A stretch of 64,000 nt of DNA from NCBI RefSeq assembly GCF_008033115.1, contig NZ_CP041203.1, positions 1,364,001-1,428,000 of the forward strand, read 5' to 3'. The notes under the pieces are model-generated. The model did not search any database. It saw only the letters and a program-made list of their open reading frames with translations, and had not been told where the DNA came from. Numbering within the stretch: the stretch's first letter is position 1; every line of letters begins with the position of its first letter. Of the stretch, positions 1 to 64,000 are shown one piece after another. Source of the stretch: Cellulomonas sp. Y8 (GTDB lineage: Bacteria; Actinomycetota; Actinomycetes; Actinomycetales; Cellulomonadaceae). The position numbers were made by a program, and so were the translations under genes.

Positions 1-1003
1 CCCGTTGCGCCACCCGGTACGCGAGCACCGACACCCGGCGCCCCGCGGGACCGGGCAGGTTGGAGATCTGCCCGAGCACCGACCAGCGCACCTTGCGGTA
101 CAGCCACGGGTCCTGCGCACGCAGCTCGGCCCACAGCCGGTCCTTCTCCGCGAGGTGCCCGCGGGTCCCGGCGCGGATCAGCAGGATGGACGACACGGCG
201 CAGATGATCTCGACGTAGTGCAGCCGGTAGGCCCGCAGCCGCCGGTCGGCGACCCGCACCCGCGACAGGTGCTCGAGCATGAGCCGGTTGACCCGCAGCT
301 GCTGGTCGATGCGCCGGATCATCACCGCCTCCTGCACCGACTGGTCCGAGCGCCCGATGAAGTACCGGTACAGGTCGACGTCCAGGTAGTACAGCGTCGA
401 GACGTGCGCGAGAGGCACCAGGGCGTACAGGTTGTCGACGTAGAAGGTGTGCTCGGGCAGCACCAGGCCCGCCTCGCGCAGCACGGCGGTCCGGTAGGTC
501 AGCGCGTGCATCATCAGGTACTGCCGCTTGGCGAACCGCCGGGTCTGCCCCCAGTGCAGCACCCGCCCCGCGGGCAGCGCGCCCTGGTAGCGCACGACGG
601 TCTTGGTGCGCTTGCCGACCTTCTCGTACACGAAGTTCGACACCAGCAGGTCGACCGGCCGGCCGGCGTCGAGGAACCCGCGCAGGGTGGCCAGCACCGA
701 GGCGAGCGCCGGGCCGTCCACCCAGTCGTCCGCGTCCACGACCTTGAGGTACGCGCCGCGCGCCTCGGCCAGGCCGGCGTTGATCGCGGACCCGTGGCCG
801 CCGTTCGGCTTCGAGATCAGCCGCACGGTGCCGGGGTGCGCGGCCTCGTAGGTGCGGGCGAGCGCCGCGGTCCCGTCCGTCGAGCCGTCGTCGACGACCA
901 GCACCTCGACGCCGTCGGCCCCCACGAGGGAGTCGAGGGCGCGCGCCAGGTACGGCTCCGCGTTGTACGCGGGGACGACGACGGTCAGGACGGGGGTGCT
1001 CAC
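1..1003 (-). CDS. Glycosyltransferase family 2, partial (C-terminus runs off the window)
   Basis: GT-A fold sugar transferase, probably using a nucleotide sugar or a polyprenyl-sugar donor at the cytoplasmic face. The start is a GTG at 1003 whose last bases overlap the stop of the preceding gtrA-like gene (GTGA overlap), so the two are translationally coupled. The N-terminus shows the nucleotide-binding motif VDDGSTDGT and, further on, the metal-binding KVVDADDW, both typical of GT2. 334 residues are visible and the gene continues beyond base 1. Pairing with GtrA and a GH3 enzyme suggests glycosylation of a cell-surface polymer; the acceptor cannot be told from the sequence. Confidence 0.9.
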   Translation of the reverse strand, partial: MSTPVLTVVVPAYNAEPYLARALDSLVGADGVEVLVVDDGSTDGTAALARTYEAAHPGTVRLISKPNGGHGSAINAGLAEARGAYLKVVDADDWVDGPALASVLATLRGFLDAGRPVDLLVSNFVYEKVGKRTKTVVRYQGALPAGRVLHWGQTRRFAKRQYLMMHALTYRTAVLREAGLVLPEHTFYVDNLYALVPLAHVSTLYYLDVDLYRYFIGRSDQSVQEAVMIRRIDQQLRVNRLMLEHLSRVRVADRRLRAYRLHYVEIICAVSSILLIRAGTRGHLAEKDRLWAELRAQDPWLYRKVRWSVLGQISNLPGPAGRRVSVLAYRVAQR

Positions 1004-1638
1004 GCCGAGCGCACCTCCGTGGCGTCCGCGGCGGCGGCCGGGGCCGCGTCCTCGGGGACCTGCTTGAAGATGACCTTGAAGATCGGGAAGAACACCCAGA
1101 ACGAGATCGCCGCGTTGATGATCATCGTGACGAAGTCGGCCAGCGTCTCGCCGGTGCCGCCGAGGCCCCAGGTGTCGATGAACAGGTCGTAGATCGGCGC
1201 CTTGTACAGGCCCTGCAGCGCGGCCGCGGCGATCGTGATGATCACGTACGCGATGGCGTACCAGGTCGCGGCCTTGGCGACCGACGAGTTGGACTTGAAC
1301 GTGATGCTGCGCTGGGCGAAGAAGTTGATGACCTGGGCGATCAGCAGGGTGATCTGCACGGCCAGGAAGTATGCCAGGCCGCCACCGCCGCCCGGGAGCG
1401 CACCCTCGGCGTAGTCGAAGACGAAGTACTGCGAGCCGTCCGGGTTGGAGCCGATCGGCCAGACCTGGAACGAGGTGTCGACCAGCGACGTCATGCCGAA
1501 CAGCCACTTGATGAGCGGCATGAGCGCGAGCTGCAGCACGGTGATGCCGTTGCTCAGCACGAAGAACACGACGAACTGGGCGACGCCCGGCCGCTTGGTG
1601 GCGAACCGGCCCCAGGCGTCCTTGAGACGGGTGAACAT
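1000..1638 (-). CDS. GtrA-family membrane protein (copy 1)
   Basis: 212-residue integral membrane protein of the GtrA family, members of which are thought to flip or bind polyprenyl-phosphate-linked sugars for extracytoplasmic glycosylation. Four hydrophobic segments are evident: near residues 18-42, 85-110 (AYFLAVQITLLIAQVINFF), 125-145 and 165-190. The family signature QRSITFKS follows the second segment. It lies 25 bp after the GH3 gene ending at 1664 and overlaps the GT2 start by 4 bp, so GH3, gtrA and GT2 look like one transcript. A close paralogue (same length, most core residues shared) lies at 58594-59229 downstream of a LytTR-type operator. Confidence 0.9.
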   Translation of the reverse strand: MFTRLKDAWGRFATKRPGVAQFVVFFVLSNGITVLQLALMPLIKWLFGMTSLVDTSFQVWPIGSNPDGSQYFVFDYAEGALPGGGGGLAYFLAVQITLLIAQVINFFAQRSITFKSNSSVAKAATWYAIAYVIITIAAAALQGLYKAPIYDLFIDTWGLGGTGETLADFVTMIINAAISFWVFFPIFKVIFKQVPEDAAPAAAADATEVRSA

Positions 1639-1663
1639 ACGAGCGGGTCTCTCTTCCAGGAGG

Positions 1664-4066
1664 TCAGGCGTCGCCGCGCAGCTGGCGCGCGGTCTCGCGG
1701 TTGGCGCGGCGGTTGCGGAGGAACCCGCGGATCGTGGCGCCGGCGCCGGCGAAGAAGTGGCCGTTGACGATGCGGACGATCCCGTCCACCATCTCGGCGC
1801 TGACCATGCCGTTGGTCATCTTCCCGATGGCCCGGAACGGCATGTTGAGCAGGAACAGGATGTTCAGGTCCGGCTTGCCCTTGCGGTCGGCACGGTCGCG
1901 GAGCAGCGCGAGCACGCGGTACGCCAGGCGCGCGAGCGGGCTGCGCGCGGTCTGCATCCGGCCGAGCGCGTCGTTCACGCCGAGCGGCCCGGACCAGGCG
2001 GCCGCCGGGATCGGGCGGCCGAGCAGCGCCGCGAAGTCGGCGTCGGGCACGTGCCGGACGTCCCCGGTGCGGTACCGGACCGGGACCGCGTCCTCCGCCA
2101 CCGGCGGCACGGTGCCTGCCACCTCGACGGTGGCCTTCTCGGACAGGTCGGCGACGTTCGCGCCGGCGAGCACGGTCCAGGTGCCGCGCTCGACCTGCCA
2201 GGACCCGGTCCCGACGTCGAAGTGCCGGAACGCCGCGTCCCCCAGGGGGACGGTCACGGTGGTCGACTCCCCCGGGGCGAGCTCGACCCGGGCGAACCCG
2301 GCGAGCGTGCGGTCCGGCCGGTGCACGCCCGGCGTCTCGCGCCGCACGTAGACCTGGACCACGTCCGAGCCGGCGACGGCGCCCGTGTTGGTCACGGTCA
2401 CGGTGGCCGCGTCGGCCGTCGCGGTCAGACCGGAGTACGCGAACGAGGTGTACGACAGCCCGAACCCGAACGGGAACGTCACCGGCACCCCGGCGGTCGT
2501 GTAGTACCGGTAGCCGACGAACAGGCCCTCGCGGTACTCCGCGGTCCGCTGCTGCCCCGGGAACGTGTCCGCGGTCGGGGTGTCCGACAGCCGCACCGGC
2601 ACGGTCTCGGCGAGCCGCCCGGCCGGGTTCGCGGCGCCGGTCAGCACGTCGAGCAGCGCGCCCGCGCCGGCCTGGCCGGACAGGTAGCCGTGCACCAGCG
2701 CCTGCGCGGAGCCGAGCCACGGCATCTCGACGACGCCACCGGCGGCCAGCACCACGACGGTGCGCGGGTTCGCGGCGTGCACGGCCTCGAGCAGCTCGGT
2801 CTGCGCCGCGTGCAGCATGAGGGTCGACCGGTCCAGGCCCTCGGACTCGGCGATCTCGTCCAGGCCGAGGAACAGCAGGGCGACGTCGGCGCCCCGGGCC
2901 GCCTCGACGGCCTCGGCGCGCAGCGCGGCGTCGGGGGTGCCGTTGCGCCGGAACCCGGCCGCGAACGACGTCATCTCCAGCCCCGAGTCGCCGATCACGT
3001 CGAGGACCGAGTCCAGGCGGGTCGGGTTCACGGCCGAGGAGCCGGCGCCCTGGTAGCGCGGGGTGCGGGCGAAGTCGCCGATCACGGCGACCCGGGTCCC
3101 GGCGGCGAGCGGCAGGATCGCGTCCTCGTTCTTCAGCAGCACCGCAGCCCGCGCCGCCACCCGGCGGGCCAGCGCGTGGTGCGCGACCTCGTCGACCGGC
3201 GCGGCCGTCCCCGGCTCGCGGGCCTCGGCCACCAGGCGCAGCACCTCGGCGGCCCGCGCGTCCAGGTCGGCCTCGGCGAGCCGGCCGTCGCGCACCGCGG
3301 CGACGAGCTGCCGCGCGGAGTCCAGCCCGGCCGCCGGCATCTCGAGCGTGCCGCCCGCGGCGGCCGCGGCGACGACGTCGTTCGACCCGCCCCAGTCGGA
3401 GATCACCGCCCCGTCGAAGCGCCACTCGTCCCGCAGCACCGTCTGCAGCAGGAACGGATCCTCGTGGGCGTAGGTGCCGTTCACGAGGTTGTAGGACGAC
3501 ATGATCGTCCGCGGCTGCGCGGTCTCGACGACGATGCCGAACGCGGTCAGGTAGATCTCCCGCAGCGTCCGCTCGTCGACCACGGAGTCCGACGCCATCC
3601 GGCGCAGCTCCTGGGAGTTCGCCGCGTAGTGCTTGGGACAGGCCGCCACCCCGGCGGACTGGATGCCGCGCACGTACCCGGCGGCCATCCGCCCGGCCAG
3701 CAGCGGGTCCTCGGAGAAGTACTCGAAGTTCCGCCCGCCCAGCGGGGACCGCTTGATGTTCAGGCCCGGGCCGAGCAGCACGTCGACGTCCTGGGCGGCG
3801 GCCTCCGCACCCAGCGCCCGGCCGACCTCCTCGGCCAGCTCGGGGTCCCAGGTGTTCGCCACCGCCGCGGCCGTCGGGAAGCAGGTCGCCGGCTGCGACT
3901 CCGCGATGCCGAGGTGATCCGCGGCGCCGGTCTGCTTGCGCACGCCGTGCGGGCCGTCCGCCAGCCAGATCGAGCGCACCCCGTGCCGCGGCAGGTCGTG
4001 GGTCTCCCAGACCGTCTTGCCGGTCAGCAGGGCGGCCTTCTCCAGCAGGGTCAGGTTCTCGATCAT
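1664..4066 (-). CDS. Glycoside hydrolase family 3 beta-glycosidase (cytoplasmic type)
   Basis: 800-residue GH3 enzyme in the usual order: TIM-barrel domain (about 1-270), alpha/beta sandwich (about 290-560) and a fibronectin III-like domain (about 590-665). The catalytic nucleophile is Asp224 in VISDWGG; RSPLGGRNFEYFSEDP and PKHYAANSQE are standard substrate-site motifs, and AESEGLDRSTL matches the acid/base loop. No signal peptide, so probably intracellular, acting on imported beta-glucosides or xylosides. The ATG at 4066 follows GAGGA by 4 bases; in-frame codons upstream have no ribosome site. An extra C-terminal tail of about 130 residues includes NMPFRAIGKMTNG and a helical, weakly hydrophobic stretch of unknown role. 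Substrate is not predictable. Confidence 0.92.
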   Translation of the reverse strand: MIENLTLLEKAALLTGKTVWETHDLPRHGVRSIWLADGPHGVRKQTGAADHLGIAESQPATCFPTAAAVANTWDPELAEEVGRALGAEAAAQDVDVLLGPGLNIKRSPLGGRNFEYFSEDPLLAGRMAAGYVRGIQSAGVAACPKHYAANSQELRRMASDSVVDERTLREIYLTAFGIVVETAQPRTIMSSYNLVNGTYAHEDPFLLQTVLRDEWRFDGAVISDWGGSNDVVAAAAAGGTLEMPAAGLDSARQLVAAVRDGRLAEADLDARAAEVLRLVAEAREPGTAAPVDEVAHHALARRVAARAAVLLKNEDAILPLAAGTRVAVIGDFARTPRYQGAGSSAVNPTRLDSVLDVIGDSGLEMTSFAAGFRRNGTPDAALRAEAVEAARGADVALLFLGLDEIAESEGLDRSTLMLHAAQTELLEAVHAANPRTVVVLAAGGVVEMPWLGSAQALVHGYLSGQAGAGALLDVLTGAANPAGRLAETVPVRLSDTPTADTFPGQQRTAEYREGLFVGYRYYTTAGVPVTFPFGFGLSYTSFAYSGLTATADAATVTVTNTGAVAGSDVVQVYVRRETPGVHRPDRTLAGFARVELAPGESTTVTVPLGDAAFRHFDVGTGSWQVERGTWTVLAGANVADLSEKATVEVAGTVPPVAEDAVPVRYRTGDVRHVPDADFAALLGRPIPAAAWSGPLGVNDALGRMQTARSPLARLAYRVLALLRDRADRKGKPDLNILFLLNMPFRAIGKMTNGMVSAEMVDGIVRIVNGHFFAGAGATIRGFLRNRRANRETARQLRGDA

Positions 4067-4127
4067 GACGTCCTCGGCTGTCGTGCGCGGTGGCGGTGGT
4101 TCAGGGGCCGGGGCGAGGGCCCCGGCC

Positions 4128-4162
4128 GCCGGGCCGGCAGTGGTGGGCACTGCCGGCCCGGC
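4128..4162 (-). terminator. Intercistronic hairpin after the membrane GH3
   Basis: Perfect 15-bp stem (4128-4142 with 4148-4162) and a 5-base loop, 16 bases past the stop of the GH3 gene ending at 4179. There is no T-tract, as is usual in very GC-rich actinobacteria. It could terminate or protect the upstream message; the next gene begins at 4066 with no obvious promoter between, so partial read-through is likely. Confidence 0.7.
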
Positions 4163-4178
4163 GGGGCGGCTCAGCGGG

Positions 4179-7172
4179 TCAGTGCCCCGCGGAGACCGGC
4201 TCGGCGTCGCCCTGGGGCGCCGCCGGCTCGGTCGCCTTCCGGTGCCGGACGACGCGCCGGGTCACCATCAGGGCCCCGGCCACGACGAGCAGGCCGACCA
4301 GGATCGACGCGCCGATCTGGATGTAGACCCAGGTGGGCGGGGTGTAGGAGACCGTGGCCCCCGGCGCCAGCCCGTTCACCGCGTTGGAGTTCGCGACCGT
4401 GAACAGGATGTTGTGGGTCGCCTCGCGGATGTCCGTGACCGCCTTGGCCGAGGAGGTGTCCCCGAACGACTTCGACGGCTGGAAGGTGAGCGTCAGGTCG
4501 GTGCCGGCGCTGATGCTCTGGTTCGGGTTCATGTACGGGTAGAGGTTGAAGTCCGAGATGGCGAAGCCCTCGAAGCCCCACTCCCCGCGCAGGACGTCCG
4601 TCATGAGCGCCTCGGAGCCGCCGGCCCAGGTGGCGCCGATGCGGTTGAACGAGCTCATGATCGCGGTGGAGCCGACCGTGGTCGTCTCGATCGTGCCCTC
4701 GTCGTCGGCCAGGTACGGGACCTCCATCGAGATGTTCTTGACGGCCATCTCGAACGGCTTGAGGTAGATCTCGCGGATCGTCTGCTCGGTCGCCCAGGTG
4801 GCGATGCCGTTGTTGACCCGGTTGGTCTCCTGGTCGTTCAGCGCGAAGTGCTTGAGCGTGGTGTAGACGCCCTTCTCCGCCGCGCCGTTGGCGACCGAGG
4901 TCATCATCAGGCCGGACAGGAACGGGTCCTCCGAGTAGTACTCGAAGTTGCGGCCCGCGAACGGCGAGCGGTGCAGGTTGGCCGCCGGGGCGTACCAGCC
5001 GTTGATGTCCTTGAACATCGCCTCGTTGCCGAGCATCTCGCCCATCGCGCGGCCCAGGTCCACGTCCCACGTCTGCGCGATGAGGAACTCGGACGGGTAG
5101 GCCACGCCGTTGATCGACGAGTTGATGAAGGAGGAGAAGCCGGCCGGGCCGTCGGGCTCGGTGGTCTGCGGCTTGCCGATCGAGCCGATGGCGGCGGTCT
5201 GGTACGCGCCGTTGAGCAGCATGTCGGTCATGTCGCCGACGCTCAGCGAGTCGAGGAGCTCGTCCCACTGCGGGTCGTCCTTCGCCAGACCGCGCATGTC
5301 GATGAGCGACAGGTCGGTGCTCGCGCCGGTCGTGGGCATGTCGCCGTCGAAGGCGTCCGCCTCGCCCTCGGTGTCCCAGGCGGCGAAGCCCTCGGCGACG
5401 GCGTCGCTCGCGACCAGCTGGTCACCGGTCGGCGCGGTCGGGAAGGTGCCGGCGAAGTCCGCGCGGGACATCGCCAGGATCTTGCCGTCCTCGGGCTCGG
5501 TGCTGAACTGCGCCGAGACGTCGTCGAACTGGTTGGTGACCTCGGCGAGGTCGGTGGAGCGGTGGTTCTCGCCGGAGTACACGACGTCGGAGTCGACGGT
5601 GTAGGTGATCGGCTCGGTGCCGGCGGCGACGGTGTGCGAGTCGGTGCGGACCGAGATCGCGTAGTCCCCGGCCTCGAGCACGTAGGCGGCGGCGTCCGCG
5701 TAGTCGTAGGACGCCATGTCCTCGACCGGGAGCTCCAGGGTCACGGACTCGCTCGCGCCGGGCTCGATGACGCCGGTCTTGGCGAAGTCGCCGAGGACGA
5801 CCTCGGACTTCTCGATGCCGCCCGGGGTGTACGGGGCGGTGTAGTAGAGCTCGACGACGTCCTTGCCCGCGACGGTCCCGGTGTTGGTGACGTCGACGGT
5901 CACGGCGATGGTGCCGTCCACCTCGCCGGCCTGGGTGCCGGTGACGGTCCAGGCGAAGTCGGTGTACGACAGGCCGTAGCCGAACGGGTAGACGACGGCC
6001 TCGTCGTAGTCGAGGAAGCCCTCGGCCGCGGCGGTCTCGTAGTACCGGTAGCCGAAGTAGATGCCCTCGGCGTAGTTCACGAACGGCGCCTCGTCGGTGA
6101 CCGTCGCGTTCGACGTGGCGGTCTCGACCGCGGAGACGGGGTACGACACCGACAGGTTGTCGTAGAGGAACCCGCCGAAGTTCACGAAGGTCGGGTCGGC
6201 GGTGAAGTCCGCGGCCCACAGGTCCGAGGTGCGCCCGGACGGGTTGACGTCGCCCGACAGGATGCTGCCGACGGCGTTCAGGCCGGTGGCGCCCGGGGAG
6301 CCGGCGAGCAGGATCGCGTCGACCCCGGTGTCCGCCTGCAGGTCGCCCATCTCGATGGTGGTCGAGGAGTTCACGACGACCACGACCGTGTCGAAGCTCG
6401 CCTTGGCGAGCTCGATGAGGTCCTTCTCGTCCTTGTTGAGCTCGAGCTGGTGCTGGCCCGGCTCCGCGTTGTCGTCCCAGTCGGACATGTCGCGGGTCAG
6501 GTCGCCGCCCTCGCCGCCGGGGCGGCCGATGTAGACGACCGCGGCGTCGGAGTACTCGGCGAAGGACGAGGACTGCGCCTCGTAGCCGTCGACCGGCATC
6601 TCGCCGATGGAGTAGGTCGAGATGTCCGGGCGGTCCATCTCGATGAAGCCGCGCGGGTTCTCGGCGGCGTACGCCTCGATCGCGCCGTACACGGCGTCGT
6701 TCACGGTGAAGCCGGCGTTCTCCAGGCCCTGGCGCGCGTTCACGGCCGAGTTGGTGTCCACCGAGCCGGAGCCGGAGCCGCCGAACACGGGGTCCGCGGC
6801 CGCGCGGCCGAGCATGGTCACGCTGGACCCGGCCGCCAGGGGCAGCGCGGCGCCCTCGTTCTTCGCCAGGACGATGCCCGCGCCGGAGATCTCCTCGACG
6901 AGCTCCTTCGCGGCGGCGTCGACCTCGTCGATGCTGTCGAAGTCCGCGCTGTAGTACTCGGTGTCCCAGTCGGCCGACTCCTCGGCGTTCGTGAACTCGT
7001 ACGTGCCCGAGCCGAACTGGGAGGCGACCCAGCCGCCGGCGACGACGAGCGCGACGTTCGCGACCACCGCGATCACGGTGACCAGCGAGAGCACCGGCAC
7101 CCAGATCCACAGGTACTTCTTGTTCGACATCGGCCTCTTCGCGCGATCGGCGTTCTTCGCCCTGGCGTTCAC
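4179..7172 (-). CDS. Membrane-anchored, circularly permuted GH3 beta-glycosidase
   Basis: 997 residues with an unusual domain order. After an N-terminal membrane segment (about residues 20-46) comes the GH3 C-terminal sandwich domain (about 75-380), then a fibronectin III-like domain (VTNTGTVAGKDVVELYY), and only then the TIM-barrel domain (about 620-930) with RSPFAGRNFEYYSEDP, LKHFALNDQE and the nucleophile Asp in FAISDFNLYP. A second membrane segment (WVYIQIGASILVGLLVV) sits near the C-terminus, so the catalytic part should face outside and be held at both ends. Reversed GH3 domain order is known in some anaerobe beta-glucosidases. The GTG at 7172 is preferred because AGGAGG precedes it by 6 bases; an ATG at 7130 with weaker GAGG is the alternative. 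A LytTR box pair lies at 7243-7272. Confidence 0.9.
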   Translation of the reverse strand: MNARAKNADRAKRPMSNKKYLWIWVPVLSLVTVIAVVANVALVVAGGWVASQFGSGTYEFTNAEESADWDTEYYSADFDSIDEVDAAAKELVEEISGAGIVLAKNEGAALPLAAGSSVTMLGRAAADPVFGGSGSGSVDTNSAVNARQGLENAGFTVNDAVYGAIEAYAAENPRGFIEMDRPDISTYSIGEMPVDGYEAQSSSFAEYSDAAVVYIGRPGGEGGDLTRDMSDWDDNAEPGQHQLELNKDEKDLIELAKASFDTVVVVVNSSTTIEMGDLQADTGVDAILLAGSPGATGLNAVGSILSGDVNPSGRTSDLWAADFTADPTFVNFGGFLYDNLSVSYPVSAVETATSNATVTDEAPFVNYAEGIYFGYRYYETAAAEGFLDYDEAVVYPFGYGLSYTDFAWTVTGTQAGEVDGTIAVTVDVTNTGTVAGKDVVELYYTAPYTPGGIEKSEVVLGDFAKTGVIEPGASESVTLELPVEDMASYDYADAAAYVLEAGDYAISVRTDSHTVAAGTEPITYTVDSDVVYSGENHRSTDLAEVTNQFDDVSAQFSTEPEDGKILAMSRADFAGTFPTAPTGDQLVASDAVAEGFAAWDTEGEADAFDGDMPTTGASTDLSLIDMRGLAKDDPQWDELLDSLSVGDMTDMLLNGAYQTAAIGSIGKPQTTEPDGPAGFSSFINSSINGVAYPSEFLIAQTWDVDLGRAMGEMLGNEAMFKDINGWYAPAANLHRSPFAGRNFEYYSEDPFLSGLMMTSVANGAAEKGVYTTLKHFALNDQETNRVNNGIATWATEQTIREIYLKPFEMAVKNISMEVPYLADDEGTIETTTVGSTAIMSSFNRIGATWAGGSEALMTDVLRGEWGFEGFAISDFNLYPYMNPNQSISAGTDLTLTFQPSKSFGDTSSAKAVTDIREATHNILFTVANSNAVNGLAPGATVSYTPPTWVYIQIGASILVGLLVVAGALMVTRRVVRHRKATEPAAPQGDAEPVSAGH

Positions 7173-7203
7173 TGCATTCCTCCTCGAGTGCTGACCGGCG
7201 ATC

Positions 7204-7209
7204 AGGCTA
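7204..7209 (-). promoter_or_regulatory. Candidate -10 (TAGCCT) of the membrane GH3 promoter
   Basis: TAGCCT on the minus strand, 32 bases before the GTG start at 7172. No -35 match lies at the expected distance (CGGACG), which fits a promoter needing an activator. The LytTR box pair ends 33 bases upstream. Confidence 0.5.
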
Positions 7210-7242
7210 GGTGTGCCGATCGGGGCCGTCCGGCGCGGCAGC

Positions 7243-7272
7243 ACGATCAGTCGGTTTCGCGGCACGGACTGT
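7243..7272 (-). promoter_or_regulatory. LytTR-type operator C (upstream of the membrane GH3)
   Basis: On the minus strand the boxes read ACAGTCCGT, 12 bases, ACTGATCGT. They are close to the general LytTR box (W-M-M-G-T-T-N-R-K) and spaced 21 bp start to start, so both lie on one DNA face. A -10-like hexamer starts after a 33-bp gap. The same geometry occurs at 10473-10502 and 58476-58505. The likely ligand is the LytTR regulator at 13303-14016. Confidence 0.7.
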
Positions 7273-7286
7273 CACGCGCCGCGTGC

Positions 7287-7325
7287 CCCGCCCGGCCGGC
7301 CCCGCGACGGGGCCGGCCGGGCGGG
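7287..7325 (-). terminator. Hairpin after the small lipoprotein gene
   Basis: Perfect 17-bp GC stem (7287-7303 with 7309-7325) and loop gcgac, starting 11 bases after the lipoprotein stop. It separates that gene from the operator and promoter of the next GH3. Confidence 0.8.
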
Positions 7326-7336
7326 CGGTCGGACGG

Positions 7337-7762
7337 CTACTCCGTCACCTCGGTGATGGTGCCGTCCTGGTCGATCTGCCAGGTCTGGCCGGTCTCGGCC
7401 GAGTCCCCGTCGATCGTGTACTTGCCGTCGTCGATGTTGACGGTCCCCTGGATGCGGGACGCCGCCTCCGAGAAGGTGTAGGGCACCACGAGCAGGCCGT
7501 ACTTGACGGTCGGCGCCGAGACGTCGCTCGCGAGCATGATCTGGGCCCAGGAGTCGTCCTCGGCCAGCGCGTCGGCGACGGCGGTGCGGGCGTTCTCCAG
7601 GTCCTCCGCGATGTCCGACTCGGACGCCGCCTGCTCGCCCGAGGACGAGTCGTTGCTGCTGCTGCTGCCGCCGTCGTCGCTGCCGCAGGCGGTGAGGCCG
7701 AAGACGCCGGTGAGGGCGACCACGACGCCGAGGGCGGAGGTCAGGGCCTTGTTGCGCTTCAC
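7337..7762 (-). CDS. Small secreted lipoprotein of unknown function
   Basis: 141 residues. A type II signal peptide ends in the lipobox LTAC (Cys26), followed by a Ser/Asn/Gly-rich flexible linker and an acidic domain of about 95 residues. The GTG at 7762 has AAGGAG 7 bases upstream. The acidic domain (SDIAEDLENARTAVADAL, then beta-like stretches such as GKYTIDGDSAETG) gives no family I recognise. It lies between two GH3 genes, each followed by a strong hairpin, so it is probably part of the same surface glycan unit, perhaps an accessory or binding partner. That role is inference from position only. Confidence 0.85.
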   Translation of the reverse strand: MKRNKALTSALGVVVALTGVFGLTACGSDDGGSSSSNDSSSGEQAASESDIAEDLENARTAVADALAEDDSWAQIMLASDVSAPTVKYGLLVVPYTFSEAASRIQGTVNIDDGKYTIDGDSAETGQTWQIDQDGTITEVTE

Positions 7763-7828
7763 TTCTGTGCTCCTTGGTGGGTGCTGGCCGCGGGCCCACC
7801 CCGCGACCGGGTCCGCCTGACGGCGGGG

Positions 7829-7875
7829 CCGCCTGCGCGGGCGGCCGGCGTGCTGCCGGCCGCCCGCGCAGGCGG
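7829..7875 (-). terminator. Hairpin after the lipoprotein-type GH3
   Basis: A 21-bp perfect stem (7829-7849 with 7855-7875) with the 5-base loop gtgct, immediately after the GH3 stop at 7884. It is the longest hairpin in the window and a strong terminator or RNA-stabilising candidate. Confidence 0.8.
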
Positions 7876-7883
7876 TGGGTGCG

Positions 7884-10280
7884 TCAGCCCTCGATCGGGC
7901 CCGCGTAGTTCAGGCCGAAGCCGAACAGGTAGGAGTTGCCGGCCGCGTCGACGTACGGCTCGGTGTCCTCCTGGACGTCCTCCAGCTGCTTCTCGACCGC
8001 GTCCATGGAGGCCGGGAAGCCGATCGGCAGGCGGCCCTGGGGCTCGTTGAGGCCGATCGCGGTCTCGATGAGCGCCTGGTCGCTGACCCCGAAGCCGACG
8101 AGGATCGCGTCGGACTTCGCCTCGAACTCGGCCGGGACGGTCGGGTTCTTCGCCTTGAGGACGGTGATGACCGGGATGTCCTTGCCGGACGCCTCGACGG
8201 CGGCCACGGCGCGCTCGAACGCGTCGAGGTCCGACTCGTTCGACGTGCGCGAGGTGTTGCCGAAGTAGGACCGGTTCTCCTGCGTGCCGTCGGCCAGGAG
8301 GTCGCCGGAGATCGAGACCTTCCGGACGTTCTCGCCGTCCGCGGTGTACGGGCGGTACTGCAGCGAGAGCGGGTACCACTCACCGGTGGTCTCGTCGTGG
8401 CCGGAGTTGGCGAACACGGCGCCCGAGCTCGGGCTGTCCATGCCGACCAGCACGAGGTCCACGTCGGACAGGTCGGGGGCGGTGTAGCTCGTGACCTTGC
8501 CGTCCGCGTCCTCGACGGCCTCGTCCGTGACGACCTTCGCGAAGTAGTCCTCCGCGATCTCGACCGTCAGGCCGGGGCCCTCGGAGTACTCGCCCGGGCC
8601 GAACAGGCCGGCCTGGCCGGTGTCGAAGTTGCGCGGGATGTACACGGTCTTGTCGGCCCAGTCGCCCGCCTCGGCGGCGGCGATGGTGTCGGCGTCGTTC
8701 TTCAGCATCACGACCGAGTCGAGCTGCGCCTGGTAGCCGGCGTCCATCTTGTCCTGGCTCGCGACGACCTCCGTCGACTCGTCCAGGTCCAGGTAGGCGC
8801 TCTCGTACAGGCCCGGCTGGAACAGCATGTTCAGGATCCGGGTGCCCGACTCCTCGAAGCGGGTCTGCGCGTCGACGTCGTTCTCGCCGGCCTCGAAGTC
8901 CGCCTGCCACATGTCGTACGCCGCGAGCACGGGCTCGACCGCGTTGTTGCCGCCGAACATGTCGACGCCGTTCTTCAGGATCGCGTAGTGCCGGTCCTCG
9001 ACGGTCATGTCGTCGGCGCCCCAGGAGGTGCCGATCATCGCGTCGGGGTCGGTGCTGCCGCCCGCGGTCACGGCCCAGTCGGTCACGACCACGCCGGTGA
9101 AGTTCTCCCGCAGCAGGCCGGTGCGGTACGAGTCGTACGCGCTGCCCATGCGGTCACCGCCGCCGAGCGGCTGGCCCTCGCCGTCCAGGGCGATGGAGTA
9201 CGCGGTCATCACCGCGGCCGCGTCCATCGCGCCCAGGAACACCTCGGCGTGCGCGTCGAAGTTGTCGCCCGGGTAGACGCCGTACTTGCCGGCCTCGGTG
9301 TGCGACTCGCGGCCGCCCTCGCCCGGGCCGTCGCCGGCCCAGTGCTTGATCATCGCGTTGACCGACTCGTCGCCCCAGCCGTCCTCGCCCGGCGTCGTCT
9401 GGAAGCCGTCGACGTAGGCCGTCGCCATGGCGGACGCCAGCTCGACGTTCTCGCCGAACGTGCCGTCGACGCGCAGCCAGCGCGGGTCGGTCGCCAGGTC
9501 GATCTGCGGGCTGAGCGCGGTGCCGATGCCCAGCGCGCGGTACTCCGCGGAGACCGCCTCGGCGAAGGTCGTCATCGTCTCGGTGTCGAACGTCGCGGCC
9601 AGGCCCAGGTGGGACGGCCAGCGCGAGATGTCGCCGGACGCGTTGTAGTTGCCGCCGGACTCCGCCGTCGAGCGCGGGTCGGAGGAGAAGTTCACGGGCA
9701 CGTACGGCTCGTCCTCGGTGGCCAGCTCCTCGGCGTACTCCTGGAGCTGGTTCGACCAGGTGACGTTGGCCTCGACGTCGTTCGGGCCCGCGTTGAGCAC
9801 GTTCCGGAGCCGCGACTCCGACATGTACTCCTTCTGGGCGTCGGTCAGGCCGTCCGCGGGGGAGCGCTCGTGCGAGCTGAACAGCATGAGACCGGCGATC
9901 TGCTCCTTGGACAGGTGCTGCGCCAGGTCCGCCGCGCGGTCCTCCGACGCCTCGCGCCAGTCCTCCCAGACGTCGAGCTCGCCGTTGCCGTTCATGTCCT
10001 TGAAGGCGTACTCCTTGCCGTCGATCTCCTCGGTGAGGAGCTCGACGCCGCTGTCCTTGCCGTAGGACAGCACGGGTCCGTCGCCCGGGTTCGTGACGAC
10101 GACGAACTCGGTCTTGCCGTCGGTCACCTCCCGGGTGGTGAAGGAGTCGCCCGCCTGGGTGTCCTCGTCCGACGAGGAGGGGGAGCACGCCGTGAGGGCG
10201 AACAGGGCGAGACCCGCCACCGCCGCCGCACCCTTGACGTACCCGCCGTTGCGCCGTCGCACCGTGATGGTTGTCTTCAT
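7884..10280 (-). CDS. Lipoprotein glycoside hydrolase family 3
   Basis: 798-residue surface GH3. A lipoprotein signal peptide ends at LTAC (Cys32), so the enzyme should be tethered outside the membrane. Residues about 95-110 (DMNGNGELDVWEDW) resemble a Ca-binding EF-hand loop. The barrel domain carries IKHWAGDGPGEGG at about 311 and the nucleophile Asp401 in VVVTDWA; the sandwich domain follows (about 520-790). There is no fibronectin III domain. It begins with ATG at 10280 after AAGGAAGG. Two LytTR box pairs lie in the region upstream. Its architecture differs from both neighbouring GH3s, so the three probably have different bond or chain-length preferences on the same or related glycans. 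Confidence 0.92.
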   Translation of the reverse strand: MKTTITVRRRNGGYVKGAAAVAGLALFALTACSPSSSDEDTQAGDSFTTREVTDGKTEFVVVTNPGDGPVLSYGKDSGVELLTEEIDGKEYAFKDMNGNGELDVWEDWREASEDRAADLAQHLSKEQIAGLMLFSSHERSPADGLTDAQKEYMSESRLRNVLNAGPNDVEANVTWSNQLQEYAEELATEDEPYVPVNFSSDPRSTAESGGNYNASGDISRWPSHLGLAATFDTETMTTFAEAVSAEYRALGIGTALSPQIDLATDPRWLRVDGTFGENVELASAMATAYVDGFQTTPGEDGWGDESVNAMIKHWAGDGPGEGGRESHTEAGKYGVYPGDNFDAHAEVFLGAMDAAAVMTAYSIALDGEGQPLGGGDRMGSAYDSYRTGLLRENFTGVVVTDWAVTAGGSTDPDAMIGTSWGADDMTVEDRHYAILKNGVDMFGGNNAVEPVLAAYDMWQADFEAGENDVDAQTRFEESGTRILNMLFQPGLYESAYLDLDESTEVVASQDKMDAGYQAQLDSVVMLKNDADTIAAAEAGDWADKTVYIPRNFDTGQAGLFGPGEYSEGPGLTVEIAEDYFAKVVTDEAVEDADGKVTSYTAPDLSDVDLVLVGMDSPSSGAVFANSGHDETTGEWYPLSLQYRPYTADGENVRKVSISGDLLADGTQENRSYFGNTSRTSNESDLDAFERAVAAVEASGKDIPVITVLKAKNPTVPAEFEAKSDAILVGFGVSDQALIETAIGLNEPQGRLPIGFPASMDAVEKQLEDVQEDTEPYVDAAGNSYLFGFGLNYAGPIEG

Positions 10281-10401
10281 CGACCTTCCTTGTCATCTCG
10301 CGGCTCTGCTCGCGCGCCGCCGGCGCCGCGCCCTCGTCGGGCGGTGCCGGCGTCCCGTGTGCGCGCCACAGCGCACCTGGAGAACCGATCGCGACCCGTG
10401 A

Positions 10402-11943
<1,542 letters not shown>

Positions 11944-11965
11944 GCCCGGCGGCCCCCTCGGCGCG

Positions 11966-13300
11966 TCAGCGCGCGAGCGCGTCCGGGCGGCTGCTCGCCG
12001 GGACCGGCAGCAGGATCCGCAGCGCGAACCAGCTGTCGTCCGCGCTCACGGTCATCGAGCCGCCGTACTTCTCCGCCGTGTGCCGGATCGACTTCAGCCC
12101 GTACCCGTGCCGGTCGCGGTCGGCCCGCCGGGTCACGATGGCGCCGTCCTCGGTCCGCAGCGTCCCCGAGAAGTAGTTCTCGAACGTCGCCAGCACGAAG
12201 CCGCCCGTGGCGTACAGCGCGACCTTGATCAGCCGCTTCTCCGGCTCCGGCACCGCCATCACCGCGTCGATCGCGTTGTCCAGGGCGTTGCCGAACACCG
12301 CGGAGACGTCCATCGCCGACATGAAGTCGATCGTCGCGCCGTCCGCGACGTACGTGAGGTCGACGCCCTTCTCGGCGCACTCCAGGCTCTTGGACGTGAG
12401 GATGACGTCGAGCACCCCGTTGCCGGTGCGCGCCTGCGCGGCGTACCCGGACACGCTGGCCTCCAGGTCGTCCAGGTAGGACGCCCGCTTGCCCTCGTCG
12501 CTCTCCGCGCGGAGGACCGCGATCTGGTGCTTGAGGTCGTGGTACTTCCGGTCGACGACCTCGATGCTGCGCTTCGACTGCAGGTACTGCTCGTGCTGCC
12601 GGCGGAGCATCTCGTCGACGGCCTTGACGTCGGCGCGGGCCCGGAGCTGGAGCCGCTGGCCCTGCTGCGCGTACAGCGCGACGAACCCGCACAGGTCCAC
12701 CAGCGTGCGGATGTAGAAGATCTCCAGCCCCAGCCGGCCGCTGAACGGCGTGTTCGCGTTGAGGAAGCTGATGTTGCTCATGAAGAACGTCACCAGCGCG
12801 ATCGCCACCGCCGACGCCAGCTCGCCGAACGACACCTCGAGCGGCTGGGCGGGGCGGAAGTGCCGGGTCTCGATCAGGTACACCAGCACGAACGACGCGA
12901 CGTACATGACCACGCCGAACGCCACCTGCCAGGCGACCCCGGGCCGGCCCTCGGGCAGGAAGAAGAAGCAGTGCATCTGCCAGTGCAGCGCCGCGACCAG
13001 CTCGGCGAGCACCAGCGCGCGGGCGGCGAAGTACCCCGCGTCCCGCGCCGACACCCGCGCGGCCGTGACGATGAACGTGTACATCGCCGCCACCGCGGCG
13101 GCCATGCCGAGCGACCACAGCGCGAGCGGCAGCCGGTCCGCGAGCTCCTGGACCGCGACCAGCACCCCGAGCGCGGCCGCGGCGACGAGCACGAGGCGGC
13201 GGACCGGGAGCCGCTGGCGGCGCAGCAGGACGTACAGCAGGCACGCCGCCCACTCCGCGATGCCCGTGAGGACCCGCGGGATGTCCGGGAGCGTCTCCAT
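11966..13300 (-). CDS. GHKL sensor histidine kinase (AgrC/LytS-like)
   Basis: 444 residues. Six or so membrane helices fill the first 220 residues and no extracellular domain is evident, as in AgrC-type peptide-sensing kinases. The phosphoacceptor region is VDRKYHDLKHQ, then a GHKL ATPase domain with N-box FGNALDNAIDA and G-box GYGLKSIRHTAEKYGG. The ATG at 13300 lies 2 bases after the regulator stop; a GTG at 13306 overlapping that stop (GTGA) is an equally good start. It is co-transcribed with the LytTR regulator. No AgrB/AgrD-like peptide genes are present, so the signal is unknown. Confidence 0.9.
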   Translation of the reverse strand: METLPDIPRVLTGIAEWAACLLYVLLRRQRLPVRRLVLVAAAALGVLVAVQELADRLPLALWSLGMAAAVAAMYTFIVTAARVSARDAGYFAARALVLAELVAALHWQMHCFFFLPEGRPGVAWQVAFGVVMYVASFVLVYLIETRHFRPAQPLEVSFGELASAVAIALVTFFMSNISFLNANTPFSGRLGLEIFYIRTLVDLCGFVALYAQQGQRLQLRARADVKAVDEMLRRQHEQYLQSKRSIEVVDRKYHDLKHQIAVLRAESDEGKRASYLDDLEASVSGYAAQARTGNGVLDVILTSKSLECAEKGVDLTYVADGATIDFMSAMDVSAVFGNALDNAIDAVMAVPEPEKRLIKVALYATGGFVLATFENYFSGTLRTEDGAIVTRRADRDRHGYGLKSIRHTAEKYGGSMTVSADDSWFALRILLPVPASSRPDALAR

Positions 13301-13302
13301 GA

Positions 13303-14016
13303 TCACGCGTGCCGCGCCCCGAGGTAGTCGGTGAGCGCCGCGAGGAACGCCTTCTTCCGCGGGCGGCTGATCAGGAGGTCGTGCCCGCCGACCATCAGCG
13401 CGCTGCTGCCCTGCACCCCGAGCACGTGCCGCAGGTTCACCAGGTAGCCGCTGTTGCTGCGGAAGAAGCTCTTGCCCTCGAGCTCCGCCTCCAGCGACTT
13501 CAGCGGGCCGACCACCGAGTACCGGCCGTCGACCGTGTGCACCGTGGTGCGGTGCTTGGCCGACTCCAGGAACACGATGTCGTCGGTCGCGACCCGCACC
13601 AGGCCGCCGTCGACGGTCAGCAGCAGGTAGTCGGCCGACCGGCGGCGCAGCCGCGCGATCGAGCGCTTGATCTCCTGCGAGAACGCGAAGTACGGCACCG
13701 GCTTGAGGACGTAGCTCAGCGCGTCGACCTCGTAGCCCTTGATCGCGTACTGCGTCATGTTCGTGATGAACACGATGACGACGTCCCGGTCGACCTGGCG
13801 GATCTTCTCGGCGGCGCTGAACCCGTCGAGCTCGGGCATCTCGACGTCCAGCAGCAGGATGTCGAACACCGGCCGGTAGCCCGCGACGACCTGGGCGCCG
13901 TCGGCGAACCGGGTGACGTCGAACTGCTCGCCGTGGTCGCGCTCGTACCGACGCAGGTGGTCGAGGAGGAGCGCGGCGCTCGCCGCGTCGTCCTCGACGA
14001 TGCCGATCCTGATCAC
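13303..14016 (-). CDS. LytTR-family response regulator (AgrA/AlgR type)
   Basis: 237 residues. The receiver domain begins with IRIGIVEDD and carries the phosphorylated Asp in DILLLDVEMPELDG and the Lys in VLKPVPYF. The C-terminal LytTR DNA-binding domain (about 135-235) shows DIVFLESAKHRTTVHTVDG, FFRSNSGYLVNLRHV and LLISRPRKKAFL. The GTG at 14016 has GGAG 9 bases upstream; the long in-frame extension before it lacks a ribosome site. LytTR domains bind paired 9-bp direct repeats 12-13 bp apart, which is what occurs at four places in this window. It is therefore the best candidate regulator of the GH3/gtrA genes. Confidence 0.93.
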   Translation of the reverse strand: MIRIGIVEDDAASAALLLDHLRRYERDHGEQFDVTRFADGAQVVAGYRPVFDILLLDVEMPELDGFSAAEKIRQVDRDVVIVFITNMTQYAIKGYEVDALSYVLKPVPYFAFSQEIKRSIARLRRRSADYLLLTVDGGLVRVATDDIVFLESAKHRTTVHTVDGRYSVVGPLKSLEAELEGKSFFRSNSGYLVNLRHVLGVQGSSALMVGGHDLLISRPRKKAFLAALTDYLGARHA

Positions 14017-14139
14017 GGTGCCGTTCTCCGGGGTCCGCCTGCCACGCCCGCGGCGACGCGGGCCCTTGCGCCCGCCCCGGAGCGGCGTGGCGTGCCGCGG
14101 TCCCCTGTCGCGGCCCGCGGCTCCGGCGGGTCGCGGCCG

Positions 14140-14168
14140 ATGGTAGGTGACGCGCACCTGACGTGTCA
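14140..14168 (-). promoter_or_regulatory. Promoter of the LytTR/kinase operon
   Basis: Minus strand TGACAC, 17-base spacer, TACCAT. Its good -35 and the absence of LytTR boxes at the usual distance suggest the operon is not activated by its own regulator in the way the GH3 genes appear to be. Confidence 0.5.
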
Positions 14169-14209
14169 TCCACGCTGGCAGGAGGGTGAGACGCAGGGCC
14201 GCGACGTGC

Positions 14210-14944
14210 TCACGTCGGGACGGCCATGGCCTCCTCGGCGTCGGCCTCGCCCTGGACCGCGGCCACGACGACCGCCGCGAGGTCGTCCGGGCGGCTGAGC
14301 TGCGGCCAGTGGCCGGTCGGCAGCTCGACGACCGTCACGTCCCGGATGCGGGCGAGCTCGCGCACGTACGGGTGGTCCTTCGCCATGAGGTCGCGCAGCA
14401 CCGCCTCGGGCATGGTCGAGGTGATGACCGTGACGGGGACCTCGTACCGGCGCTCGTCGTGCAGCCGCTGCGGGCCGTTGGCCACGAGCGGGGGGACGGA
14501 GAGCGCCCGCGCACGGAAGTCGGCGCGGACCTGGTCGGTCAGGCCCTCCAGCTCCTCCTCCTCGAACACGCCCCAGTCCGGCAGCGGCACGACGCCGTCG
14601 ACCACCGGCAGCTCGTCGTTGACGACGCCGCCCTCGCCGAGCGGGCCGCTGTCGACGTAGACCACCTGCTCGACGCGGTCGGGCCGCAGGTCGGCCACGG
14701 CGTGCGCGACGGCGCCGCCACCGCTGTGGCCGACGACCACGAACGGGCCGTCCATGCCGTCGATCAGCTCCGCGACCGCGCGCGCCTGGTCGGCGATCGT
14801 GATGCCCGCGACCTCGTCCGCCGCGCCGCCGGCGCCCAGCGGCGTGACGGGGTGCGGGGTGTGCCCGGCGGCCTCCAGGGCCGCGGAGACCGGCGCCCAG
14901 GAGGACGCGTCGAGCCAGAAACCCGGGATCAGGACGACGTTCAT
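14210..14944 (-). CDS. Alpha/beta hydrolase (esterase-like)
   Basis: 244 residues of alpha/beta hydrolase fold, probably a soluble esterase or related hydrolase. The oxyanion region is VLIPGFWLD, the nucleophile elbow is VVGHSGGG with the catalytic Ser, and the His is likely in LPTGHWPQLSRPDDLA near the end. The ATG at 14944 begins the conserved core, though the ribosome site (GGAG one base before) is poor. It is divergent from the alcohol dehydrogenase; the 145 bp between holds a TTGA-4-TCAA palindrome. Substrate unknown. Confidence 0.85.
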   Translation of the reverse strand: MNVVLIPGFWLDASSWAPVSAALEAAGHTPHPVTPLGAGGAADEVAGITIADQARAVAELIDGMDGPFVVVGHSGGGAVAHAVADLRPDRVEQVVYVDSGPLGEGGVVNDELPVVDGVVPLPDWGVFEEEELEGLTDQVRADFRARALSVPPLVANGPQRLHDERRYEVPVTVITSTMPEAVLRDLMAKDHPYVRELARIRDVTVVELPTGHWPQLSRPDDLAAVVVAAVQGEADAEEAMAVPT

Positions 14945-15016
14945 GCTCCGACCGTAGACGTGACCTCCGACACACGCGACGGTGCGCACGCGCCGCCGAT
15001 CTCGACCACCCGGTAG

Positions 15017-15028
15017 TTGACACTTCAA
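15017..15028. promoter_or_regulatory. TTGA-N4-TCAA inverted repeat with TTGACA element
   Basis: The palindrome TTGACACTTCAA lies in the divergent region between the hydrolase and the alcohol dehydrogenase. Its left half is a perfect -35 hexamer for the plus strand, so a bound repressor would block it. No matching regulator gene is adjacent. Confidence 0.4.
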
Positions 15029-15089
15029 GCGTATGGTGGCTTTGTCTACCACCGATCCGGGGGTCGTCCCGGAGGAAGAAGTCGCTGCT

Positions 15090-16121
15090 ATGAAGGCCCT
15101 GCAGTACCGCGAGATCGGCGCCCGCCCCGAGCTGGTCGAGGTCGACAAGCCCACCCCCGGCCCGTCGGAGGTGCTGCTGCGCGTCACCGCCGCCGGCGCC
15201 TGCCACTCGGACGAGTTCATCATGGGCGCCTCCGCGGAGGACTACTCCTTCAAGCCGCTGCCGCTGACGCTGGGCCACGAGGTCGCCGGCGTCGTCGAGC
15301 AGGTCGGCGCGGGCGTGCACGGCGTCGAGGTCGGCGAGAGCGTCCTGGTCTACGGCCCGTGGGGCTGCGGCCGCTGCTACGCGTGCGCGTCGGGCGAGGA
15401 GCAGAACTGCGAGCAGGGCATGCGCGCGCCCGGCATCTTCACCGACGGCGGCATGGCCGAGTACATGGTCGTCGACGACGCCCGGCACCTCGTGCCGCTC
15501 GGCGACCTGGACCCGGTGCGCAACGTCTCGCTCACGGACGCGGGCCTCACCCCGTACCGCGCCGTGAAGTCCGCGCTCCCCCGCCTGACGCCGGGCACGA
15601 CCGCCGTCGTCATCGGCTCGGGCGGCCTGGGCCACGTCGCGATCCAGATCCTCAAGGCGCTGACCCAGAGCACCGTCGTGGTGCTCGACGTCGCCGAGGA
15701 CAAGCTCGCGTTCGCCCGCGAGGTCGGCGCGGACCACGCGTTCCTGTCGAACCCGGACGCGATCGAGTCGGTCAAGGGCCTGACCCGCGGGCTCGGCGCG
15801 GACGTCGTCCTCGACTTCGTCGGCATCCAGCCGACCGCCGACCTGGCCGGCGGCATGGTGCGCGTCGGCGGCGACGTCGTGGTCGTGGGCGTGGCGTCCG
15901 GCGCGGTGCGGATCGGCCAGACGACCGTGCCGCTCGACGTCAACGGCCGGGCGATCAACTGGGGCTCGCGCACGGAGCTGATGGAGGTCGTCGAGCTCGC
16001 GAAGCGCGGCGCGATCACGATCCACGTCGAGGAGTTCACGCTCGACCAGGCGCCGGAGGCGTACGAGCGGCTGCACGCCGGCCAGGTCCGCGGGCGCGCC
16101 GTGATCGTCCCGGGCGCCTGA
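15090..16121 (+). CDS. Zinc-dependent NAD(P) alcohol dehydrogenase
   Basis: 343-residue medium-chain dehydrogenase oxidising alcohols to aldehydes or the reverse. GroES-like domain first, with catalytic zinc ligands in GACHSDEF and GHEVAG, and four structural zinc cysteines in GCGRCYACASGEEQNC. The Rossmann domain follows with VIGSGGLGHVAIQ; an Asp after strand 2 (VVVLDVAEDKL) favours NAD over NADP. The ATG at 15090 is chosen as the family start; GGAGG lies 14 bases before it, and an ATG at 15033 would add 19 unusual residues. It stands alone before a repeat cluster at 16139. Confidence 0.92.
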   Translation: MKALQYREIGARPELVEVDKPTPGPSEVLLRVTAAGACHSDEFIMGASAEDYSFKPLPLTLGHEVAGVVEQVGAGVHGVEVGESVLVYGPWGCGRCYACASGEEQNCEQGMRAPGIFTDGGMAEYMVVDDARHLVPLGDLDPVRNVSLTDAGLTPYRAVKSALPRLTPGTTAVVIGSGGLGHVAIQILKALTQSTVVVLDVAEDKLAFAREVGADHAFLSNPDAIESVKGLTRGLGADVVLDFVGIQPTADLAGGMVRVGGDVVVVGVASGAVRIGQTTVPLDVNGRAINWGSRTELMEVVELAKRGAITIHVEEFTLDQAPEAYERLHAGQVRGRAVIVPGA

Positions 16122-16138
16122 CGGTCCGACAGCACGTC

Positions 16139-16211
16139 GCCGAGATCGGTGCCTCGCGCCGAGATCGGTGGTTCCAGCCACCGATCTCGGCGGGAACCAC
16201 CGATCTCGGCG
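16139..16211. repeat. Palindromic repeat cluster, family 1 (locus 1)
   Basis: Four copies of GCCGAGATCGGTG in alternating orientation. Copies at 16157-16175 and 16193-16211 form a perfect 19-bp inverted repeat (CGCCGAGATCGGTGGTTCC and its complement), with an inverted copy between. It lies between the convergent ends of the alcohol dehydrogenase and acylphosphatase genes and may act as a two-way terminator. A related element (GAGGTCGGCGGTTCC) is at 25874-25942. Confidence 0.75.
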
Positions 16212-16244
16212 TCCGGGGACCGGGGTGGGCGCGCCGGTGCGAGC

Positions 16245-16514
16245 TCAGCCCGCGATCGTGAAGGCCGTCGACCCCTCCGGAGGCGCGTCGCGCTCCTCGA
16301 CGCGCGTCACGTCGGCGAACCGCGGACCCTCGCGCGCCCAGGCCGCGAGCGCCGCCACCGCGTCCGCGGACCCCTCGGCCAGCGCCTCGACGGTGCCGTC
16401 GGCCCGGTTCCGCACCCAGCCCGTGACGCCGAGCCGCCGGGCCTCCGCAGCCATCGAGGCCCGGTAGCCGACCCCCTGCACCTGTCCGTGCACCACCCAG
16501 CGCCGTGCGGTCAT
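16245..16514 (-). CDS. acyP: Acylphosphatase
   Basis: 89-residue enzyme hydrolysing the carboxyl-phosphate bond of acyl phosphates in the cytoplasm. The phosphate loop with catalytic Arg is VHGQVQGVGYR and the catalytic Asn is in GWVRNRADGTVEA. Length is typical. The ATG at 16514 is the only start that fits; the upstream in-frame extension is not protein-like. It is divergent from the DoxX-like gene with 53 bp between. Confidence 0.94.
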   Translation of the reverse strand: MTARRWVVHGQVQGVGYRASMAAEARRLGVTGWVRNRADGTVEALAEGSADAVAALAAWAREGPRFADVTRVEERDAPPEGSTAFTIAG

Positions 16515-16567
16515 CGCCCCAGTCTGGCCCGGGTGCCCGCGGGGGCGCACGCGGCGAGGATGGGCGC

Positions 16568-16990
16568 GTGACCCGCAGCCTGCCGACCGCCGACGCACCG
16601 GCCCCCGCCCGCCCGCTCACCCGCGGCGCCGGCGTCGTGGCCGTCGCCTTCCTCGTCTCCGGCGTGGTCCACCTGGTCCGGCCCCGCGTGTTCGAGCCGG
16701 CCGTGCCGCGCGCGCTCCCCCGCCCGCGCGACCTCGTGCTCGCGTCCGGCGTCGCGGAGCTCGCGTGCGCCGCGGGGCTGGTGCTCCCGGCCACCCGGCG
16801 CGTCGCGGGGCCCGCGAGCGCGGCGCTCCTCGCCGCGGTGTTCCCGGCGAACGTGCAGATGGCCGTCGACGGCGTGCGCGGGCTGGCCCGGCACCGGAGC
16901 CGCGGCACCGCCGTGCGGGCGGGCGTCACGCTCGCCCGGCTGCCGCTGCAGTGGCCGCTGATCCGCTGGGCGGCGTCCGCCGGCCGCTGA
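16568..16990 (+). CDS. DoxX-like small membrane protein
   Basis: 140 residues with about four hydrophobic segments, typical of the DoxX/DoxX-like superfamily. The conserved early pattern is VAFLVSGVVHLVRP, followed by an ELACAAGLVLP segment and FPANVQMAVDG. The GTG at 16568 has GAGG 8 bases before. Family members are often linked to thiosulfate or respiratory metabolism but this one has no informative neighbour, so function is not assigned. Confidence 0.75.
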   Translation: MTRSLPTADAPAPARPLTRGAGVVAVAFLVSGVVHLVRPRVFEPAVPRALPRPRDLVLASGVAELACAAGLVLPATRRVAGPASAALLAAVFPANVQMAVDGVRGLARHRSRGTAVRAGVTLARLPLQWPLIRWAASAGR

Positions 16991-17003
16991 TTCCCGCGTG
17001 CGC

Positions 17004-17052
17004 GGGCGCGCGGGCCGGCCCACCCCCCTGCCGGGGACCGGCCCGCGCGCCC
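17004..17052. terminator. Bidirectional terminator hairpin
   Basis: Perfect 15-bp GC stem (17004-17018 with 17038-17052) with a 19-base loop, between the convergent DoxX-like and FAD-oxidase genes. Confidence 0.7.
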
Positions 17053-17058
17053 CGCGCG

Positions 17059-18453
17059 TCAGGCGTCGACCGGTCGGTTGCCCCGGAAGATCCCCGCGGG
17101 GTCGACCGCGGCCTTGACCGCCCGCAGCCGGTCGACCGTCGCGGCCGGGTAGGCCCGCCGGATCGACTCGTCCCGGTCGAGGAACGTGAGCGGCGCCGTG
17201 CCCGTGCTCCAGGGCGCGAACGTCGTGAACAGCTGGTCCAGCGCCGCGGACACCAGCGGGGCCAGGTCCGGGCTCGGCACGATCGTGAGGCCGGTGAGCA
17301 GGTAGGGCTCGTCGGCGGTGCCGGCGGCGGAGGGCACCCGCTCCCGGGCGAGGGCGCCGCCGACGTGCCGGAGCTGCACCTGGAGCAGCGGGGTGCCGCT
17401 GCCCGCGCCGGCGACGCGGAGCAGCTCGGCGGCCGCGTCGTCGTCGAAGCCGTGCAGCCGGGTGCCGGCGAGGACGGCCGGGACCGGGTCGACGGGCTCC
17501 TCCGCGAGCAGCCCCACCTCCCCCGGCGCCACGGCCCGGACGGTGTCCCGGAGCACCGGCCCGGCGGCGCGCAGCGGCGCGAGCAGCTGCTCGCAGGCCG
17601 CGGCGTCGCCCAGGTAGGTGGCCGTGACGACCGCGAGCGACTGCCCCCGCAGCTCCGCGGGGATGAACGGGGCGTCCGGCAGGTGCATGAGCGTGAACCA
17701 CGCGGTCAGCTCCTCGGGCGCGGACCGCGTGACCTCCAGGAACGCGCGGAGCACCGGCCCCGCCGCCTCGGCCGGGTAGCCGAGCAGGCCGCCGGAGATC
17801 CGCGGCGCCGGGTGCAGGTCCAGCTCGAGCGCGGTGACGAGCGCGAACTCGCCGCCGCCCCCGCGCAGGGCCCAGAGCAGGTCTGCGTCCGCGGGGTCGT
17901 CCGACCGCACCCAGCGCAGCGCGCCGGAGGCGTCGACGACCTCGGCGGCGCGGATCGACTGGGCGCCGGGCCCGTACGCGCGGCTGAACCAGGACAGCCC
18001 GCCGCTCAGGCTGTAGCCGACGACGGTGACGTCGGGGTTCGAGCCGATGAGCGCGGTCAGGCCGGTGCCGTCGAGCGCCGCCTGCAGGTCGCCCCACTTC
18101 ACCCCGGCGCCGACCCGGGCCACGCGGGCGTCCGCGTCCACCCAGATGTCGCCGAGCGCGGCGGTCCGCACGACCACGGTGCCGTCGAGGGCCGCGCTCG
18201 CCCCGTGCCCGTTGGGCTGGGCGCTGACCGTGACGCCGTGGCGCGCGGCCCAGCGCACGGTCGCGGCGACGTCCGAGGCGTCCGCGGCGACGACGAGGGC
18301 GAGCGGCCGCTGGTCGACCAGCCGGTTCCACGGGAGGCGTGCGACGTCCCACTCGGGGTCGCCGGGATCGAGCACGGCGCCGGTGACGGCGGCGCGGAGC
18401 TCGTCGAGGAGCGTGGTGCCGAGCGGCTCGGGGGCCGTGATCTGGGTGACCAT
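17059..18453 (-). CDS. FAD-binding oxidase (berberine-bridge-enzyme/PCMH type)
   Basis: 464 residues. The N-terminal FAD-binding PCMH domain (about 35-210) includes SAQPNGHGASAALDG, where the His is the likely site of covalent flavin attachment, and GYSLSGGLSWFSRAYG. A substrate domain follows, ending in the flavin-side motif VDPAGIFRGNRPVDA. Only one covalent anchor is apparent (no Cys at the second site). It should oxidise a sugar, alcohol or aromatic substrate with oxygen. The ATG at 18453 starts the conserved part. It is divergent from a LuxR-type regulator with a perfect palindrome at 18491-18504 near its -10. Confidence 0.88.
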   Translation of the reverse strand: MVTQITAPEPLGTTLLDELRAAVTGAVLDPGDPEWDVARLPWNRLVDQRPLALVVAADASDVAATVRWAARHGVTVSAQPNGHGASAALDGTVVVRTAALGDIWVDADARVARVGAGVKWGDLQAALDGTGLTALIGSNPDVTVVGYSLSGGLSWFSRAYGPGAQSIRAAEVVDASGALRWVRSDDPADADLLWALRGGGGEFALVTALELDLHPAPRISGGLLGYPAEAAGPVLRAFLEVTRSAPEELTAWFTLMHLPDAPFIPAELRGQSLAVVTATYLGDAAACEQLLAPLRAAGPVLRDTVRAVAPGEVGLLAEEPVDPVPAVLAGTRLHGFDDDAAAELLRVAGAGSGTPLLQVQLRHVGGALARERVPSAAGTADEPYLLTGLTIVPSPDLAPLVSAALDQLFTTFAPWSTGTAPLTFLDRDESIRRAYPAATVDRLRAVKAAVDPAGIFRGNRPVDA

Positions 18454-18490
18454 GTCGACGAGCGTCGCGGCGCGGGGCGGGGCGCGGTAT

Positions 18491-18504
18491 CCCAGGAACC
18501 TGGG
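18491..18504. promoter_or_regulatory. Palindrome CCCAGG-AA-CCTGGG in the oxidase/LuxR divergent region
   Basis: A 14-bp inverted repeat, directly upstream of the minus-strand sequence GATACC that could be the oxidase -10. A plausible operator for the adjacent LuxR-type regulator. Confidence 0.45.
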
Positions 18505-18590
18505 TGGTCGCGGCCCGGCCCTCCCACGCACGGCCGCCGCCGGGAAAAAGGGGCTTTCCGGACGATCCCGACAGGAGCACCATCGGGGGC

Positions 18591-19718
18591 ATGACGACGC
18601 TCCGCACGGAGCCCGTGCAGCGCGGGCTCGAGACGCTGGCCCGCTCCGGGCTGGGGTGGCGCGCGTTCGCGGAGCAGGCGACCGAGCTGCTCGGCGCGGC
18701 CGTGCCGTTCGACGCCGCGTGCATCGGCCCCGTCGACCCCGACACCGGCCTGCTGACCGGGTCCGTCAAACGGAACCTCGGCGACGAGATGGATGCCGAG
18801 TTCCTCCGGCACGAGTACGTGACCGACGAGGTCAACCTGTTCCTCGCGCTCGCCCGGCGGGAGCACCCCGTGGGCATCCTCGAGGACGACACCGGAGGCG
18901 ACCCCCGCCGGAGCAGCCGGCACCGCGAGGTGTTCGTCCCGCACTGGGCGCTCGACCACGAGATGCGCGCCGCCGCGCTCGCCGACGGGACCCCGTGGGC
19001 CGCGGTCGCCCTGTACCGCAGCGGTGCCGCGGGCGGGTTCAGCCCGGCGGAGGCGGCGTTCCTCGCGCGGATGGCGCCGACGATCGCGCTCGGCGTGCGC
19101 GCGGGCCTGGTGACGGCCGTGGTGGCGGGTGCCGCCGACGAGCGCGCCGCCCCCCTCGTCGGGCCCGCGGTGCTCGTGGTCGAGGAGGACGACTCCGTGA
19201 GCCGGCTCAGCCCCGCCGCGGAGGTGCGGCTGGCGGAGCTCGGCGGGACCGGCTGGGGCGCGCTGCCCAACCCCGTCGCGGCGATCACCGCCGCGGCGCG
19301 CGCGCTGGCCGCCGGGCGGCTGGGCACCGTCCCGCGCCTGCGGGTGCGCACCCCGGCGGGCGAGTGGCTGGTCGTGCACGCCGCGCCGCTCAGCGGGCCG
19401 GACGGCCGGCCCCGGCAGGTCGTCGTGACGATCGAGGAGGCCCGGCCACCGGAGATCGTGCCGCTCGTCGTCGCCGCGCTCGGGCTGACCGGCCGCGAGC
19501 AGGAGGTCGTGGCGGGGGTGCTCCAGGGCGAGAGCACGCAGGAGATCAGCCGCGCGCTGCACCTGTCGCCGTGGACGGTGCAGGACCACCTCAAGGCGGT
19601 GTTCGAGAAGGCGGGCGTCGGCAGCCGGCGGGAGCTCGTCGCGCGGGTGTTCTTCGACCACTACGCCCAGCGGCTCAGCGACCGGATCGCACCGGGCGGG
19701 TTCTTCGCCGGGGCGTGA
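18591..19718 (+). CDS. GAF-type LuxR-family transcriptional regulator
   Basis: 375 residues. An N-terminal sensory region resembling a GAF domain (about 10-170) precedes a middle linker and a C-terminal LuxR helix-turn-helix (about 305-365): LTGREQEVVAGVLQGESTQEISRALHLSPWTVQDHLKAVFEKAGV. There is no receiver domain, so it probably senses a small ligand. The ATG at 18591 has GGGGG just upstream; an in-frame GTG at 18504 would add 29 low-complexity residues. Divergent from the FAD oxidase, which it probably controls (inference). Confidence 0.88.
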   Translation: MTTLRTEPVQRGLETLARSGLGWRAFAEQATELLGAAVPFDAACIGPVDPDTGLLTGSVKRNLGDEMDAEFLRHEYVTDEVNLFLALARREHPVGILEDDTGGDPRRSSRHREVFVPHWALDHEMRAAALADGTPWAAVALYRSGAAGGFSPAEAAFLARMAPTIALGVRAGLVTAVVAGAADERAAPLVGPAVLVVEEDDSVSRLSPAAEVRLAELGGTGWGALPNPVAAITAAARALAAGRLGTVPRLRVRTPAGEWLVVHAAPLSGPDGRPRQVVVTIEEARPPEIVPLVVAALGLTGREQEVVAGVLQGESTQEISRALHLSPWTVQDHLKAVFEKAGVGSRRELVARVFFDHYAQRLSDRIAPGGFFAGA

Positions 19719-19740
19719 GGGCGGCGTGCGCGGCGCGGCG

Positions 19741-20169
19741 TCAGACCCCGTCGCGCCGCAGCGGGACGCCGAGGATCGTCGGCTGCGGCTCGGGCAGCGT
19801 GTCGAGGCCGTCGGGCACCGGCGGCAGCCCGCCCTCGGGCTCGGGGCCGACCCACACCCGCCGCAGTCCGCCGTCCCGGACGACCCGCCCCGGCGCCACG
19901 AGGTGCGCGCGCCGGCCGGCCGCCGCCACCTGTGCCCGCAGCCCGTCGGCGTACGCGGCGGGCACGAAGCCGACGACCCGGTTCCGGCACAGCACGACGA
20001 GCGCGTCGTCCCGGCCCGCCTCGAAGGCGAGGTCCACCGGCACCGGCGCGTCGGCGGCGCGCTCGACGGCCGACAGCACGCCCGTGAGCGCGACCTGGAG
20101 CGCGCGGGCCTCGGCGGCGTGGAAGCCGGCGGGCAGGTCGGCGGCGACCGTGGGGCGGCGGAGTCTCAC
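19741..20169 (-). CDS. Conserved-looking protein of unknown function
   Basis: 142 residues from GTG at 20169. The middle part, ALVVLCRNRVVGFVPAAYAD, is faintly like the HIRAN-type motif (R-N-x-V-G-x-V-P), and the C-terminus ends in a Pro-rich stretch. No membrane segment or signal. The start has no clear ribosome site. It converges on the LuxR gene (22 bp gap) and follows the acyltransferase gene at 20220 by 50 bp, so it may be co-transcribed. I do not recognise the family with confidence. Confidence 0.65.
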   Translation of the reverse strand: MRLRRPTVAADLPAGFHAAEARALQVALTGVLSAVERAADAPVPVDLAFEAGRDDALVVLCRNRVVGFVPAAYADGLRAQVAAAGRRAHLVAPGRVVRDGGLRRVWVGPEPEGGLPPVPDGLDTLPEPQPTILGVPLRRDGV

Positions 20170-20219
20170 CAGCCCAGCGTCCCACGCGCGCTCCCGCGAT
20201 CGGGCCGGTGCGCCCGGCG

Positions 20220-21365
20220 TCAGTCCGGAACCAGCCCCAGGCGGCGCGCCGCGGGGATCGCGCGCAGCACCCCGCGCGCCGCCGGGCCGCCGGTCGCGAC
20301 GAGCACGTCGACGTGCGTGCGGGTGGCCGGGAAGAGGCGGGCGCCGGTCGCGTACCGGGCGTCGAACGCCGGGTCGAAGAACGGGGCGTCGGTGGTGGCG
20401 AGCAGGTAGGTCATGTTCGCGACCCGCCCGATCGACCCCGGGCTGTACCGCCGGTGCGCCTCGGCGTAGGCGTCGAGGAACCCGAACCAGGCCGAGCCCG
20501 ACCGCAGGGCGTACCCGGTCCAGAGCGTCGTCCCGCCGCCGGCGAGCCGGACGACCCGGAGGTCCTTGTCCCGCCGGAACGCGCCGACGACCGCACGGAA
20601 CCAGCGCTCGGCGACGGGGTCCAGCGCCAGCGCGGCGCCACCCCGCCCCGAGTCCCCCTTCCAGCCGGCCGCCTGCAGCGCGAGGAAGTCGTCGTCGGCC
20701 CGCGGGTCGTCCGTCACGTCGTGCAGCTCGAGCGGGCCGCCGGTCTCGCGGGCGAGCCCGCGGACGCCGCGGCGCATGTTCCGGCGCTCGTCGGTCGCCA
20801 TGTGCTCCCAGGCGAGCGGCGGGTCGACCAGCGGTCCCGGCCCCTCGGGCACCTCCGGCACCACCACGCCCGCGCGCGGCGCGAACGCGGCGACCGCCCG
20901 CCGGCGCTCCAGCACCGGCGTGCCGTCGGCCGCCGCGATCTCGGCGAGCGCCCGCTCGACCGCCCCGCCGAGCGGCAGGTGCTGCAGCTGGAGCAGCCCC
21001 GGGAGCCCCGCCGACCGCGCCCCGCGGAGCAGCGCGCGGAGCGACTCGACCTCGCGCCGGGCGCGGAGCAGCGGGTGGTGCCGGTCGGCGTGCCCGGTCA
21101 TGAACGCCCCGCCCGTCGTCGCCGCGCGCAGCGGGAGCCGAGGCGCGAACGGCTTGGTCGTCACCGCGAGCGCCGCCAGCCACTCGGGGCCGTCGTCGAC
21201 GACGAGCAGCCGGAGGTCCGCCGCCGCCGACCCGCGGTCGCGCGCCGGCAGCAGGAACCGCGGGTCGAGGTAGACGTTCGGCTCGGCGGCGTGGTCGGCC
21301 AGGCGGTGCCAGGCCTCCTCGTCGGCGTCCGTCACGTCGGCGAGCGCGAGCAGCCGGGTCCGCAC
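20220..21365 (-). CDS. CelD/BioF2-like acyl-CoA N-acyltransferase (GNAT fold)
   Basis: 381 residues with the double-GNAT layout of proteins annotated as BioF2-like or cellulose-biosynthesis CelD. Evidence is the conserved C-terminal block: FLALQAAGWKGDSG, FRRDKDLRVVRLAGGGTTLWTGYALRSG, then AEAHRRYSPGSIGRV. GTG at 21365 has GGGGGAGG 5-6 bases upstream. Such enzymes acylate amines on surface or secreted molecules in other bacteria; the acceptor here is unknown. The AT-richer patch at 21424-21450 probably carries its promoter. Confidence 0.82.
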   Translation of the reverse strand: MRTRLLALADVTDADEEAWHRLADHAAEPNVYLDPRFLLPARDRGSAAADLRLLVVDDGPEWLAALAVTTKPFAPRLPLRAATTGGAFMTGHADRHHPLLRARREVESLRALLRGARSAGLPGLLQLQHLPLGGAVERALAEIAAADGTPVLERRRAVAAFAPRAGVVVPEVPEGPGPLVDPPLAWEHMATDERRNMRRGVRGLARETGGPLELHDVTDDPRADDDFLALQAAGWKGDSGRGGAALALDPVAERWFRAVVGAFRRDKDLRVVRLAGGGTTLWTGYALRSGSAWFGFLDAYAEAHRRYSPGSIGRVANMTYLLATTDAPFFDPAFDARYATGARLFPATRTHVDVLVATGGPAARGVLRAIPAARRLGLVPD

Positions 21366-21706
21366 GATGTCCTCCCCCTGGCACGCCTGGTCCCGGCGTG
21401 TCCGAGCGCGAGCGTAGGAGCAGGTTTGTCCCGTTTTGTGTGGTTTTGCGGGTGATCACGATGGCGACCGCCCGGCCGGGATCGCCGTACTGGCGGCCCA
21501 CCGCCCGGGCGGGGACGCGACCGCCCTGCTCAGCGCCCGCGAGCCCGTCCCGGCGACGACCCGCTGCCGGCGCCGGGAAGGAAGCGCGTTCCCCCGAACG
21601 GCGGACACCCGGTCGGCGCAGCGAGCCCCACGCGCGGTCCGCTCTGGCGGCCCGGCGCCGCGCGCGCCACACTGGCCCCGCGACGACGACGTCGAGGGGG
21701 TGGGCC
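21366..21706. other. Intergenic region, divergent promoters only
   Basis: 341 bp between the acyltransferase and GAF regulator genes. A T/G-rich patch at about 21424-21450 (GTTTTGTGTGGTTTTG) stands out in the GC-rich background and probably belongs to the minus-strand promoter. An open frame at 21436-21726 has no ribosome site and no protein-like character. Nothing else is seen. Confidence 0.5.
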
Positions 21707-23107
21707 GTGCCGGGCGAGGAACCTGACCTGCTCCGTCCCGACGCGCGCTCCCTCGCGCGCGGCCGCGCCCTGCACGCCGCGCACGAGCGGTTCCTCAGCA
21801 CCGGGACCGCCGCGGGCGTCCGGGCCCTCGTCGCCGACTCCTGGCGGCGCAGCCTGCGCAGCGGCGTCGACCCCGAGCGCCCGGCGCCGCCCGTCGCGCT
21901 GACCGACGCCGACCTGCGCGCCTACCGGTCCGAGCACCCGCTGCGGCACGCGCTGCCGGTGGTGCGCGGGCTGCTCCTCGACGCCGCTCTGACCGAGGGG
22001 TTCCTGGTCGCGCTCACCGACGCCGAGGGCGCGCTGCTCTGGGTCGCCGGTGACGCCCGCGTGCGCCGGGCCGTCGAGGGCGTCGGGTTCGTCGAGGGCG
22101 CGGCGTGGGACGAGGCGCACGCCGGGACGAACGCCCCCGGCACCGCGCTGGCCACCGGGCACGACGTCCAGGTGCTCGGTGCGGAGCACTTCACGCGGTC
22201 CGTCCAGCCGTGGAGCTGCACCGCCGCGGTGCTGCGGGACCCCGCCGGGCGGGCGCTGGGGGCGCTCGACGTCACCGGGCGGGACGCGGCGGCGTCGGCG
22301 CTGATGCTGTCGCTGGTGCGGGCCACCGCCGCGGCGGTGGAGGCGGACCTGCGGGCCCGGGTCCTCGCGCGCGGGCCGGGACCGGCGGGCGGGGGCGGGT
22401 GGCCCGCGGCGGCGACGGGCGCGGGGTGGCCGGTCGCGCCCGGGCCGTCGGGGGACGTCCCGGCCCTCACCGGCCCGGACGGGCGCGCAGCGTCCCCCGC
22501 CGCCCGGCTCGAGGTGCTCCGCCCCGGGTCCGGCGTCCTGCACACCCCCGGCGCCCCCGCCCGCGCGCTGTCCCTCCGGCACGCCGAGCTGCTGCTCCTG
22601 CTCGCCGAGCACCCGCGCGGCCTGCACGCCGACGAGCTCGCCGTGCTGCTGCACCCCGGCAGCATGTCGGACGTCGCGGTGCGCGCAGAGGTGTCGCGGC
22701 TGCGCCGCGTCGCCGGTTCCCTGGTCGGCCGGTCCCGGCCGTACCGGCTCGCGACGGCGCTCGGCACCGACGTCGCCGGGGTCCGCGAGGCGCTGGCCGC
22801 GGGCGACGTGCGCGCGGCGCTCGACCGGTACGCCGGCCCCGTGCTGCCGCGGTCGCGGGCGCCCGGCGTCGAGCAGGCGCGGGACGCCCTCGCGTCCGAC
22901 GTGCGGGCTGCGGTGCTGCACGCCAGCGACCCGGTCGCCCTGGAGCGCTGGCTCGACCGCGAGGAGGGCGCCGAGGACTGGCAGGCGTGGGAGCGGCTCG
23001 TCGCGGTGACCGCGCCGGGGTCCGCCGCGCACGTCCGGGCGGCGGGGCGGCTCGATCTGCTCGTGCGCCGGCTCGGCACCGGGCCTGCCCGGCACCCCTG
23101 GCGCTGA
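21707..23107 (+). CDS. GAF-domain transcriptional regulator with C-terminal winged helix
   Basis: 466 residues. The N-terminal part resembles AcoR-type activators (VADSWRRSLRSGVDP, then a GAF domain at about 80-220 with GTNAPGTALATGHDVQVLG and HFTRSVQPWSC). There is no sigma-54 AAA domain; after a Gly/Pro-rich linker (about 225-285) comes a winged-helix-like region (LLLLAEHPRGLHADELAVLL, VRAEVSRLRRVAG) and a helical C-terminus. GTG at 21707 follows GAGGGGG. Proteins of this build sit beside aldehyde dehydrogenase plus DUF779 genes in actinobacteria, as here, and probably activate them in response to an aldehyde or alcohol. Confidence 0.82.
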   Translation: MPGEEPDLLRPDARSLARGRALHAAHERFLSTGTAAGVRALVADSWRRSLRSGVDPERPAPPVALTDADLRAYRSEHPLRHALPVVRGLLLDAALTEGFLVALTDAEGALLWVAGDARVRRAVEGVGFVEGAAWDEAHAGTNAPGTALATGHDVQVLGAEHFTRSVQPWSCTAAVLRDPAGRALGALDVTGRDAAASALMLSLVRATAAAVEADLRARVLARGPGPAGGGGWPAAATGAGWPVAPGPSGDVPALTGPDGRAASPAARLEVLRPGSGVLHTPGAPARALSLRHAELLLLLAEHPRGLHADELAVLLHPGSMSDVAVRAEVSRLRRVAGSLVGRSRPYRLATALGTDVAGVREALAAGDVRAALDRYAGPVLPRSRAPGVEQARDALASDVRAAVLHASDPVALERWLDREEGAEDWQAWERLVAVTAPGSAAHVRAAGRLDLLVRRLGTGPARHPWR

Positions 23108-23230
23108 TGAGCGGGGCCGGTGCACCTGCGGGGCGGCGGCGGCACCGGCGGTGCAGCGGCAGCGCCGCGGCGCGACTGGACGCCCGCGCGGTTCCATGTG
23201 TAACTTTCTTGTGACACGTGGAGGCCGGTC

Positions 23231-23536
23231 ATGACGGTGGACGAGCTGGTGCAGGCGCTGGGCGCCCTCGCGAGCCCGCAGCGCCTGCGGGTGCTCGGGG
23301 AGCTCGGGCAGGAGAGCGTGCACGTCAGCGAGCTCGCCCGCCGGGTGGGCATGTCGCGCCCGCTGCTCTACGGCCACCTCACCAAGCTGGAGCAGGCCGG
23401 CCTGGTCACCAGCCACCACAGCGTCTCGCCGGACGGCAAGGCGCTCCGGCACTACGAGGTCGTCCCGTTCGACCTGCGCGTCACCCCCGCGATCGTCGCC
23501 GCGGCGATCGCCGAGACCCCCGAGGAAGGGCCCTGA
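23231..23536 (+). CDS. ArsR-like winged-helix regulator
   Basis: 101 residues forming one winged helix: ALGALASPQRLRVLGELGQ, then recognition region VHVSELARRVGMSRPLLYGHLTKLEQAGLV. No Cys or His cluster for metal sensing, so it probably responds to another cue or to its partner. ATG at 23231 has GGAGG 6 bases upstream. A CATGTGT/ACACGTG inverted repeat at about 23196-23221 lies over the promoter. It is followed after 2 bp by a small membrane protein gene, a frequent pairing. Confidence 0.85.
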   Translation: MTVDELVQALGALASPQRLRVLGELGQESVHVSELARRVGMSRPLLYGHLTKLEQAGLVTSHHSVSPDGKALRHYEVVPFDLRVTPAIVAAAIAETPEEGP

Positions 23537-23538
23537 GC

Positions 23539-23748
23539 ATGGAGAGCATCCCCTGGTTCGCGTGGATCGTGCTGGGCGCGATCGTGTTCGGCAGCCTCGC
23601 CTCGGTCGTCGACGGCGTGCTCAAGAACCGCCGCAAGATCGCCCAGATCAACGCCGGTCCCTCGCGGCACGAGGTCCTGGTCCGCCTCGAGGCGATCGAG
23701 CACCGGCTGGAGCGCATCGAGCGGGCGCTGACGGAGGTCCCGAACTGA
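23539..23748 (+). CDS. Small single-pass membrane protein with coiled coil
   Basis: 69 residues: a membrane helix at about 5-27 (WFAWIVLGAIVFGSLASVV), a basic stop-transfer stretch (KNRRK), and a charged coiled-coil-like tail (EVLVRLEAIEHRLERIERAL). ATG at 23539 follows AGGAAGGG. It is 2 bp after the regulator stop, so the two are co-translated; it may sequester or signal to that regulator at the membrane. That role is inference. Confidence 0.8.
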   Translation: MESIPWFAWIVLGAIVFGSLASVVDGVLKNRRKIAQINAGPSRHEVLVRLEAIEHRLERIERALTEVPN

Positions 23749-23891
23749 CCTCGGGGCGCCGCCCGGCCTGCGGTGCAACGCACCTGCAACCGTCGCGGCC
23801 CTAGCGTCCGGGGCACGCGCCGCAACGAGGCGGCGCGCCCGGCCGCCGCCGTACCCCGCCGACGGCCGGTCAGCCTGCACGGAGGGCGCAC

Positions 23892-25415
<1,524 letters not shown>

Positions 25416-25422
25416 CCGGCAC

Positions 25423-25456
25423 CCCGCGGGGCCCCGCACGCCCGGGGCCCCGCGGG
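25423..25456 (+). terminator. Intercistronic hairpin between aldehyde dehydrogenase and DUF779
   Basis: Perfect 13-bp stem (25423-25435 with 25444-25456), 8-base loop. It ends 12 bases before the DUF779 start, so it probably lowers the downstream level or stabilises the upstream message. Confidence 0.6.
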
Positions 25457-25468
25457 CAGGGAGGCACG

Positions 25469-25864
25469 ATGAGCAGGGTCGACCACACCCCGTCCGCCGC
25501 CGACATGCTGCGCCGGCTGCGGGACCAGCACGGGGAGCTGATGTTCCACCAGTCCGGGGGCTGCTGCGACGGGTCGTCGCCGATGTGCTACCCGGCGGGC
25601 GAGTTCCTCACGGGCGACGCCGACGTCCACCTGGGCGACCTCGAGGTCGACGACGACTTCACGGTGCCGGTCTGGATGAGCCGCAGCCAGTTCGCGTACT
25701 GGCGGCACACGCACCTGACGATCGACGTGGTGCCCGGGCGGGGTGCGGGGTTCTCGCTGGAGGCCCCGGAGGGCGTCCGCTTCCTGATCCGCAGCCGGCT
25801 CCTGACGGACGAGGAGTGGGCCGCCGACGGCGCGGAGGCGGCGCTCCGGGTCGGGCCGGCGTAG
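25469..25864 (+). CDS. DUF779 protein
   Basis: 131-residue DUF779 protein. Conserved motifs are LMFHQSGGCCDGSSPMCYP (a Cys-rich, possibly metal-binding loop) and WRHTHLTIDVVPGRG. ATG at 25469 follows GGGAGG by 4 bases. DUF779 genes accompany aldehyde dehydrogenases of the AcoD/ExaC group in many bacteria, and this is the same arrangement. The molecular role is not established; a support function for the dehydrogenase is the usual guess. Confidence 0.92.
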   Translation: MSRVDHTPSAADMLRRLRDQHGELMFHQSGGCCDGSSPMCYPAGEFLTGDADVHLGDLEVDDDFTVPVWMSRSQFAYWRHTHLTIDVVPGRGAGFSLEAPEGVRFLIRSRLLTDEEWAADGAEAALRVGPA

Positions 25865-25873
25865 CCGCGGGCG

Positions 25874-25942
25874 CGAGGTCGGCGGTTCCGCACGACACGC
25901 CGCGGCGACACACCGGGCACCGGCGCGGAACCGCCGACCTCG
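25874..25942. repeat. Palindromic repeat, family 1 (locus 2)
   Basis: Perfect 18-bp inverted repeat: CGAGGTCGGCGGTTCCGC at 25874-25891 and its complement at 25925-25942, with a 33-bp centre. It begins 10 bases after the DUF779 stop. Core sequence matches the cluster at 16139-16211 (GAGATCGGTGGTTCC) with two transitions. Confidence 0.7.
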
Positions 25943-26055
25943 GCGACGGCGGGGTGATGCGTCAGCGAAACGGCTGACCGCGGGCTGTGCGTCCCCTTAG
26001 GGTCGAGGCAGCCCACCCGACCGACCGGCCCTCGCGGCCGCGCCCGAGGAGTCCC

Positions 26056-27657
26056 ATGGAGCTCGCAGGAACTGCCCTGATCGTCGTGCTGGCGGTCGTC
26101 GCCCTGATCGCGGTCGCGATCGTGGGCGCGATCTACGCCAAGGTCCGGTTCAAGATCGCCACGCCCGACGAGGCGCTGATCATCACCGGCCGCAAGAGCG
26201 GCAAGCCGGTGATCAACCCGGAGACGGGCGACGAGACCACCGACCTGTCCGGCCAGCGCGTCGTGATCGGCGGCGGCACGTTCGTGAAGCCGATCTTCGA
26301 GCAGGTCGTCCGGCTCTCGCTGGCGTCGCAGAGCTTCCCGGTCGCGGCCGAGGACGCCACCACCAAGTCCGGCGTCGGCGTGACGCTGCGGTCGATCGCG
26401 GTCGTCAAGGTCGGCGGCACCGAGCGCATGGTGCGCGCAGCCGCGCAGCGGTTCGCGGGCCGCAGCCAGGAGCAGGTCATCGAGCAGCAGACCTCCGAGG
26501 TCCTCGTCGGCGTGCTCCGCACGATCGCGGGCACGCTGACCGTCGAGTCGATCCTCTACGAGCGCCAGGAGTTCTCGAAGGAGGTCAAGGACATCGCGGT
26601 GCCGATGCTGGCCGAGCGCGGCCTGATCCTGGAGAACTTCGAGATCCAGACCGTCGAGGACACCGGCGAGTACATCCGCAACCTCGGTCGTCCGCGCGCC
26701 GCCGCCGTCGCCCGCGACGCCGAGATCGCCGAGGCGCAGGCCCGGCAGGAGAGCACCGAGCGGTCGAACGAGGCCGCCGTGCAGATCGCCGAGTCGAACA
26801 AGGCTCTCGCGCTGCGCAACGCGACCATCGCGCAGGAGACCGCGACCGCCCAGGCCGACGCCGCCGCCGCGCAGGAGCGTGCGCAGGCCGAGGCGCAGCA
26901 GGAGGTCCTGGTCCAGCAGGAGCAGGTGGCTCTGCGCCGCGCGGCCCTGCGCGAGCAGGAGCTGCAGACCGAGGTCCGCAAGCCCGCCGAGGCCCGCAAG
27001 TACGAGGCGGCCCAGGAGGCAGACGCCCGCAAGTACGCCGCGGAGCAGGAGGCCGAGGCGTTCAAGACCTCGGCGATCCGCAAGGCCGAGGCCGAGGCGC
27101 AGCGCACGACCGCGCAGGCCGACGCCGAGGCGTCCGCCGCCCGCGCCCGAGCCGAGGCCGCGCTGATCGAGCAGCAGCGCCGCGCCGAGGGTGCGCTGGC
27201 GATCGCCCGGGCCGAGGCCGACGGCATCCAGGCGCGCGGTGAGGCCGAGGCCGCCGCCGAGCGCGCCCAGGGCGAGGCCCGCGCCGCCGCGATCAAGGCG
27301 GAGTCCGACGCCTACCAGGCGTTCCCGGAGTCCGCGCGGCTGCAGATGGTGCTCGACGCGCTGCCGAAGGTGGCCCAGCCGTACGCCGACGCGCTCGGGA
27401 AGATCGACGACATCACGATCATCGACAAGGACGGCGCCTCGCGGCTGCCCGGCCAGGTGTCGACGGGCGTGCAGGAGCTGGCGACGATGCTCAAGGCGCA
27501 GACGGGCATCGACCTGCTCGACCTGGTCCGCGGGCTCGGCGGCGGCTCGCACCCGGCGGCGGGGCACGCCGTCCCGGCCCAGAGCCACGCGGCCGTCGCC
27601 CCGGTGCACGCGCCGGCCGACCGGCCCGCGGCCGGTGCCGACGGCGCGGCGGACTGA
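26056..27657 (+). CDS. SPFH-domain (flotillin-like) membrane protein
   Basis: 533 residues. An N-terminal membrane helix (LIVVLAVVALIAVAIVGAIY), an SPFH/band 7 domain (about 35-215), a long Ala/Glu/Gln-rich coiled coil (about 220-420), then a short folded C-terminal part and a low-complexity tail. Flotillin-like proteins oligomerise at the membrane inner face and organise lipid domains and protein complexes. ATG at 26056 follows GAGGAG by 4 bases. The small DivIVA-repeat gene follows after 13 bp and shares a terminator, so the two are probably one operon. Confidence 0.93.
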   Translation: MELAGTALIVVLAVVALIAVAIVGAIYAKVRFKIATPDEALIITGRKSGKPVINPETGDETTDLSGQRVVIGGGTFVKPIFEQVVRLSLASQSFPVAAEDATTKSGVGVTLRSIAVVKVGGTERMVRAAAQRFAGRSQEQVIEQQTSEVLVGVLRTIAGTLTVESILYERQEFSKEVKDIAVPMLAERGLILENFEIQTVEDTGEYIRNLGRPRAAAVARDAEIAEAQARQESTERSNEAAVQIAESNKALALRNATIAQETATAQADAAAAQERAQAEAQQEVLVQQEQVALRRAALREQELQTEVRKPAEARKYEAAQEADARKYAAEQEAEAFKTSAIRKAEAEAQRTTAQADAEASAARARAEAALIEQQRRAEGALAIARAEADGIQARGEAEAAAERAQGEARAAAIKAESDAYQAFPESARLQMVLDALPKVAQPYADALGKIDDITIIDKDGASRLPGQVSTGVQELATMLKAQTGIDLLDLVRGLGGGSHPAAGHAVPAQSHAAVAPVHAPADRPAAGADGAAD

Positions 27658-27670
27658 CCGGGGCACGGGG

Positions 27671-28033
27671 ATGTCCTGGCTGACGAAGCTGCTCCGCGGC
27701 CCCGACGCGCCGATGCTCTCGGCGACGTCGGGGACCGCGGCCGACGGCCGGGGTGGAGCCCCGGGCCGGGGGGCTGAGCTCACCGGTGCGCAGCTGCGCG
27801 CCCGGCTCGCGGCGACCCCGGTGACGAAGTTCCGCGAGGGCTACGACCAGGGCGAGGTCGAGGAGTTCGCCGAGCGCGCGGCGGCCGCGCTGGACGGGGT
27901 CGACGGGTCGCTCGCGCCGGAGGACGTGCTGAACCAGCGGTTCCAGGCGACGAAGTTCCGCGAGGGCTACGACCAGGACGCGATCGACGACCTGCTCGAC
28001 GAGGTCGTCGTCGCGCTCCGCGCCCGCGCCTGA
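27671..28033 (+). CDS. Short protein with two DivIVA-like motifs
   Basis: 120 residues from ATG at 27671. The segment TPVTKFREGYDQGEVEEF and a second copy ATKFREGYDQDAIDDLLD match the membrane-binding N-terminal motif of DivIVA-domain proteins (F-x-x-G-Y-x-x-x-x-V-D), here repeated 43 residues apart with no long coiled coil after it. It sits directly behind the flotillin-like gene, which fits a role in membrane or polar organisation. Partner and function are inferred only. Confidence 0.8.
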   Translation: MSWLTKLLRGPDAPMLSATSGTAADGRGGAPGRGAELTGAQLRARLAATPVTKFREGYDQGEVEEFAERAAAALDGVDGSLAPEDVLNQRFQATKFREGYDQDAIDDLLDEVVVALRARA

Positions 28034-28052
28034 CCACTACCGCACGGCACCG

Positions 28053-28086
28053 ACCGCCCGCCCCCGGCACCCCGGGGGCGGGCGGT
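28053..28086 (+). terminator. Terminator of the SPFH/DivIVA-like operon
   Basis: Perfect 15-bp stem (28053-28067 with 28072-28086) and 4-base loop cacc, 19 bases after the stop. Confidence 0.8.
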
Positions 28087-28115
28087 TCGTCGTCGGTGGC
28101 CGGGGAACGGGGTTC

Positions 28116-28168
28116 AGTGGAAGGTTCTGCCCGACACGCCCGGGGCGTGTCCGGCAGAACGCTCCACT
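28116..28168. repeat. Palindromic repeat, family 2 (copy 1)
   Basis: 25-bp arms (AGTGGAAGGTTCTGCC... and its complement) around a 3-base centre, two mismatches between arms. Near-identical to copy 2 at 28583-28635; the pair brackets the small membrane-protein gene at 28195-28473. Confidence 0.8.
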
Positions 28169-28194
28169 CGACGCGGGTCGACGGATCCCGGAGC

Positions 28195-28473
28195 TCAGCC
28201 GCGGCCGGGCCGAGGGGTCCGCGCCGCGGCCCGGCCGGCCGCGCGGCGGTCCAGCGCCGCGCCCGCGAGGTAGGCCGCCGGCCCGAGCACCGGGACCACG
28301 AGGATCAGCGCGAGGTGCACCAGGGCGTTCGACGCCGACTCCCGGCGGCGTGCCCACACCAGCAGCGCGCCCACCGTCAGCGCGACGAGCAGGACGACGG
28401 CCGCGGTCCACAGCACGTCGTACGGGGCGGGGATCATCAGCCGCCAGCCGTCGAGGTCGCCACCCGCGCCCAT
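28195..28473 (-). CDS. Small two-helix membrane protein (PLDc_N-like)
   Basis: 92 residues with two membrane helices (about 20-40 and 54-76). The second, VHLALILVVPVLGPAAYLAG, resembles the phospholipase D nuclease N-terminal (PLDc_N) family, common as stand-alone small proteins in actinobacteria. ATG at 28473 has GGAGGGGG about 5 bases upstream; a GTG at 28488 is less likely. It is flanked on both sides by copies of the family 2 palindrome. Function unknown. Confidence 0.75.
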   Translation of the reverse strand: MGAGGDLDGWRLMIPAPYDVLWTAAVVLLVALTVGALLVWARRRESASNALVHLALILVVPVLGPAAYLAGAALDRRAAGRAAARTPRPGRG

Positions 28474-28582
28474 CCCGTCCCCCTCCACCGCAGCGGAGCG
28501 GACGACCCGCCCCGCTCCGGGACGCTACCGGGGCTCGCACGGCGGCGAGGCCGGTTCAGCGACCGGCCGTCGAACGGGGTCG

Positions 28583-28635
28583 AGTGGAAGGTTCTGCCGG
28601 ACACGCCCGGGGCGTGTCCGGCAGAACCTTCCACT
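28583..28635. repeat. Palindromic repeat, family 2 (copy 2)
   Basis: Perfect 25-bp inverted repeat (28583-28607 with 28611-28635), 3-base centre. Same sequence as copy 1 apart from two positions in each direction; it lies between the small membrane protein gene and the divergent hydrolase promoter. Confidence 0.85.
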
Positions 28636-28656
28636 GGGGGGCCGACGGACAGAATA

Positions 28657-28670
28657 CTCAGCATGCTGAG
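28657..28670. promoter_or_regulatory. Palindrome CTCAGCATGCTGAG overlapping a -35
   Basis: Perfect 14-bp palindrome. A -10 TAGACT follows at 28678-28683, only 7 bases before the ATG at 28691, so the transcript should be leaderless and the palindrome would cover the -35. A repressor operator is likely. Confidence 0.5.
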
Positions 28671-28690
28671 GATCGCCTAGACTGGCGCAC

Positions 28691-29752
28691 ATGACCCGAC
28701 GGACCGCCTGGCTCACCCTCCGCGCGCTCGTGGGGCTCGCCCTGCTCGCCGCCCCCGCGTGGGTGCTGGCGACCGCCGGCGGGGCCGTGCCGCACCAGCA
28801 CTGGACGCTCGGCGCGCTGCTCGCGGTGAGCGCGCTCACCGGGGTCGCCCTGCTGGCCACGACGGCGCTGGCCCTGCTCCGCGAGCGGCGGCGCGCGACG
28901 GCACCTCCCCCCACGCCGTCGGCCGACGACCCGGTGCCGAGCGCCGCGCCCGGGGCGGCCCCGTCGTCCCGCGCCGAGCCCGTCGCCCGCCCCGGACCGG
29001 CACGCCCCCGCGGTCGCCGCGTGCTGCGCGCCACCGGCGCCGGGGTCGGGCTCGCGCTGCTCGCCGTGCTCGCCGCCGCGACCGCCTGGCTCCGCCCGTT
29101 CCCCGCCACCGACGCCGCGCTCGACGCCCTGCGCGGCGACGACGCCGTCGAGGTGCGGGAGTCGGCCGGCTGGTACGCGTTCGTCCCGCGCGACGCCGAG
29201 CCGACCACCGGGCTGGTGTACTCCCCCGGCGCGCGCGTCGACGTGCGCGCCACCGCCGCCGTGCTGCGGCCGCTCGCCGAGGAGGGCTACCTCGTCGTCG
29301 CGCTGAAGGAGCCGCTCGGCATCGCGCTGACCTCGCCGGGCCAGTCCGCGTCGGCGATGGCGGCGTTCGACGGGGTCGAGCGATGGGCGGTCGGCGGGCA
29401 CTCGCTCGGCGGGGTCGCGGCGTCGTCCTTCGCCGCCGCGCGCGACGACGAGGTCGACGGCCTGCTGCTGCACGCGTCCTACCCGCTGGGCGACATGTCG
29501 GACGCGGACCTCGTGGTCGCGTCCGCGTCCGGGTCCGAGGACGGGCTGACCACGCCGGCCGACGTCGACGCGTCGCGCGCCGACCTGCCCGCCGCGACGA
29601 CCTTCACCGAGGTCGACGGCGCGGTGCACGCGTTCTTCGCCGACTACGGCCCGCAGCCGGGCGACGGCACCCCGACGGTCCCGCGCGAGCGGGCGCAGGC
29701 CGAGATCGTCGCGGCGAGCACCGCGCTGCTCGACGAGGTCGCCGCGGGCTGA
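28691..29752 (+). CDS. Membrane-anchored alpha/beta hydrolase
   Basis: 353 residues. Two membrane helices near the N-terminus (about 10-28 and 40-62), a Pro/Ala-rich linker, a third helix at about 115-135, then an alpha/beta hydrolase domain with nucleophile elbow VGGHSLGGVAA and the catalytic His probably in EVDGAVHAFFADYG. The hydrolase part should face the outside. The ATG at 28691 is close to a -10 and appears leaderless. Substrate unknown; lipid or ester hydrolysis at the cell surface is plausible. Confidence 0.82.
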   Translation: MTRRTAWLTLRALVGLALLAAPAWVLATAGGAVPHQHWTLGALLAVSALTGVALLATTALALLRERRRATAPPPTPSADDPVPSAAPGAAPSSRAEPVARPGPARPRGRRVLRATGAGVGLALLAVLAAATAWLRPFPATDAALDALRGDDAVEVRESAGWYAFVPRDAEPTTGLVYSPGARVDVRATAAVLRPLAEEGYLVVALKEPLGIALTSPGQSASAMAAFDGVERWAVGGHSLGGVAASSFAAARDDEVDGLLLHASYPLGDMSDADLVVASASGSEDGLTTPADVDASRADLPAATTFTEVDGAVHAFFADYGPQPGDGTPTVPRERAQAEIVAASTALLDEVAAG

Positions 29753-29861
29753 CGGCGACCCGGCGACGAGCGACGCCTCCGGGAGCGCGGCTCCTGCGCC
29801 GATCGGGCGGTGCGCGCGGAAACTGCCTGTGGACGAACGCGGCCGCGCTAGCGTCGTGCGG

Positions 29862-30443
29862 GTGAGCGCCGCCCTCCGGACCGCAGTCGCCGTGGCCCTC
29901 GCCCTGCCCGCTGCCGCACTGGGCGGCGGTGCCGCGGCCGTGGCGCACTACGTGCTCGTGCAGCCGAGCGACGGCGAGCTGCTCGCCGTGGCCGCCGAGG
30001 TCACGCCGGACGGGTTCGCCGTGCTGGAGCCGCCGTTCGTCGACGGCGCGTGGGCGCCGGCGTTCTCCCGCGGCCACGTCTTCAGCCGGGCGCAGGCGGA
30101 CACCGCACCCGACGTCGACGCGCTCGTCGCGTCCCTGACCGACGCCGGGTGGGAGCCCCCCACGGTCGAGCAGACCGCTGCGGGCACGGACGTGCGCGCC
30201 CGACGTGGAGGCGCCGTGGTCTCGGTGGCCCTCGAGCCCCGGCCGGCGGGCCTCGGCACGAACCTGGGTGTGAGCGTGTGGCGCGGCGAGCAGACGCCGT
30301 CCTACCCGGCGCTGGTCGGCGGAGGGATCGCGGTCGGCGTGGCCGGCGGGGCGGTCGCCGGCGCCCGGCTCGGAGGGCGGTTGCGCACGCGCCGGCAGCG
30401 CGAGTACGTCAGGTGGCGTCGCCGCACGTACGGCGAGGGCTGA
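29862..30443 (+). CDS. Hypothetical membrane protein
   Basis: 193 residues from GTG at 29862, which lies 8 bases after TAGCGT and so is probably leaderless. An N-terminal membrane helix (LRTAVAVALALPAAALGGG), an extracytoplasmic domain of about 110 residues, a second helix (LVGGGIAVGVAGGAVAG) and a very basic cytoplasmic tail (RLRTRRQREYVRWRRR). No recognisable family. It converges on the CDF transporter gene. Confidence 0.7.
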   Translation: MSAALRTAVAVALALPAAALGGGAAAVAHYVLVQPSDGELLAVAAEVTPDGFAVLEPPFVDGAWAPAFSRGHVFSRAQADTAPDVDALVASLTDAGWEPPTVEQTAAGTDVRARRGGAVVSVALEPRPAGLGTNLGVSVWRGEQTPSYPALVGGGIAVGVAGGAVAGARLGGRLRTRRQREYVRWRRRTYGEG

Positions 30444-30486
30444 CCGCCGACCGCACCTCAGCGGAGGACCTCGACCTCGACGGCCC

Positions 30487-31164
30487 TCAGCAGCAGTCGT
30501 CGTCCTCGGCCCGGGCGTCCCCACCGACCAGGTCCGCCAGCGGCGTGCCGCACGCGTCGCCGCGCCAGGCCTCGACGCCCTCGCGCACCGCGAAGCCGGC
30601 GATCACCAGCGCCGCCACCGGGTCCGCCCACCACCAGCCGAGCGTGCCGTTCAGCAGCAGCCCGACGAGCAGCACCGCCGACAGGTACGAGCAGATCAGC
30701 GTCTGCTTCGAGTCGGCCACCGCCGACGCCGACCCGAGCTCCCGGCCGGTACGCCGCTCGAACCAGGACAGCCCCGGCATGACGGCCAGGCTGACGGCCG
30801 CGAGCACGACCCCGACCGTCGAGCGCTCCGGCTCCCCCGCCCCCAGGAGCGCGCGGGCGGCGTCGACCGCGACGAACGCCGAGAGCCCGAAGAACGACAC
30901 CGCGATCGCCCGCATCGCCGCCCGTTCGCGGGTCTCCGGGTCACGCGCCGCGAACTGCCAGGCGACGGCGGCGGCGGACAGCACCTCGACCACCGAGTCC
31001 AGCCCGAACGCCACCAGCGCCGCCGACGACGCGGCCCGGCCTGCCGCCAGCGCGACCACGGCCTCGACCACGTTGTAGGCGATCGTCGCGGCGACGACCA
31101 GGCGGATGCGCCGCTGCAGCACGGCGCGGCGGTCGGGGCCGAGGGACGGGGCGGCGGCGGTCAC
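30487..31164 (-). CDS. Cation diffusion facilitator without cytoplasmic domain (pair 1)
   Basis: 225 residues, six membrane helices, of the cation-efflux superfamily but ending soon after the last helix, so it lacks the usual C-terminal metal-binding domain. Candidate metal-site residues are in FGLDSVVE (helix 2) and ADSKQTL (helix 5). It ends in the acidic/Cys tail DDDCC, which could bind metal. GTG at 31164 overlaps the ArsR stop (GTGA), so the two are coupled. Probably exports a divalent metal under control of the ArsR partner. Confidence 0.85.
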   Translation of the reverse strand: MTAAAPSLGPDRRAVLQRRIRLVVAATIAYNVVEAVVALAAGRAASSAALVAFGLDSVVEVLSAAAVAWQFAARDPETRERAAMRAIAVSFFGLSAFVAVDAARALLGAGEPERSTVGVVLAAVSLAVMPGLSWFERRTGRELGSASAVADSKQTLICSYLSAVLLVGLLLNGTLGWWWADPVAALVIAGFAVREGVEAWRGDACGTPLADLVGGDARAEDDDCC

Positions 31165-31490
31165 GCGCACGCGCAGTCGGGGCCGCAGCAGCCGGGGTCG
31201 ACGGCGACGACGAGCGCGAGCAGGTCGCCGAGCGCCGGCGCCAGGTGGCCGTCGGCGAGCCGGTACCAGACCCTCCGACCGTCCGGGATCGCCTCGACGA
31301 GCCCGCACCCGCGCAGGCAGGCGAGCTGGTTCGACATGACCTGGCGGGACACGCCGAGCGCGTCGGCGAGGTCGGACGGGTACGCGGGGGCCTCGCGCAG
31401 CGCGAGCAGGATCCGCGCGCGGGTCTCGTCGGACAGCGCGTGGCCCAGCCGCGCGAGGGCGGCCGTGTGCGTGAGCGTCACCGTCTCCAT
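31161..31490 (-). CDS. ArsR/SmtB-family metal-responsive repressor (pair 1)
   Basis: 109 residues: winged helix with ALSDETRARILLALREAP, LADALGVSRQVMSNQLACLRGCGLV and WYRLADG. The C-terminal tail CCGPDCAC carries four Cys, and two more Cys lie in the recognition region (LACLRGCG), giving a thiol-rich metal site of the CmtR/CadC kind; Cd, Pb or Zn are likely. ATG at 31490 lies 7 bases after TACTGT, so the mRNA is probably leaderless. A GTATC-GCGG-GATAC palindrome at 31515-31528 is the likely operator. Confidence 0.9.
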   Translation of the reverse strand: METVTLTHTAALARLGHALSDETRARILLALREAPAYPSDLADALGVSRQVMSNQLACLRGCGLVEAIPDGRRVWYRLADGHLAPALGDLLALVVAVDPGCCGPDCACA

Positions 31491-31514
31491 GATCACGACA
31501 GTACAGCGAAACGT

Positions 31515-31528
31515 GTATCGCGGGATAC
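31515..31528. promoter_or_regulatory. Candidate ArsR operator GTATC-N4-GATAC
   Basis: Perfect inverted repeat upstream of the arsR-CDF pair and between it and the divergent gene at 31573. Confidence 0.45.
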
Positions 31529-31572
31529 GGTCCGCCGTGCGCCGGCCGCGGGGCGTGCCTACGGTGCGGCGC

Positions 31573-32796
31573 ATGGCCGACCGCGAGCACGACCTGGTCC
31601 TGCTGGGCGCGACGAGCTTCGTCGGGGCGCTGACCGCCGAGCACCTCGCCCGCGCCGCGCCGCCCTCCGCCCGGATCGCGCTGGCGGGCCGGGACCCGGA
31701 GCGGCTGGCCGCGGTGCGCCGCCGGCTGCCCGCACGCGCCGCGGACTGGCCGCTCGTCGTCGTCGACGTCACGGACGCACCTGCGCTGCGCCGGGCGGCC
31801 GGGTCGGCCACCGCCCTCGCCTCCACCGTCGGCCCCTACGGGCGCCACGGCCTGCCGGTCGTCGAGGCCTGCGCGACCGCGGGGACCCACTACGCCGACC
31901 TCAGCGGGGAGCTCGCGTTCGTGCGGGTGGCGGTCGACGCGGCGGACGCGCGGGCGCGGACCACCGGCGCGCGGCTGGTGCACGCGTGCGGCTACGACTC
32001 GATCCCGTCCGACCTCGGGGTGCACCTGCTGCACCGGGCCGCGGTGGCGGCGGGCGAGGCGGGCGGGCTCGGCGACGTGCAGGCGCTGGTCGCGGCGCGC
32101 GGGGGCGTGTCCGGCGGCACCGTGGCCTCCCTGCTCGGGGAGGCGGAGGCGGTGCGGACCGACCCGCGGGTCCGTCGGCTGCACGCGGACCCGCACGCCC
32201 TGTCCCCCGACCCCGCAGCCGAGCCCGGCACGCCGCAGCCGCGGCTGCTGGTGCCCCCGCACCGGGTCGCCGGGCGGTGGGCGGCGCCGTCGGTGATGGC
32301 GCCGTTCGACGCGCACGTGGTCCGGCGGTCGAACGCGCTGACGGGCTGGGCCTACGGCCGCGGGCTGCGGTACGCCGAGCACCTCGACGCCGGCCGGGGC
32401 CCCGCCGGGCTGCTGCGCGCCGTCGCGCTCACCGGGGCGACCGCACTGGGCGCGGCCGCGCTCGCGCTGCCGCCGACCCGGGCGCTGGTCGAGCGCGCGC
32501 TGCCCGCCGCCGGGGACGGCCCGGACGCCGCGACCCGGGAGGCGGGCTGGTTCCGGCACCGGTTCCTCGCGACCTCCGCGTCCGGGCGGCGGTACGCGGC
32601 GCGGGTGCAGGCGTCCGGCGACCCCGGCTACGCGGCGACCGCGGTGATGCTGGGCGAGGCCGCGCTCGCGCTGGCGCTCGACGGGGCGGCGCTCCCCGAC
32701 CGCGCGGGGTCGCTCACCCCGGCGACCGCGCTGGGCGACGTCCTGGTCGACCGTCTCCGCACCCAGGGCTTCGACCTGGACGCGGTCCCGGCCTGA
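31573..32796 (+). CDS. Saccharopine-dehydrogenase-like / trans-acting enoyl reductase family protein
   Basis: 407 residues. An N-terminal Rossmann fold (LVLLGATSFVGALTAEHLA; ALAGRDPERL) is followed by GPYGRHGLPVVEACATAGTHYADLSGE and HACGYDSIPSDLGV, hallmarks of the actinobacterial group annotated as saccharopine dehydrogenase or trans-acting enoyl reductase. A hydrophobic stretch at about 290-310 (AVALTGATALGAAALAL) may bind membrane or lipid. ATG at 31573 is 8 bases after TACGGT, probably leaderless. Reduction of a lipid or polyketide double bond is the family-based guess. Confidence 0.85.
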   Translation: MADREHDLVLLGATSFVGALTAEHLARAAPPSARIALAGRDPERLAAVRRRLPARAADWPLVVVDVTDAPALRRAAGSATALASTVGPYGRHGLPVVEACATAGTHYADLSGELAFVRVAVDAADARARTTGARLVHACGYDSIPSDLGVHLLHRAAVAAGEAGGLGDVQALVAARGGVSGGTVASLLGEAEAVRTDPRVRRLHADPHALSPDPAAEPGTPQPRLLVPPHRVAGRWAAPSVMAPFDAHVVRRSNALTGWAYGRGLRYAEHLDAGRGPAGLLRAVALTGATALGAAALALPPTRALVERALPAAGDGPDAATREAGWFRHRFLATSASGRRYAARVQASGDPGYAATAVMLGEAALALALDGAALPDRAGSLTPATALGDVLVDRLRTQGFDLDAVPA

Positions 32797-32898
32797 CGTG
32801 CGCGCCGACCGCGCACCGCGCGTGCGGCAGGTGCGGGGTCCGGAGCCCCGGGACCCCGCGCCTGCTGCGAGCCCGGCGGGAGCAGCCGCGGCGGTGCG

Positions 32899-33531
32899 TC
32901 AGCGCGCCGCGAGCGCCCGGCCCGCGGCCGTCGCCGCCGCCTCGGCCTCCTTGCGCATGAGCGCGGCCGGCTCGGCCAGCGCGTCCATCGCCGGGTTCAC
33001 GCCGACGAGGGTCAGCTCGCGCTCGATGACGGTGAGGTCGGCGCCCCACACCTCGCCGACGATCCGGCGCAGGTAGTCGATGCTGTGGTCCCAGCCGTGC
33101 TTCGGGGTGCCCGGGCCGTAGCCGCCGCCGCGGGTCACGATGAGCACGACCGGCTTGCCCGCCAGGTAGGCGTCGCCCGGGGTGCCGCCGGCGATGGCCA
33201 GGTCGATCCAGGTCTTCACGTGCTGCGAGACGCCCCAGTTGTAGAGCGGCAGCGCGAGCACGGCGGCGTCGGCCGCGCGGAGCTCGTCGGCCACCTCGAC
33301 CGCCAGCGCCACGGCGGCGGCCTGCTCGGGGGTCCGCTGCTCGGCGGGCGTCCAGCCCGCGCCGACGGCCGTGGCCCACGCGTCGGCGGGCAGCGGCTGC
33401 TCGCCGAGGTGCCGGCGGACGACGGTCTCGTCGGGGCGCGCGGCCGCGAGCTCGGCGGTGACGAGGTCGGCGAGCGCGGTGCTCGCGGAGTGCGCGCCCT
33501 GGATGGAGGCGTCGATGCGCAGCACGGTCAT
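32899..33531 (-). CDS. azoR: FMN-dependent NADH azoreductase / quinone reductase
   Basis: 210-residue flavodoxin-like enzyme: N-terminal phosphate loop region LRIDASIQGAHSASTALAD, FMN-binding PLYNWGVSQHVKTWIDL, and TRGGGYGPGTPKHGWD. It reduces azo dyes and quinones by two electrons using NAD(P)H, protecting from electrophiles. ATG at 33531 follows GGGAG by 4 bases. It is divergent from a MarR regulator; two identical TTGAATGTTCAA operators lie between, so it is probably derepressed by quinones or similar inducers. Confidence 0.92.
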   Translation of the reverse strand: MTVLRIDASIQGAHSASTALADLVTAELAAARPDETVVRRHLGEQPLPADAWATAVGAGWTPAEQRTPEQAAAVALAVEVADELRAADAAVLALPLYNWGVSQHVKTWIDLAIAGGTPGDAYLAGKPVVLIVTRGGGYGPGTPKHGWDHSIDYLRRIVGEVWGADLTVIERELTLVGVNPAMDALAEPAALMRKEAEAAATAAGRALAAR

Positions 33532-33573
33532 GGGGACTCCCGGGAGGACGGCGCCGCGGACCCGCGACGCGAG

Positions 33574-33587
33574 GTTGAATGTTCAAC
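33574..33587. promoter_or_regulatory. MarR operator 1 (GTTGAA-TG-TTCAAC)
   Basis: Perfect 6-bp arms around TG, on the azoR side of the divergent region. Confidence 0.65.
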
Positions 33588-33609
33588 ACGCACCCTAGGC
33601 ACCCAGGTG

Positions 33610-33621
33610 TTGAATGTTCAA
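33610..33621. promoter_or_regulatory. MarR operator 2 (TTGAA-TG-TTCAA)
   Basis: Second copy of the same palindrome, 35 bp further on, lying in the spacer between the marR -35 region and its -10 TAGGAT (33628-33633). Binding would repress marR itself. Confidence 0.65.
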
Positions 33622-33640
33622 GTCCGGTAGGATCGTCGGC

Positions 33641-34216
33641 ATGAGCCAGCGGGTCGACGACGCCACGCCCTGGCTCCCCGACGCCCAGGTCGAGGACTGG
33701 AAGGCCGTCGTCGCGCTGCTGACGACGCTGCCCGCGGCGCTCGACGCGCAGCTCAAGCGGGACGCCGGGATGAACCTCTACGAGTACAACGTGCTGGTCG
33801 CGCTGTCCGAGCGGCCGCACGGCGAGATCCCGATGAGCGACCTCGCGCGCCTCACGCAGAGCTCCCCGTCCCGGCTGTCGCACGCGGTCGCGCGGCTCGA
33901 GCAGGCCGGCTGGGTCACGCGCGGCTCGTGCGTGGCCGCCGGCAAGCGCACCAGCGCCCGGCTCACCGAGGGCGGCGAGGACCAGCTCCGCCGCGCGGCG
34001 CCTGGGCACGTCCGGGAGGTGCGCCGCCTCGTCGTCGACGCGCTCGGCCCGGACCGGATGGCAGCGCTCGGCGACGCCGCCCTGACCGTCGTGCGGCACG
34101 CCGCGCCCGACGTCGCCGAGCTGCTGCCCGCCTGCACCGCGGTCGACACGACCGCCTCGGCCGCCTGCGCCGCGGCCGCCGACCTCGACGCGCCGACCGC
34201 GGCGCGGGGCACCTAG
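33641..34216 (+). CDS. MarR-family transcriptional regulator
   Basis: 191 residues. MarR winged helix: YEYNVLVALSERPHGEIPMSDLARLTQSSPSRLSHAVARLEQAGWVTR, wing with KRTSARLTEGG. The C-terminus extends about 50 residues beyond the usual fold with an Ala-rich tail. ATG at 33641 lies 7 bases after TAGGAT, so probably leaderless. It probably represses itself and azoR through the two TTGAATGTTCAA sites. Confidence 0.92.
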   Translation: MSQRVDDATPWLPDAQVEDWKAVVALLTTLPAALDAQLKRDAGMNLYEYNVLVALSERPHGEIPMSDLARLTQSSPSRLSHAVARLEQAGWVTRGSCVAAGKRTSARLTEGGEDQLRRAAPGHVREVRRLVVDALGPDRMAALGDAALTVVRHAAPDVAELLPACTAVDTTASAACAAAADLDAPTAARGT

Positions 34217-34339
34217 CCGCCCACGCGGCCGGGGCCGTCGACCGCGCCGGACGCCCACCGAGCCCGTCGCACCCCCCGTGCTAGGTTGCGCCGCGCGCGA
34301 CCCCGGGCGGGGCCCCGCACCCCGGGAGGAACCAGCCGC

Positions 34340-34834
34340 ATGACCACCACGTCCGACGCGTCGTACACGCTCGAGTCCGTCGACTGGGCCGACCCGCGCG
34401 CCGCCGGCCTGCGCGACGCCATGGACGCCGAGATGGGCGCGCGCTACGCGTCGGCCGGCCCGATGAGCGCCGCGGCGCACGCCGCCCTCACCGTCGACCC
34501 GGCCGCCGTCCGGCACGTCGTGCTCGCCGTCGACCACGACGGCACCCCGATCGGCCACGCGGCCCTGCGGGACCACGGCGGCGAGTGGGAGGTCAAGCGC
34601 GTCGTCGTCGCGGCCGGGCAACGCGGCCGGGGGGTGGGGCGCGCGATCATGTCCGAGGTCGAGCGGGTCGCCCGCGCCGCGGGCGCCGACCGCGTGATCC
34701 TGCAGACGGGCGACCGCCAGCCCGAGGCCGAGGCGCTGTACGCCGCGCTGGGCTGGACCCGGATCCCCACCTACCCGCCGTACGACACCGCGCTGCCGCT
34801 GCAGTCCCGGTGCTACGAGAAGCGACTGGCCTGA
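34340..34834 (+). CDS. GNAT-family N-acetyltransferase
   Basis: 164 residues, GNAT fold with the acetyl-CoA loop VAAGQRGRGVGRAIM and late motif EAEALYAALGWTRIPTYPPY. ATG at 34340 follows GGAGGA by about 10 bases. Substrate unknown; no informative neighbour. Confidence 0.9.
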   Translation: MTTTSDASYTLESVDWADPRAAGLRDAMDAEMGARYASAGPMSAAAHAALTVDPAAVRHVVLAVDHDGTPIGHAALRDHGGEWEVKRVVVAAGQRGRGVGRAIMSEVERVARAAGADRVILQTGDRQPEAEALYAALGWTRIPTYPPYDTALPLQSRCYEKRLA

Positions 34835-34916
34835 CCCACCCGGCCGCTCCGGGGGCGCCCGGACGCCTGGCACCACCCGGGCCCGACCCCGCTCTGATCG
34901 CCGCGCCGGCCTGACG

Positions 34917-34967
34917 GTGGAAGGTTGTGACCAACACGCCGTCGGCGTGTCCGTCACCACCTTCCAC
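34917..34967. repeat. Palindromic repeat, family 2 (copy 3, diverged)
   Basis: 24-bp arms (GTGGAAGGTTGTGACC... and its complement) around a 3-base centre with three mismatches. Shares GTGGAAGGTT, ACACGCC and the 3-base centre with copies 1 and 2. It ends 33 bases before the GH30 start. Confidence 0.7.
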
Positions 34968-35000
34968 TCTCGCGGAGGGGTCGATCCCAGGGGGGCGACG

Positions 35001-37049
35001 ATGTCGGAGCGACCCACGGGGCACGGGTCCCGGCGGCGCACGCGGCGCGCGCTCCTGGTCGCCGCGGCGCTGGTGGCCGCTCTGGCCGTCGCGGTGCCGC
35101 TGCTGCTGACCCGGACCGGGGGCGACCGCTCCCCCGACGGCGGCGCCTCGCCCGCCGCCCGGGTCGCCGAGGTGTGGACCACGACCGCCGACGGTGCGCT
35201 CCGGGTCGAGCGCACCGCGACGGTCGACCCGGCCCCCTCAGGCACGCCGGACCCCGGCACCCCCACGATCACCGTCGACGACCACGGCCCCGGCGACCCC
35301 GGCCCCGAGGTCACCGGTTTCGGCGCGGCACTCACCCTGTCCTCGGCGTCGCTCCTGCTCGCCATGCCCGAGGACGACCGCCGCGCGCTGCTCACCGAGC
35401 TGTTCGACCCCGCCGGCCCGGTGCGGCTGTCGGTCGTCCGGGTCGCGCTCGGCGGCTCCGACTTCGTCCCCGGACCCGGCCCCGCGACCACCTACGACGA
35501 CCTCCCGCCCGGCGAGACCGACTGGGACCTCGAGCGGTTCAGCAGCGCGGGCGACGAGCCGGTGCGCGCGCTGCTCCGCGAGATCCGGGTGCTGGCACCG
35601 GACCTGACGGTGATCGCGTCGCCGTGGAGCCCGCCGGCCTGGCTGAAGACCTCGGGCAGCCTCGAGGGGGGTCGGCTGCTCGACGACGACCGCGCGTACG
35701 CGACCTACGCCGCGTACCTGGTGCGGGCCCTGCAGGAGTGGGCGGCGGCCGGGGTGCCGGTCGACGCGCTCACGGTGCAGAACGAGCCGCAGGCCCGGCA
35801 CCCCGACGGCTACCCCGGGACGGACCTGCCGGCCGCCGACGAGGTGCGGCTGCTCGACGCGCTGGGCCCGGCGCTGGCGGACGCGGGCCTCGACCCGGCG
35901 GTGCTGGCGTACGACCACAACTGGGCGCTGCACCCGGCCGACGCGGCGTCGACGCCGGAGGGCGCGGACCCCGAGGCCGACTACCCGCTGCGCGTGCTGC
36001 GGAGCGACGCCGTGCGCCGGGTCGCCGGCGTCGCCTTCCACTGCTACTCCGGCGACGCGTCGGCCCAGGACGCGGTCCGGGACGAGTTCCCGGACGCGGC
36101 GATCTGGGTCACGGAGTGCTCGGGATCGCACGCCCCGGGCACCCCGCCCGAGCGGGTGTTCGCGGACACCCTCACCTGGCAGTCCCGGAACCTGCTGGTG
36201 GCCTCGCTCGCGCACGGGGCGTCGGCGGTGCTCACCTGGAACCTCGCGCTCGACCCCGACGGCGGGCCGCACGTCGGCGGCTGCGGCACCTGCACCGGGG
36301 TGGTCACCGTCGACGGGGCGGAGGCGACGCCGAACGCGGAGCACGACGTGCTCGCCCACGCCGGACGCTTCCTGCCGCGCGGCTCGACCCGGGTCGGCTC
36401 GACGTCGACCGCCGGCGACGCCGTGGCGCAGGTGGCGCTCCGGACCCCGGCCGGGGCGACGGTCCTGCTCGTGGCGCACGACGGCGACGGCGAGGCCACC
36501 GTCGCCGTCCTGGACGGCGGGGACCGCTACCCCGTGCGCCTCCCGCCGCGCTCGCTGAGCACGGTCCTCGTCGGCGCCGCGGACGCCCGCGCGGTCGCCG
36601 GCCCCGGGGGCGCCCGCACCCCCGCGCTCCCCGCCGAGCCGGACCTCTCGGGCGCCACCGCCACCGCCGACCCGGCCGGCCCCGACGACCCGTGCTGCAC
36701 CGCCGACGTCGCCGCGCGGGCGGTCGACGGCGACCCCACCACCCGGTGGTCCACCGGCCGTCCGCAGCGCCCCGGCGACACGCTGGAGGTCGACCTCGGC
36801 CGCGCGGTCGCGGTCCGCGCCGTCGTCCTCGACGCCGGCGCGGGGAGCGGGGGCGACTGGCCCCGCGGCTACGAGGTGCTCGCCAGCGCGGACGGCGCGT
36901 CCTGGACCGTCGCCGCCCCCACCCGCGCGGGGGCCGGTCAGGTCGCGGCCGCCGCGCTCGACGGCACCGGGGTGCGGTACCTGCGCGTCCGGCTGACCGC
37001 CGACGCCGACCCGTGGTGGAGCGTCGCCGAGCTCCGCGTCCTGGCGTGA
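35001..37049 (+). CDS. Secreted glycoside hydrolase family 30 with F5/8 type C (CBM32-like) domain
   Basis: 682 residues. A basic N-terminus and hydrophobic segment (about 15-36) form a signal peptide or anchor. The GH30 barrel (about 90-430) has IASPWSPPAWLKTSG, the acid/base Glu in VQNEPQ and the nucleophile Glu in WVTECSG; a beta domain follows. The last 140 residues form a discoidin/F5-8C-like domain (RAVDGDPTTRWSTGRPQRPGDTLEVDLG). GH30 covers beta-glucosylceramidase, beta-1,6-glucanase, xylanase and fucosidase/galactanase activities; the sequence does not decide. Four Cys sit in GGCGTCTG and CCTAD pairs. ATG at 35001 follows a G-rich ribosome site. Confidence 0.88.
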   Translation: MSERPTGHGSRRRTRRALLVAAALVAALAVAVPLLLTRTGGDRSPDGGASPAARVAEVWTTTADGALRVERTATVDPAPSGTPDPGTPTITVDDHGPGDPGPEVTGFGAALTLSSASLLLAMPEDDRRALLTELFDPAGPVRLSVVRVALGGSDFVPGPGPATTYDDLPPGETDWDLERFSSAGDEPVRALLREIRVLAPDLTVIASPWSPPAWLKTSGSLEGGRLLDDDRAYATYAAYLVRALQEWAAAGVPVDALTVQNEPQARHPDGYPGTDLPAADEVRLLDALGPALADAGLDPAVLAYDHNWALHPADAASTPEGADPEADYPLRVLRSDAVRRVAGVAFHCYSGDASAQDAVRDEFPDAAIWVTECSGSHAPGTPPERVFADTLTWQSRNLLVASLAHGASAVLTWNLALDPDGGPHVGGCGTCTGVVTVDGAEATPNAEHDVLAHAGRFLPRGSTRVGSTSTAGDAVAQVALRTPAGATVLLVAHDGDGEATVAVLDGGDRYPVRLPPRSLSTVLVGAADARAVAGPGGARTPALPAEPDLSGATATADPAGPDDPCCTADVAARAVDGDPTTRWSTGRPQRPGDTLEVDLGRAVAVRAVVLDAGAGSGGDWPRGYEVLASADGASWTVAAPTRAGAGQVAAAALDGTGVRYLRVRLTADADPWWSVAELRVLA

Positions 37050-37129
37050 GGGGTGCCGGTGCTCCGATCGGGTGAACGGCCGCACGCTGCCCCGCGGGAC
37101 GACGCACCCTCGGGACGTTCGTCCCATTG

Positions 37130-37147
37130 AACCCCACATGTGGGGTT
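37130..37147. promoter_or_regulatory. NrdR box 1 upstream of nrdD
   Basis: Perfect 18-bp palindrome AACCCCACATGTGGGGTT. Its centre is 32 bp from that of box 2, the three-turn spacing expected for paired NrdR boxes. It reaches the -35 (TTGCGA). Confidence 0.65.
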
Positions 37148-37161
37148 GCGAGGCTGGGCGA

Positions 37162-37179
37162 GGCACTACATCTAGTGCC
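37162..37179. promoter_or_regulatory. NrdR box 2 upstream of nrdD
   Basis: GGCACTACATCTAGTGCC, close to the NrdR consensus (ACACTATATATAGTGT). It covers the candidate -10 (CATCTA, 17 bases after TTGCGA), so NrdR binding would repress nrdDG. Confidence 0.75.
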
Positions 37180-37204
37180 GTGAGCAGATCGGGAGTGGAT
37201 ACGC

Positions 37205-39469
37205 ATGACGCTGGTGGGACCGCACGTCTCGGAGCTCGCGGAGGCCGCGCCGGCCGCGGACGGCCCGTACTCCCCCTCGGCCGCCGCCGGGCTCGTCGTG
37301 CGGAAGCGGGACGGCCGCGCGCTGCCCTTCGACCCCATCCGGGTGCACAGCGCGCTCGGCCGGGCGTTCGCGCACGTGCACGGCCTGCTGGGCCCGCTGC
37401 ACGACCTCACGATCGCCGAGCTGGTCGAGCGGATCGACGCCGAGCTCGCCGCCCGGTTCACCGGCGAGGTGCGGATCTACGAGATCCAGAACGTCGTCGA
37501 GCACACGCTCCTGGAGGCCCGCGAGTACGAGGTCGCCGAGGCGTACATCGACTACCGGGTGCAGCGGGACCTCGCGCGGTCGAAGGCCCTCGACGTCAAC
37601 CACTCGATCGGCCAGCTCGTCGGCAAGGACTCGTCGGTCGTCCACGAGAACGCCAACAAGGACGCCGACGTCTTCAACACCCAGCGCGACCTCACGGCCG
37701 GCGCGGTGGGCAAGGCCATCGGCCTGCGGATGCTCCCGCCGCACGTCGCGAACGCGCACGCCAAGGGCGACCTGCACTACCACGACCTCGACTACCACCC
37801 CTACGCCCCGATGACGAACTGCTGCCTCATCGACTTCCGGACGATGCTGTCCGAGGGCTTCCGGATCGGGAACGCGCAGGTCGACCCGCCGCGGTCCATA
37901 CAGACGGCCACCGCGCAGATCTCGCAGATCATCGCCAACGTGTCGTCGAGCCAGTACGGCGGCTGCTCGGTCAACCGGATCGACGAGCTGCTGGCCCCGT
38001 ACGCGGAGCGGAACTTCGCCAAGCACCTGGCCGACGCCGAGCAGTGGGTCACCGAGCCGGAGCGCCGTCGCGCGTACGCGGAGGAGAAGACCCGCAAGGA
38101 CGTCTACGACGCGATGCAGAGCCTCGAGTACGAGATCAACACCCTGTTCACGTCGAACGGGCAGACCCCGTTCACGTCGGTCGGGTTCGGCCTCGGCACG
38201 GGTTGGTTCGAGCGCGAGATCCAGCGCGCCATCCTGCAGATCCGCATCCTCGGGCTGGGCAAGGAGCGCCGCACCGCGATCTTCCCCAAGCTCATCTTCA
38301 CGCTGCGCCGAGGCGTGAACCTCACCGCGGACGACCCGAACCACGACATCAAGCAGCTGGCCGTCGAGTGCGCGACCAAGCGCATGTACCCGGACATCCT
38401 CAGCTACGACAAGATCGTCGAGATCACCGGCTCGTTCAAGGTGCCGATGGGCTGCCGGTCGTTCCTGCAGGGCTGGGAGGACGCCGACGGGAACGACGTC
38501 GTCGAGGGCCGGATGAACCTGGGCGTCGTCACCCTCAACGTCCCCCGGATCGCCCTGGAGACCCGTGGCGACCTGGACGCGTTCTGGGCCCTGCTGGACC
38601 AGCGGCTCGAGACGGTGCACGACGCCCTGCTGTACCGCGTCGAGCGGTGCAAGGAGGCCGTGCCGGCGAACGCCCCGATCCTGTACGTGCACGGCGCGTT
38701 CGGGCAGCGGCTGGCGCCGGACGACGACGTCGACGCGCTGTTCCGGGGCGGCCGCGCGACGGTCTCGCTCGGCTACATCGGGCTGTACGAGGCGGCGGCC
38801 GCGTTCTACGGCGGCGCGTGGGAGTCCGACCCGGAGGCCAAGGAGTTCACGCTGCGCGTGCTGCGCACCCTCGCGGCCCGCGCGAAGGAGTGGACCGCCC
38901 GGCACGGGTACCAGTTCTCGGTGTACTCCACGCCGTCCGAGTCGCTCACCGACCGGTTCTGCCGGCTGGACACGAAGAAGTTCGGGCTCGTCCCGGACAT
39001 CACCGACAAGGACTACTACACCAACTCGTTCCACTACGACGTCCGCAAGGCGCCCACCCCGTTCGAGAAGCTCGACTTCGAGGCCGAGTACCCGCAGTAC
39101 GCCTCGGGCGGGTTCATCCACTACTGCGAGTACCCGGTGCTGCAGCAGAACCCGAAGGCGCTCGAGGCCGTGTGGGACTACGCCTACGACCGGGTCGGCT
39201 ACCTCGGCACGAACACCCCGATCGACCGCTGCCTGGAGTGCGGGTTCTCCGGCGACTTCACCCCGACCGAGCGCGGCTTCGCCTGCCCGGGCTGCGGCAA
39301 CACCGATCCGCGCACCTGCGACGTCGTCAAGCGGACCTGCGGCTACCTGGGCAACCCCCAGCAGCGGCCGATGGTGCACGGCCGGCACGTGGAGATCTCG
39401 TCCCGGGTCAAGCACCTCGCCGGCCCGACGTCGCTCGCGGCGGCGGCCGGGGACGCCGGGGGCGCCTGA
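37205..39469 (+). CDS. nrdD: Anaerobic ribonucleoside-triphosphate reductase
   Basis: 754-residue class III reductase that makes deoxyribonucleotides without oxygen. ATP-cone at about 29-115 (VRKRDGRALPFDPIRVHSAL). The barrel domain shows QYGGCSVNRIDELLAPY and SNGQTPFTSVGFGLGTG. The C-terminus has a zinc site (CLECGF, CPGCGN) and the glycyl radical site in KRTCGYLGN. Length is normal. ATG at 37205 follows GGAG by about 10 bases. The activase gene follows one base later. Tandem NrdR boxes precede it. Its presence implies growth or survival without oxygen. Confidence 0.97.
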   Translation: MTLVGPHVSELAEAAPAADGPYSPSAAAGLVVRKRDGRALPFDPIRVHSALGRAFAHVHGLLGPLHDLTIAELVERIDAELAARFTGEVRIYEIQNVVEHTLLEAREYEVAEAYIDYRVQRDLARSKALDVNHSIGQLVGKDSSVVHENANKDADVFNTQRDLTAGAVGKAIGLRMLPPHVANAHAKGDLHYHDLDYHPYAPMTNCCLIDFRTMLSEGFRIGNAQVDPPRSIQTATAQISQIIANVSSSQYGGCSVNRIDELLAPYAERNFAKHLADAEQWVTEPERRRAYAEEKTRKDVYDAMQSLEYEINTLFTSNGQTPFTSVGFGLGTGWFEREIQRAILQIRILGLGKERRTAIFPKLIFTLRRGVNLTADDPNHDIKQLAVECATKRMYPDILSYDKIVEITGSFKVPMGCRSFLQGWEDADGNDVVEGRMNLGVVTLNVPRIALETRGDLDAFWALLDQRLETVHDALLYRVERCKEAVPANAPILYVHGAFGQRLAPDDDVDALFRGGRATVSLGYIGLYEAAAAFYGGAWESDPEAKEFTLRVLRTLAARAKEWTARHGYQFSVYSTPSESLTDRFCRLDTKKFGLVPDITDKDYYTNSFHYDVRKAPTPFEKLDFEAEYPQYASGGFIHYCEYPVLQQNPKALEAVWDYAYDRVGYLGTNTPIDRCLECGFSGDFTPTERGFACPGCGNTDPRTCDVVKRTCGYLGNPQQRPMVHGRHVEISSRVKHLAGPTSLAAAAGDAGGA

Positions 39470-39470
39470 C

Positions 39471-40088
39471 GTGGCCCGCACGCCCGCCGTCGGCCAGTGG
39501 CGCGCGGCGGCCCTGAGCCAGGACCGCGTCGCCGACTACAAGCCGTTCGTCATGGTCGACGGCGAGGGCGTGCGGTGCAGCCTGTACGTGTCGGGCTGCC
39601 CGTTCGCCTGCGCCGGCTGCTTCAACGAGGCGGCCTGGTCGTTCCGGTACGGCACGCCGTTCGACGACGCGCTCGCGGACCGGATCGCCGCCGACCTCGC
39701 GCACGAGGCCGTGCAGGGGCTGTCCCTGCTCGGCGGCGAGCCGTTCCTCAACACCGGCGCGTGCCTGCGGGTGGTGCGCCGGCTGCGGGCCGAGCACGGC
39801 CGGGCGAAGGACGTGTGGTGCTGGTCCGGCTACACGTTCGAGGAGCTCCTGGCGGAGGCCGCGGCGGGGCAGGCCGACAAGGCCGAGCTGCTCGGCGAGC
39901 TCGACGTGCTGGTGGACGGCCGGTTCGAGCTCGCGCAGCGCGACCTCACGCTGGCGTTCCGCGGCAGCCGGAACCAGCGGGTGCTGGACGTCCCGGCCTC
40001 GCTGGCCGCGGGGCGTGCGGTGCCGCGCGGCGGCCTCGTCGGTGCGACGGACGTGGGGGCGCCCCCGGACCGGCGCGCGCTGGTCTGA
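39471..40088 (+). CDS. nrdG: Anaerobic ribonucleotide reductase activating protein
   Basis: 205-residue radical-SAM activase that installs the glycyl radical on NrdD. The [4Fe-4S] motif C-x3-C-x2-C is in VSGCPFACAGCFNEAAW, and the SAM-binding GGE is in LLGGEPFLN. GTG at 39471 lies one base after the nrdD stop, with GGGGG upstream. Same operon and NrdR control as nrdD. Confidence 0.96.
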   Translation: MARTPAVGQWRAAALSQDRVADYKPFVMVDGEGVRCSLYVSGCPFACAGCFNEAAWSFRYGTPFDDALADRIAADLAHEAVQGLSLLGGEPFLNTGACLRVVRRLRAEHGRAKDVWCWSGYTFEELLAEAAAGQADKAELLGELDVLVDGRFELAQRDLTLAFRGSRNQRVLDVPASLAAGRAVPRGGLVGATDVGAPPDRRALV

Positions 40089-40091
40089 CCC

Positions 40092-40661
40092 TCACCCCTG
40101 GTCGATCACCCACTCGACCGCGTCCGATCCTGCGGGCAGGGTCACGTCGCCCGCCGGGCCGAGCAGCACGCGCAGGTCGCCCGCGGGCTCCTCCGGCACC
40201 GCCACCACGGTCGTCGCGGGCACGTAGTCCGCGGTGCACGCGCCGCCGGTGGGCTCGGGGAACGTGATCTCGACCTCGGCCGCGCCCGCCGCGCCGGTGG
40301 CGACCGCGTCGGGGTCCGCGACCATCGGGCAGGTGCTCGACCCGAACGTGATGACGTAGATCAGCGACGGGTCGGTGGTGCGCGACGCCCCGGCGACCGC
40401 GCCCGCCGGGGGCTCGGCCACGCCCTCGGGCAGCCCGACGACGGACGACCCGGCGGTCAGTGCGAGCGGCGACCCGGACGGCGCCGGGGCCGTCGGAGCC
40501 GCGGACGCGCTCGCGGAGCCGCTCGGCGACGGGCCCGCCGACGACGCGCCGCCGTACCCGCCGGACCCGCCCGAGCAGGCGGTGGCCAGCGCCAGCAGCC
40601 CGGCGGCCAGCAGCCCGGCGGCCGCCACCCCGTGCCGCGCGCGCACGCCCGGGCCGCTCAC
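40092..40661 (-). CDS. Putative lipoprotein of unknown function
   Basis: 189 residues. Signal peptide with a lipobox-like end (ALATAC), a Ser/Ala/Pro/Gly-rich linker of about 45 residues, and a beta-rich domain with two Cys (SSTCPMVADPDA and GGACTADYVP) that may form a disulfide. GTG at 40661 overlaps the GMC oxidoreductase stop (GTGA), so the two are co-translated. Not recognised as a known family; possibly a periplasmic-side partner of the oxidoreductase. Confidence 0.78.
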   Translation of the reverse strand: MSGPGVRARHGVAAAGLLAAGLLALATACSGGSGGYGGASSAGPSPSGSASASAAPTAPAPSGSPLALTAGSSVVGLPEGVAEPPAGAVAGASRTTDPSLIYVITFGSSTCPMVADPDAVATGAAGAAEVEITFPEPTGGACTADYVPATTVVAVPEEPAGDLRVLLGPAGDVTLPAGSDAVEWVIDQG

Positions 40662-42238
40662 CGCAGCCGGTCCAGGAGGTGGTCCCCGACCCGGAGCGCG
40701 TTCGCGATCGCGGTCAGCGACGGGTTCACGGCGCCGATGCTCGGGAAGAAGCTGGTGTCCACCACGTACAGGTTGTCGAGGTCGTGCGCCTTGCAGTCGG
40801 GGTCGAGCGCGCTGCTCGTCGGGTCGGTGCCGAACCGCACCGTCCCGGCCTGGTGCGCGGTCGCGCCGATCGGCATCGACTTGTGCAGGTACAGGCTGTG
40901 GTCGAGCAGGTGGTGCGGCCGCATCCCGAGCCTGGAGAGCAGGCCGTCGAGCTTCCGCCGCAGCCGCCGCACGCCCTCGACGTTGTTGCGCTCGTCCAGC
41001 GCGAGGTGCACCCGGCCCTCGCGGTCGACCGTCACGCGGTTGTCCGGGTCCGGCAGGTCCTCGCCGCACAGCCAGAAGTCGACGGCGTGGTGCGCGATCA
41101 CCTCGAACGGCAGGTCCGGCGACAGCCGCCCCGCCCAGCGCGGCGCCTCCGCGTGGATCATCGCCTGGTCGGACTTGCCGAGCAGCTGGATGCCGCCGAG
41201 CGGGTAGTCCCAGTCGTCCGACCCGAGGTACCAGTCGTTCAGCGCGAGCGTCTTCTGGAACCGGGTGGGGTTCGGCTCGGTCGACACGGCCATCACGGCG
41301 ACGTTGTTGTGCCGGAGGTAGTGCCGACCCACCACGCCCGAGGAGTTGGCCAGCCCGTCGGGGTGCGCGTCCGACCGGAAGCGCAGCAGCAGCGCCGCCG
41401 AGTTGACCGCGCCGCACGCGACCACGACGACGTCACCGGTGAACGTGGTGCTGCTGCCGTCGGCGAGGGTCGCCTCGACGCCCGTGACGGTCGTCCCGGC
41501 CGCGTCGGTGGTGAGCCGCTCGACCGACGCCCCCGTGACCAGCGTGACGTTGTCGCGACCCAGCACCGGGTCGACGCAGATCACCTCCGCGTCCGACTTC
41601 GCGCGCACCAGGCACGGGAAGCCGTCGACCTTCGAGCACCGCAGGCAGGGGCTGCCGAGCGTCGCGTGCCCCGGCGACTCCTCGTCCAGGTCCACCCCGA
41701 TGGGCAGGTGGAACGGGTGCAGCCCCGCGCGCTCCAGGTCGTCGCTGAGCTGCTGGATCCGCGGCTCGTGCGCCACCGGCCCGTGCGCGTAGTCGGCGCC
41801 CGCCGGGCCCTCGCTCGGGTCCTCGCCGTGCCGGCCGTGCACCTTGTACAGGTGCTCGGCCTCCGTGTAGTACGGCTCGAAGTCCGTGTAGGACAGCGGC
41901 CACGCGGGCGAGATGCCGCCGTGGTGCACCAGCTCGCCGAAGTCCTCCGGGCGGAGCCGGAACAGCGCCGCGCCGTAGAACTTGGTGTTCCCCCCGACGT
42001 AGTAGTTCACCTCGGGCTGGAACTCGTGGCCGTGCCGGTCGTACCACTGCTCCGGCGCCAGGTAGGCGCCGCGCACGAACACCGCCCGGGTGTCCCAGTT
42101 GTCGAGCTCGCGGGGCAGGAAGCCCCCGCGTTCGAGCCAGAGCACGCGCACCCCGTTCGTCGCGAGCCGGTACCCGAGGGTGCCGCCGCCCGCGCCCGTG
42201 CCGACGATGATCACGTCGTAGTGCCGGTCGTCCGCCAT
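40658..42238 (-). CDS. GMC-family FAD oxidoreductase
   Basis: 526 residues. FAD-binding VIIVGTGAGGGTLGYRLA at the N-terminus, VGGNTKFYGAALFRLRPEDF, and the C-terminal GMC block DLDNLYVVDTSFFPSIGAVNPSL with the catalytic His/Asn region. A Cys-rich insert (PCLRCSKVDGFPCLVRAKSDA) is typical of the sugar/alcohol dehydrogenase branch of bacterial GMC proteins. No signal peptide. It should oxidise a sugar, sterol or alcohol. ATG at 42238 is used; AGGAG lies about 13 bases before. The downstream lipoprotein gene overlaps it by 4 bp. Confidence 0.9.
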   Translation of the reverse strand: MADDRHYDVIIVGTGAGGGTLGYRLATNGVRVLWLERGGFLPRELDNWDTRAVFVRGAYLAPEQWYDRHGHEFQPEVNYYVGGNTKFYGAALFRLRPEDFGELVHHGGISPAWPLSYTDFEPYYTEAEHLYKVHGRHGEDPSEGPAGADYAHGPVAHEPRIQQLSDDLERAGLHPFHLPIGVDLDEESPGHATLGSPCLRCSKVDGFPCLVRAKSDAEVICVDPVLGRDNVTLVTGASVERLTTDAAGTTVTGVEATLADGSSTTFTGDVVVVACGAVNSAALLLRFRSDAHPDGLANSSGVVGRHYLRHNNVAVMAVSTEPNPTRFQKTLALNDWYLGSDDWDYPLGGIQLLGKSDQAMIHAEAPRWAGRLSPDLPFEVIAHHAVDFWLCGEDLPDPDNRVTVDREGRVHLALDERNNVEGVRRLRRKLDGLLSRLGMRPHHLLDHSLYLHKSMPIGATAHQAGTVRFGTDPTSSALDPDCKAHDLDNLYVVDTSFFPSIGAVNPSLTAIANALRVGDHLLDRLR

Positions 42239-42377
42239 GGGCGCCACGCAACTCCTGCGGCCCGGCCCCCGCATCGCCCGCAGCGGATGAGGACGGCGGC
42301 CCGGCACGGGAGTTGGCTCGGACCGGACCCGGTGACGCGACCCGGCGCCACCCGGCCCGCCAGCCGAGGAGGCAGCG

Positions 42378-43784
42378 ATGACTGGATCCCGCGCGGCCAC
42401 GGAGCCGCGACCCGCCGACGTCCTGGTCGTGTTCGGCATCACCGGCGACCTCGCCCGGGTGATGACCTTCCGGTCGCTGTACCGGCTGGAGAGCCGCGGC
42501 CTGCTGGACCTGCCGGTCGTCGGGGTCGCGGTCGACGACTGGCCGCTCGACCGGCTGGTCGAGCGCGCGCGGACCTCGATCGAGGCGACCGGGCAGCAGA
42601 TCGACGAGGAGGTGTTCGCCCGGTTCGCCGGCCGGCTGTCCTACGTCAGCGGCGACTTCACCGACCCCGAGACCTACGAGCGGGTGGCGAAGGCCGTCGA
42701 CGGGGCGGCGACCCCGGTGTTCTACCTGGAGATCCCGCCGTCGCTGTTCGGCCGGGTCGTGGACGGCCTCGCCGGGGCGGACCTGACCGAGCACGCGCGG
42801 GTCGTCGTCGAGAAGCCGTTCGGGCACGACCTCGCGTCGGCGCGGGAGCTCGCCGACCAGCTGCACGAGCACCTCGACGAGTCGCAGCTGTTCCGGATCG
42901 ACCACTACCTGGGGAAGATGGGGCTCGAGGAGATCCTGCACCTGCGGTTCGCCAACGCGATCCTCGAGCCGCTGTGGAGCCGCAGCTACCTCGAGTGCGT
43001 GCAGATCACGATGGCCGAGGACTTCGGCGTCGACGACCGCGGCCACTTCTACGACCCGGTGGGCGCGCTGCGGGACGTCGTGGTCAACCACCTCATGCAG
43101 GTGGTGGCGGCCTCCGCGATGGAGCCGCCGTCCCGCGGCGACCCGGCGACGCTCAAGGACTCCGAGGCCGCGCTGTTCCGGGCGGTGGTCGAGGCCGACC
43201 CGCGGCACTACGTCCGCGGCCAGTACGAGGGGTACCGGGACGTCGCGGGCGTCGCCCCGGGGTCGACCACGGAGACCTACGCGGCGCTGCGGCTCGAGAT
43301 CGAGAACTGGCGCTGGGCCGGGGTGCCGTTCTACCTCCGGACCGGGAAGAGGCTCCGCGCGACGCAGACCGAGCTGCGGCTGGTGTTCCAGCGGCCGCCG
43401 CGGCTCGGGTTCGGGCCGCGCGGCGGCGTGGTGGAGCCGAACCAGCTGATCGTGCGGCTCGACCCCTCGACGGGGATCCGGATCGTCGTGGACGCGCACC
43501 GGGCGGACGTCGCCCGGCTGGCGGCCCCGATCGAGCTCGACATGCAGTTCGCCGACGAGGGGGGCGAGGGCCCGACGCCGTACGAGGTGCTGCTGCAGGC
43601 GGCGCTCTCGGGCGTGAGCACGCGGTTCGCCCGGCAGGACGCCGTCGAGGAGACCTGGCGGATCATGCAGCCGCTGCTGGACGACCCGCCGCCGGTGCAC
43701 GCCTACGCCCCGGGCACGTGGGGGCCCGCCGCCGCCGACGCGCTCACCGAGCGGTCGGGCGGCTGGCGGGGGCCGTGGGTCTGA
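42378..43784 (+). CDS. zwf: Glucose-6-phosphate 1-dehydrogenase
   Basis: 468-residue enzyme for the first step of the oxidative pentose phosphate pathway, oxidising glucose-6-phosphate with NADP. N-terminal nucleotide site FGITGDLARVMTFRSLYRL, substrate site RIDHYLGKMGLEE, and RTGKRLRATQTEL further on. GAGGAGG precedes the ATG at 42378. It is not in the usual tkt-tal-zwf-opcA setting, so it may be a second isozyme; whether another copy exists cannot be seen. It converges on ndh. Confidence 0.95.
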   Translation: MTGSRAATEPRPADVLVVFGITGDLARVMTFRSLYRLESRGLLDLPVVGVAVDDWPLDRLVERARTSIEATGQQIDEEVFARFAGRLSYVSGDFTDPETYERVAKAVDGAATPVFYLEIPPSLFGRVVDGLAGADLTEHARVVVEKPFGHDLASARELADQLHEHLDESQLFRIDHYLGKMGLEEILHLRFANAILEPLWSRSYLECVQITMAEDFGVDDRGHFYDPVGALRDVVVNHLMQVVAASAMEPPSRGDPATLKDSEAALFRAVVEADPRHYVRGQYEGYRDVAGVAPGSTTETYAALRLEIENWRWAGVPFYLRTGKRLRATQTELRLVFQRPPRLGFGPRGGVVEPNQLIVRLDPSTGIRIVVDAHRADVARLAAPIELDMQFADEGGEGPTPYEVLLQAALSGVSTRFARQDAVEETWRIMQPLLDDPPPVHAYAPGTWGPAAADALTERSGGWRGPWV

Positions 43785-43796
43785 GGCCCGCGGTGC

Positions 43797-45137
43797 TCAC
43801 TCCCCCGGGTCGATGTGCGGCACGTCCGCCGTCGTGTCCTCCCACGCGATCCGGTGCGGGGCGTCCGTCATCTCGACCAGCGCCGAGTGGTCCCGTTCGA
43901 AGTAGTCCCACGCCCAGGACAGGAACGCGTCGGTCTTGGAGTGCGCGCCGCTGAGCAGCATGGCGTGCACCCCGAGCCAGGCGGCGAAGGCGACCGGGCC
44001 CTCCACCGTGTGGTGCCGGTGCCCGACCTCGGCGACCGCGGCGTTCCGGCCGATCATCGCCATGATGCCCTTGTCCTTGTACCGGAACGGCTCGGTCGGC
44101 TCCCCGCGCCGCTCGCGGAGCACGTTCGCCCCCGCGGCCCGGCCGGACTGCTGCGCGACGGAGCCGAGCTGCGGGAGCGCGCGGCCGTCCGGGCCCGGGA
44201 TGTTGGCCGCGTCGCCGACCGCGTAGACGCCGGGCAGCCCGGGCACGCTCAGGTCGGCGGCGACGTCCACCCGACCGCCGCGGCCGGTCGGCACGCCGGC
44301 CCCGAGCACGATCGGCGCGGCCGACTCCCCGCCGCCCCAGACGACGGTCCGGGTCGGGATCGCCGTGCCGTCGTCGAGCTCCACCCGGTCGGCGTGCACC
44401 GCCGCGACCCCGGTGCCCAGCCGGACCTCGACGCCGACGCCCGTCAGGTGCCCGTGCGCGTAGTGGTGCGCCGCGTCGGTGAACGGCGCGAGCAGGGCGG
44501 TGCCGCGGTCGACCAGGACGACCCGCGCCGGCGCGGCCAGGCGCCCGGTGCGGGTCAGCGCGGCCATCAGCTCGGCCACGGCGCCCGCCGTCTCGACGCC
44601 GGTCGGGCCGCCGCCCACCACGACGACGTCCAGCGCGCCCGCGGGCGGCTCCGGCGCGTCCTGCGTCCCGGGCGCGTGCGCGTGCTCCCGCACGAGGCCG
44701 TGCAGGTGCCGGCGCAGCCGCTCCGCGTCCACCACCGAGTACAGCGGGAACGCGTGCTCCGCCGCGCCGGGCACCCCGAAGAACTCGGGCTGCGCCCCCG
44801 CGGCCAGCACCAGCTGCGACCCCGCGACCTCCGTCCCGTCGCCCAGCGTGACCCGGTGCGCGGCGGCGTCCACCGCGACCGCCTCGGCGGTCAGCACGCG
44901 CACGGTCGGGTGCTTGTGGAAGATGACCCGGTGCGGGCGCGCGACGTCCTCGGCGGGCAGCTGCGACGTCGCCACCTGGTAGAGCAGCGGCTGGAACTGG
45001 TGGTAGTCGTTCCGGTCGACCAGCACGACCGGCTCCCCCGCGTCGCCGAGCGTGTGGGCGCACGCGACGCCCGCGAGGCCGCCGCCGAGGACGACGACCG
45101 GGTCCTGCGGCAGGTCCACCGCGCCGTCGGCGGTCAC
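43797..45137 (-). CDS. ndh: Type II NADH dehydrogenase
   Basis: 446-residue membrane-associated flavoprotein passing electrons from NADH to quinone without pumping protons. FAD site VVVLGGGLAGVACAHTLGD, the quinone-side motif NDYHQFQPLLYQVATSQL, NADH site VVVVGGGPTGVETAGAVAEL, and VYAVGDAANIPGPDG. GTG at 45137 overlaps the GH15 stop (GTGA). As last gene of cydA-cydB-GH15-ndh it can feed quinol directly to cytochrome bd, forming a short oxygen-scavenging chain. Confidence 0.93.
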   Translation of the reverse strand: MTADGAVDLPQDPVVVLGGGLAGVACAHTLGDAGEPVVLVDRNDYHQFQPLLYQVATSQLPAEDVARPHRVIFHKHPTVRVLTAEAVAVDAAAHRVTLGDGTEVAGSQLVLAAGAQPEFFGVPGAAEHAFPLYSVVDAERLRRHLHGLVREHAHAPGTQDAPEPPAGALDVVVVGGGPTGVETAGAVAELMAALTRTGRLAAPARVVLVDRGTALLAPFTDAAHHYAHGHLTGVGVEVRLGTGVAAVHADRVELDDGTAIPTRTVVWGGGESAAPIVLGAGVPTGRGGRVDVAADLSVPGLPGVYAVGDAANIPGPDGRALPQLGSVAQQSGRAAGANVLRERRGEPTEPFRYKDKGIMAMIGRNAAVAEVGHRHHTVEGPVAFAAWLGVHAMLLSGAHSKTDAFLSWAWDYFERDHSALVEMTDAPHRIAWEDTTADVPHIDPGE

Positions 45138-46990
45138 AGGGACATCTCCCTGCGGAAGTCGGTGAGGATGATCCGCCCCGCGGCCTGCATGAGCGCCAGG
45201 TGGGAGAACGCCTGCGGCACGTTGCCGAGGTGCCGGGACCGCTCGACCTCGTACTCCTCGGCGTACAGGCCGAGCGGGGAGGCGATGCGCAGCAGCCGCT
45301 CCATGAGGTCGTTGGCCCGCTCGGACTCGCCGATCGCCGCGAGCGCCGACACCAGCCAGAACGAGCAGATGAGGAACGTGCCCTCCTTGCCGGACATGCC
45401 GTCGTCGGTCTCGTCGGTGCGGTAGCGGAGCACGTACCCGTTTTCCGTCAGCTCGGCGCCGACCGCCTCGACCGTGGCCCGGATCCGGGGGTCGTCCGGC
45501 GGCAGGAAGCCGAACAGCGGCGCGAGCAGCGTGGAGGCGTCGAGCGCGTCGGTGTCGTAGTGCTGCCGCAGGGCGCCGTCGTCGCGCAGCCCGTGCTCCA
45601 GGATGTCGGCCCGGATCTCGTCGGCGGTCGCCCGCCACTGCTCCGCGTGCTCCCGGTCGTCCCGGATGCCCGCGAGCTGCGCGGCTCGGTCCAGCGCCAC
45701 CCAGCCCATGAGCTTGGACGACACGTAGTGCTGCGGCTTCCCGCGCGCCTCCCAGATGCCCTGGTCGGGCTCCTTCCAGGTGGCCATCGCCGCCGCGGCC
45801 TGCGACTCGACCAGCGGCCACAGCCGCCGGGGCACGTGCCGGCTGCGGACGGTGTGCAGCAGGATCGAGTCCAGCACGGCGCCGTAGACGTCGTTCTGCC
45901 GCTGGTCGAACGCGGCGTTGCCGATCCGGACCGGGCGGGCGTGCTCGTAGCCGGTGAGCTCGTCCCGGGTGGACTCGGTGAGGTCCCGCCGCCCGTCGAC
46001 GCCGTACATGATCTGCAGCCCGCCGTCCTCGGCCGGCTCCAGGTCGGCGACGAACTGCATGAACTCGTCGGCCTCCCAGTCCAGGTTGAGGTAGTGCAGC
46101 GCCTGGAGCGTGAACGTGGTGTCGCGGATCCAGGTGTACCGGTAGTCCCAGTTCCGCTCGCCGCCGGGCGTCTCGGGCAGCGACGTGGTGAGCGCCGCCA
46201 CCGTGGCCCCGGTCGGCATGTACGTCAGGCCCTTGATGGTGAGCGCGGACCGCTCGATGGCGGGTCGCAGGTGGTGGTCGGGCACCCGCGCGCGGGCGAG
46301 CCAGTTCCGCCAGAAGTCGATCGTGGCCCGGACCCGGCCCTCGGCGTCGGCGTCGTCGACCGGCACCGCCAGCCCCTCCGCCCAGGACACCACGCAGTAC
46401 GCGGTCTCCCCCTCCGCGAGCACGTGCCGGGCGCGGGCCGACCCGCCCTCGATGCCGATCCGCATGTCGCTCGCGAGCCGGAAGGTCTGCCCCGCGCCGC
46501 TCGCGTCGGCCGCGTGGCCGTCGTCGCCCACGGCGGTCCAGGTCGCCGGCGTGCGCCCGTAGTCGAACGCGGGCTCGCAGACCAGCTCGACCTCGATGCT
46601 GCCGCTCAGGCACGTCACCGTCCGGACCAGGAGGTGCTCGGCGTCGTCGTCGGCCGGCGGGCGCGTGTGCGGGGTGATGGTGTCGTGGCCGGTGCTCGGG
46701 CCCATGGTCAGCGCGTCGTGCACCAGCAGCCAGCCGCCCGGGGTGTGCCAGGTCGTCGTCATGACGTTGGTGCCGGGCACGTAGGCGCGCGCCGTCGGCA
46801 CGTTGATGCCGTACGGCCCGAACCGGAACGACCCCGCCCCGCGGTCCAGCAGGTTGCCGAACACGGCCGGCGAGTCGAACGACGGCAGGCACAGCCAGTC
46901 GACCGAGCCGTCCGGCGCGATCAGCGCCCCGGTGTGGCAGTTCGACAGGAACGCGTAGTCGGCGATCGGCGGGAACGGGGACACGCTCAT
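45134..46990 (-). CDS. Glycoside hydrolase family 15 (trehalase/glucoamylase-like)
   Basis: 618 residues with the layout of actinobacterial GH15 trehalases: an N-terminal beta sandwich (IADYAFLSNCHTGALIAPDGSVDWLCLP) and an (alpha/alpha)6 barrel with RNWDYRYTWIRDTTFTLQAL, KEPDQGIWEARG (catalytic Glu) and GKEGTFLICSFWL (second Glu). No signal peptide, so intracellular. Trehalase is the best guess; other alpha-glucosides are possible. ATG at 46990 overlaps the cydB stop (ATGA), and its own stop overlaps ndh. A sugar hydrolase in a respiratory operon is unusual. Confidence 0.9.
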   Translation of the reverse strand: MSVSPFPPIADYAFLSNCHTGALIAPDGSVDWLCLPSFDSPAVFGNLLDRGAGSFRFGPYGINVPTARAYVPGTNVMTTTWHTPGGWLLVHDALTMGPSTGHDTITPHTRPPADDDAEHLLVRTVTCLSGSIEVELVCEPAFDYGRTPATWTAVGDDGHAADASGAGQTFRLASDMRIGIEGGSARARHVLAEGETAYCVVSWAEGLAVPVDDADAEGRVRATIDFWRNWLARARVPDHHLRPAIERSALTIKGLTYMPTGATVAALTTSLPETPGGERNWDYRYTWIRDTTFTLQALHYLNLDWEADEFMQFVADLEPAEDGGLQIMYGVDGRRDLTESTRDELTGYEHARPVRIGNAAFDQRQNDVYGAVLDSILLHTVRSRHVPRRLWPLVESQAAAAMATWKEPDQGIWEARGKPQHYVSSKLMGWVALDRAAQLAGIRDDREHAEQWRATADEIRADILEHGLRDDGALRQHYDTDALDASTLLAPLFGFLPPDDPRIRATVEAVGAELTENGYVLRYRTDETDDGMSGKEGTFLICSFWLVSALAAIGESERANDLMERLLRIASPLGLYAEEYEVERSRHLGNVPQAFSHLALMQAAGRIILTDFRREMSL

Positions 46991-47997
46991 GGTTCGACAC
47001 CTTCCTCGGGGAGCAGCCGGCGCTGCGCCAGGACGTAGAGCAGGACGAAGGACGGGGCGACGAGCAGCAGCCCGAGCCCGACGGCGGCGACCAGGGCGGT
47101 GAGCGTCCCGTCAGGGGCGGCCGCGTCGGCGACGGTGAGGGCGCCCGGCAGCAGGTCGGGCCACTGCGCCACCCCCCACGCGGCGATGACGCCTGTGACG
47201 GCGAGCACGGCGAGCACCCGGGCCCCGCGGGTCGCGTCGCGCAGCAGGAGCAGCAGGGCGCCCACCGCGCACAGCGTCCCGGCCACGACCAGGGGCAGCG
47301 CGGTGGTCACCAGCTCCTCGAAGACGGGGTGCGCGTCCCGGTCCACCACGACCAGCCCGACCGCGGCGACCACGCCCGCCACCACGGCGGCGGCCACCGC
47401 CCGGCGCCGGAAGTAGCCGACCATCGCCGGGTCGTCGCCGTGCCGGGCGTCGCGCACCAGGTACACCGCCGCGAGGTAGGCCGCGAGCGCCACCGCCAGC
47501 ACGCCGACCGCGATCGACACCGGGTTCAGCCAGCTGGTGACGGGGTCGCCCGCACGGCCGCCCGCCGGCACCTCCCCTGCCGCGATCCCGCCCGCCACGG
47601 CGCCCAGGCAGAACGGCACCAGCACCGACGACAGCGCGAACGCGCCGCCGAACACCCGCCGCACGCCCGTGCCGACCACCGCCTTGCGGAACGCGAAGCT
47701 GGCGCCACGCAGCACGATGCCCACCGCCGCGATCGTCAGGGGGACGAACATGGTGAGCCAGATCGCCGCGTACGCCTCGGGGAACGCCGTCCAGGTCACC
47801 ACCAGGACGAAGATCAGCCACACGTGGTTGGCCTCCCACACCGGGCCGATCGACCGCTCGACGACGGCCCGCGGCGCGGCCCCCCGCTCGGCGCCGCCGG
47901 CGGTCAGGTCCCAGAACCCCGCGCCGAAGTCCGCCCCGCCGAACGCGGCGTAGGCCGCGAGCGCGAGCAGCAGCACGACGGCGACGGCGGTGCTCAT
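46987..47997 (-). CDS. cydB: Cytochrome bd oxidase subunit II
   Basis: 336 residues, about eight membrane helices. Early motifs GGADFGAGFWDLTAG and IGPVWEANHVWLIFVLVVTWTAFPEAYA are characteristic of CydB. ATG at 47997 overlaps the cydA stop (ATGA). It stabilises the haem-bearing subunit I of the quinol:O2 oxidase. cydDC are not in the window. Confidence 0.96.
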   Translation of the reverse strand: MSTAVAVVLLLALAAYAAFGGADFGAGFWDLTAGGAERGAAPRAVVERSIGPVWEANHVWLIFVLVVTWTAFPEAYAAIWLTMFVPLTIAAVGIVLRGASFAFRKAVVGTGVRRVFGGAFALSSVLVPFCLGAVAGGIAAGEVPAGGRAGDPVTSWLNPVSIAVGVLAVALAAYLAAVYLVRDARHGDDPAMVGYFRRRAVAAAVVAGVVAAVGLVVVDRDAHPVFEELVTTALPLVVAGTLCAVGALLLLLRDATRGARVLAVLAVTGVIAAWGVAQWPDLLPGALTVADAAAPDGTLTALVAAVGLGLLLVAPSFVLLYVLAQRRLLPEEGVEP

Positions 47998-49490
47998 CGC
48001 GGCCCCCGGGCGTCCTGGTCCGGCGCCGCGCCGCCCGCGGCCGGCTCCGGGGCGCGGGCGTCGTCGGGCACCCGCCCCACCCCGTCGGGCGACGGCCCGT
48101 AGGGGGTGTCGTCGTCCCGGAACGCCGCCTGCCGCCGGAACCGCCGGCTCATCGCGCGCAGCACCAGCACCGTCGTCGTGCCCAGCACCAGGTACAGCAG
48201 CACCACGCCGACGAAGGTCGCCCACACGCCCTCGTTGCCGGTGGCGGCGTCCTCGACCCGCATCACCTCGTAGACGATCCACGGCTGCCGGCCGACCTCG
48301 GTCACGATCCAGCCGGCCTCCATCGCCAGCACGGCGAGCACCCCGGAGGCCGAGACCGCCGCGAGGAACAGCCGTCCCCGCGGCGCCCGGCGCCGCACGA
48401 GCCAGACCACCCCGTACCAGCCGGCCAGCAGCAGGAGCAGCGTGCCGATCCCGACCATGACGTCCCAGGCCAGGTGGACCGTGTTGACCTCGCGGGTGGT
48501 CGGCCGCTCGTCCGCCGGCACCGAGTCGAGGCCCTGCACGACGGTGTCCCGCCCCGTGCTCGGGTCCGACAGCCAGGACGCCAGCCCGGGGATCGGCAGC
48601 CCGCCCTCCACCTGGCCGTCCGGGCCCAGCCGGCCCAGCAGCGTCTCCGGCACGTCCGACGACGTCTCGGGCACCAGCTCGATCGCGGCGAACTTCACCG
48701 GCTGGTTCTCGTAGACCCAGCGCGCCAGCCCGTCGCCGACCCCCATCTGGATCGGCGCCGCGATCGCCGCCACCGTGAACGCGATCGTGAACCCGAGCCG
48801 GTGGTACCGGTCCCGCCGGCCGCGGAGCATCGCGAAGGCGTACACCGACGCCACGAGGCACCCGCCGACCAGGTACGCCGCGACCACCATGTGCGCGGCC
48901 TGCCAGGGCATCGAGTCGTTGAAGATGACCCGCACCGGGTCCACGGTCGCGATCCGCCCGGAGGAGTCGAGCGTGTACCCCGTGGGGGCGTTCATCCAGG
49001 CGTTGGCCGCGACCACCGACACCGAGCCCAGCACGCCCGTCAGCACGATCGGCACCCCGGTCCAGAAGTGCGGCCAGGGCCGCAGCCGCCGCCAGCCGAA
49101 GATGTAGATCGCGACGAAGATCGCCTCGAGGAAGAAGAAGATCCCCTCGAACGCGAACGGCACCCCGAACGCGTCGCCCCACTGCGCCATGAACCGCGGC
49201 CACAGCAGGCCGAACTCGAAGCTCAGCACCGTGCCGGTCACCGCGCCGACGGCGAACGTCACCGCCATGTACTTCGACCAGCGCTGCGCGAGCTCCAGGG
49301 CGTCGCGGTCGTCGTGCTTCACCCCGCGGTAGTTCGCGATGAGGGCCATCGCCGCCCACGAGACCCCGAGCGGCACCAGGATGATGTGGAACCCGAGCGT
49401 GAACGCCATCTGCGAGCGGGCCCACGGCACCGGGTCGACCGCGCTGACGGCGGCCGCGGCGGCGGCGAGCTGGTCGACGGGAAGCACCAC
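47994..49490 (-). CDS. cydA: Cytochrome bd oxidase subunit I
   Basis: 498 residues, about nine membrane helices, binding haems b558, b595 and d. A haem ligand His is in FTLGFHIILVPLG; the quinol-site pair is in YENQPVKFAAIE; GRQPWIVYEVMR is the conserved late motif. The Q-loop is of the short type usual in actinobacteria. Two GTG codons occur at 49490 and 49487 after GAGGAG; 49490 is chosen. The C-terminal 45 residues are disordered. High-affinity quinol oxidase for low oxygen, here co-transcribed with GH15 and ndh. A minus-strand TATGGT in the upstream region is a candidate -10. Confidence 0.96.
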   Translation of the reverse strand: MVLPVDQLAAAAAAVSAVDPVPWARSQMAFTLGFHIILVPLGVSWAAMALIANYRGVKHDDRDALELAQRWSKYMAVTFAVGAVTGTVLSFEFGLLWPRFMAQWGDAFGVPFAFEGIFFFLEAIFVAIYIFGWRRLRPWPHFWTGVPIVLTGVLGSVSVVAANAWMNAPTGYTLDSSGRIATVDPVRVIFNDSMPWQAAHMVVAAYLVGGCLVASVYAFAMLRGRRDRYHRLGFTIAFTVAAIAAPIQMGVGDGLARWVYENQPVKFAAIELVPETSSDVPETLLGRLGPDGQVEGGLPIPGLASWLSDPSTGRDTVVQGLDSVPADERPTTREVNTVHLAWDVMVGIGTLLLLLAGWYGVVWLVRRRAPRGRLFLAAVSASGVLAVLAMEAGWIVTEVGRQPWIVYEVMRVEDAATGNEGVWATFVGVVLLYLVLGTTTVLVLRAMSRRFRRQAAFRDDDTPYGPSPDGVGRVPDDARAPEPAAGGAAPDQDARGPR

Positions 49491-49760
49491 GCGTCTCCTC
49501 ACCCGTGCGGGGGCGACCGCGGGTGGCGGTGCCCGTCCGGGGGGTGTGGCGGCCGGCCCGGCGGGGGACGCGGGCGGGGCGCGCAGGACGGCGGCGGGGT
49601 GGCCCTCGGGCCACCCGTCAGCGCGACCATACCGGACATATCGGACCCGGCACAGGGGTCCGGCCGTCCGGATGCGGACGCCCGGGACGGGCGTAGCGTC
49701 GGGTGGACGCAGGGTCGCGGCGCTCCGCACACGACCCGCCCCCGTGCGAAGGAGATCGCC

Positions 49761-50012
49761 ATGACGACCACGCCGGACCCCCAGGACGAGCCCGTCCGCA
49801 CCCCGGCCGAGGCCCCCACCCGCCCGTCGAGCCCCGGGCCGGACCCCGACGACATCAACCAGGGCGACCCGCGCCACGACGCGCACCGCGCGGAGCGCGC
49901 GTCGGGCGCCGCCGGCGCCGGGACCGAGCCGGTCCCGGGGACGCCGTCGGGGGCACCGGGCGCCGCGCGGCCGACGAGCCCCGGCCCGGAGCCGGAGGAC
50001 GTCGACCGCTGA
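49761..50012 (+). CDS. Small disordered acidic protein with an internal repeat
   Basis: 83 residues, rich in Pro, Asp, Glu and Gly and predicted to be unfolded. PSSPGPDPDDI near residue 27 is repeated as PTSPGPEPEDV at the C-terminus. ATG at 49761 has AAGGAG 6 bases before, and TAGCGT lies upstream as a -10 candidate, so it is probably translated. Not recognised; divergent from the cyd operon. Confidence 0.7.
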   Translation: MTTTPDPQDEPVRTPAEAPTRPSSPGPDPDDINQGDPRHDAHRAERASGAAGAGTEPVPGTPSGAPGAARPTSPGPEPEDVDR

Positions 50013-50021
50013 ACCCGCGGG

Positions 50022-50216
50022 TCAGCGCCGGCGGCGGAAGTACCAGACCCGCGTCGCGAGCGAGCAGACGAACAGCACGAGCACCCCGGCGATCGTCACC
50101 GCCGGGGTGCTCGTGAGCACACCGCCCAGGGTCAGCGCACCCCCGAGCACCAGGGTCGCGACGATCCGGATGATCGCGGGGCGGTCGTCGGCCGGCAGGC
50201 GGGGCGCGTCGGGCAT
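50022..50216 (-). CDS. Small two-helix membrane protein
   Basis: 64 residues from ATG at 50216 with two membrane helices (IVATLVLGGALTLGGVL and VTIAGVLVLFVCSLATRVWYF) and a basic end (RRRR). No known family. It converges on the small acidic protein gene with a 9-bp gap. Confidence 0.68.
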   Translation of the reverse strand: MPDAPRLPADDRPAIIRIVATLVLGGALTLGGVLTSTPAVTIAGVLVLFVCSLATRVWYFRRRR

Positions 50217-50244
50217 GGGACGAGCCTCGCACGCCCCGGACGGG

Positions 50245-51174
50245 TCAGGCGTGCCCGAGGTGCTCGTGCGTGCGGTGCGACGCGGGCTCGATCTGGAACG
50301 TCGAGTGCTCGACCGAGATCGGGAAGTGCGTGGCGAGGCAGTCCTGGAGCTGGTCGAGGATCCGCGCGGTGTGCCCGTCGGAGAAGCACTCGTCGTCGAC
50401 CGTGATGTGCGCCGTGACCACCGGCAGCCCCGTCGCGACCAGCGTCGCGTGCAGGTCGTGCACCGAGCGCACGTGCTCGACGCCGAGCAGGTGGTCCCGC
50501 ACCGCGTCGAGGTCGAGCCCGGGCGGCGTCGACTCCAGCAGCACGGCGGCGGTCTCGCGCAGCAGCCGGATCGCGCGGGGGACGATCAGGGCGCCGATGA
50601 GCAGGCCGGCGACCGCGTCCGCCTGCTGCCAGCCCGTGGTCGCGATGACGACCGCGGCGACGATGACGCCGACCGAGCCGAGCGCGTCGTTCAGCACCTC
50701 GAGGAAGGCGGCGCGCAGGTTGAAGTTCGCCTTCCGGCCCCCGGCCAGCACCGCGATCGCGAGCAGGTTCGCGACGAGCCCGACGACGCCGAACACGATC
50801 AGCTCGGTCGACGGGACGTCGGGCGGTGCGAACAGCCGCCGGACGCCCTCGACCAGCACGTACCCGCCGACCGCCAGCAGCACCGCGGACTGCGCCAGCG
50901 CGCCCAGCACCTCGGCCCGCCGGTAGCCCCAGGTCCGCCGCGACGTCGCCGGCTTGAGCGCGAGGTGCGCGGCGACCAGCGCCATGGCGAGCCCCGCGGC
51001 GTCGGTGAGCATGTGCGCGGTGTCCACCAGCAGCGCGAGGCTGCCGGTCACCAGCGCGCCGACCGCCTGGGCGACCAGCACCGTCGACGTCAGGCCGAAC
51101 GCGATCGCGAGCCGTCGCCGGTGGTCCGCCGGGGCGCCGTCGGCACCGCCGCCGTGCCCGTGGTCGTGGCTCAC
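50245..51174 (-). CDS. Cation diffusion facilitator (CzcD/ZitB-like, pair 2)
   Basis: 309 residues: a His-rich N-terminus (HDHGHGG), six membrane helices and a full cytoplasmic domain ending in HRTHEHLGHA. Helix 2 has the standard metal site DTAHMLTDAAG; in helix 5 the usual H-x3-D reads E-x3-D (LEVLNDALGS), which may change metal preference. GTG at 51174 overlaps the ArsR stop (GTGA). Exports Zn, Co or a related metal, induced through the ArsR partner. Confidence 0.92.
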   Translation of the reverse strand: MSHDHGHGGGADGAPADHRRRLAIAFGLTSTVLVAQAVGALVTGSLALLVDTAHMLTDAAGLAMALVAAHLALKPATSRRTWGYRRAEVLGALAQSAVLLAVGGYVLVEGVRRLFAPPDVPSTELIVFGVVGLVANLLAIAVLAGGRKANFNLRAAFLEVLNDALGSVGVIVAAVVIATTGWQQADAVAGLLIGALIVPRAIRLLRETAAVLLESTPPGLDLDAVRDHLLGVEHVRSVHDLHATLVATGLPVVTAHITVDDECFSDGHTARILDQLQDCLATHFPISVEHSTFQIEPASHRTHEHLGHA

Positions 51175-51545
51175 GCCGGGTCCCCCGCGAGATGCGCGCA
51201 CGCGTCCGGGCTCGAGCCGCCGCGCAGCAGGTCCTCCGCCGCGCCGACGAGCGTCGCCAGGCGACCGGGGTCGGCGATCGCGTAGATGGAGGCCCGGCCG
51301 CGCTGCCGCACGGTGACCAGCCCGCAGTCCCGGAGGCAGGCGAGGTGCACGCTGACCGTGCTCTGCGCGAGCCCGAGGTGGTCCGTCAGCTCGCGCACCG
51401 AGTGCTCGCCGGTGAACAGGTGGCGCAGCATCGTCAGCCGGGCCGGCTCGCCGAGCGCCCGGAACAGCGCGGCGGTCGGCGCGGTGAGGGCGGCGTCGTC
51501 GGCGGAACGGGTCTCGTTCTCGTCATCGATAGCGGGGGATGTCAT
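51171..51545 (-). CDS. ArsR/SmtB-family repressor (pair 2)
   Basis: 124 residues with winged helix FRALGEPARLTMLRHL, VRELTDHLGLAQSTVSVHLACLRDCGLV and YAIADPGR. Cys in LACLRDC and a Cys/His near the end (DACAHL) may form the metal site; the tail is less Cys-rich than in the first pair. ATG at 51545 starts the conserved region. Coupled to the CDF gene. Confidence 0.9.
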   Translation of the reverse strand: MTSPAIDDENETRSADDAALTAPTAALFRALGEPARLTMLRHLFTGEHSVRELTDHLGLAQSTVSVHLACLRDCGLVTVRQRGRASIYAIADPGRLATLVGAAEDLLRGGSSPDACAHLAGDPA

Positions 51546-51733
51546 CGCCACAGGACGATGATGGCTGCCGGCGCCCAGGGGCGTCAACCACTCTCCCGCG
51601 CGCCGGCGTCGCCCGAACGGGTGGTCCCGTGGCCGCCGTGACCGGAACGGGACGCCAGCGTGATGCTCCCGTGCTGTCCACCCTGGTCACGGAGCCGGAA
51701 GCATGCCGTCCATCGGACGATGGAGGAAATCTC

Positions 51734-53332
51734 ATGCGTGGTCGGACGTCGACGGAAGCGGCTCGTCCCGGGACGGCGCGGCGGTCGCGGGACCGCCTGG
51801 TCGTCGCGGTCGCGGTGGTGGCGCTGGGAGCGCTCGGCGCGTGCAGCTCGGGGGACGCGAGCGACGCCTCCTACGGCCAGGAGGTCGCGCAGGACGACGC
51901 GTACGCACCCGATCCGTGGCCGTACGCCCCCACCGAGTCGCAGGAGGACTACGACGACTCGCCGGAGCAGCCGTTCCAGGACGTCGCGACCAGCCCGCTG
52001 TCGACGTTCGCCTCCGACGTCGACACCGCCTCGTACAGCAACCTGCGCCGGCAGCTCACCCAGGGCACCCAGCCGCAGGGCGTGCGGATCGAGGAGCTCG
52101 TCAACTACTTCGACTACGACTACCCGGCGCCGGCGCCGGACGCGGAGGACCCGTTCACGGTGACGACGCAGGTCGCGGACGCGCCGTGGGACCCGGACCA
52201 CCAGCTGGCGATGATCGGCGTGCAGGTCACGGACGCCGTCCCGACGAGCCGGGGCGACAACATCGTCTTCCTGCTCGACGTGTCCGGCTCCATGGACGAG
52301 CCGGACAAGCTGCCGCTGCTCGCGCGGTCGTTCGAGCTCCTGGTCGAGCAGCTCGACGAGGACGACACCGTCTCGATCGTGACGTACGCCGGCAGCGACA
52401 CCGTCCTCGCGGACTCGGTGCCGGGGAACGAGCAGCGCACGCTCGTCGGGATCCTGCGCGAGCTCAGCGCGGGCGGCTCGACCGGCGGGGCGCGGGGCCC
52501 GGAGACCGCGTACGAGCTCGCCACGAAGAACTTCGTCGAGGGCGGCAACAACCGCGTCGTCCTGGCCACCGACGGCGACTTCAACGTCGGCCCGTCGACG
52601 CCCGAGCAGCTCACCGACCTCATCGAGGAGCACGCCCGGACCGGCGTGCACATCTCCGTCCTCGGGTTCGGCATGGGCAACCTCAAGGACAGCACCATGG
52701 AGGCGATCGCCGACCACGGGAACGGCAACTACGCGTACATCGACACCCTCGACGAGGCGCGCAAGGTCCTGGTGGACGAGTTCGACTCCACGATGTTCGT
52801 CGTCGCCCAGGACCTCAAGCTCCAGGTCGAGCTGAACCCGGCGACCGTCTCGCAGTACCGGCTGCTGGGCTACGACAACCGCCGCCTGGAGGACGAGGAC
52901 TTCGACGACGACACGAAGGACGCCGGCGACGTCGGCGCCGGGCACTCGGTCACGGCGTTCTACGAGCTGGTGCCGGCCGGGCGCGAGAGCGGGAGCGGCG
53001 ACGACGACCTCGACTACCAGGACCGCAAGACGCGCGGCTCCGACGACTTCCTCACGGTGCACGTCCGCTACAAGGACCCCGGGGCGACCGAGAGCACCGA
53101 GGTCGTCGTCCCGGCCGGCGCGGACGCGTACACCCGCTCCCCCGGCGCGGACTTCCGGTTCGCGTCCGCGGTGGCGGAGTTCGGTCTCGTCGCGTCGGGG
53201 TCCGAGTACGCCGACGGCGCCGACCCGGGCCGCGCCCGGGACCGGGCCGCGGAGGCGCTCGGGGAGGACCCGTACGGGCTGCGGTCGGAGTTCGTCGGGC
53301 TCGTCGAGCGGTACGAGCAGGTCGCGGGCTGA
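51734..53332 (+). CDS. Surface lipoprotein with von Willebrand A domain (YfbK-like)
   Basis: 532 residues. Lipoprotein signal with lipobox LGAC; an acidic linker; an N-terminal vWA-associated region (PLSTFASDVDTASYSNLRRQL, VRIEELVNYFDYDYP); the vWA domain with the MIDAS motif DVSGSM and ATDGDFNVG; and a C-terminal DUF3520-like domain. This matches the YfbK family, outer-surface proteins of unknown function. ATG at 51734 has GGAGG 7 bases upstream; a CCATCG-GA-CGATGG hairpin at 51710-51723 touches that site and could limit translation. Followed by a run of small membrane-protein genes. Confidence 0.92.
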   Translation: MRGRTSTEAARPGTARRSRDRLVVAVAVVALGALGACSSGDASDASYGQEVAQDDAYAPDPWPYAPTESQEDYDDSPEQPFQDVATSPLSTFASDVDTASYSNLRRQLTQGTQPQGVRIEELVNYFDYDYPAPAPDAEDPFTVTTQVADAPWDPDHQLAMIGVQVTDAVPTSRGDNIVFLLDVSGSMDEPDKLPLLARSFELLVEQLDEDDTVSIVTYAGSDTVLADSVPGNEQRTLVGILRELSAGGSTGGARGPETAYELATKNFVEGGNNRVVLATDGDFNVGPSTPEQLTDLIEEHARTGVHISVLGFGMGNLKDSTMEAIADHGNGNYAYIDTLDEARKVLVDEFDSTMFVVAQDLKLQVELNPATVSQYRLLGYDNRRLEDEDFDDDTKDAGDVGAGHSVTAFYELVPAGRESGSGDDDLDYQDRKTRGSDDFLTVHVRYKDPGATESTEVVVPAGADAYTRSPGADFRFASAVAEFGLVASGSEYADGADPGRARDRAAEALGEDPYGLRSEFVGLVERYEQVAG

Positions 53333-53559
53333 GGGGCGGGGCAGGGAAGTTCGTCATGACGGCACCTCCTGCTCTCTCCTGCGCCGCACGAGTCGCCCGT
53401 CCGAGTGAAATGTCCGGTTCGTCCGGCCGGGTGACAGCTGACCAGGCAGAGTGCAGGCACGGGTCGATGACGGAGGGCGGACGGCGTGCGGGGTTCTGAG
53501 GACGGGCGCGTCCCCGTCGACCCGCCCCTGGCGCTCGTCACGTGCCTGCGGCGGCGACG

Positions 53560-53826
53560 ATGACCACCACCCGCGACGTCCTGCGGTTCCTCGGCCTCAC
53601 CAAGGCCCGCGGCCCGCTGCCGCACTGGGGGCTGTACGCCACCATCGCGGTCTGCGAGGTGGTCGTGCTCGCTGCCGGTGCCGCCCTGGGCGCACCCGCC
53701 TCGCTGCTCGTGCTGCTCGGGCTCCTGGCTGTGCTCATGGCGGCGCTCGCGGTCGTGTCATACCGGCAGCGGCGCCGTGCGAGGCAGGACGGCGACCGCC
53801 CCGACGATTCCCGGACGACCCGGTGA
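53560..53826 (+). CDS. Small membrane protein
   Basis: 88 residues, two membrane helices (LYATIAVCEVVVLAAGAAL and LLVLLGLLAVLMAALAVV), basic/acidic tail. ATG at 53560 has only a weak upstream site; GTG at 53542 is an alternative. Its stop overlaps the next start (GTGA), which supports it being real. Function unknown. Confidence 0.65.
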   Translation: MTTTRDVLRFLGLTKARGPLPHWGLYATIAVCEVVVLAAGAALGAPASLLVLLGLLAVLMAALAVVSYRQRRRARQDGDRPDDSRTTR

Positions 53827-54014
53827 CAGGGACGGGCGGCGGCAGCATCTCGGCGGCCGAGGCGGCGGTCGCCGTGGCGCTCGTCCTGCTGGCGGCGTGG
53901 CTGCTCTTCCGGTTCCGCGACGACCCGCCGCGGCGCCGACGGGTCCAGGTGACGGCCGCCGTCGTGGGCTTCGCGGCGGTGGCGTTCTTCGCGGTCCGGT
54001 CGCTGACGTCATGA
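53823..54014 (+). CDS. Very small two-helix membrane protein
   Basis: 63 residues from GTG at 53823 overlapping the preceding stop. Helices AAVAVALVLLAAWLLF and VVGFAAVAFFAV separated by the basic loop RDDPPRRRR. The coupling and hydrophobic pattern support translation; no family recognised. Confidence 0.6.
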   Translation: MTGTGGGSISAAEAAVAVALVLLAAWLLFRFRDDPPRRRRVQVTAAVVGFAAVAFFAVRSLTS

Positions 54015-54167
54015 CGGTTCTGCAGTTCTGCAGAGGAGGGATGTCGCGTGACGGTCTTCTGGCCGCCTCTGCGCACCGGGGTCGGTCGTGCTGCGCGCGG
54101 GCGCCGCACTCGTCCGGCGGTGCGGTGATGATCGAGCTGTCTCTCCTCGACCTGGACCGGTGACGGC

Positions 54168-54692
54168 GTGAAGCGCGACCTGCCGTTCTGGTTGCTGGTG
54201 GCGGCGAGCGCCGTCGGGCTGGCGGTCGTGGTGATCGTGGTGGTCGCGGGGGACGGCGGGCCGTCGCTGCCGGCAGCGCTCGGTGCTGCCGTCGGACTCG
54301 TCGCCGGGTGGACCGCGGTCGTCGTCCGGGCACGCCAGGGGCGACCGGACGATCGCGGCGCCGCCGGGCCGACCGCGCCGGGTCCGCCCGCGCGCCTCGT
54401 GCTGTCCCGTGGCGACGACTCAGCCGGCATGATGCGGCACATCCGCGTCACGGTCGACGGCGAACTCGTGGCACTCCTGAAGCCGCGCACCGTGGCGGAG
54501 GTCGACGTGCCGCCGGGCCGGCACCGCGTGCGCGCGTCGATGGACTGGACGACCTCCGGGGCGCTGGACCTCGACCTGGTCCCGGGCGAGCGCGTCGAGA
54601 TCAGGACCGGGCTGCCGCTCTCCATGATCTGGAGGATGGTCACGGCGCCGGGCGACACCTTGACGATCGAGCGGATAGGAAGCATGCGGTGA
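54168..54692 (+). CDS. Membrane protein with small beta domain
   Basis: 174 residues from GTG at 54168: two membrane helices (about 6-28 and 34-52), a linker, then a beta-rich cytoplasmic domain (HIRVTVDGELVALLKPRTVAEVDVPPGRHRVRASMD) resembling the short carbohydrate- or lipid-facing beta domains found C-terminal in several uncharacterised membrane proteins. Its stop overlaps the next gene (GTGA). Function unknown. Confidence 0.7.
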   Translation: MKRDLPFWLLVAASAVGLAVVVIVVVAGDGGPSLPAALGAAVGLVAGWTAVVVRARQGRPDDRGAAGPTAPGPPARLVLSRGDDSAGMMRHIRVTVDGELVALLKPRTVAEVDVPPGRHRVRASMDWTTSGALDLDLVPGERVEIRTGLPLSMIWRMVTAPGDTLTIERIGSMR

Positions 54693-55111
54693 CCGCGCAC
54701 GACGGTCGCCGCTCGTCCGTCCTCGTGGCGTTCTGGGCAGGCCTCGCCGCTTTCTGCGCGGCCGGCGTGGTCCTGTCCGCGGTGACGGGACAGCAGGGCT
54801 GGGCCACGGTGTCCGTGACCGCCACCGGGCTCGTGCTCGTGACGCGTCTTGTCGACCGGCTCACCGAGCGCGGGCGCCGGGTGCTGGACGTGGTCGCGGT
54901 CGTCCTGTTCGCGGCGGTGCTCGTCGGGGTCGTCGTGCTTCTGGCCGTCACCGACGGCTTCGCCGACGCCTGGTACCTCGTCGTGCTCGCCGCGGTGGCG
55001 CTAGCCGGGGTCGTCCTCGGCGCACGCGCCCGCCGGCGCCGGGAGGCGGACGCGCCGCCCCGCGTCGAGGCGGTCCGCCGCGCAGGACGGGGAGGACGAC
55101 CCGATGACTGA
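54689..55111 (+). CDS. Four-helix membrane protein
   Basis: 140 residues from GTG at 54689 overlapping the preceding stop. Four membrane helices paired as two hairpins (SSVLVAFWAGLAAFCAAGVVL, a second short one, VVAVVLFAAVLVGVVVLLA, YLVVLAAVALAGVVLGA), then a basic disordered tail. No family recognised. Last of the coupled small-gene run, 109 bp before tRNA-Lys. Confidence 0.68.
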   Translation: MTAHDGRRSSVLVAFWAGLAAFCAAGVVLSAVTGQQGWATVSVTATGLVLVTRLVDRLTERGRRVLDVVAVVLFAAVLVGVVVLLAVTDGFADAWYLVVLAAVALAGVVLGARARRRREADAPPRVEAVRRAGRGGRPDD

Positions 55112-55220
55112 ACCGTCGCCGGGACGACGGCAGCCGGTCCGACGCACGCCCCGAAGAGGCGGTACCTTCGACCTCGTCGGCCTCGGGGCGGCGTCACGCC
55201 CGCCCCGGACGACACATCCC

Positions 55221-55293
55221 GGGCCTCTAGCTCAACTGGCAGAGCAGCGGACTTTTAATCCGCGGGTTGTGGGTTCGATCCCCACGGGGCCCA
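55221..55293 (+). tRNA. tRNA-Lys (anticodon TTT)
   Basis: Full cloverleaf: acceptor GGGCCTC/GGGGCCC (one G-U pair), D arm GCTC/GAGC, anticodon arm GCGGA-CTTTTAA-TCCGC with anticodon TTT at 55254-55256, T arm GTGGG-TTCGATC-CCCAC, discriminator A. The 3' CCA is not encoded. Confidence 0.97.
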
Positions 55294-55311
55294 CCCACGT
55301 AGCCTGCCGTG

Positions 55312-56628
55312 GTGAGCCTCCCGACGACCCCCGGCCCGTCCGACCGGTCGCCGCAGCACGCCCGGCGCGCTCGGCGGTCCCGCCGGGGTCCTGCGGTCCT
55401 GCTCACCGCGCTGGTCGCCGCCGCGGCGACCGCCGTACCCCTCGCCTGGGCGGCGGAGGGCGGCCCGGCCGGCCCCGCACCCGCGGTCACCGAGGCCGCC
55501 GCCGTCGCCGCCGCGCCGACGTCGCAGCCACCCGCCCCCACCCCCACGTGCACCCCGCAGCCCCTCGAGGCCCGCGCCGCCGCGGTGCTCGTCGTCGGGC
55601 TGCCCGGCGTGACGCGCGCGGACGACGCGCTCGCGCAGCAGGTCGTCGGGCTCGGCGTCGGTGGCGTGTTCCTGGCGGGCGGGAACGCCCGCAGCGCCGA
55701 CCAGGTGGCGGCGCTCACCACCGGGCTGCGCGCCGCGGCGGGCCGGCCGCTGCTGGTGTCGACCGACGAGGAGTCCGGCCGGGTGGCCCACATGCGCCAG
55801 GTCGTCGGCGCCGGGCCGTCGCCGCGCCGCATGGCCCGGGAGGAGTCGCCGGACGACGTCCGTGCCCGGGCGGCGGAGACCGGCCGCGTGCTGGCCGAGG
55901 TCGGCGTGGACCTGGACCTCGCGCCGGTGCTCGACCTGGACGACGGCCCCGCGACGGGCGTGATCGGCGACCGGTCCTTCAGCGCCGACCCCCAGGAGGC
56001 GGCGACGTACGGGCTCGCCTACGCGCGCGGGCTCGCCGACGCGGGCGTCACCTCGGCGGTCAAGCACTTCCCCGGGCACGGACGCTCGGCGGTCGACTCG
56101 CACCGCGAGTCGTCCCTGGTCGAGGCGGCGCTGGACGAGCTCGCGGCGACCGACCTGGCGCCGTTCCAGGCGGCCGTCGACGCCGGCGCTCCCGTCGTCA
56201 TGCTCAACCACCTGCAGTACGCGGCCCTCGACCCCGACCTGCCCGCGTCCCTCAGCCCGCGCGCCTACGCGCTGCTGCGCGAGATGGGCTTCGAGGGGGT
56301 CGCGATGACGGACTCGGTCGGGATGGGCGCCGTCAACCTCCGCTGGGACTTCCCAGACGCCGCCGTGCAGGCGGTGTCCGCCGGAGCCGACGCGGTCCTC
56401 GCGACCGACGGCAACCACGCCGCCCGGATGCGCGACGGCCTCGTCGCCGCGGTCCGCTCCGGGCAGCTGCCCGAGGCCCGGCTGTCGGAGGCCGCGGCGC
56501 GCGTCACCGCGCTGGCCGGCGGCGACCCCGTGGCGATGTCGTGCCTGGAGGTGGAGCTGCCGCGGCTGGACGGGGGCGCAGGTGCCGACGCGACCGCCGG
56601 GGCAGAGGGCCTCAGCCCGGCGCCGTGA
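55312..56628 (+). CDS. Secreted GH3 family, NagZ-like (beta-N-acetylhexosaminidase type)
   Basis: 438 residues: signal peptide after an Arg-rich start (RRARRSRRGPAVLLTALVAAAATAVPLAWA), a Pro/Ala/Thr linker, then a single-barrel GH3 domain. It has the NagZ-type loop VKHFPGHGRSAVDSH, with the Asp/His dyad used as acid/base by this branch, and the nucleophile Asp in AMTDSVGMGAV. It probably trims N-acetylglucosamine from peptidoglycan or other glycans outside the cell. GTG at 55312 is about 7 bases after TAGCCT, so the mRNA is probably leaderless and begins just after the tRNA. Confidence 0.9.
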   Translation: MSLPTTPGPSDRSPQHARRARRSRRGPAVLLTALVAAAATAVPLAWAAEGGPAGPAPAVTEAAAVAAAPTSQPPAPTPTCTPQPLEARAAAVLVVGLPGVTRADDALAQQVVGLGVGGVFLAGGNARSADQVAALTTGLRAAAGRPLLVSTDEESGRVAHMRQVVGAGPSPRRMAREESPDDVRARAAETGRVLAEVGVDLDLAPVLDLDDGPATGVIGDRSFSADPQEAATYGLAYARGLADAGVTSAVKHFPGHGRSAVDSHRESSLVEAALDELAATDLAPFQAAVDAGAPVVMLNHLQYAALDPDLPASLSPRAYALLREMGFEGVAMTDSVGMGAVNLRWDFPDAAVQAVSAGADAVLATDGNHAARMRDGLVAAVRSGQLPEARLSEAAARVTALAGGDPVAMSCLEVELPRLDGGAGADATAGAEGLSPAP

Positions 56629-56677
56629 CGCCGGGCCGGCCAGCAGGTCCCGGTCCGTGCGGACTCGCGCGACACGG

Positions 56678-57667
56678 TCACGCCACGCCCAGCAGCCCGA
56701 TCGCTTCCCGCGCCCGCGCCGTGGTCGCCGCCGCCCGGGGCGTCACGGCGTCCCTGCCCGCGCGCAGCACCCGGTCCACCTCGGCCGGGTCCGCCTCGAG
56801 CTCGGCGTACCGACGCCGGACCGGGTCGAGGGCCGCCACCACCGCCTCGGTCACCGCGGACTTGAGCGCCCCGGCCCCCCGCAGCCCCGCGAGCGCCTCC
56901 TCGGGTGACCGGCCCGTGAGCGCGCCGAGCAGGGCGGCGAGGTTCGCGACGCCGGGCCGCCCCTCGGGGTCGAACGCCAGCGCCGGCTCTCCGTCCGTGA
57001 CCGCCCGGCGCACCTTCGCCGCGACGGTGTCGGGGTCGTCGAGCAGGAACAGCACCCCCGCGCCGTCCGACCCGGTCTTGCCCATCTTGGTCCGCGGGTC
57101 CCGCAGGTCCTTGAGCCGTGCGGTCGTCGGGGGCGTGCTCCCCCGCGGGATCACGAAGGTCTCGCCGTAGCGGGCGTTGAACCGGCGGGCGAGGGTCGTG
57201 GTCAGCTCCAGGTGCTGCCGCTGGTCCTCGCCGACGGGCACCACCTCCGTGTCGTGGGCGAGGATGTCCGCCGCCATGAGGGCGGGGTAGGTGAGCAGCG
57301 ACAGCCGGATCGAGTCGCCGCCCGCCGACTTCTCCTTGAACTGGACCATCCGCGTCATCTCGCCGTACGTCGCGGTGCACTCGAGGAGGTGCGCCAGCTC
57401 GGTGTGCGCCGGGACGGTCGACTGCACGAACAGCCGGGCGCTCGGGTCGAGGCCGCAGGCCAGCATCGTCGTGGCCACCTCCCGGGTGCGCGCACGGAGC
57501 AGCGCGGGGTCGTGCTCCACGGTGAGGGCGTGCAGGTCGGCGACGCAGACGACGACGTCCGCACCGGGGTCCGCGGCGAGGTCGAGCAGCGGCCGGATCG
57601 CGCCGAGGTAGTTGCCGAGCTGCAGGCTGCCGGTGGGCTTGAGGCCGGTGAACACACGCGTGGGCAC
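56678..57667 (-). CDS. trpS: Tryptophanyl-tRNA synthetase
   Basis: 329-residue class I synthetase charging tRNA-Trp. The HIGH-equivalent region is GLKPTGSLQLGNYLGA, DLHAL and EMTRMVQFKEK follow, and the KMSKS equivalent is TKMGKTGSDGAG. GTG at 57667 has AAGGAG 7 bases upstream. A short upstream frame with three consecutive Trp codons and a following hairpin indicate attenuation by ribosome stalling when charged tRNA-Trp is scarce. Confidence 0.95.
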   Translation of the reverse strand: MPTRVFTGLKPTGSLQLGNYLGAIRPLLDLAADPGADVVVCVADLHALTVEHDPALLRARTREVATTMLACGLDPSARLFVQSTVPAHTELAHLLECTATYGEMTRMVQFKEKSAGGDSIRLSLLTYPALMAADILAHDTEVVPVGEDQRQHLELTTTLARRFNARYGETFVIPRGSTPPTTARLKDLRDPRTKMGKTGSDGAGVLFLLDDPDTVAAKVRRAVTDGEPALAFDPEGRPGVANLAALLGALTGRSPEEALAGLRGAGALKSAVTEAVVAALDPVRRRYAELEADPAEVDRVLRAGRDAVTPRAAATTARAREAIGLLGVA

Positions 57668-57730
57668 AGGAGGACTCCTTCGGGGTGGGGTGCGCCCACG
57701 ACGGTCGGAGCCCTGCGAGGAACGTGCGAG

Positions 57731-57753
57731 CGGCCGCCCGAGGTGGGCGGCCG
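57731..57753 (-). terminator. Attenuator hairpin in the trpS leader
   Basis: Perfect 9-bp GC stem (57731-57739 with 57745-57753) with 5-base loop, 11 bases after the leader-peptide stop and 63 before trpS. It is the expected terminator of a Trp attenuator. Confidence 0.6.
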
Positions 57754-57764
57754 GGGACATGAGG

Positions 57765-57821
57765 TCAGGCGGCGCCCTGCGAGCGCCACCACCAGCCGTT
57801 GCCGGACGTCAGGAACCTCAT
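57765..57821 (-). CDS. trpS leader peptide (Trp-Trp-Trp)
   Basis: 18-residue frame MRFLTSGNGWWWRSQGAA, ATG at 57821, stop at 57765. Three tandem Trp codons in an 18-codon frame, just upstream of trpS and followed by a GC hairpin, are the hallmark of ribosome-mediated attenuation. A -10-like CACAGT ends 7 bases before the ATG, so the leader may itself be leaderless. Stalling at the Trp run would free the downstream hairpin region and raise trpS expression. Such leaders are described for trp genes and trpS in actinobacteria. Confidence 0.8.
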   Translation of the reverse strand: MRFLTSGNGWWWRSQGAA

Positions 57822-57877
57822 GGGGTCACTGTGCCCGACCCGCCCGGGGCGGGCGCAAGCCCTCTCCCCCGCCCGGC

Positions 57878-58453
57878 TCAGCGTCGCGCCGCCCACTCCT
57901 CGCGCAGCAGCGCGTACGCGTACGAGTCCAGCCACCGCCCGTCCCGGTGCAGCGAGTCCGCCCGGTACACCCCCTCGCGCCGCATCCCGACCCGCTCCAT
58001 GAGCCGCCAGGACGGCGCGTTGTCCGCGAAGCACAGCGCGGTCAGCCGCCGCAGGCCGAGGTCGGTGAAGCAGACGTCGAGCAGCCGGCGGACCGCCTCG
58101 GTCGCGAGGCCGTGACCCTGCGCGGCGGGGTCGAACGCCCAGCCGATCTCCGCCTGGGTGCCCTTCGCCTGCTCGGCGACCTCCGTCTGACCCCAGCCGT
58201 CCTCGATGCGGACCATCAGGTCGCCGACCACGGCGCCGTCACGCTCGACGACGAGGGTCGGGCCGAGGCGGTCGGGCTCGACGAACCGCGCGGCGAACGC
58301 CTGCTCGTCGTCGGGCAGCGCGGTCATCCAGCGGGCGACCTCGGGGAGCCGGCGGTAGGCCCAGACCGCCGACGCGTCGGCCGCCGTCGCGGGGCGCAGC
58401 AGGAGGCGCTCGGTGGTGATCGGCCAGGGGGCGTCGAGGTACGGGGCGGTCAC
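57878..58453 (-). CDS. RimJ/RimL-type GNAT acetyltransferase
   Basis: 191 residues: ITTERLLLRPATAADASAVW at the start, the acetyl-CoA loop PAAQGHGLATEAVRRLLD and NAPSWRLMERVGMRREGVYR, all typical of RimJ/RimL-like protein N-acetyltransferases. GTG at 58453 is 6 bases after TAGCCT and is probably leaderless. Target unknown. It ends before the trpS leader, with a short hairpin (57839-57853) between. Confidence 0.9.
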   Translation of the reverse strand: MTAPYLDAPWPITTERLLLRPATAADASAVWAYRRLPEVARWMTALPDDEQAFAARFVEPDRLGPTLVVERDGAVVGDLMVRIEDGWGQTEVAEQAKGTQAEIGWAFDPAAQGHGLATEAVRRLLDVCFTDLGLRRLTALCFADNAPSWRLMERVGMRREGVYRADSLHRDGRWLDSYAYALLREEWAARR

Positions 58454-58475
58454 ACGGGCAGGCTAGCCGCGCCCG

Positions 58476-58505
58476 ACAGCCTGTGGACCCCCGCGGACAG
58501 GTTGT
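58476..58505 (+). promoter_or_regulatory. LytTR-type operator D (upstream of gtrA copy 2)
   Basis: Plus-strand boxes ACAGCCTGT, 12 bases, ACAGGTTGT. A -10-like TTACCT lies after exactly 33 bases (58539-58544), as at operators A and C. This is the only such pair noticed away from the 7-11 kb cluster, and it precedes a GtrA paralogue. Confidence 0.65.
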
Positions 58506-58593
58506 GCCGGACGACCGCCGCCGGGCCCGCCGGTCGGTTTACCTGTCCTCGGCCCCGGGACGGACCGGGCGCGCCCACGCCAGGAGGACCCCC

Positions 58594-59229
58594 ATGCTCA
58601 GCCGCACCCGCCGCGCCTGGCGGCGCTTCGCCGAGGCACGTCCCGCCGTCGCGGAGTTCGCCCTGTTCACCGGGATCAGCATGGCCATGACGGTCCTGCA
58701 GCTCGCGCTCATGCCGGTGCTCAAGTGGGTGTTCGGCCTGACCCCGCTGGTCGACACCGCGTTCCAGGTGCTCGGGGTCAACACCAACGCCGACGGCAGC
58801 ACGTTCTACGTCTTCGACTACGCCGCCGGGGCGCTGCCCGAGGGCGGTGGCGGGCTCGCCTACTTCCTGGCCGTGCAGATCACGCTGGCGATCGCGCAGA
58901 TCATCAACTTCTTCCTGCAGCGCAACGTGACGTTCAAGTCGGACACGAACGTGTGGCGGGCCGCTGCCTGGTACGCGTTCGCGTACGTCGTGATCACGTT
59001 CGCCGCCGCGTGGCTGCAGGGCTTCTACAAGGCGCCGATCTACCGCTGGATGATCGACCGCTGGGGCAGCACCGGCGAGGCGGGCGCCGACGTCGTCACC
59101 ATGATCATCAACGCGCTGATCTCGTTCGTGGTGTTCTTCCCGATCCTCAAGATCATCTTCCGCAAGGTCCCGGCGGAGCCGGCAGCGCCCGCCACCACCC
59201 CGGCGCGGGCGGGCGCGGGAGCGCGCTGA
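58594..59229 (+). CDS. GtrA-family membrane protein (copy 2)
   Basis: 211 residues, paralogue of the gene at 1000-1638; long identical stretches include GGGGLAYFLAVQITL and VTMIINA, and both have four membrane helices and the QRNVTFKSD/QRSITFKS signature. ATG at 58594 has AGGAGG 6 bases upstream. Unlike copy 1 it stands alone, behind a LytTR-type operator and -10 (TTACCT). Probably handles a polyprenyl-linked sugar for surface glycosylation in the same programme as the GH3 cluster (inference). Confidence 0.9.
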   Translation: MLSRTRRAWRRFAEARPAVAEFALFTGISMAMTVLQLALMPVLKWVFGLTPLVDTAFQVLGVNTNADGSTFYVFDYAAGALPEGGGGLAYFLAVQITLAIAQIINFFLQRNVTFKSDTNVWRAAAWYAFAYVVITFAAAWLQGFYKAPIYRWMIDRWGSTGEAGADVVTMIINALISFVVFFPILKIIFRKVPAEPAAPATTPARAGAGAR

Positions 59230-59233
59230 CCGC

Positions 59234-60448
59234 TCACCCGCCCCGGAGCCGGTCCACCATCAGGTCGGCCTCGTCCAGCACCTCGCCGGCCGCCCAGGTC
59301 ATGTCGCGGCGGGACTCGGTGATCGGACGCAGCACGTCCTCCTCGACCAGCCTCTCGACGGCCGCGTATGCCCGTGCGGACGAGACCCCGGTCAGGCGCA
59401 TCACGTCGGAGGCGTCCACCACCGGACGGCTCACGAGCAGCGGCAGCAGGGTGGCGACCGCCGACCCGGCGCGCGGGCGCACGCGAGCCTGCCACTCGCC
59501 GGGGAGCGCCAGCAGCCGCTGCGCGGACACCTCGGCGGCCGCGACCGCCCGCGACGCCGCGTCGGCGAGGTACGCGGCGAACGCCTCGACGTCACCGTCG
59601 CGGTAGCCGTTCACCAGCGCGAAGTAGTGCCCGCGGTCGGCGACGATGGCGGAGGCCACCGGGACGGCCATCTCCCGTGTCGCCCCGCGGAACCGCCACA
59701 CCGCGTTGATGAGGGAGCGGCCGAGACGCCCGTTGCCGTCGGTGAACGGGTGGATCGACTCGAACTGCGCGTGCACGACCGCCGCCTGCACGACCGGGTC
59801 GAGGTCGGTCCGGCGGGCGAACCGGATGAGGTCGTCCATCAGCTCCGGGACACGAGCGGGTGCGGGCGGCACGTGCACCGCGCCTCGCGGCGAGCGGTTC
59901 GAACCGCCGATCCAGTTCTGCACGGTCCGGAGCCGGCCCGCGTCCCACTTCTCGTGCGGGTCGTCCGCCATGAGCGGCCGGTGCGCGGCCAGCACGTCGT
60001 CCAGCACGATCCCGCCGCCTGCGCGTTCCACGAGGAGCGCGAGCCCGTCGATGGCCCCCTTCACGGTCCGGGCGGTACGCGGTGCACGGATGCCGTACTG
60101 GGCGCGCGCCAGCTGGTCGACCGTCGTGAGCTCCTCCTCGATCTGCGAGGAGGCGATGGCCTCCGTGCGGAGGAGGAACGGCTCCAGCGCCGCGACCTGG
60201 TCCGCGTGGGCGCGCTCCAGGACGCCGATCTCGACCTGGGCCCGGCGCGCGGCCTCCAGGAGCGTGCGCGACGGCCGGAGGTCGACGTCGGCGATCAGCG
60301 GGGGGACCGACGCCCGGTACTCGTCGATCTCCGTCCGCCGCGAGGACCGCGACGTCCACGGCAGGACCTCGGACCCGTGCGGCGGCACGCGGGCGCCGGC
60401 CGGGTCGTTCGACGCGGCCGGCGGCGCGTGCTGCGCACCCTGGGTCAT
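59234..60448 (-). CDS. Fic-domain protein with C-terminal winged helix
   Basis: 404 residues. The Fic active site is HPFTDGNGRLGRSLIN, competent for AMP transfer. An N-terminal inhibitory helix of the S-x3-E kind (IASSQIEEE) has Glu where Gly or Asn is usual after the key Glu. The C-terminal 90 residues form a winged helix (LLVSRPVVDASDVMRLTGVSSARAYAAVERLVEE). ATG at 60448 follows AGGAG by 4 bases. A symmetric array of AGCGAGAA/TTCTCGCT boxes covers the promoter, suggesting autoregulation. Target of AMPylation unknown. Confidence 0.93.
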   Translation of the reverse strand: MTQGAQHAPPAASNDPAGARVPPHGSEVLPWTSRSSRRTEIDEYRASVPPLIADVDLRPSRTLLEAARRAQVEIGVLERAHADQVAALEPFLLRTEAIASSQIEEELTTVDQLARAQYGIRAPRTARTVKGAIDGLALLVERAGGGIVLDDVLAAHRPLMADDPHEKWDAGRLRTVQNWIGGSNRSPRGAVHVPPAPARVPELMDDLIRFARRTDLDPVVQAAVVHAQFESIHPFTDGNGRLGRSLINAVWRFRGATREMAVPVASAIVADRGHYFALVNGYRDGDVEAFAAYLADAASRAVAAAEVSAQRLLALPGEWQARVRPRAGSAVATLLPLLVSRPVVDASDVMRLTGVSSARAYAAVERLVEEDVLRPITESRRDMTWAAGEVLDEADLMVDRLRGG

Positions 60449-60458
60449 CGGGCTCCTG

Positions 60459-60528
60459 AGCGAGAAGAGAGGCTGCGCTATTCTCGCTTATCGCCGTAAG
60501 CGAGAACAAGCGCCCCGCTGTTCTCGCT
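60459..60528. promoter_or_regulatory. Fic operator array: two AGCGAGAA-N14-TTCTCGCT repeats, 40-bp period
   Basis: AGCGAGAA at 60459 and 60499, TTCTCGCT at 60481 and 60521. Each pair is a 30-bp inverted repeat; the second starts 40 bp after the first. Between them lies a perfect inner palindrome TTCTCGCTTA-N6-TAAGCGAGAA (60481-60506). Confidence 0.75.
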
Positions 60529-60545
60529 TGTCGCGCGGCCCGGCG

Positions 60546-62657
60546 TCACACCGCCGTCAGCCGCAGCACCGCCGCCTGCTGCGGCGTGAGCAGCGGCCAC
60601 GCCAGCCCGGTCTCCGCGAGCGCCCGGCCGGGCAGCACGACGGACCCGCCGCCGACGACCGCGTCCCACCACGCCGGCGCCCCGGCGTCGAGCACCCGCG
60701 GCAGCCCGGCACCCAGGTCGACGACCTCGACCCGGTAGGACCGCTCGGGGTCCAGGCCGGGCACGCGCGCCGGCGCGGGCCGGGAGACCCCGGGCGCCGA
60801 CAGCGCCACCAGCGCCACGACGGCGGCCGACCGGTCCTCCGCGACGACGCCGTGCACGGCGAGCGCCGGGTCCGCGACGTCCGCCCGCACGACGGTCCCG
60901 GCGTGCAGCAGGCCGCGGAGGTCCCGGTAGGCGGCGGCCCACGTCGCGACCGCGGCGCGCTCGTCGTCGGACGCGCGGGTCAGGTCCCACTCGATCCCGG
61001 CGTGGCCGAACAGCGCGGTCGCGAACCGGAAGCCCAGGTCGCTCGACCGCCCGGTCGTGTGCGCGCGGGCGTCGCCGAGGTGCGCACCCAGGTGCTCCGG
61101 CGGGACCAGCACCGACGTCCAGCGGTGGATCTCCTGGCGGTCGAGCGGGTCGTTGGTGTCCGACGGCCAGAACCGGTCGACGCGGTCCAGGATCCCGAGG
61201 TCGACCCGGCCGCCGCCCGACGCGCAGGACTCGATCTCGACGTCGGGGAACTCCTCCCGGAGGGCGTCGAGCAGCCGGTACAGCGCCTCGGTCTGCCGGT
61301 GCGCGGAGCCGCCGAGCAGGTCGCGGTTGTGGTCCCACTTCAGGTACGCGATCGGGTTCTCGCGCAGCAGCGCGGCCAGGGCGTCGTGCACGTGCGCCCA
61401 CGCGCCGGGCTGGGCGAGGTCGAGCACGCGCTGGTGCCGCCACTCGGGCGTCGACGGCCGGCCGAGCACCCACTCGGGGTGCGCCCGCGCCAGGTCGGAG
61501 TCGGCGCTGACCATCTCGGGCTCGACCCACAGCCCGAGCTCCATCCCGGCGTCGCGGACGAGCGTGGCGAGCGGGTGCAGGCCCTCGGGCCAGACGGTGG
61601 CGTCGACCGTCCAGTCGCCGAGCGAGGTGCGGTCGTCCCGGCGGCCGTGGAACCAGCCGTCGTCGAGCACGAACCGCTCGACCCCGGCCGCGGCGGCCGC
61701 GTCGACCAGGCGCGCGAGGGTCGGCAGGTCGTGGTCGAAGTACACGGCCTCCCAGGTGTTGAGCACGAGGGGCCGCGGCCGGAGCGGGCCGCGGCGGCGC
61801 CGGTGCCGGCGGTGCAGCCGGTCGCTCGCGCCGTCGATGCCGGCGTCGGACCAGGTGGCGACGAGCCACGGCGTGGCGAGCACCTCGCCGGGCGCCAGCA
61901 CGACCTCGCCCGGGTCGAGCCGCTCGCCGCCGCCGACGGCCGACGGACCGAGCGGGTTGCGCTCGGCCCACAGCCGGCGGTCGCCGCTCCAGGCGACGTG
62001 CGCGGTCCACACCTCGCCGGACCGGAAGCCGAACCCGGGCGTCCCGGCGGCGAGCAGGTACGCGTCGTCGTGGCCGGGCCGGCCGTGCCGCGCCTCGCGC
62101 AGCCACACCCCGTGCCCGGGGGTGAGCCGCTGCGGCCGGCGCTCGTGCGACCACAGCCCGGTGTGGTCGGCGACCTCGCGCGCCCGGTCCGGGACCGGCA
62201 GGACGACGTCGAGGGTGCCCACGCCCAGCGGGGTGCCGTCGACGTTGCGCAGCTCGTGCCGGACCGCGAGCACGCCCTCGGGCGACAGCCGCAGCTCGGT
62301 GCGCACCTCGAGGCCGGCCTCCGCGTCGCCGACGTCCACCCGCAGCACGTCGTCCCAGTCGACGGTCAGGCGCTCGACGGAGAGCAGGGTGGGGTCGACG
62401 TCGAGCCGGCCCGACCGGTGCACGGCGAGCGCCTGCTGGCCCGACCAGCCCTGGGAGAGGGTCGGCAGCAGCGAGAGCCGCAGGGGGTCGTCGACCGAGC
62501 TGGGCGGCACGGGCGGCACCAGGGCGTCGGCCAGCGCCGCGAGGGCGTCGTCGTCGAGGTGCCCGAGGTCGGTACCCCAGTGCAGCACGGCCGGCACCGC
62601 GGTGCCGCGGGCGTCGACCAGGAGGCTGACGCCCCCGGCGCGCAGATGGTGGATCAT
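60546..62657 (-). CDS. Alpha-galactosidase, GH36
   Basis: 703-residue GH36 enzyme removing terminal alpha-galactose from raffinose-family sugars or galactomannan. N-terminal beta sandwich (about 1-290), then barrel: VLDDGWFHGRRDD, GLWVEPEMVS, nucleophile Asp in AYLKWDHNRDL, EIESCASGGGRVDLG, and acid/base Asp in FWPSDTNDPLDR. No signal peptide, so intracellular. ATG at 62657 follows AGGGA. No sugar transporter is adjacent. Confidence 0.95.
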   Translation of the reverse strand: MIHHLRAGGVSLLVDARGTAVPAVLHWGTDLGHLDDDALAALADALVPPVPPSSVDDPLRLSLLPTLSQGWSGQQALAVHRSGRLDVDPTLLSVERLTVDWDDVLRVDVGDAEAGLEVRTELRLSPEGVLAVRHELRNVDGTPLGVGTLDVVLPVPDRAREVADHTGLWSHERRPQRLTPGHGVWLREARHGRPGHDDAYLLAAGTPGFGFRSGEVWTAHVAWSGDRRLWAERNPLGPSAVGGGERLDPGEVVLAPGEVLATPWLVATWSDAGIDGASDRLHRRHRRRRGPLRPRPLVLNTWEAVYFDHDLPTLARLVDAAAAAGVERFVLDDGWFHGRRDDRTSLGDWTVDATVWPEGLHPLATLVRDAGMELGLWVEPEMVSADSDLARAHPEWVLGRPSTPEWRHQRVLDLAQPGAWAHVHDALAALLRENPIAYLKWDHNRDLLGGSAHRQTEALYRLLDALREEFPDVEIESCASGGGRVDLGILDRVDRFWPSDTNDPLDRQEIHRWTSVLVPPEHLGAHLGDARAHTTGRSSDLGFRFATALFGHAGIEWDLTRASDDERAAVATWAAAYRDLRGLLHAGTVVRADVADPALAVHGVVAEDRSAAVVALVALSAPGVSRPAPARVPGLDPERSYRVEVVDLGAGLPRVLDAGAPAWWDAVVGGGSVVLPGRALAETGLAWPLLTPQQAAVLRLTAV

Positions 62658-62708
62658 CGGTTCCCTGCTTCGTCGAGGGGACGGCGTTCGCCTCCGTACT
62701 CTGCCAGG

Positions 62709-63296
62709 TCAGGCGCGCCGCCCGGCGACGACGCCCGCCCCGACCAGCGCGAGCCCCGCGGCCAGCGATCCGATCCCGCCGAGGGCCATGTCCCCGATCG
62801 TGTCCCGGTACCCCACGTGGATCGAGGCGTCGATGTAGGTGTTCCCGAGGTACTCGCCGACCTCCCACAGCACGCTGAGCCCGAGCCCGAGCGCGGTCGT
62901 CACGCCGACCGAGCCCACGTGCGTGCGCCGGGCCGCCGGCAGGACCGGGTCGACGACCGCGCCCGTGGCGCGCGCGACCACCAGGTGCGCGACCGCGGCG
63001 ATCAGCCCGGTGACGACCAGGTGCGTGACGACGTCGAGCCAGGAGATCCGCTGGTAGAGGTCGAGCGCCCCCGCCCAGCCGGCGGCGAGCAGCCCGACCC
63101 CGTACGCCGCGTCGAGCCGCGGGTCCGCCCGCACGGCCGGCGGCACCACGAGCCCCGCCAGCACGAGCAGCAGCAGGGCCACCCCCACGGGGCCGTCGAC
63201 GACCGCCGCGACGACCACGCTCACGACCCCGAGCACCCGGACGACGCCGCCCGGTCCGCGCAGCAGCAGCGCGGCGGCCGTACGCCGCTGCGTCAC
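62709..63296 (-). CDS. DUF2238 (YjdF-like) membrane protein
   Basis: 195 residues, about five membrane helices, with the family pattern WLDVVTHLVVTGLIAAVAHLV, VLWEVGEYL and DTIGDMALGGIGSLAAGL. GTG at 63296 overlaps the preceding stop (GTGA). Function unknown in this family; it probably works with the DUF2231 partner in the membrane. Confidence 0.85.
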   Translation of the reverse strand: MTQRRTAAALLLRGPGGVVRVLGVVSVVVAAVVDGPVGVALLLLVLAGLVVPPAVRADPRLDAAYGVGLLAAGWAGALDLYQRISWLDVVTHLVVTGLIAAVAHLVVARATGAVVDPVLPAARRTHVGSVGVTTALGLGLSVLWEVGEYLGNTYIDASIHVGYRDTIGDMALGGIGSLAAGLALVGAGVVAGRRA

Positions 63297-63892
63297 GCCG
63301 TCGCGTCTGCCGCCGTGCCCTCGCGGCCCTCCGGCTCCGCCGGGCCCGACGCCGACGTGGGCGGGGAGCCGAGCCGGGACGCCATGTGCCCGCCGAGGTA
63401 GCCGCTGGCACCGAGCACGCCACCGGCACCGAGCGCCACCGCGACGCCGAGCCCGCGGTGCCCGCGGCGCCGCAGCAGCCAGGACGTGCCGTAGAGGCCG
63501 AGCGCGACGTTGTTGAGGAAGCCGTGCACCGTGCCGACGCGGAGCGTCTTCCGGTCGGACACCGCCCAGTCCGCGAGGCCGGTGACCGCGGCCGGCACGG
63601 CGGCCAGGATGCCGAGCCCGAGCAGCCGGTCGGCGGCGCGACGGCGGCCGTCCCCGCCGCCCGGCGTCACGTCGAGCACGGTCGCGCTCGCCCAGAAGCC
63701 GATCGGCACGTCCGTGAGCAGCGGGTGCGCGGCGTGACCGAGCGGCCGGCCGTGCAGCAGCGAGGCCAGCCGCGGGCTGGTGCGGAGCGCCTTCAGGACG
63801 ACGGGCTGCACGCGGTCGACCGCGTCGTCCAGGGCGGTGGCGCGCTCGAGGCGCCGGGTCGCGGTCAGCAGGGGGCTCTCGTCGGCGTGCAC
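63293..63892 (-). CDS. DUF2231 membrane protein
   Basis: 199 residues with the DUF2231 core: LLHGRPLGHAAHPLLTDVPIGFW, LAAVPAAVTGLADWAVSD, RVGTVHGFLNNVALGLYGTSW and SGYLGGHMA. Conserved His residues in the helices suggest haem or metal binding, and some homologues are fused to Rieske domains. GTG at 63892 follows GAGGAG. Coupled to the DUF2238 gene. Confidence 0.9.
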   Translation of the reverse strand: MHADESPLLTATRRLERATALDDAVDRVQPVVLKALRTSPRLASLLHGRPLGHAAHPLLTDVPIGFWASATVLDVTPGGGDGRRRAADRLLGLGILAAVPAAVTGLADWAVSDRKTLRVGTVHGFLNNVALGLYGTSWLLRRRGHRGLGVAVALGAGGVLGASGYLGGHMASRLGSPPTSASGPAEPEGREGTAADATA

Positions 63893-64000
63893 GGTGTCTC
63901 CTCGTCGGCCGGGGGCGGGGCGTCCAGGGGTCGAGCATCACCCCGCCGGGTCGTGGCCGCACGGCGGGAGCGCCTCGGGTGCAGGCCGACCGGCCCCGAC

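Follow-up and report, generated by a model that had tools for sequence, protein, structure and literature searches.

The 64-kb window considered here, i.e. the whole stretch of Cellulomonas sp. Y8 DNA that was analysed, contains four pairs of similar 9-mers, and the question it raises is whether these are operators of the LytTR response regulator encoded in the same window and, if so, which genes that regulator commands. The first-pass annotation had read them as one local LytTR regulon. All four pairs are present, each with the claimed 9-12-9 geometry (12-bp spacer), and the direct 9-mers lie 21 bp apart, start to start. Compared with ACAGTTCGT, box 1 and box 2 carry 1 and 2 mismatches at 7243, 2 and 3 at 10473, 3 and 0 at 10623, and 3 and 2 at 58476. 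The -10-like hexamers reported for three of the four sites do begin 33 bp past box 2 (Table 1). The arrangement is that of a LytTR operator, in which a promoter is closely preceded by two 9-mers with 11-13 bp between them. The LytTR regulator/GHKL kinase pair claimed at 11966-14016 was borne out by the domain matches, which give a receiver plus LytTR protein and an adjacent GHKL kinase, the composition of a LytTR two-component system.

Table 1. Genes of the module and predicted operators in the 64-kb window.
Feature	Position	Strand	Basis or details
GT2 glycosyltransferase	1..1003, running ~17 bases past the window edge (L085:9984-11003)	-	PF00535, 95.5 bits
Operon gtrA	1000..1638	-	PF04138
GH3a, beta-glucosidase-like	1664..4150	-	Pfam, PDB comparison
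GH3b, C domain before N domain	4179..7265 (ORF extent)	-	Pfam domain order
LytTR operator of GH3b (predicted)	7243..7272	-	ACAGTCCGT-N12-ACTGATCGT; -10 TAGCCT 7209-7204
Small lipoprotein-like ORF	7337..7762	-	kept with GH3c; in 11/19 Cellulomonadaceae-group loci
GH3c, lipoprotein-like N-terminus (read from sequence)	7884..10280	-	PF00933, PF01915
LytTR operator of GH3c, operon lead (predicted)	10473..10502	-	ACCGTTTGT-N12-ACAGTCTTT; -10 TCGACT 10439-10434
Distal operator (predicted), GH3c/glf intergenic	10623..10652	-	GCAGGTTGT-N12-ACAGTTCGT
glf, UDP-galactopyranose mutase, divergent from GH3c	10759..11943	+	PF03275
GHKL histidine kinase, presumably AgrC-like, N-terminal hydrophobic segments	11966..13306	-	PF14501, 85 bits; hydropathy
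Response regulator, receiver + LytTR domain	13303..14169 (ORF extent; start 14016 also possible)	-	PF00072, PF04397, over cut-off
Operator of stand-alone gtrA (predicted)	58476..58505	+	ACAGCCTGT-N12-ACAGGTTGT; -10 TTACCT 58539-58544
Stand-alone gtrA paralog	58594..59229	+	PF04138

The operon runs in the order GH3c, small lipoprotein-like ORF, GH3b, GH3a, gtrA and GT2, and the GTG start of the GT2 gene overlaps the gtrA stop (GTGA). The operon gtrA and the overlapping GT2 gene had been absent from the first-pass annotation. The nearest PDB structures of GH3a and GH3b are beta-glucosidases, and those of GH3c a beta-glucosidase and SN243. GH3b, whose start is probably near 7172, has its domains between two hydrophobic segments (58-76 and 984-1002, by hydropathy); no hydrophobic segment was found by hydropathy in GH3a, and the searches of Pfam and NCBIfam gave no matches to the small lipoprotein-like ORF. 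AgrA is the nearest to the LytTR domain among solved chains (E 0.003), and the kinase is one that we take to be AgrC-like.

Two LytTR proteins are encoded in the genome, each beside a GH3 module. The second module (L084), which lies outside the window and has its own regulator, contains a fifth site of identical geometry at C1:3716715-3716744, ACAGTTTGT-N12-CCCGGTTGT, with TTGGCT at +33. Among the three modules related to L084 in other genomes, L175 and L180 follow the loose rule but L179 breaks it; across six loci (156,000 strand-bases) this pattern occurs 3 times, two of the 3 occurrences being the L084 and L175 sites.

GC-rich 9-mers could also have clustered in the window by chance. With a matrix trained on 22 sites from relatives (some of them close), and on none of the window sites, sites 7243, 10473 and 10623 scored 39.9, 37.6 and 30.6, followed by 8.0 (the gtrA site) and 3.0, and the top score in 60 Markov-1 shuffles was 14.9. 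Since scores of at least 8 are expected 0.62 times per shuffled 64 kb, site 58476 is not significant by score alone, and its chance-level score is a point in favour of coincidence. A whole-genome scan had been proposed as a check. A sequence-only covariance model (R1), trained on 25 sites including these three and excluding site 58476, placed the three window sites best in the 4.476-Mb genome (E 9.8e-7, 1.7e-6 and 8.0e-5; next 0.34), 150 of the 4216 first-look candidates having been scored. A hand-made IUPAC pattern, which the three sites match with 0, 1 and 3 mismatches, did no better than its control; it was non-discriminating at 3 mismatches, because the real and the reversed pattern each gave 5 genome matches, and was replaced by R1. 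The scores of both scans, the +33 rule, the recurrence of operators in relatives, the co-occurrence with the regulator and the alignment of gtrA orthologs described below argue against coincidence, which is in effect refuted by genus-wide conservation and has a negligible probability.

The distance to the promoter is as regular as the boxes. It was found that TNNNNT begins 33 bp past box 2 in 24 of 26 GH3-lead operators. These were taken from the genus and from named relatives, were chosen by hand on score and position, not by the -10, and include close relatives (L159/L160, L163/L166, L009/L112, L019/L173 and L006/L010); not included were the distal sites on the glf side, L009:12856, and those from L003, L004, L005, L014 and L016, these five loci being repeats of close relatives. 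Without selection, the motif stands at +33 in 25 of the 30 sites scoring >10 in L003-L021, the five exceptions being L009:9550, L009:12856 and the distal site in each of L003, L004 and L005. In the window, TNNNNT occurs at a base rate of 1.1%. No conserved -35 element was found in the alignment of the 26 operators, and there is little conservation from the GTGCA-like tail of box 2 to the -10. In the part of PMC6193735 drawn on here, the 9-mers of LytTR operators (S. mutans HdrR and BrsR) usually have a spacing of 12 bp (11 or 13 in a minority), and the repeats are strongly biased to a position 10 bp upstream of the -35. This layout predicts 10+6+17 = 33 bp to the -10, if a 17-bp -35/-10 spacing is taken, and matches the distance found here.

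The regulator scan returned 73 loci, from Cellulomonadaceae and their neighbours, Bifidobacterium, Lachnospiraceae and other Clostridia, with further loci from Amphibacillus, Halolactibacillus, a Treponema bin and Izemoplasmatales bins; 70 of the 73 have a kinase match. Among the 39 loci of at least 20 kb, several of which end before the module does, the kinase is present in all 39, GH3 near the regulator in 37, GtrA in 23, GLF in 13 and GT2 in 10. Clustering of the unassigned neighbours gave mostly apparent antisense ORFs, plus one real GT2 family.

The conservation of the boxes in relatives, which had been named as a check, was found: by the consensus scan, operators stand ahead of GH3 genes in 16 of the 19 Cellulomonadaceae-group loci, and the operators at 7243, 10473 and 10623 recur as such ahead of GH3 genes in relatives (the 7243 type ahead of GH3b). 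Two of the operator-less loci, L020 and L021, have no GH3; in the third, L015 (C. cellasea), regulator, kinase, glf and GH3b are present and no recognisable operator was found. In the other 54 loci, 19 of the 87 regions upstream of GH3 genes, from 17 loci, contain boxes with ≤3 mismatches that are separated by 11 bp and followed by a -10 at a distance of 31-33 bp, compared with a mean of 0.5 in shuffles and 1 of 51 regulator upstream regions; the majority of the 87 regions gave no match. A spacer of 12 gave 4 regions (3 loci) and the control spacers of 9 and 7 gave 6 and 5, so that only spacer 11 and the matches with ≤1 mismatch (7 with spacer 11, 2 with spacer 12, 0 with all others) stand out. 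The cleanest distant site, ACAGTTTAT-N11-ACAGTTTGT-N31-TATAAT, is found in three near-identical loci. Related boxes are thus present ahead of GH3 genes beside regulator relatives in Clostridia. A 4-mer word-pair search of the upstream regions of distant loci returned mostly A-rich pairs and was set aside.

The co-occurrence of operator and regulator was followed in 80 genomes of the genus, which were divided by a regulator match at E≤1e-20 into 22 positive and 58 negative. An operator at E≤1e-5 is present in 17 of the 22 positive and 1 of the 58 negative genomes (Fisher p 4e-12), and at E≤1e-3 in 18 and 5, respectively; the E-values in positive genomes are partly so by construction, because some of the 80 appear to be the assemblies of training loci (e.g. 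the coordinates of G040:C37 match L021), and part of the co-occurrence is linkage, since operator and regulator are mostly neighbours. The single regulator-negative genome with a strong operator, G045, has a contig that starts just before the kinase gene (L173), and the assembly may therefore simply lack its regulator. Five positive genomes fall short of E≤1e-5. Operators are present in the retrieved stretches of four of them, G036, G006, G011 and G038; in the fifth, G075, with a regulator 54% identical, no operator was found, the lead promoter lying outside the stretch examined. The GtrA family is distributed likewise, being present in 22/22 positive genomes and in 1/58 negative ones (G045), and a search for the LytTR domain gave no match in 10 regulator-negative genomes. 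As to the weak operator matches of negative genomes, there is no module gene within 11 kb of those in G033, G041 and G072 and none in the 3-kb loci of G051 and G070, and in G044 a GH3-like match lies ~2.3 kb off and GtrA is absent; TNNNNT at +33 was not found at the weak matches L115, L116, L119 and L120.

Targets in trans are stronger evidence than the linked co-occurrence. They comprise the lone gtrA of the window, a GH3a-gtrA operon of G042 whose operator lies ~1.16 Mb from the nearest regulator match, and a GH3a target gene of G036, whose contig shows no regulator match. The first-pass reading of a local regulon is thus kept in so far as the operators probably belong to the local LytTR regulator, to judge from the co-occurrence in the genus, the kept geometry and -10, and the boxes in Clostridia; its targets need not be local, the 58476 site being ~44 kb from the regulator. 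No operator-scoring site near the regulator's own start was found among the top window scores.

The genome contains three gtrA copies, one of which is the stand-alone paralog; it is 65% identical to the operon gtrA, and other genomes contain ten orthologs of it with 76-91% identity. A 9-12-9 pair is aligned 117-121 bp upstream of all 11 stand-alone genes (the ten orthologs and that of the window), the surrounding DNA being diverged. Their scores range from 5.7 to 19.4, and the two weakest sites (6.3 and 5.7) rest on position and alignment, because they do not exceed the best score among the operon-internal copies, 6.3. A stricter pattern matches 9 of the 11 sites, and TNNNNT follows at +33 in 9/9. 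The 38 GtrA matches consist of these 11 and 27 others, and operator counts cover the 19 of the 27 that came with a locus: all 19 are operon-internal, flanked by GH3a and GT2, and none has a comparable upstream site, the 6.3 being on the opposite strand. The stand-alone genes have neither a GT2 neighbour nor an adjacent GH3a (0/11 for each), and a GH3a-like match lies ~0.85 kb upstream in three. The two boxes come close to an inverted repeat in some orthologs (ACAACCTGT/ACAGGTTGT), where reading them as direct repeats is therefore not the only option. The site at 58476 as a predicted operator is therefore supported by ortholog conservation and not by its own score.

Operators had been claimed ahead of two GH3 genes, gtrA and glf, and it is the last of these that is doubtful. 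The distal site has no -10 at +33 toward GH3c, and on the glf side TACACT lies at 10694-10699, 41 bp off. In 9 of 17 loci the operator and a glf -10 (TACACT/TAGACT-like) are separated by 41-42 bp; elsewhere the distance is 17-18 bp, or 57 and more (the extremes were read by eye). The membership of glf in the regulon is uncertain because this distance is not fixed, unlike that of the GH3 promoters, and the idea that the distal site drives glf with GH3-type geometry was dropped on the same ground. The site could instead be an auxiliary upstream site for GH3c only, glf standing outside the regulon. Its boxes are oriented as those of GH3c, and the variable glf distance next to the fixed GH3 one is in keeping with this; against it, the glf -10 stays at 41-42 bp in those nine loci (several of them close relatives) although the DNA between is diverged, and on the GH3c side of the distal site no TNNNNT stands at +33 in the window or in L003-L005, L007 having one. 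We regard the chances of this alternative as evenly balanced.

Taken together, the sites, their geometry, conservation and co-occurrence with the regulator, and the gene content, all of which were computed, make it likely that an AgrC/AgrA-like GHKL-LytTR system activates a GH3/GtrA/GT2 surface-glycan programme. In response to an external signal, the GHKL kinase would phosphorylate the regulator, a dimer of which would occupy both direct 9-mers, two helical turns apart, at about -75 to -46. Because the box pair lies 33 bp upstream of the -10, binding would draw RNA polymerase to promoters without a recognisable -35; the regulator would probably act as an activator and not as a repressor. Its targets would be the GH3c-lipoprotein-GH3b-GH3a-gtrA-GT2 operon, the internal GH3b promoter and the stand-alone gtrA, and in two relatives also the GH3a operons away from the regulator. 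Surface GH3s, a GtrA-type membrane protein, a GT2 and a nearby glf fit a cue-driven change of a cell-surface glycan.

The same regulator and operators could, instead, serve a catabolic programme in which surface beta-glucosidases forage plant glucosides, in the manner of a Gram-positive polysaccharide utilisation locus. The beta-glucosidases that are nearest to GH3a and GH3b in the PDB suit such a role, and in Butyrivibrio a LytTR gene beside a secreted GH3 is filed under polysaccharide utilisation loci in the part of PMC2914790 drawn on here. GH3 and regulator, which such a locus should have, are present; a transporter was not noticed among the recurrent neighbour clusters, the recurrent partners GtrA, GT2 and Glf are biosynthetic by family, and an operator stands also at a lone gtrA. 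Foraging is, for these reasons, unlikely, though a serious competitor. Far less probable is that the sites serve another transcription factor, the LytTR gene being a bystander. LytTR binding at the sites is predicted, and in some orthologs the gtrA site comes close to a palindrome, which would suit such a factor; the boxes are, however, LytTR-like and their promoter distance is that published for LytTR in the consulted part of PMC6193735, operator presence tracks the regulator, and both LytTR genes of the genome lie beside GH3 modules.

Within the preferred reading, activation of a surface-glycan programme by the local LytTR system, a broader proposal may be made with considerable reserve. The regulator loci in Actinomycetota, Bacillota, a Treponema bin and Izemoplasmatales bins could represent a portable cross-phylum module for glycan remodelling, in which an AgrC-like sensor and its LytTR partner switch on trimming by GH3 and rebuilding by GT2/GtrA (with Glf), the kinase perhaps reading a GH3 product or the state of the glycan. 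If so, one code of operator plus spaced -10, with membrane-tethered GH3s, would allow the cell to monitor and swap its own coat. A little-studied sensor-regulator family, whose relatives span environmental actinobacteria, bifidobacteria and gut Lachnospiraceae, gains here a precise operator code and a short target list; therefore, the signal of the GHKL-LytTR pair and the joint switching of GH3, GtrA and GT2 can now be asked about, the latter bearing on surface-sugar change in such bacteria.

Among the known systems, the LytTR Regulatory Systems of S. mutans (HdrR, BrsR) are characterised, in the part of PMC6193735 drawn on here, by membrane-inhibitor partners and by autoregulation through a direct repeat, whereas the present regulator has a receiver domain, its partner is a GHKL kinase, and its targets are GH3, GtrA and GT2; it is not one of these systems. 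The likeness to AgrC/AgrA consists in the HATPase_c_5 GHKL domain of the kinase and in the LytTR domain nearest to AgrA; the targets of the Cellulomonas system differ. The AgrB protease of agr quorum sensing was found in 0/22 genomes, with a weak positive control (1/14 control genomes matched, none over the cut-off), and AgrB/AIP signalling, which was considered, is accordingly not supported.

A close precedent is that of Butyrivibrio proteoclasticus (2010), where three LytTR regulators each lie beside a secreted GH3 with a C-terminal TM helix, and for which the authors suggest a common function; the operator, the promoter rule, the GtrA/GT2/Glf set and the cross-phylum comparison are not described in the portion of PMC2914790 consulted. 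Roseburia Ros-7 (RR[LytTR] with GH25, GH43 and GH51) and Amuc_1010 (LytTR domain only) have, as far as the excerpts of PMC5320581 and PMC5945754 go, no bearing on this module. A description of this operator or regulon was not found in the open-licence PMC text. The type of operator and the type of regulator are known; the regulon we rate as new, and its cis code as unusually clean.

GtrA and GtrB form glucosyl-lipid surface-modification pairs. The module resembles them in that a GtrA-type membrane protein adjoins a GT2, which follows gtrA in 19/19 operon copies and is a candidate counterpart of GtrB; it differs from them in the GH3 enzymes and the LytTR system that are attached here.

The operators of three relatives, L006, L008 and L010, one at each locus, are situated between the divergent glf and GH3b genes, and their boxes (ACAGAACGT/ACAGATCGT) are legible fairly well in both directions; each may be a two-way operator. 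The L015 locus retains the regulator, the kinase, glf and GH3b, and a recognisable operator was not found in it.

The second module of the own genome (L084) contains a LytTR regulator (44% identical), together with a permuted GH3, a GH3a and a GtrA (88% identical); no match to the window's kinase was found in this 20-kb stretch.

Locations of the loci and genes discussed
Feature	Location	Strand
L084, second module	own genome, C1:3708001-3728000	
L015	Cellulomonas cellasea ET82	
L174, module	G009 C47	
GT2 glycosyltransferase gene	window 1-1003; L085:9984-11003	minus
Long ORF	window 5-1192	plus

The GT2 gene overlaps the stop codon of the operon gtrA, and the long ORF, antisense to the GT2 gene, gave no Pfam match. 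In L130, L131 and L132, which are close relatives, the stand-alone gtrA has a GH3a-like match some 0.85 kb upstream.

The L174 regulator is a paralog (47% identical), and the operator profile gave no match in the intergenic region of its module, which hints at a change of specificity between the regulator paralogs.
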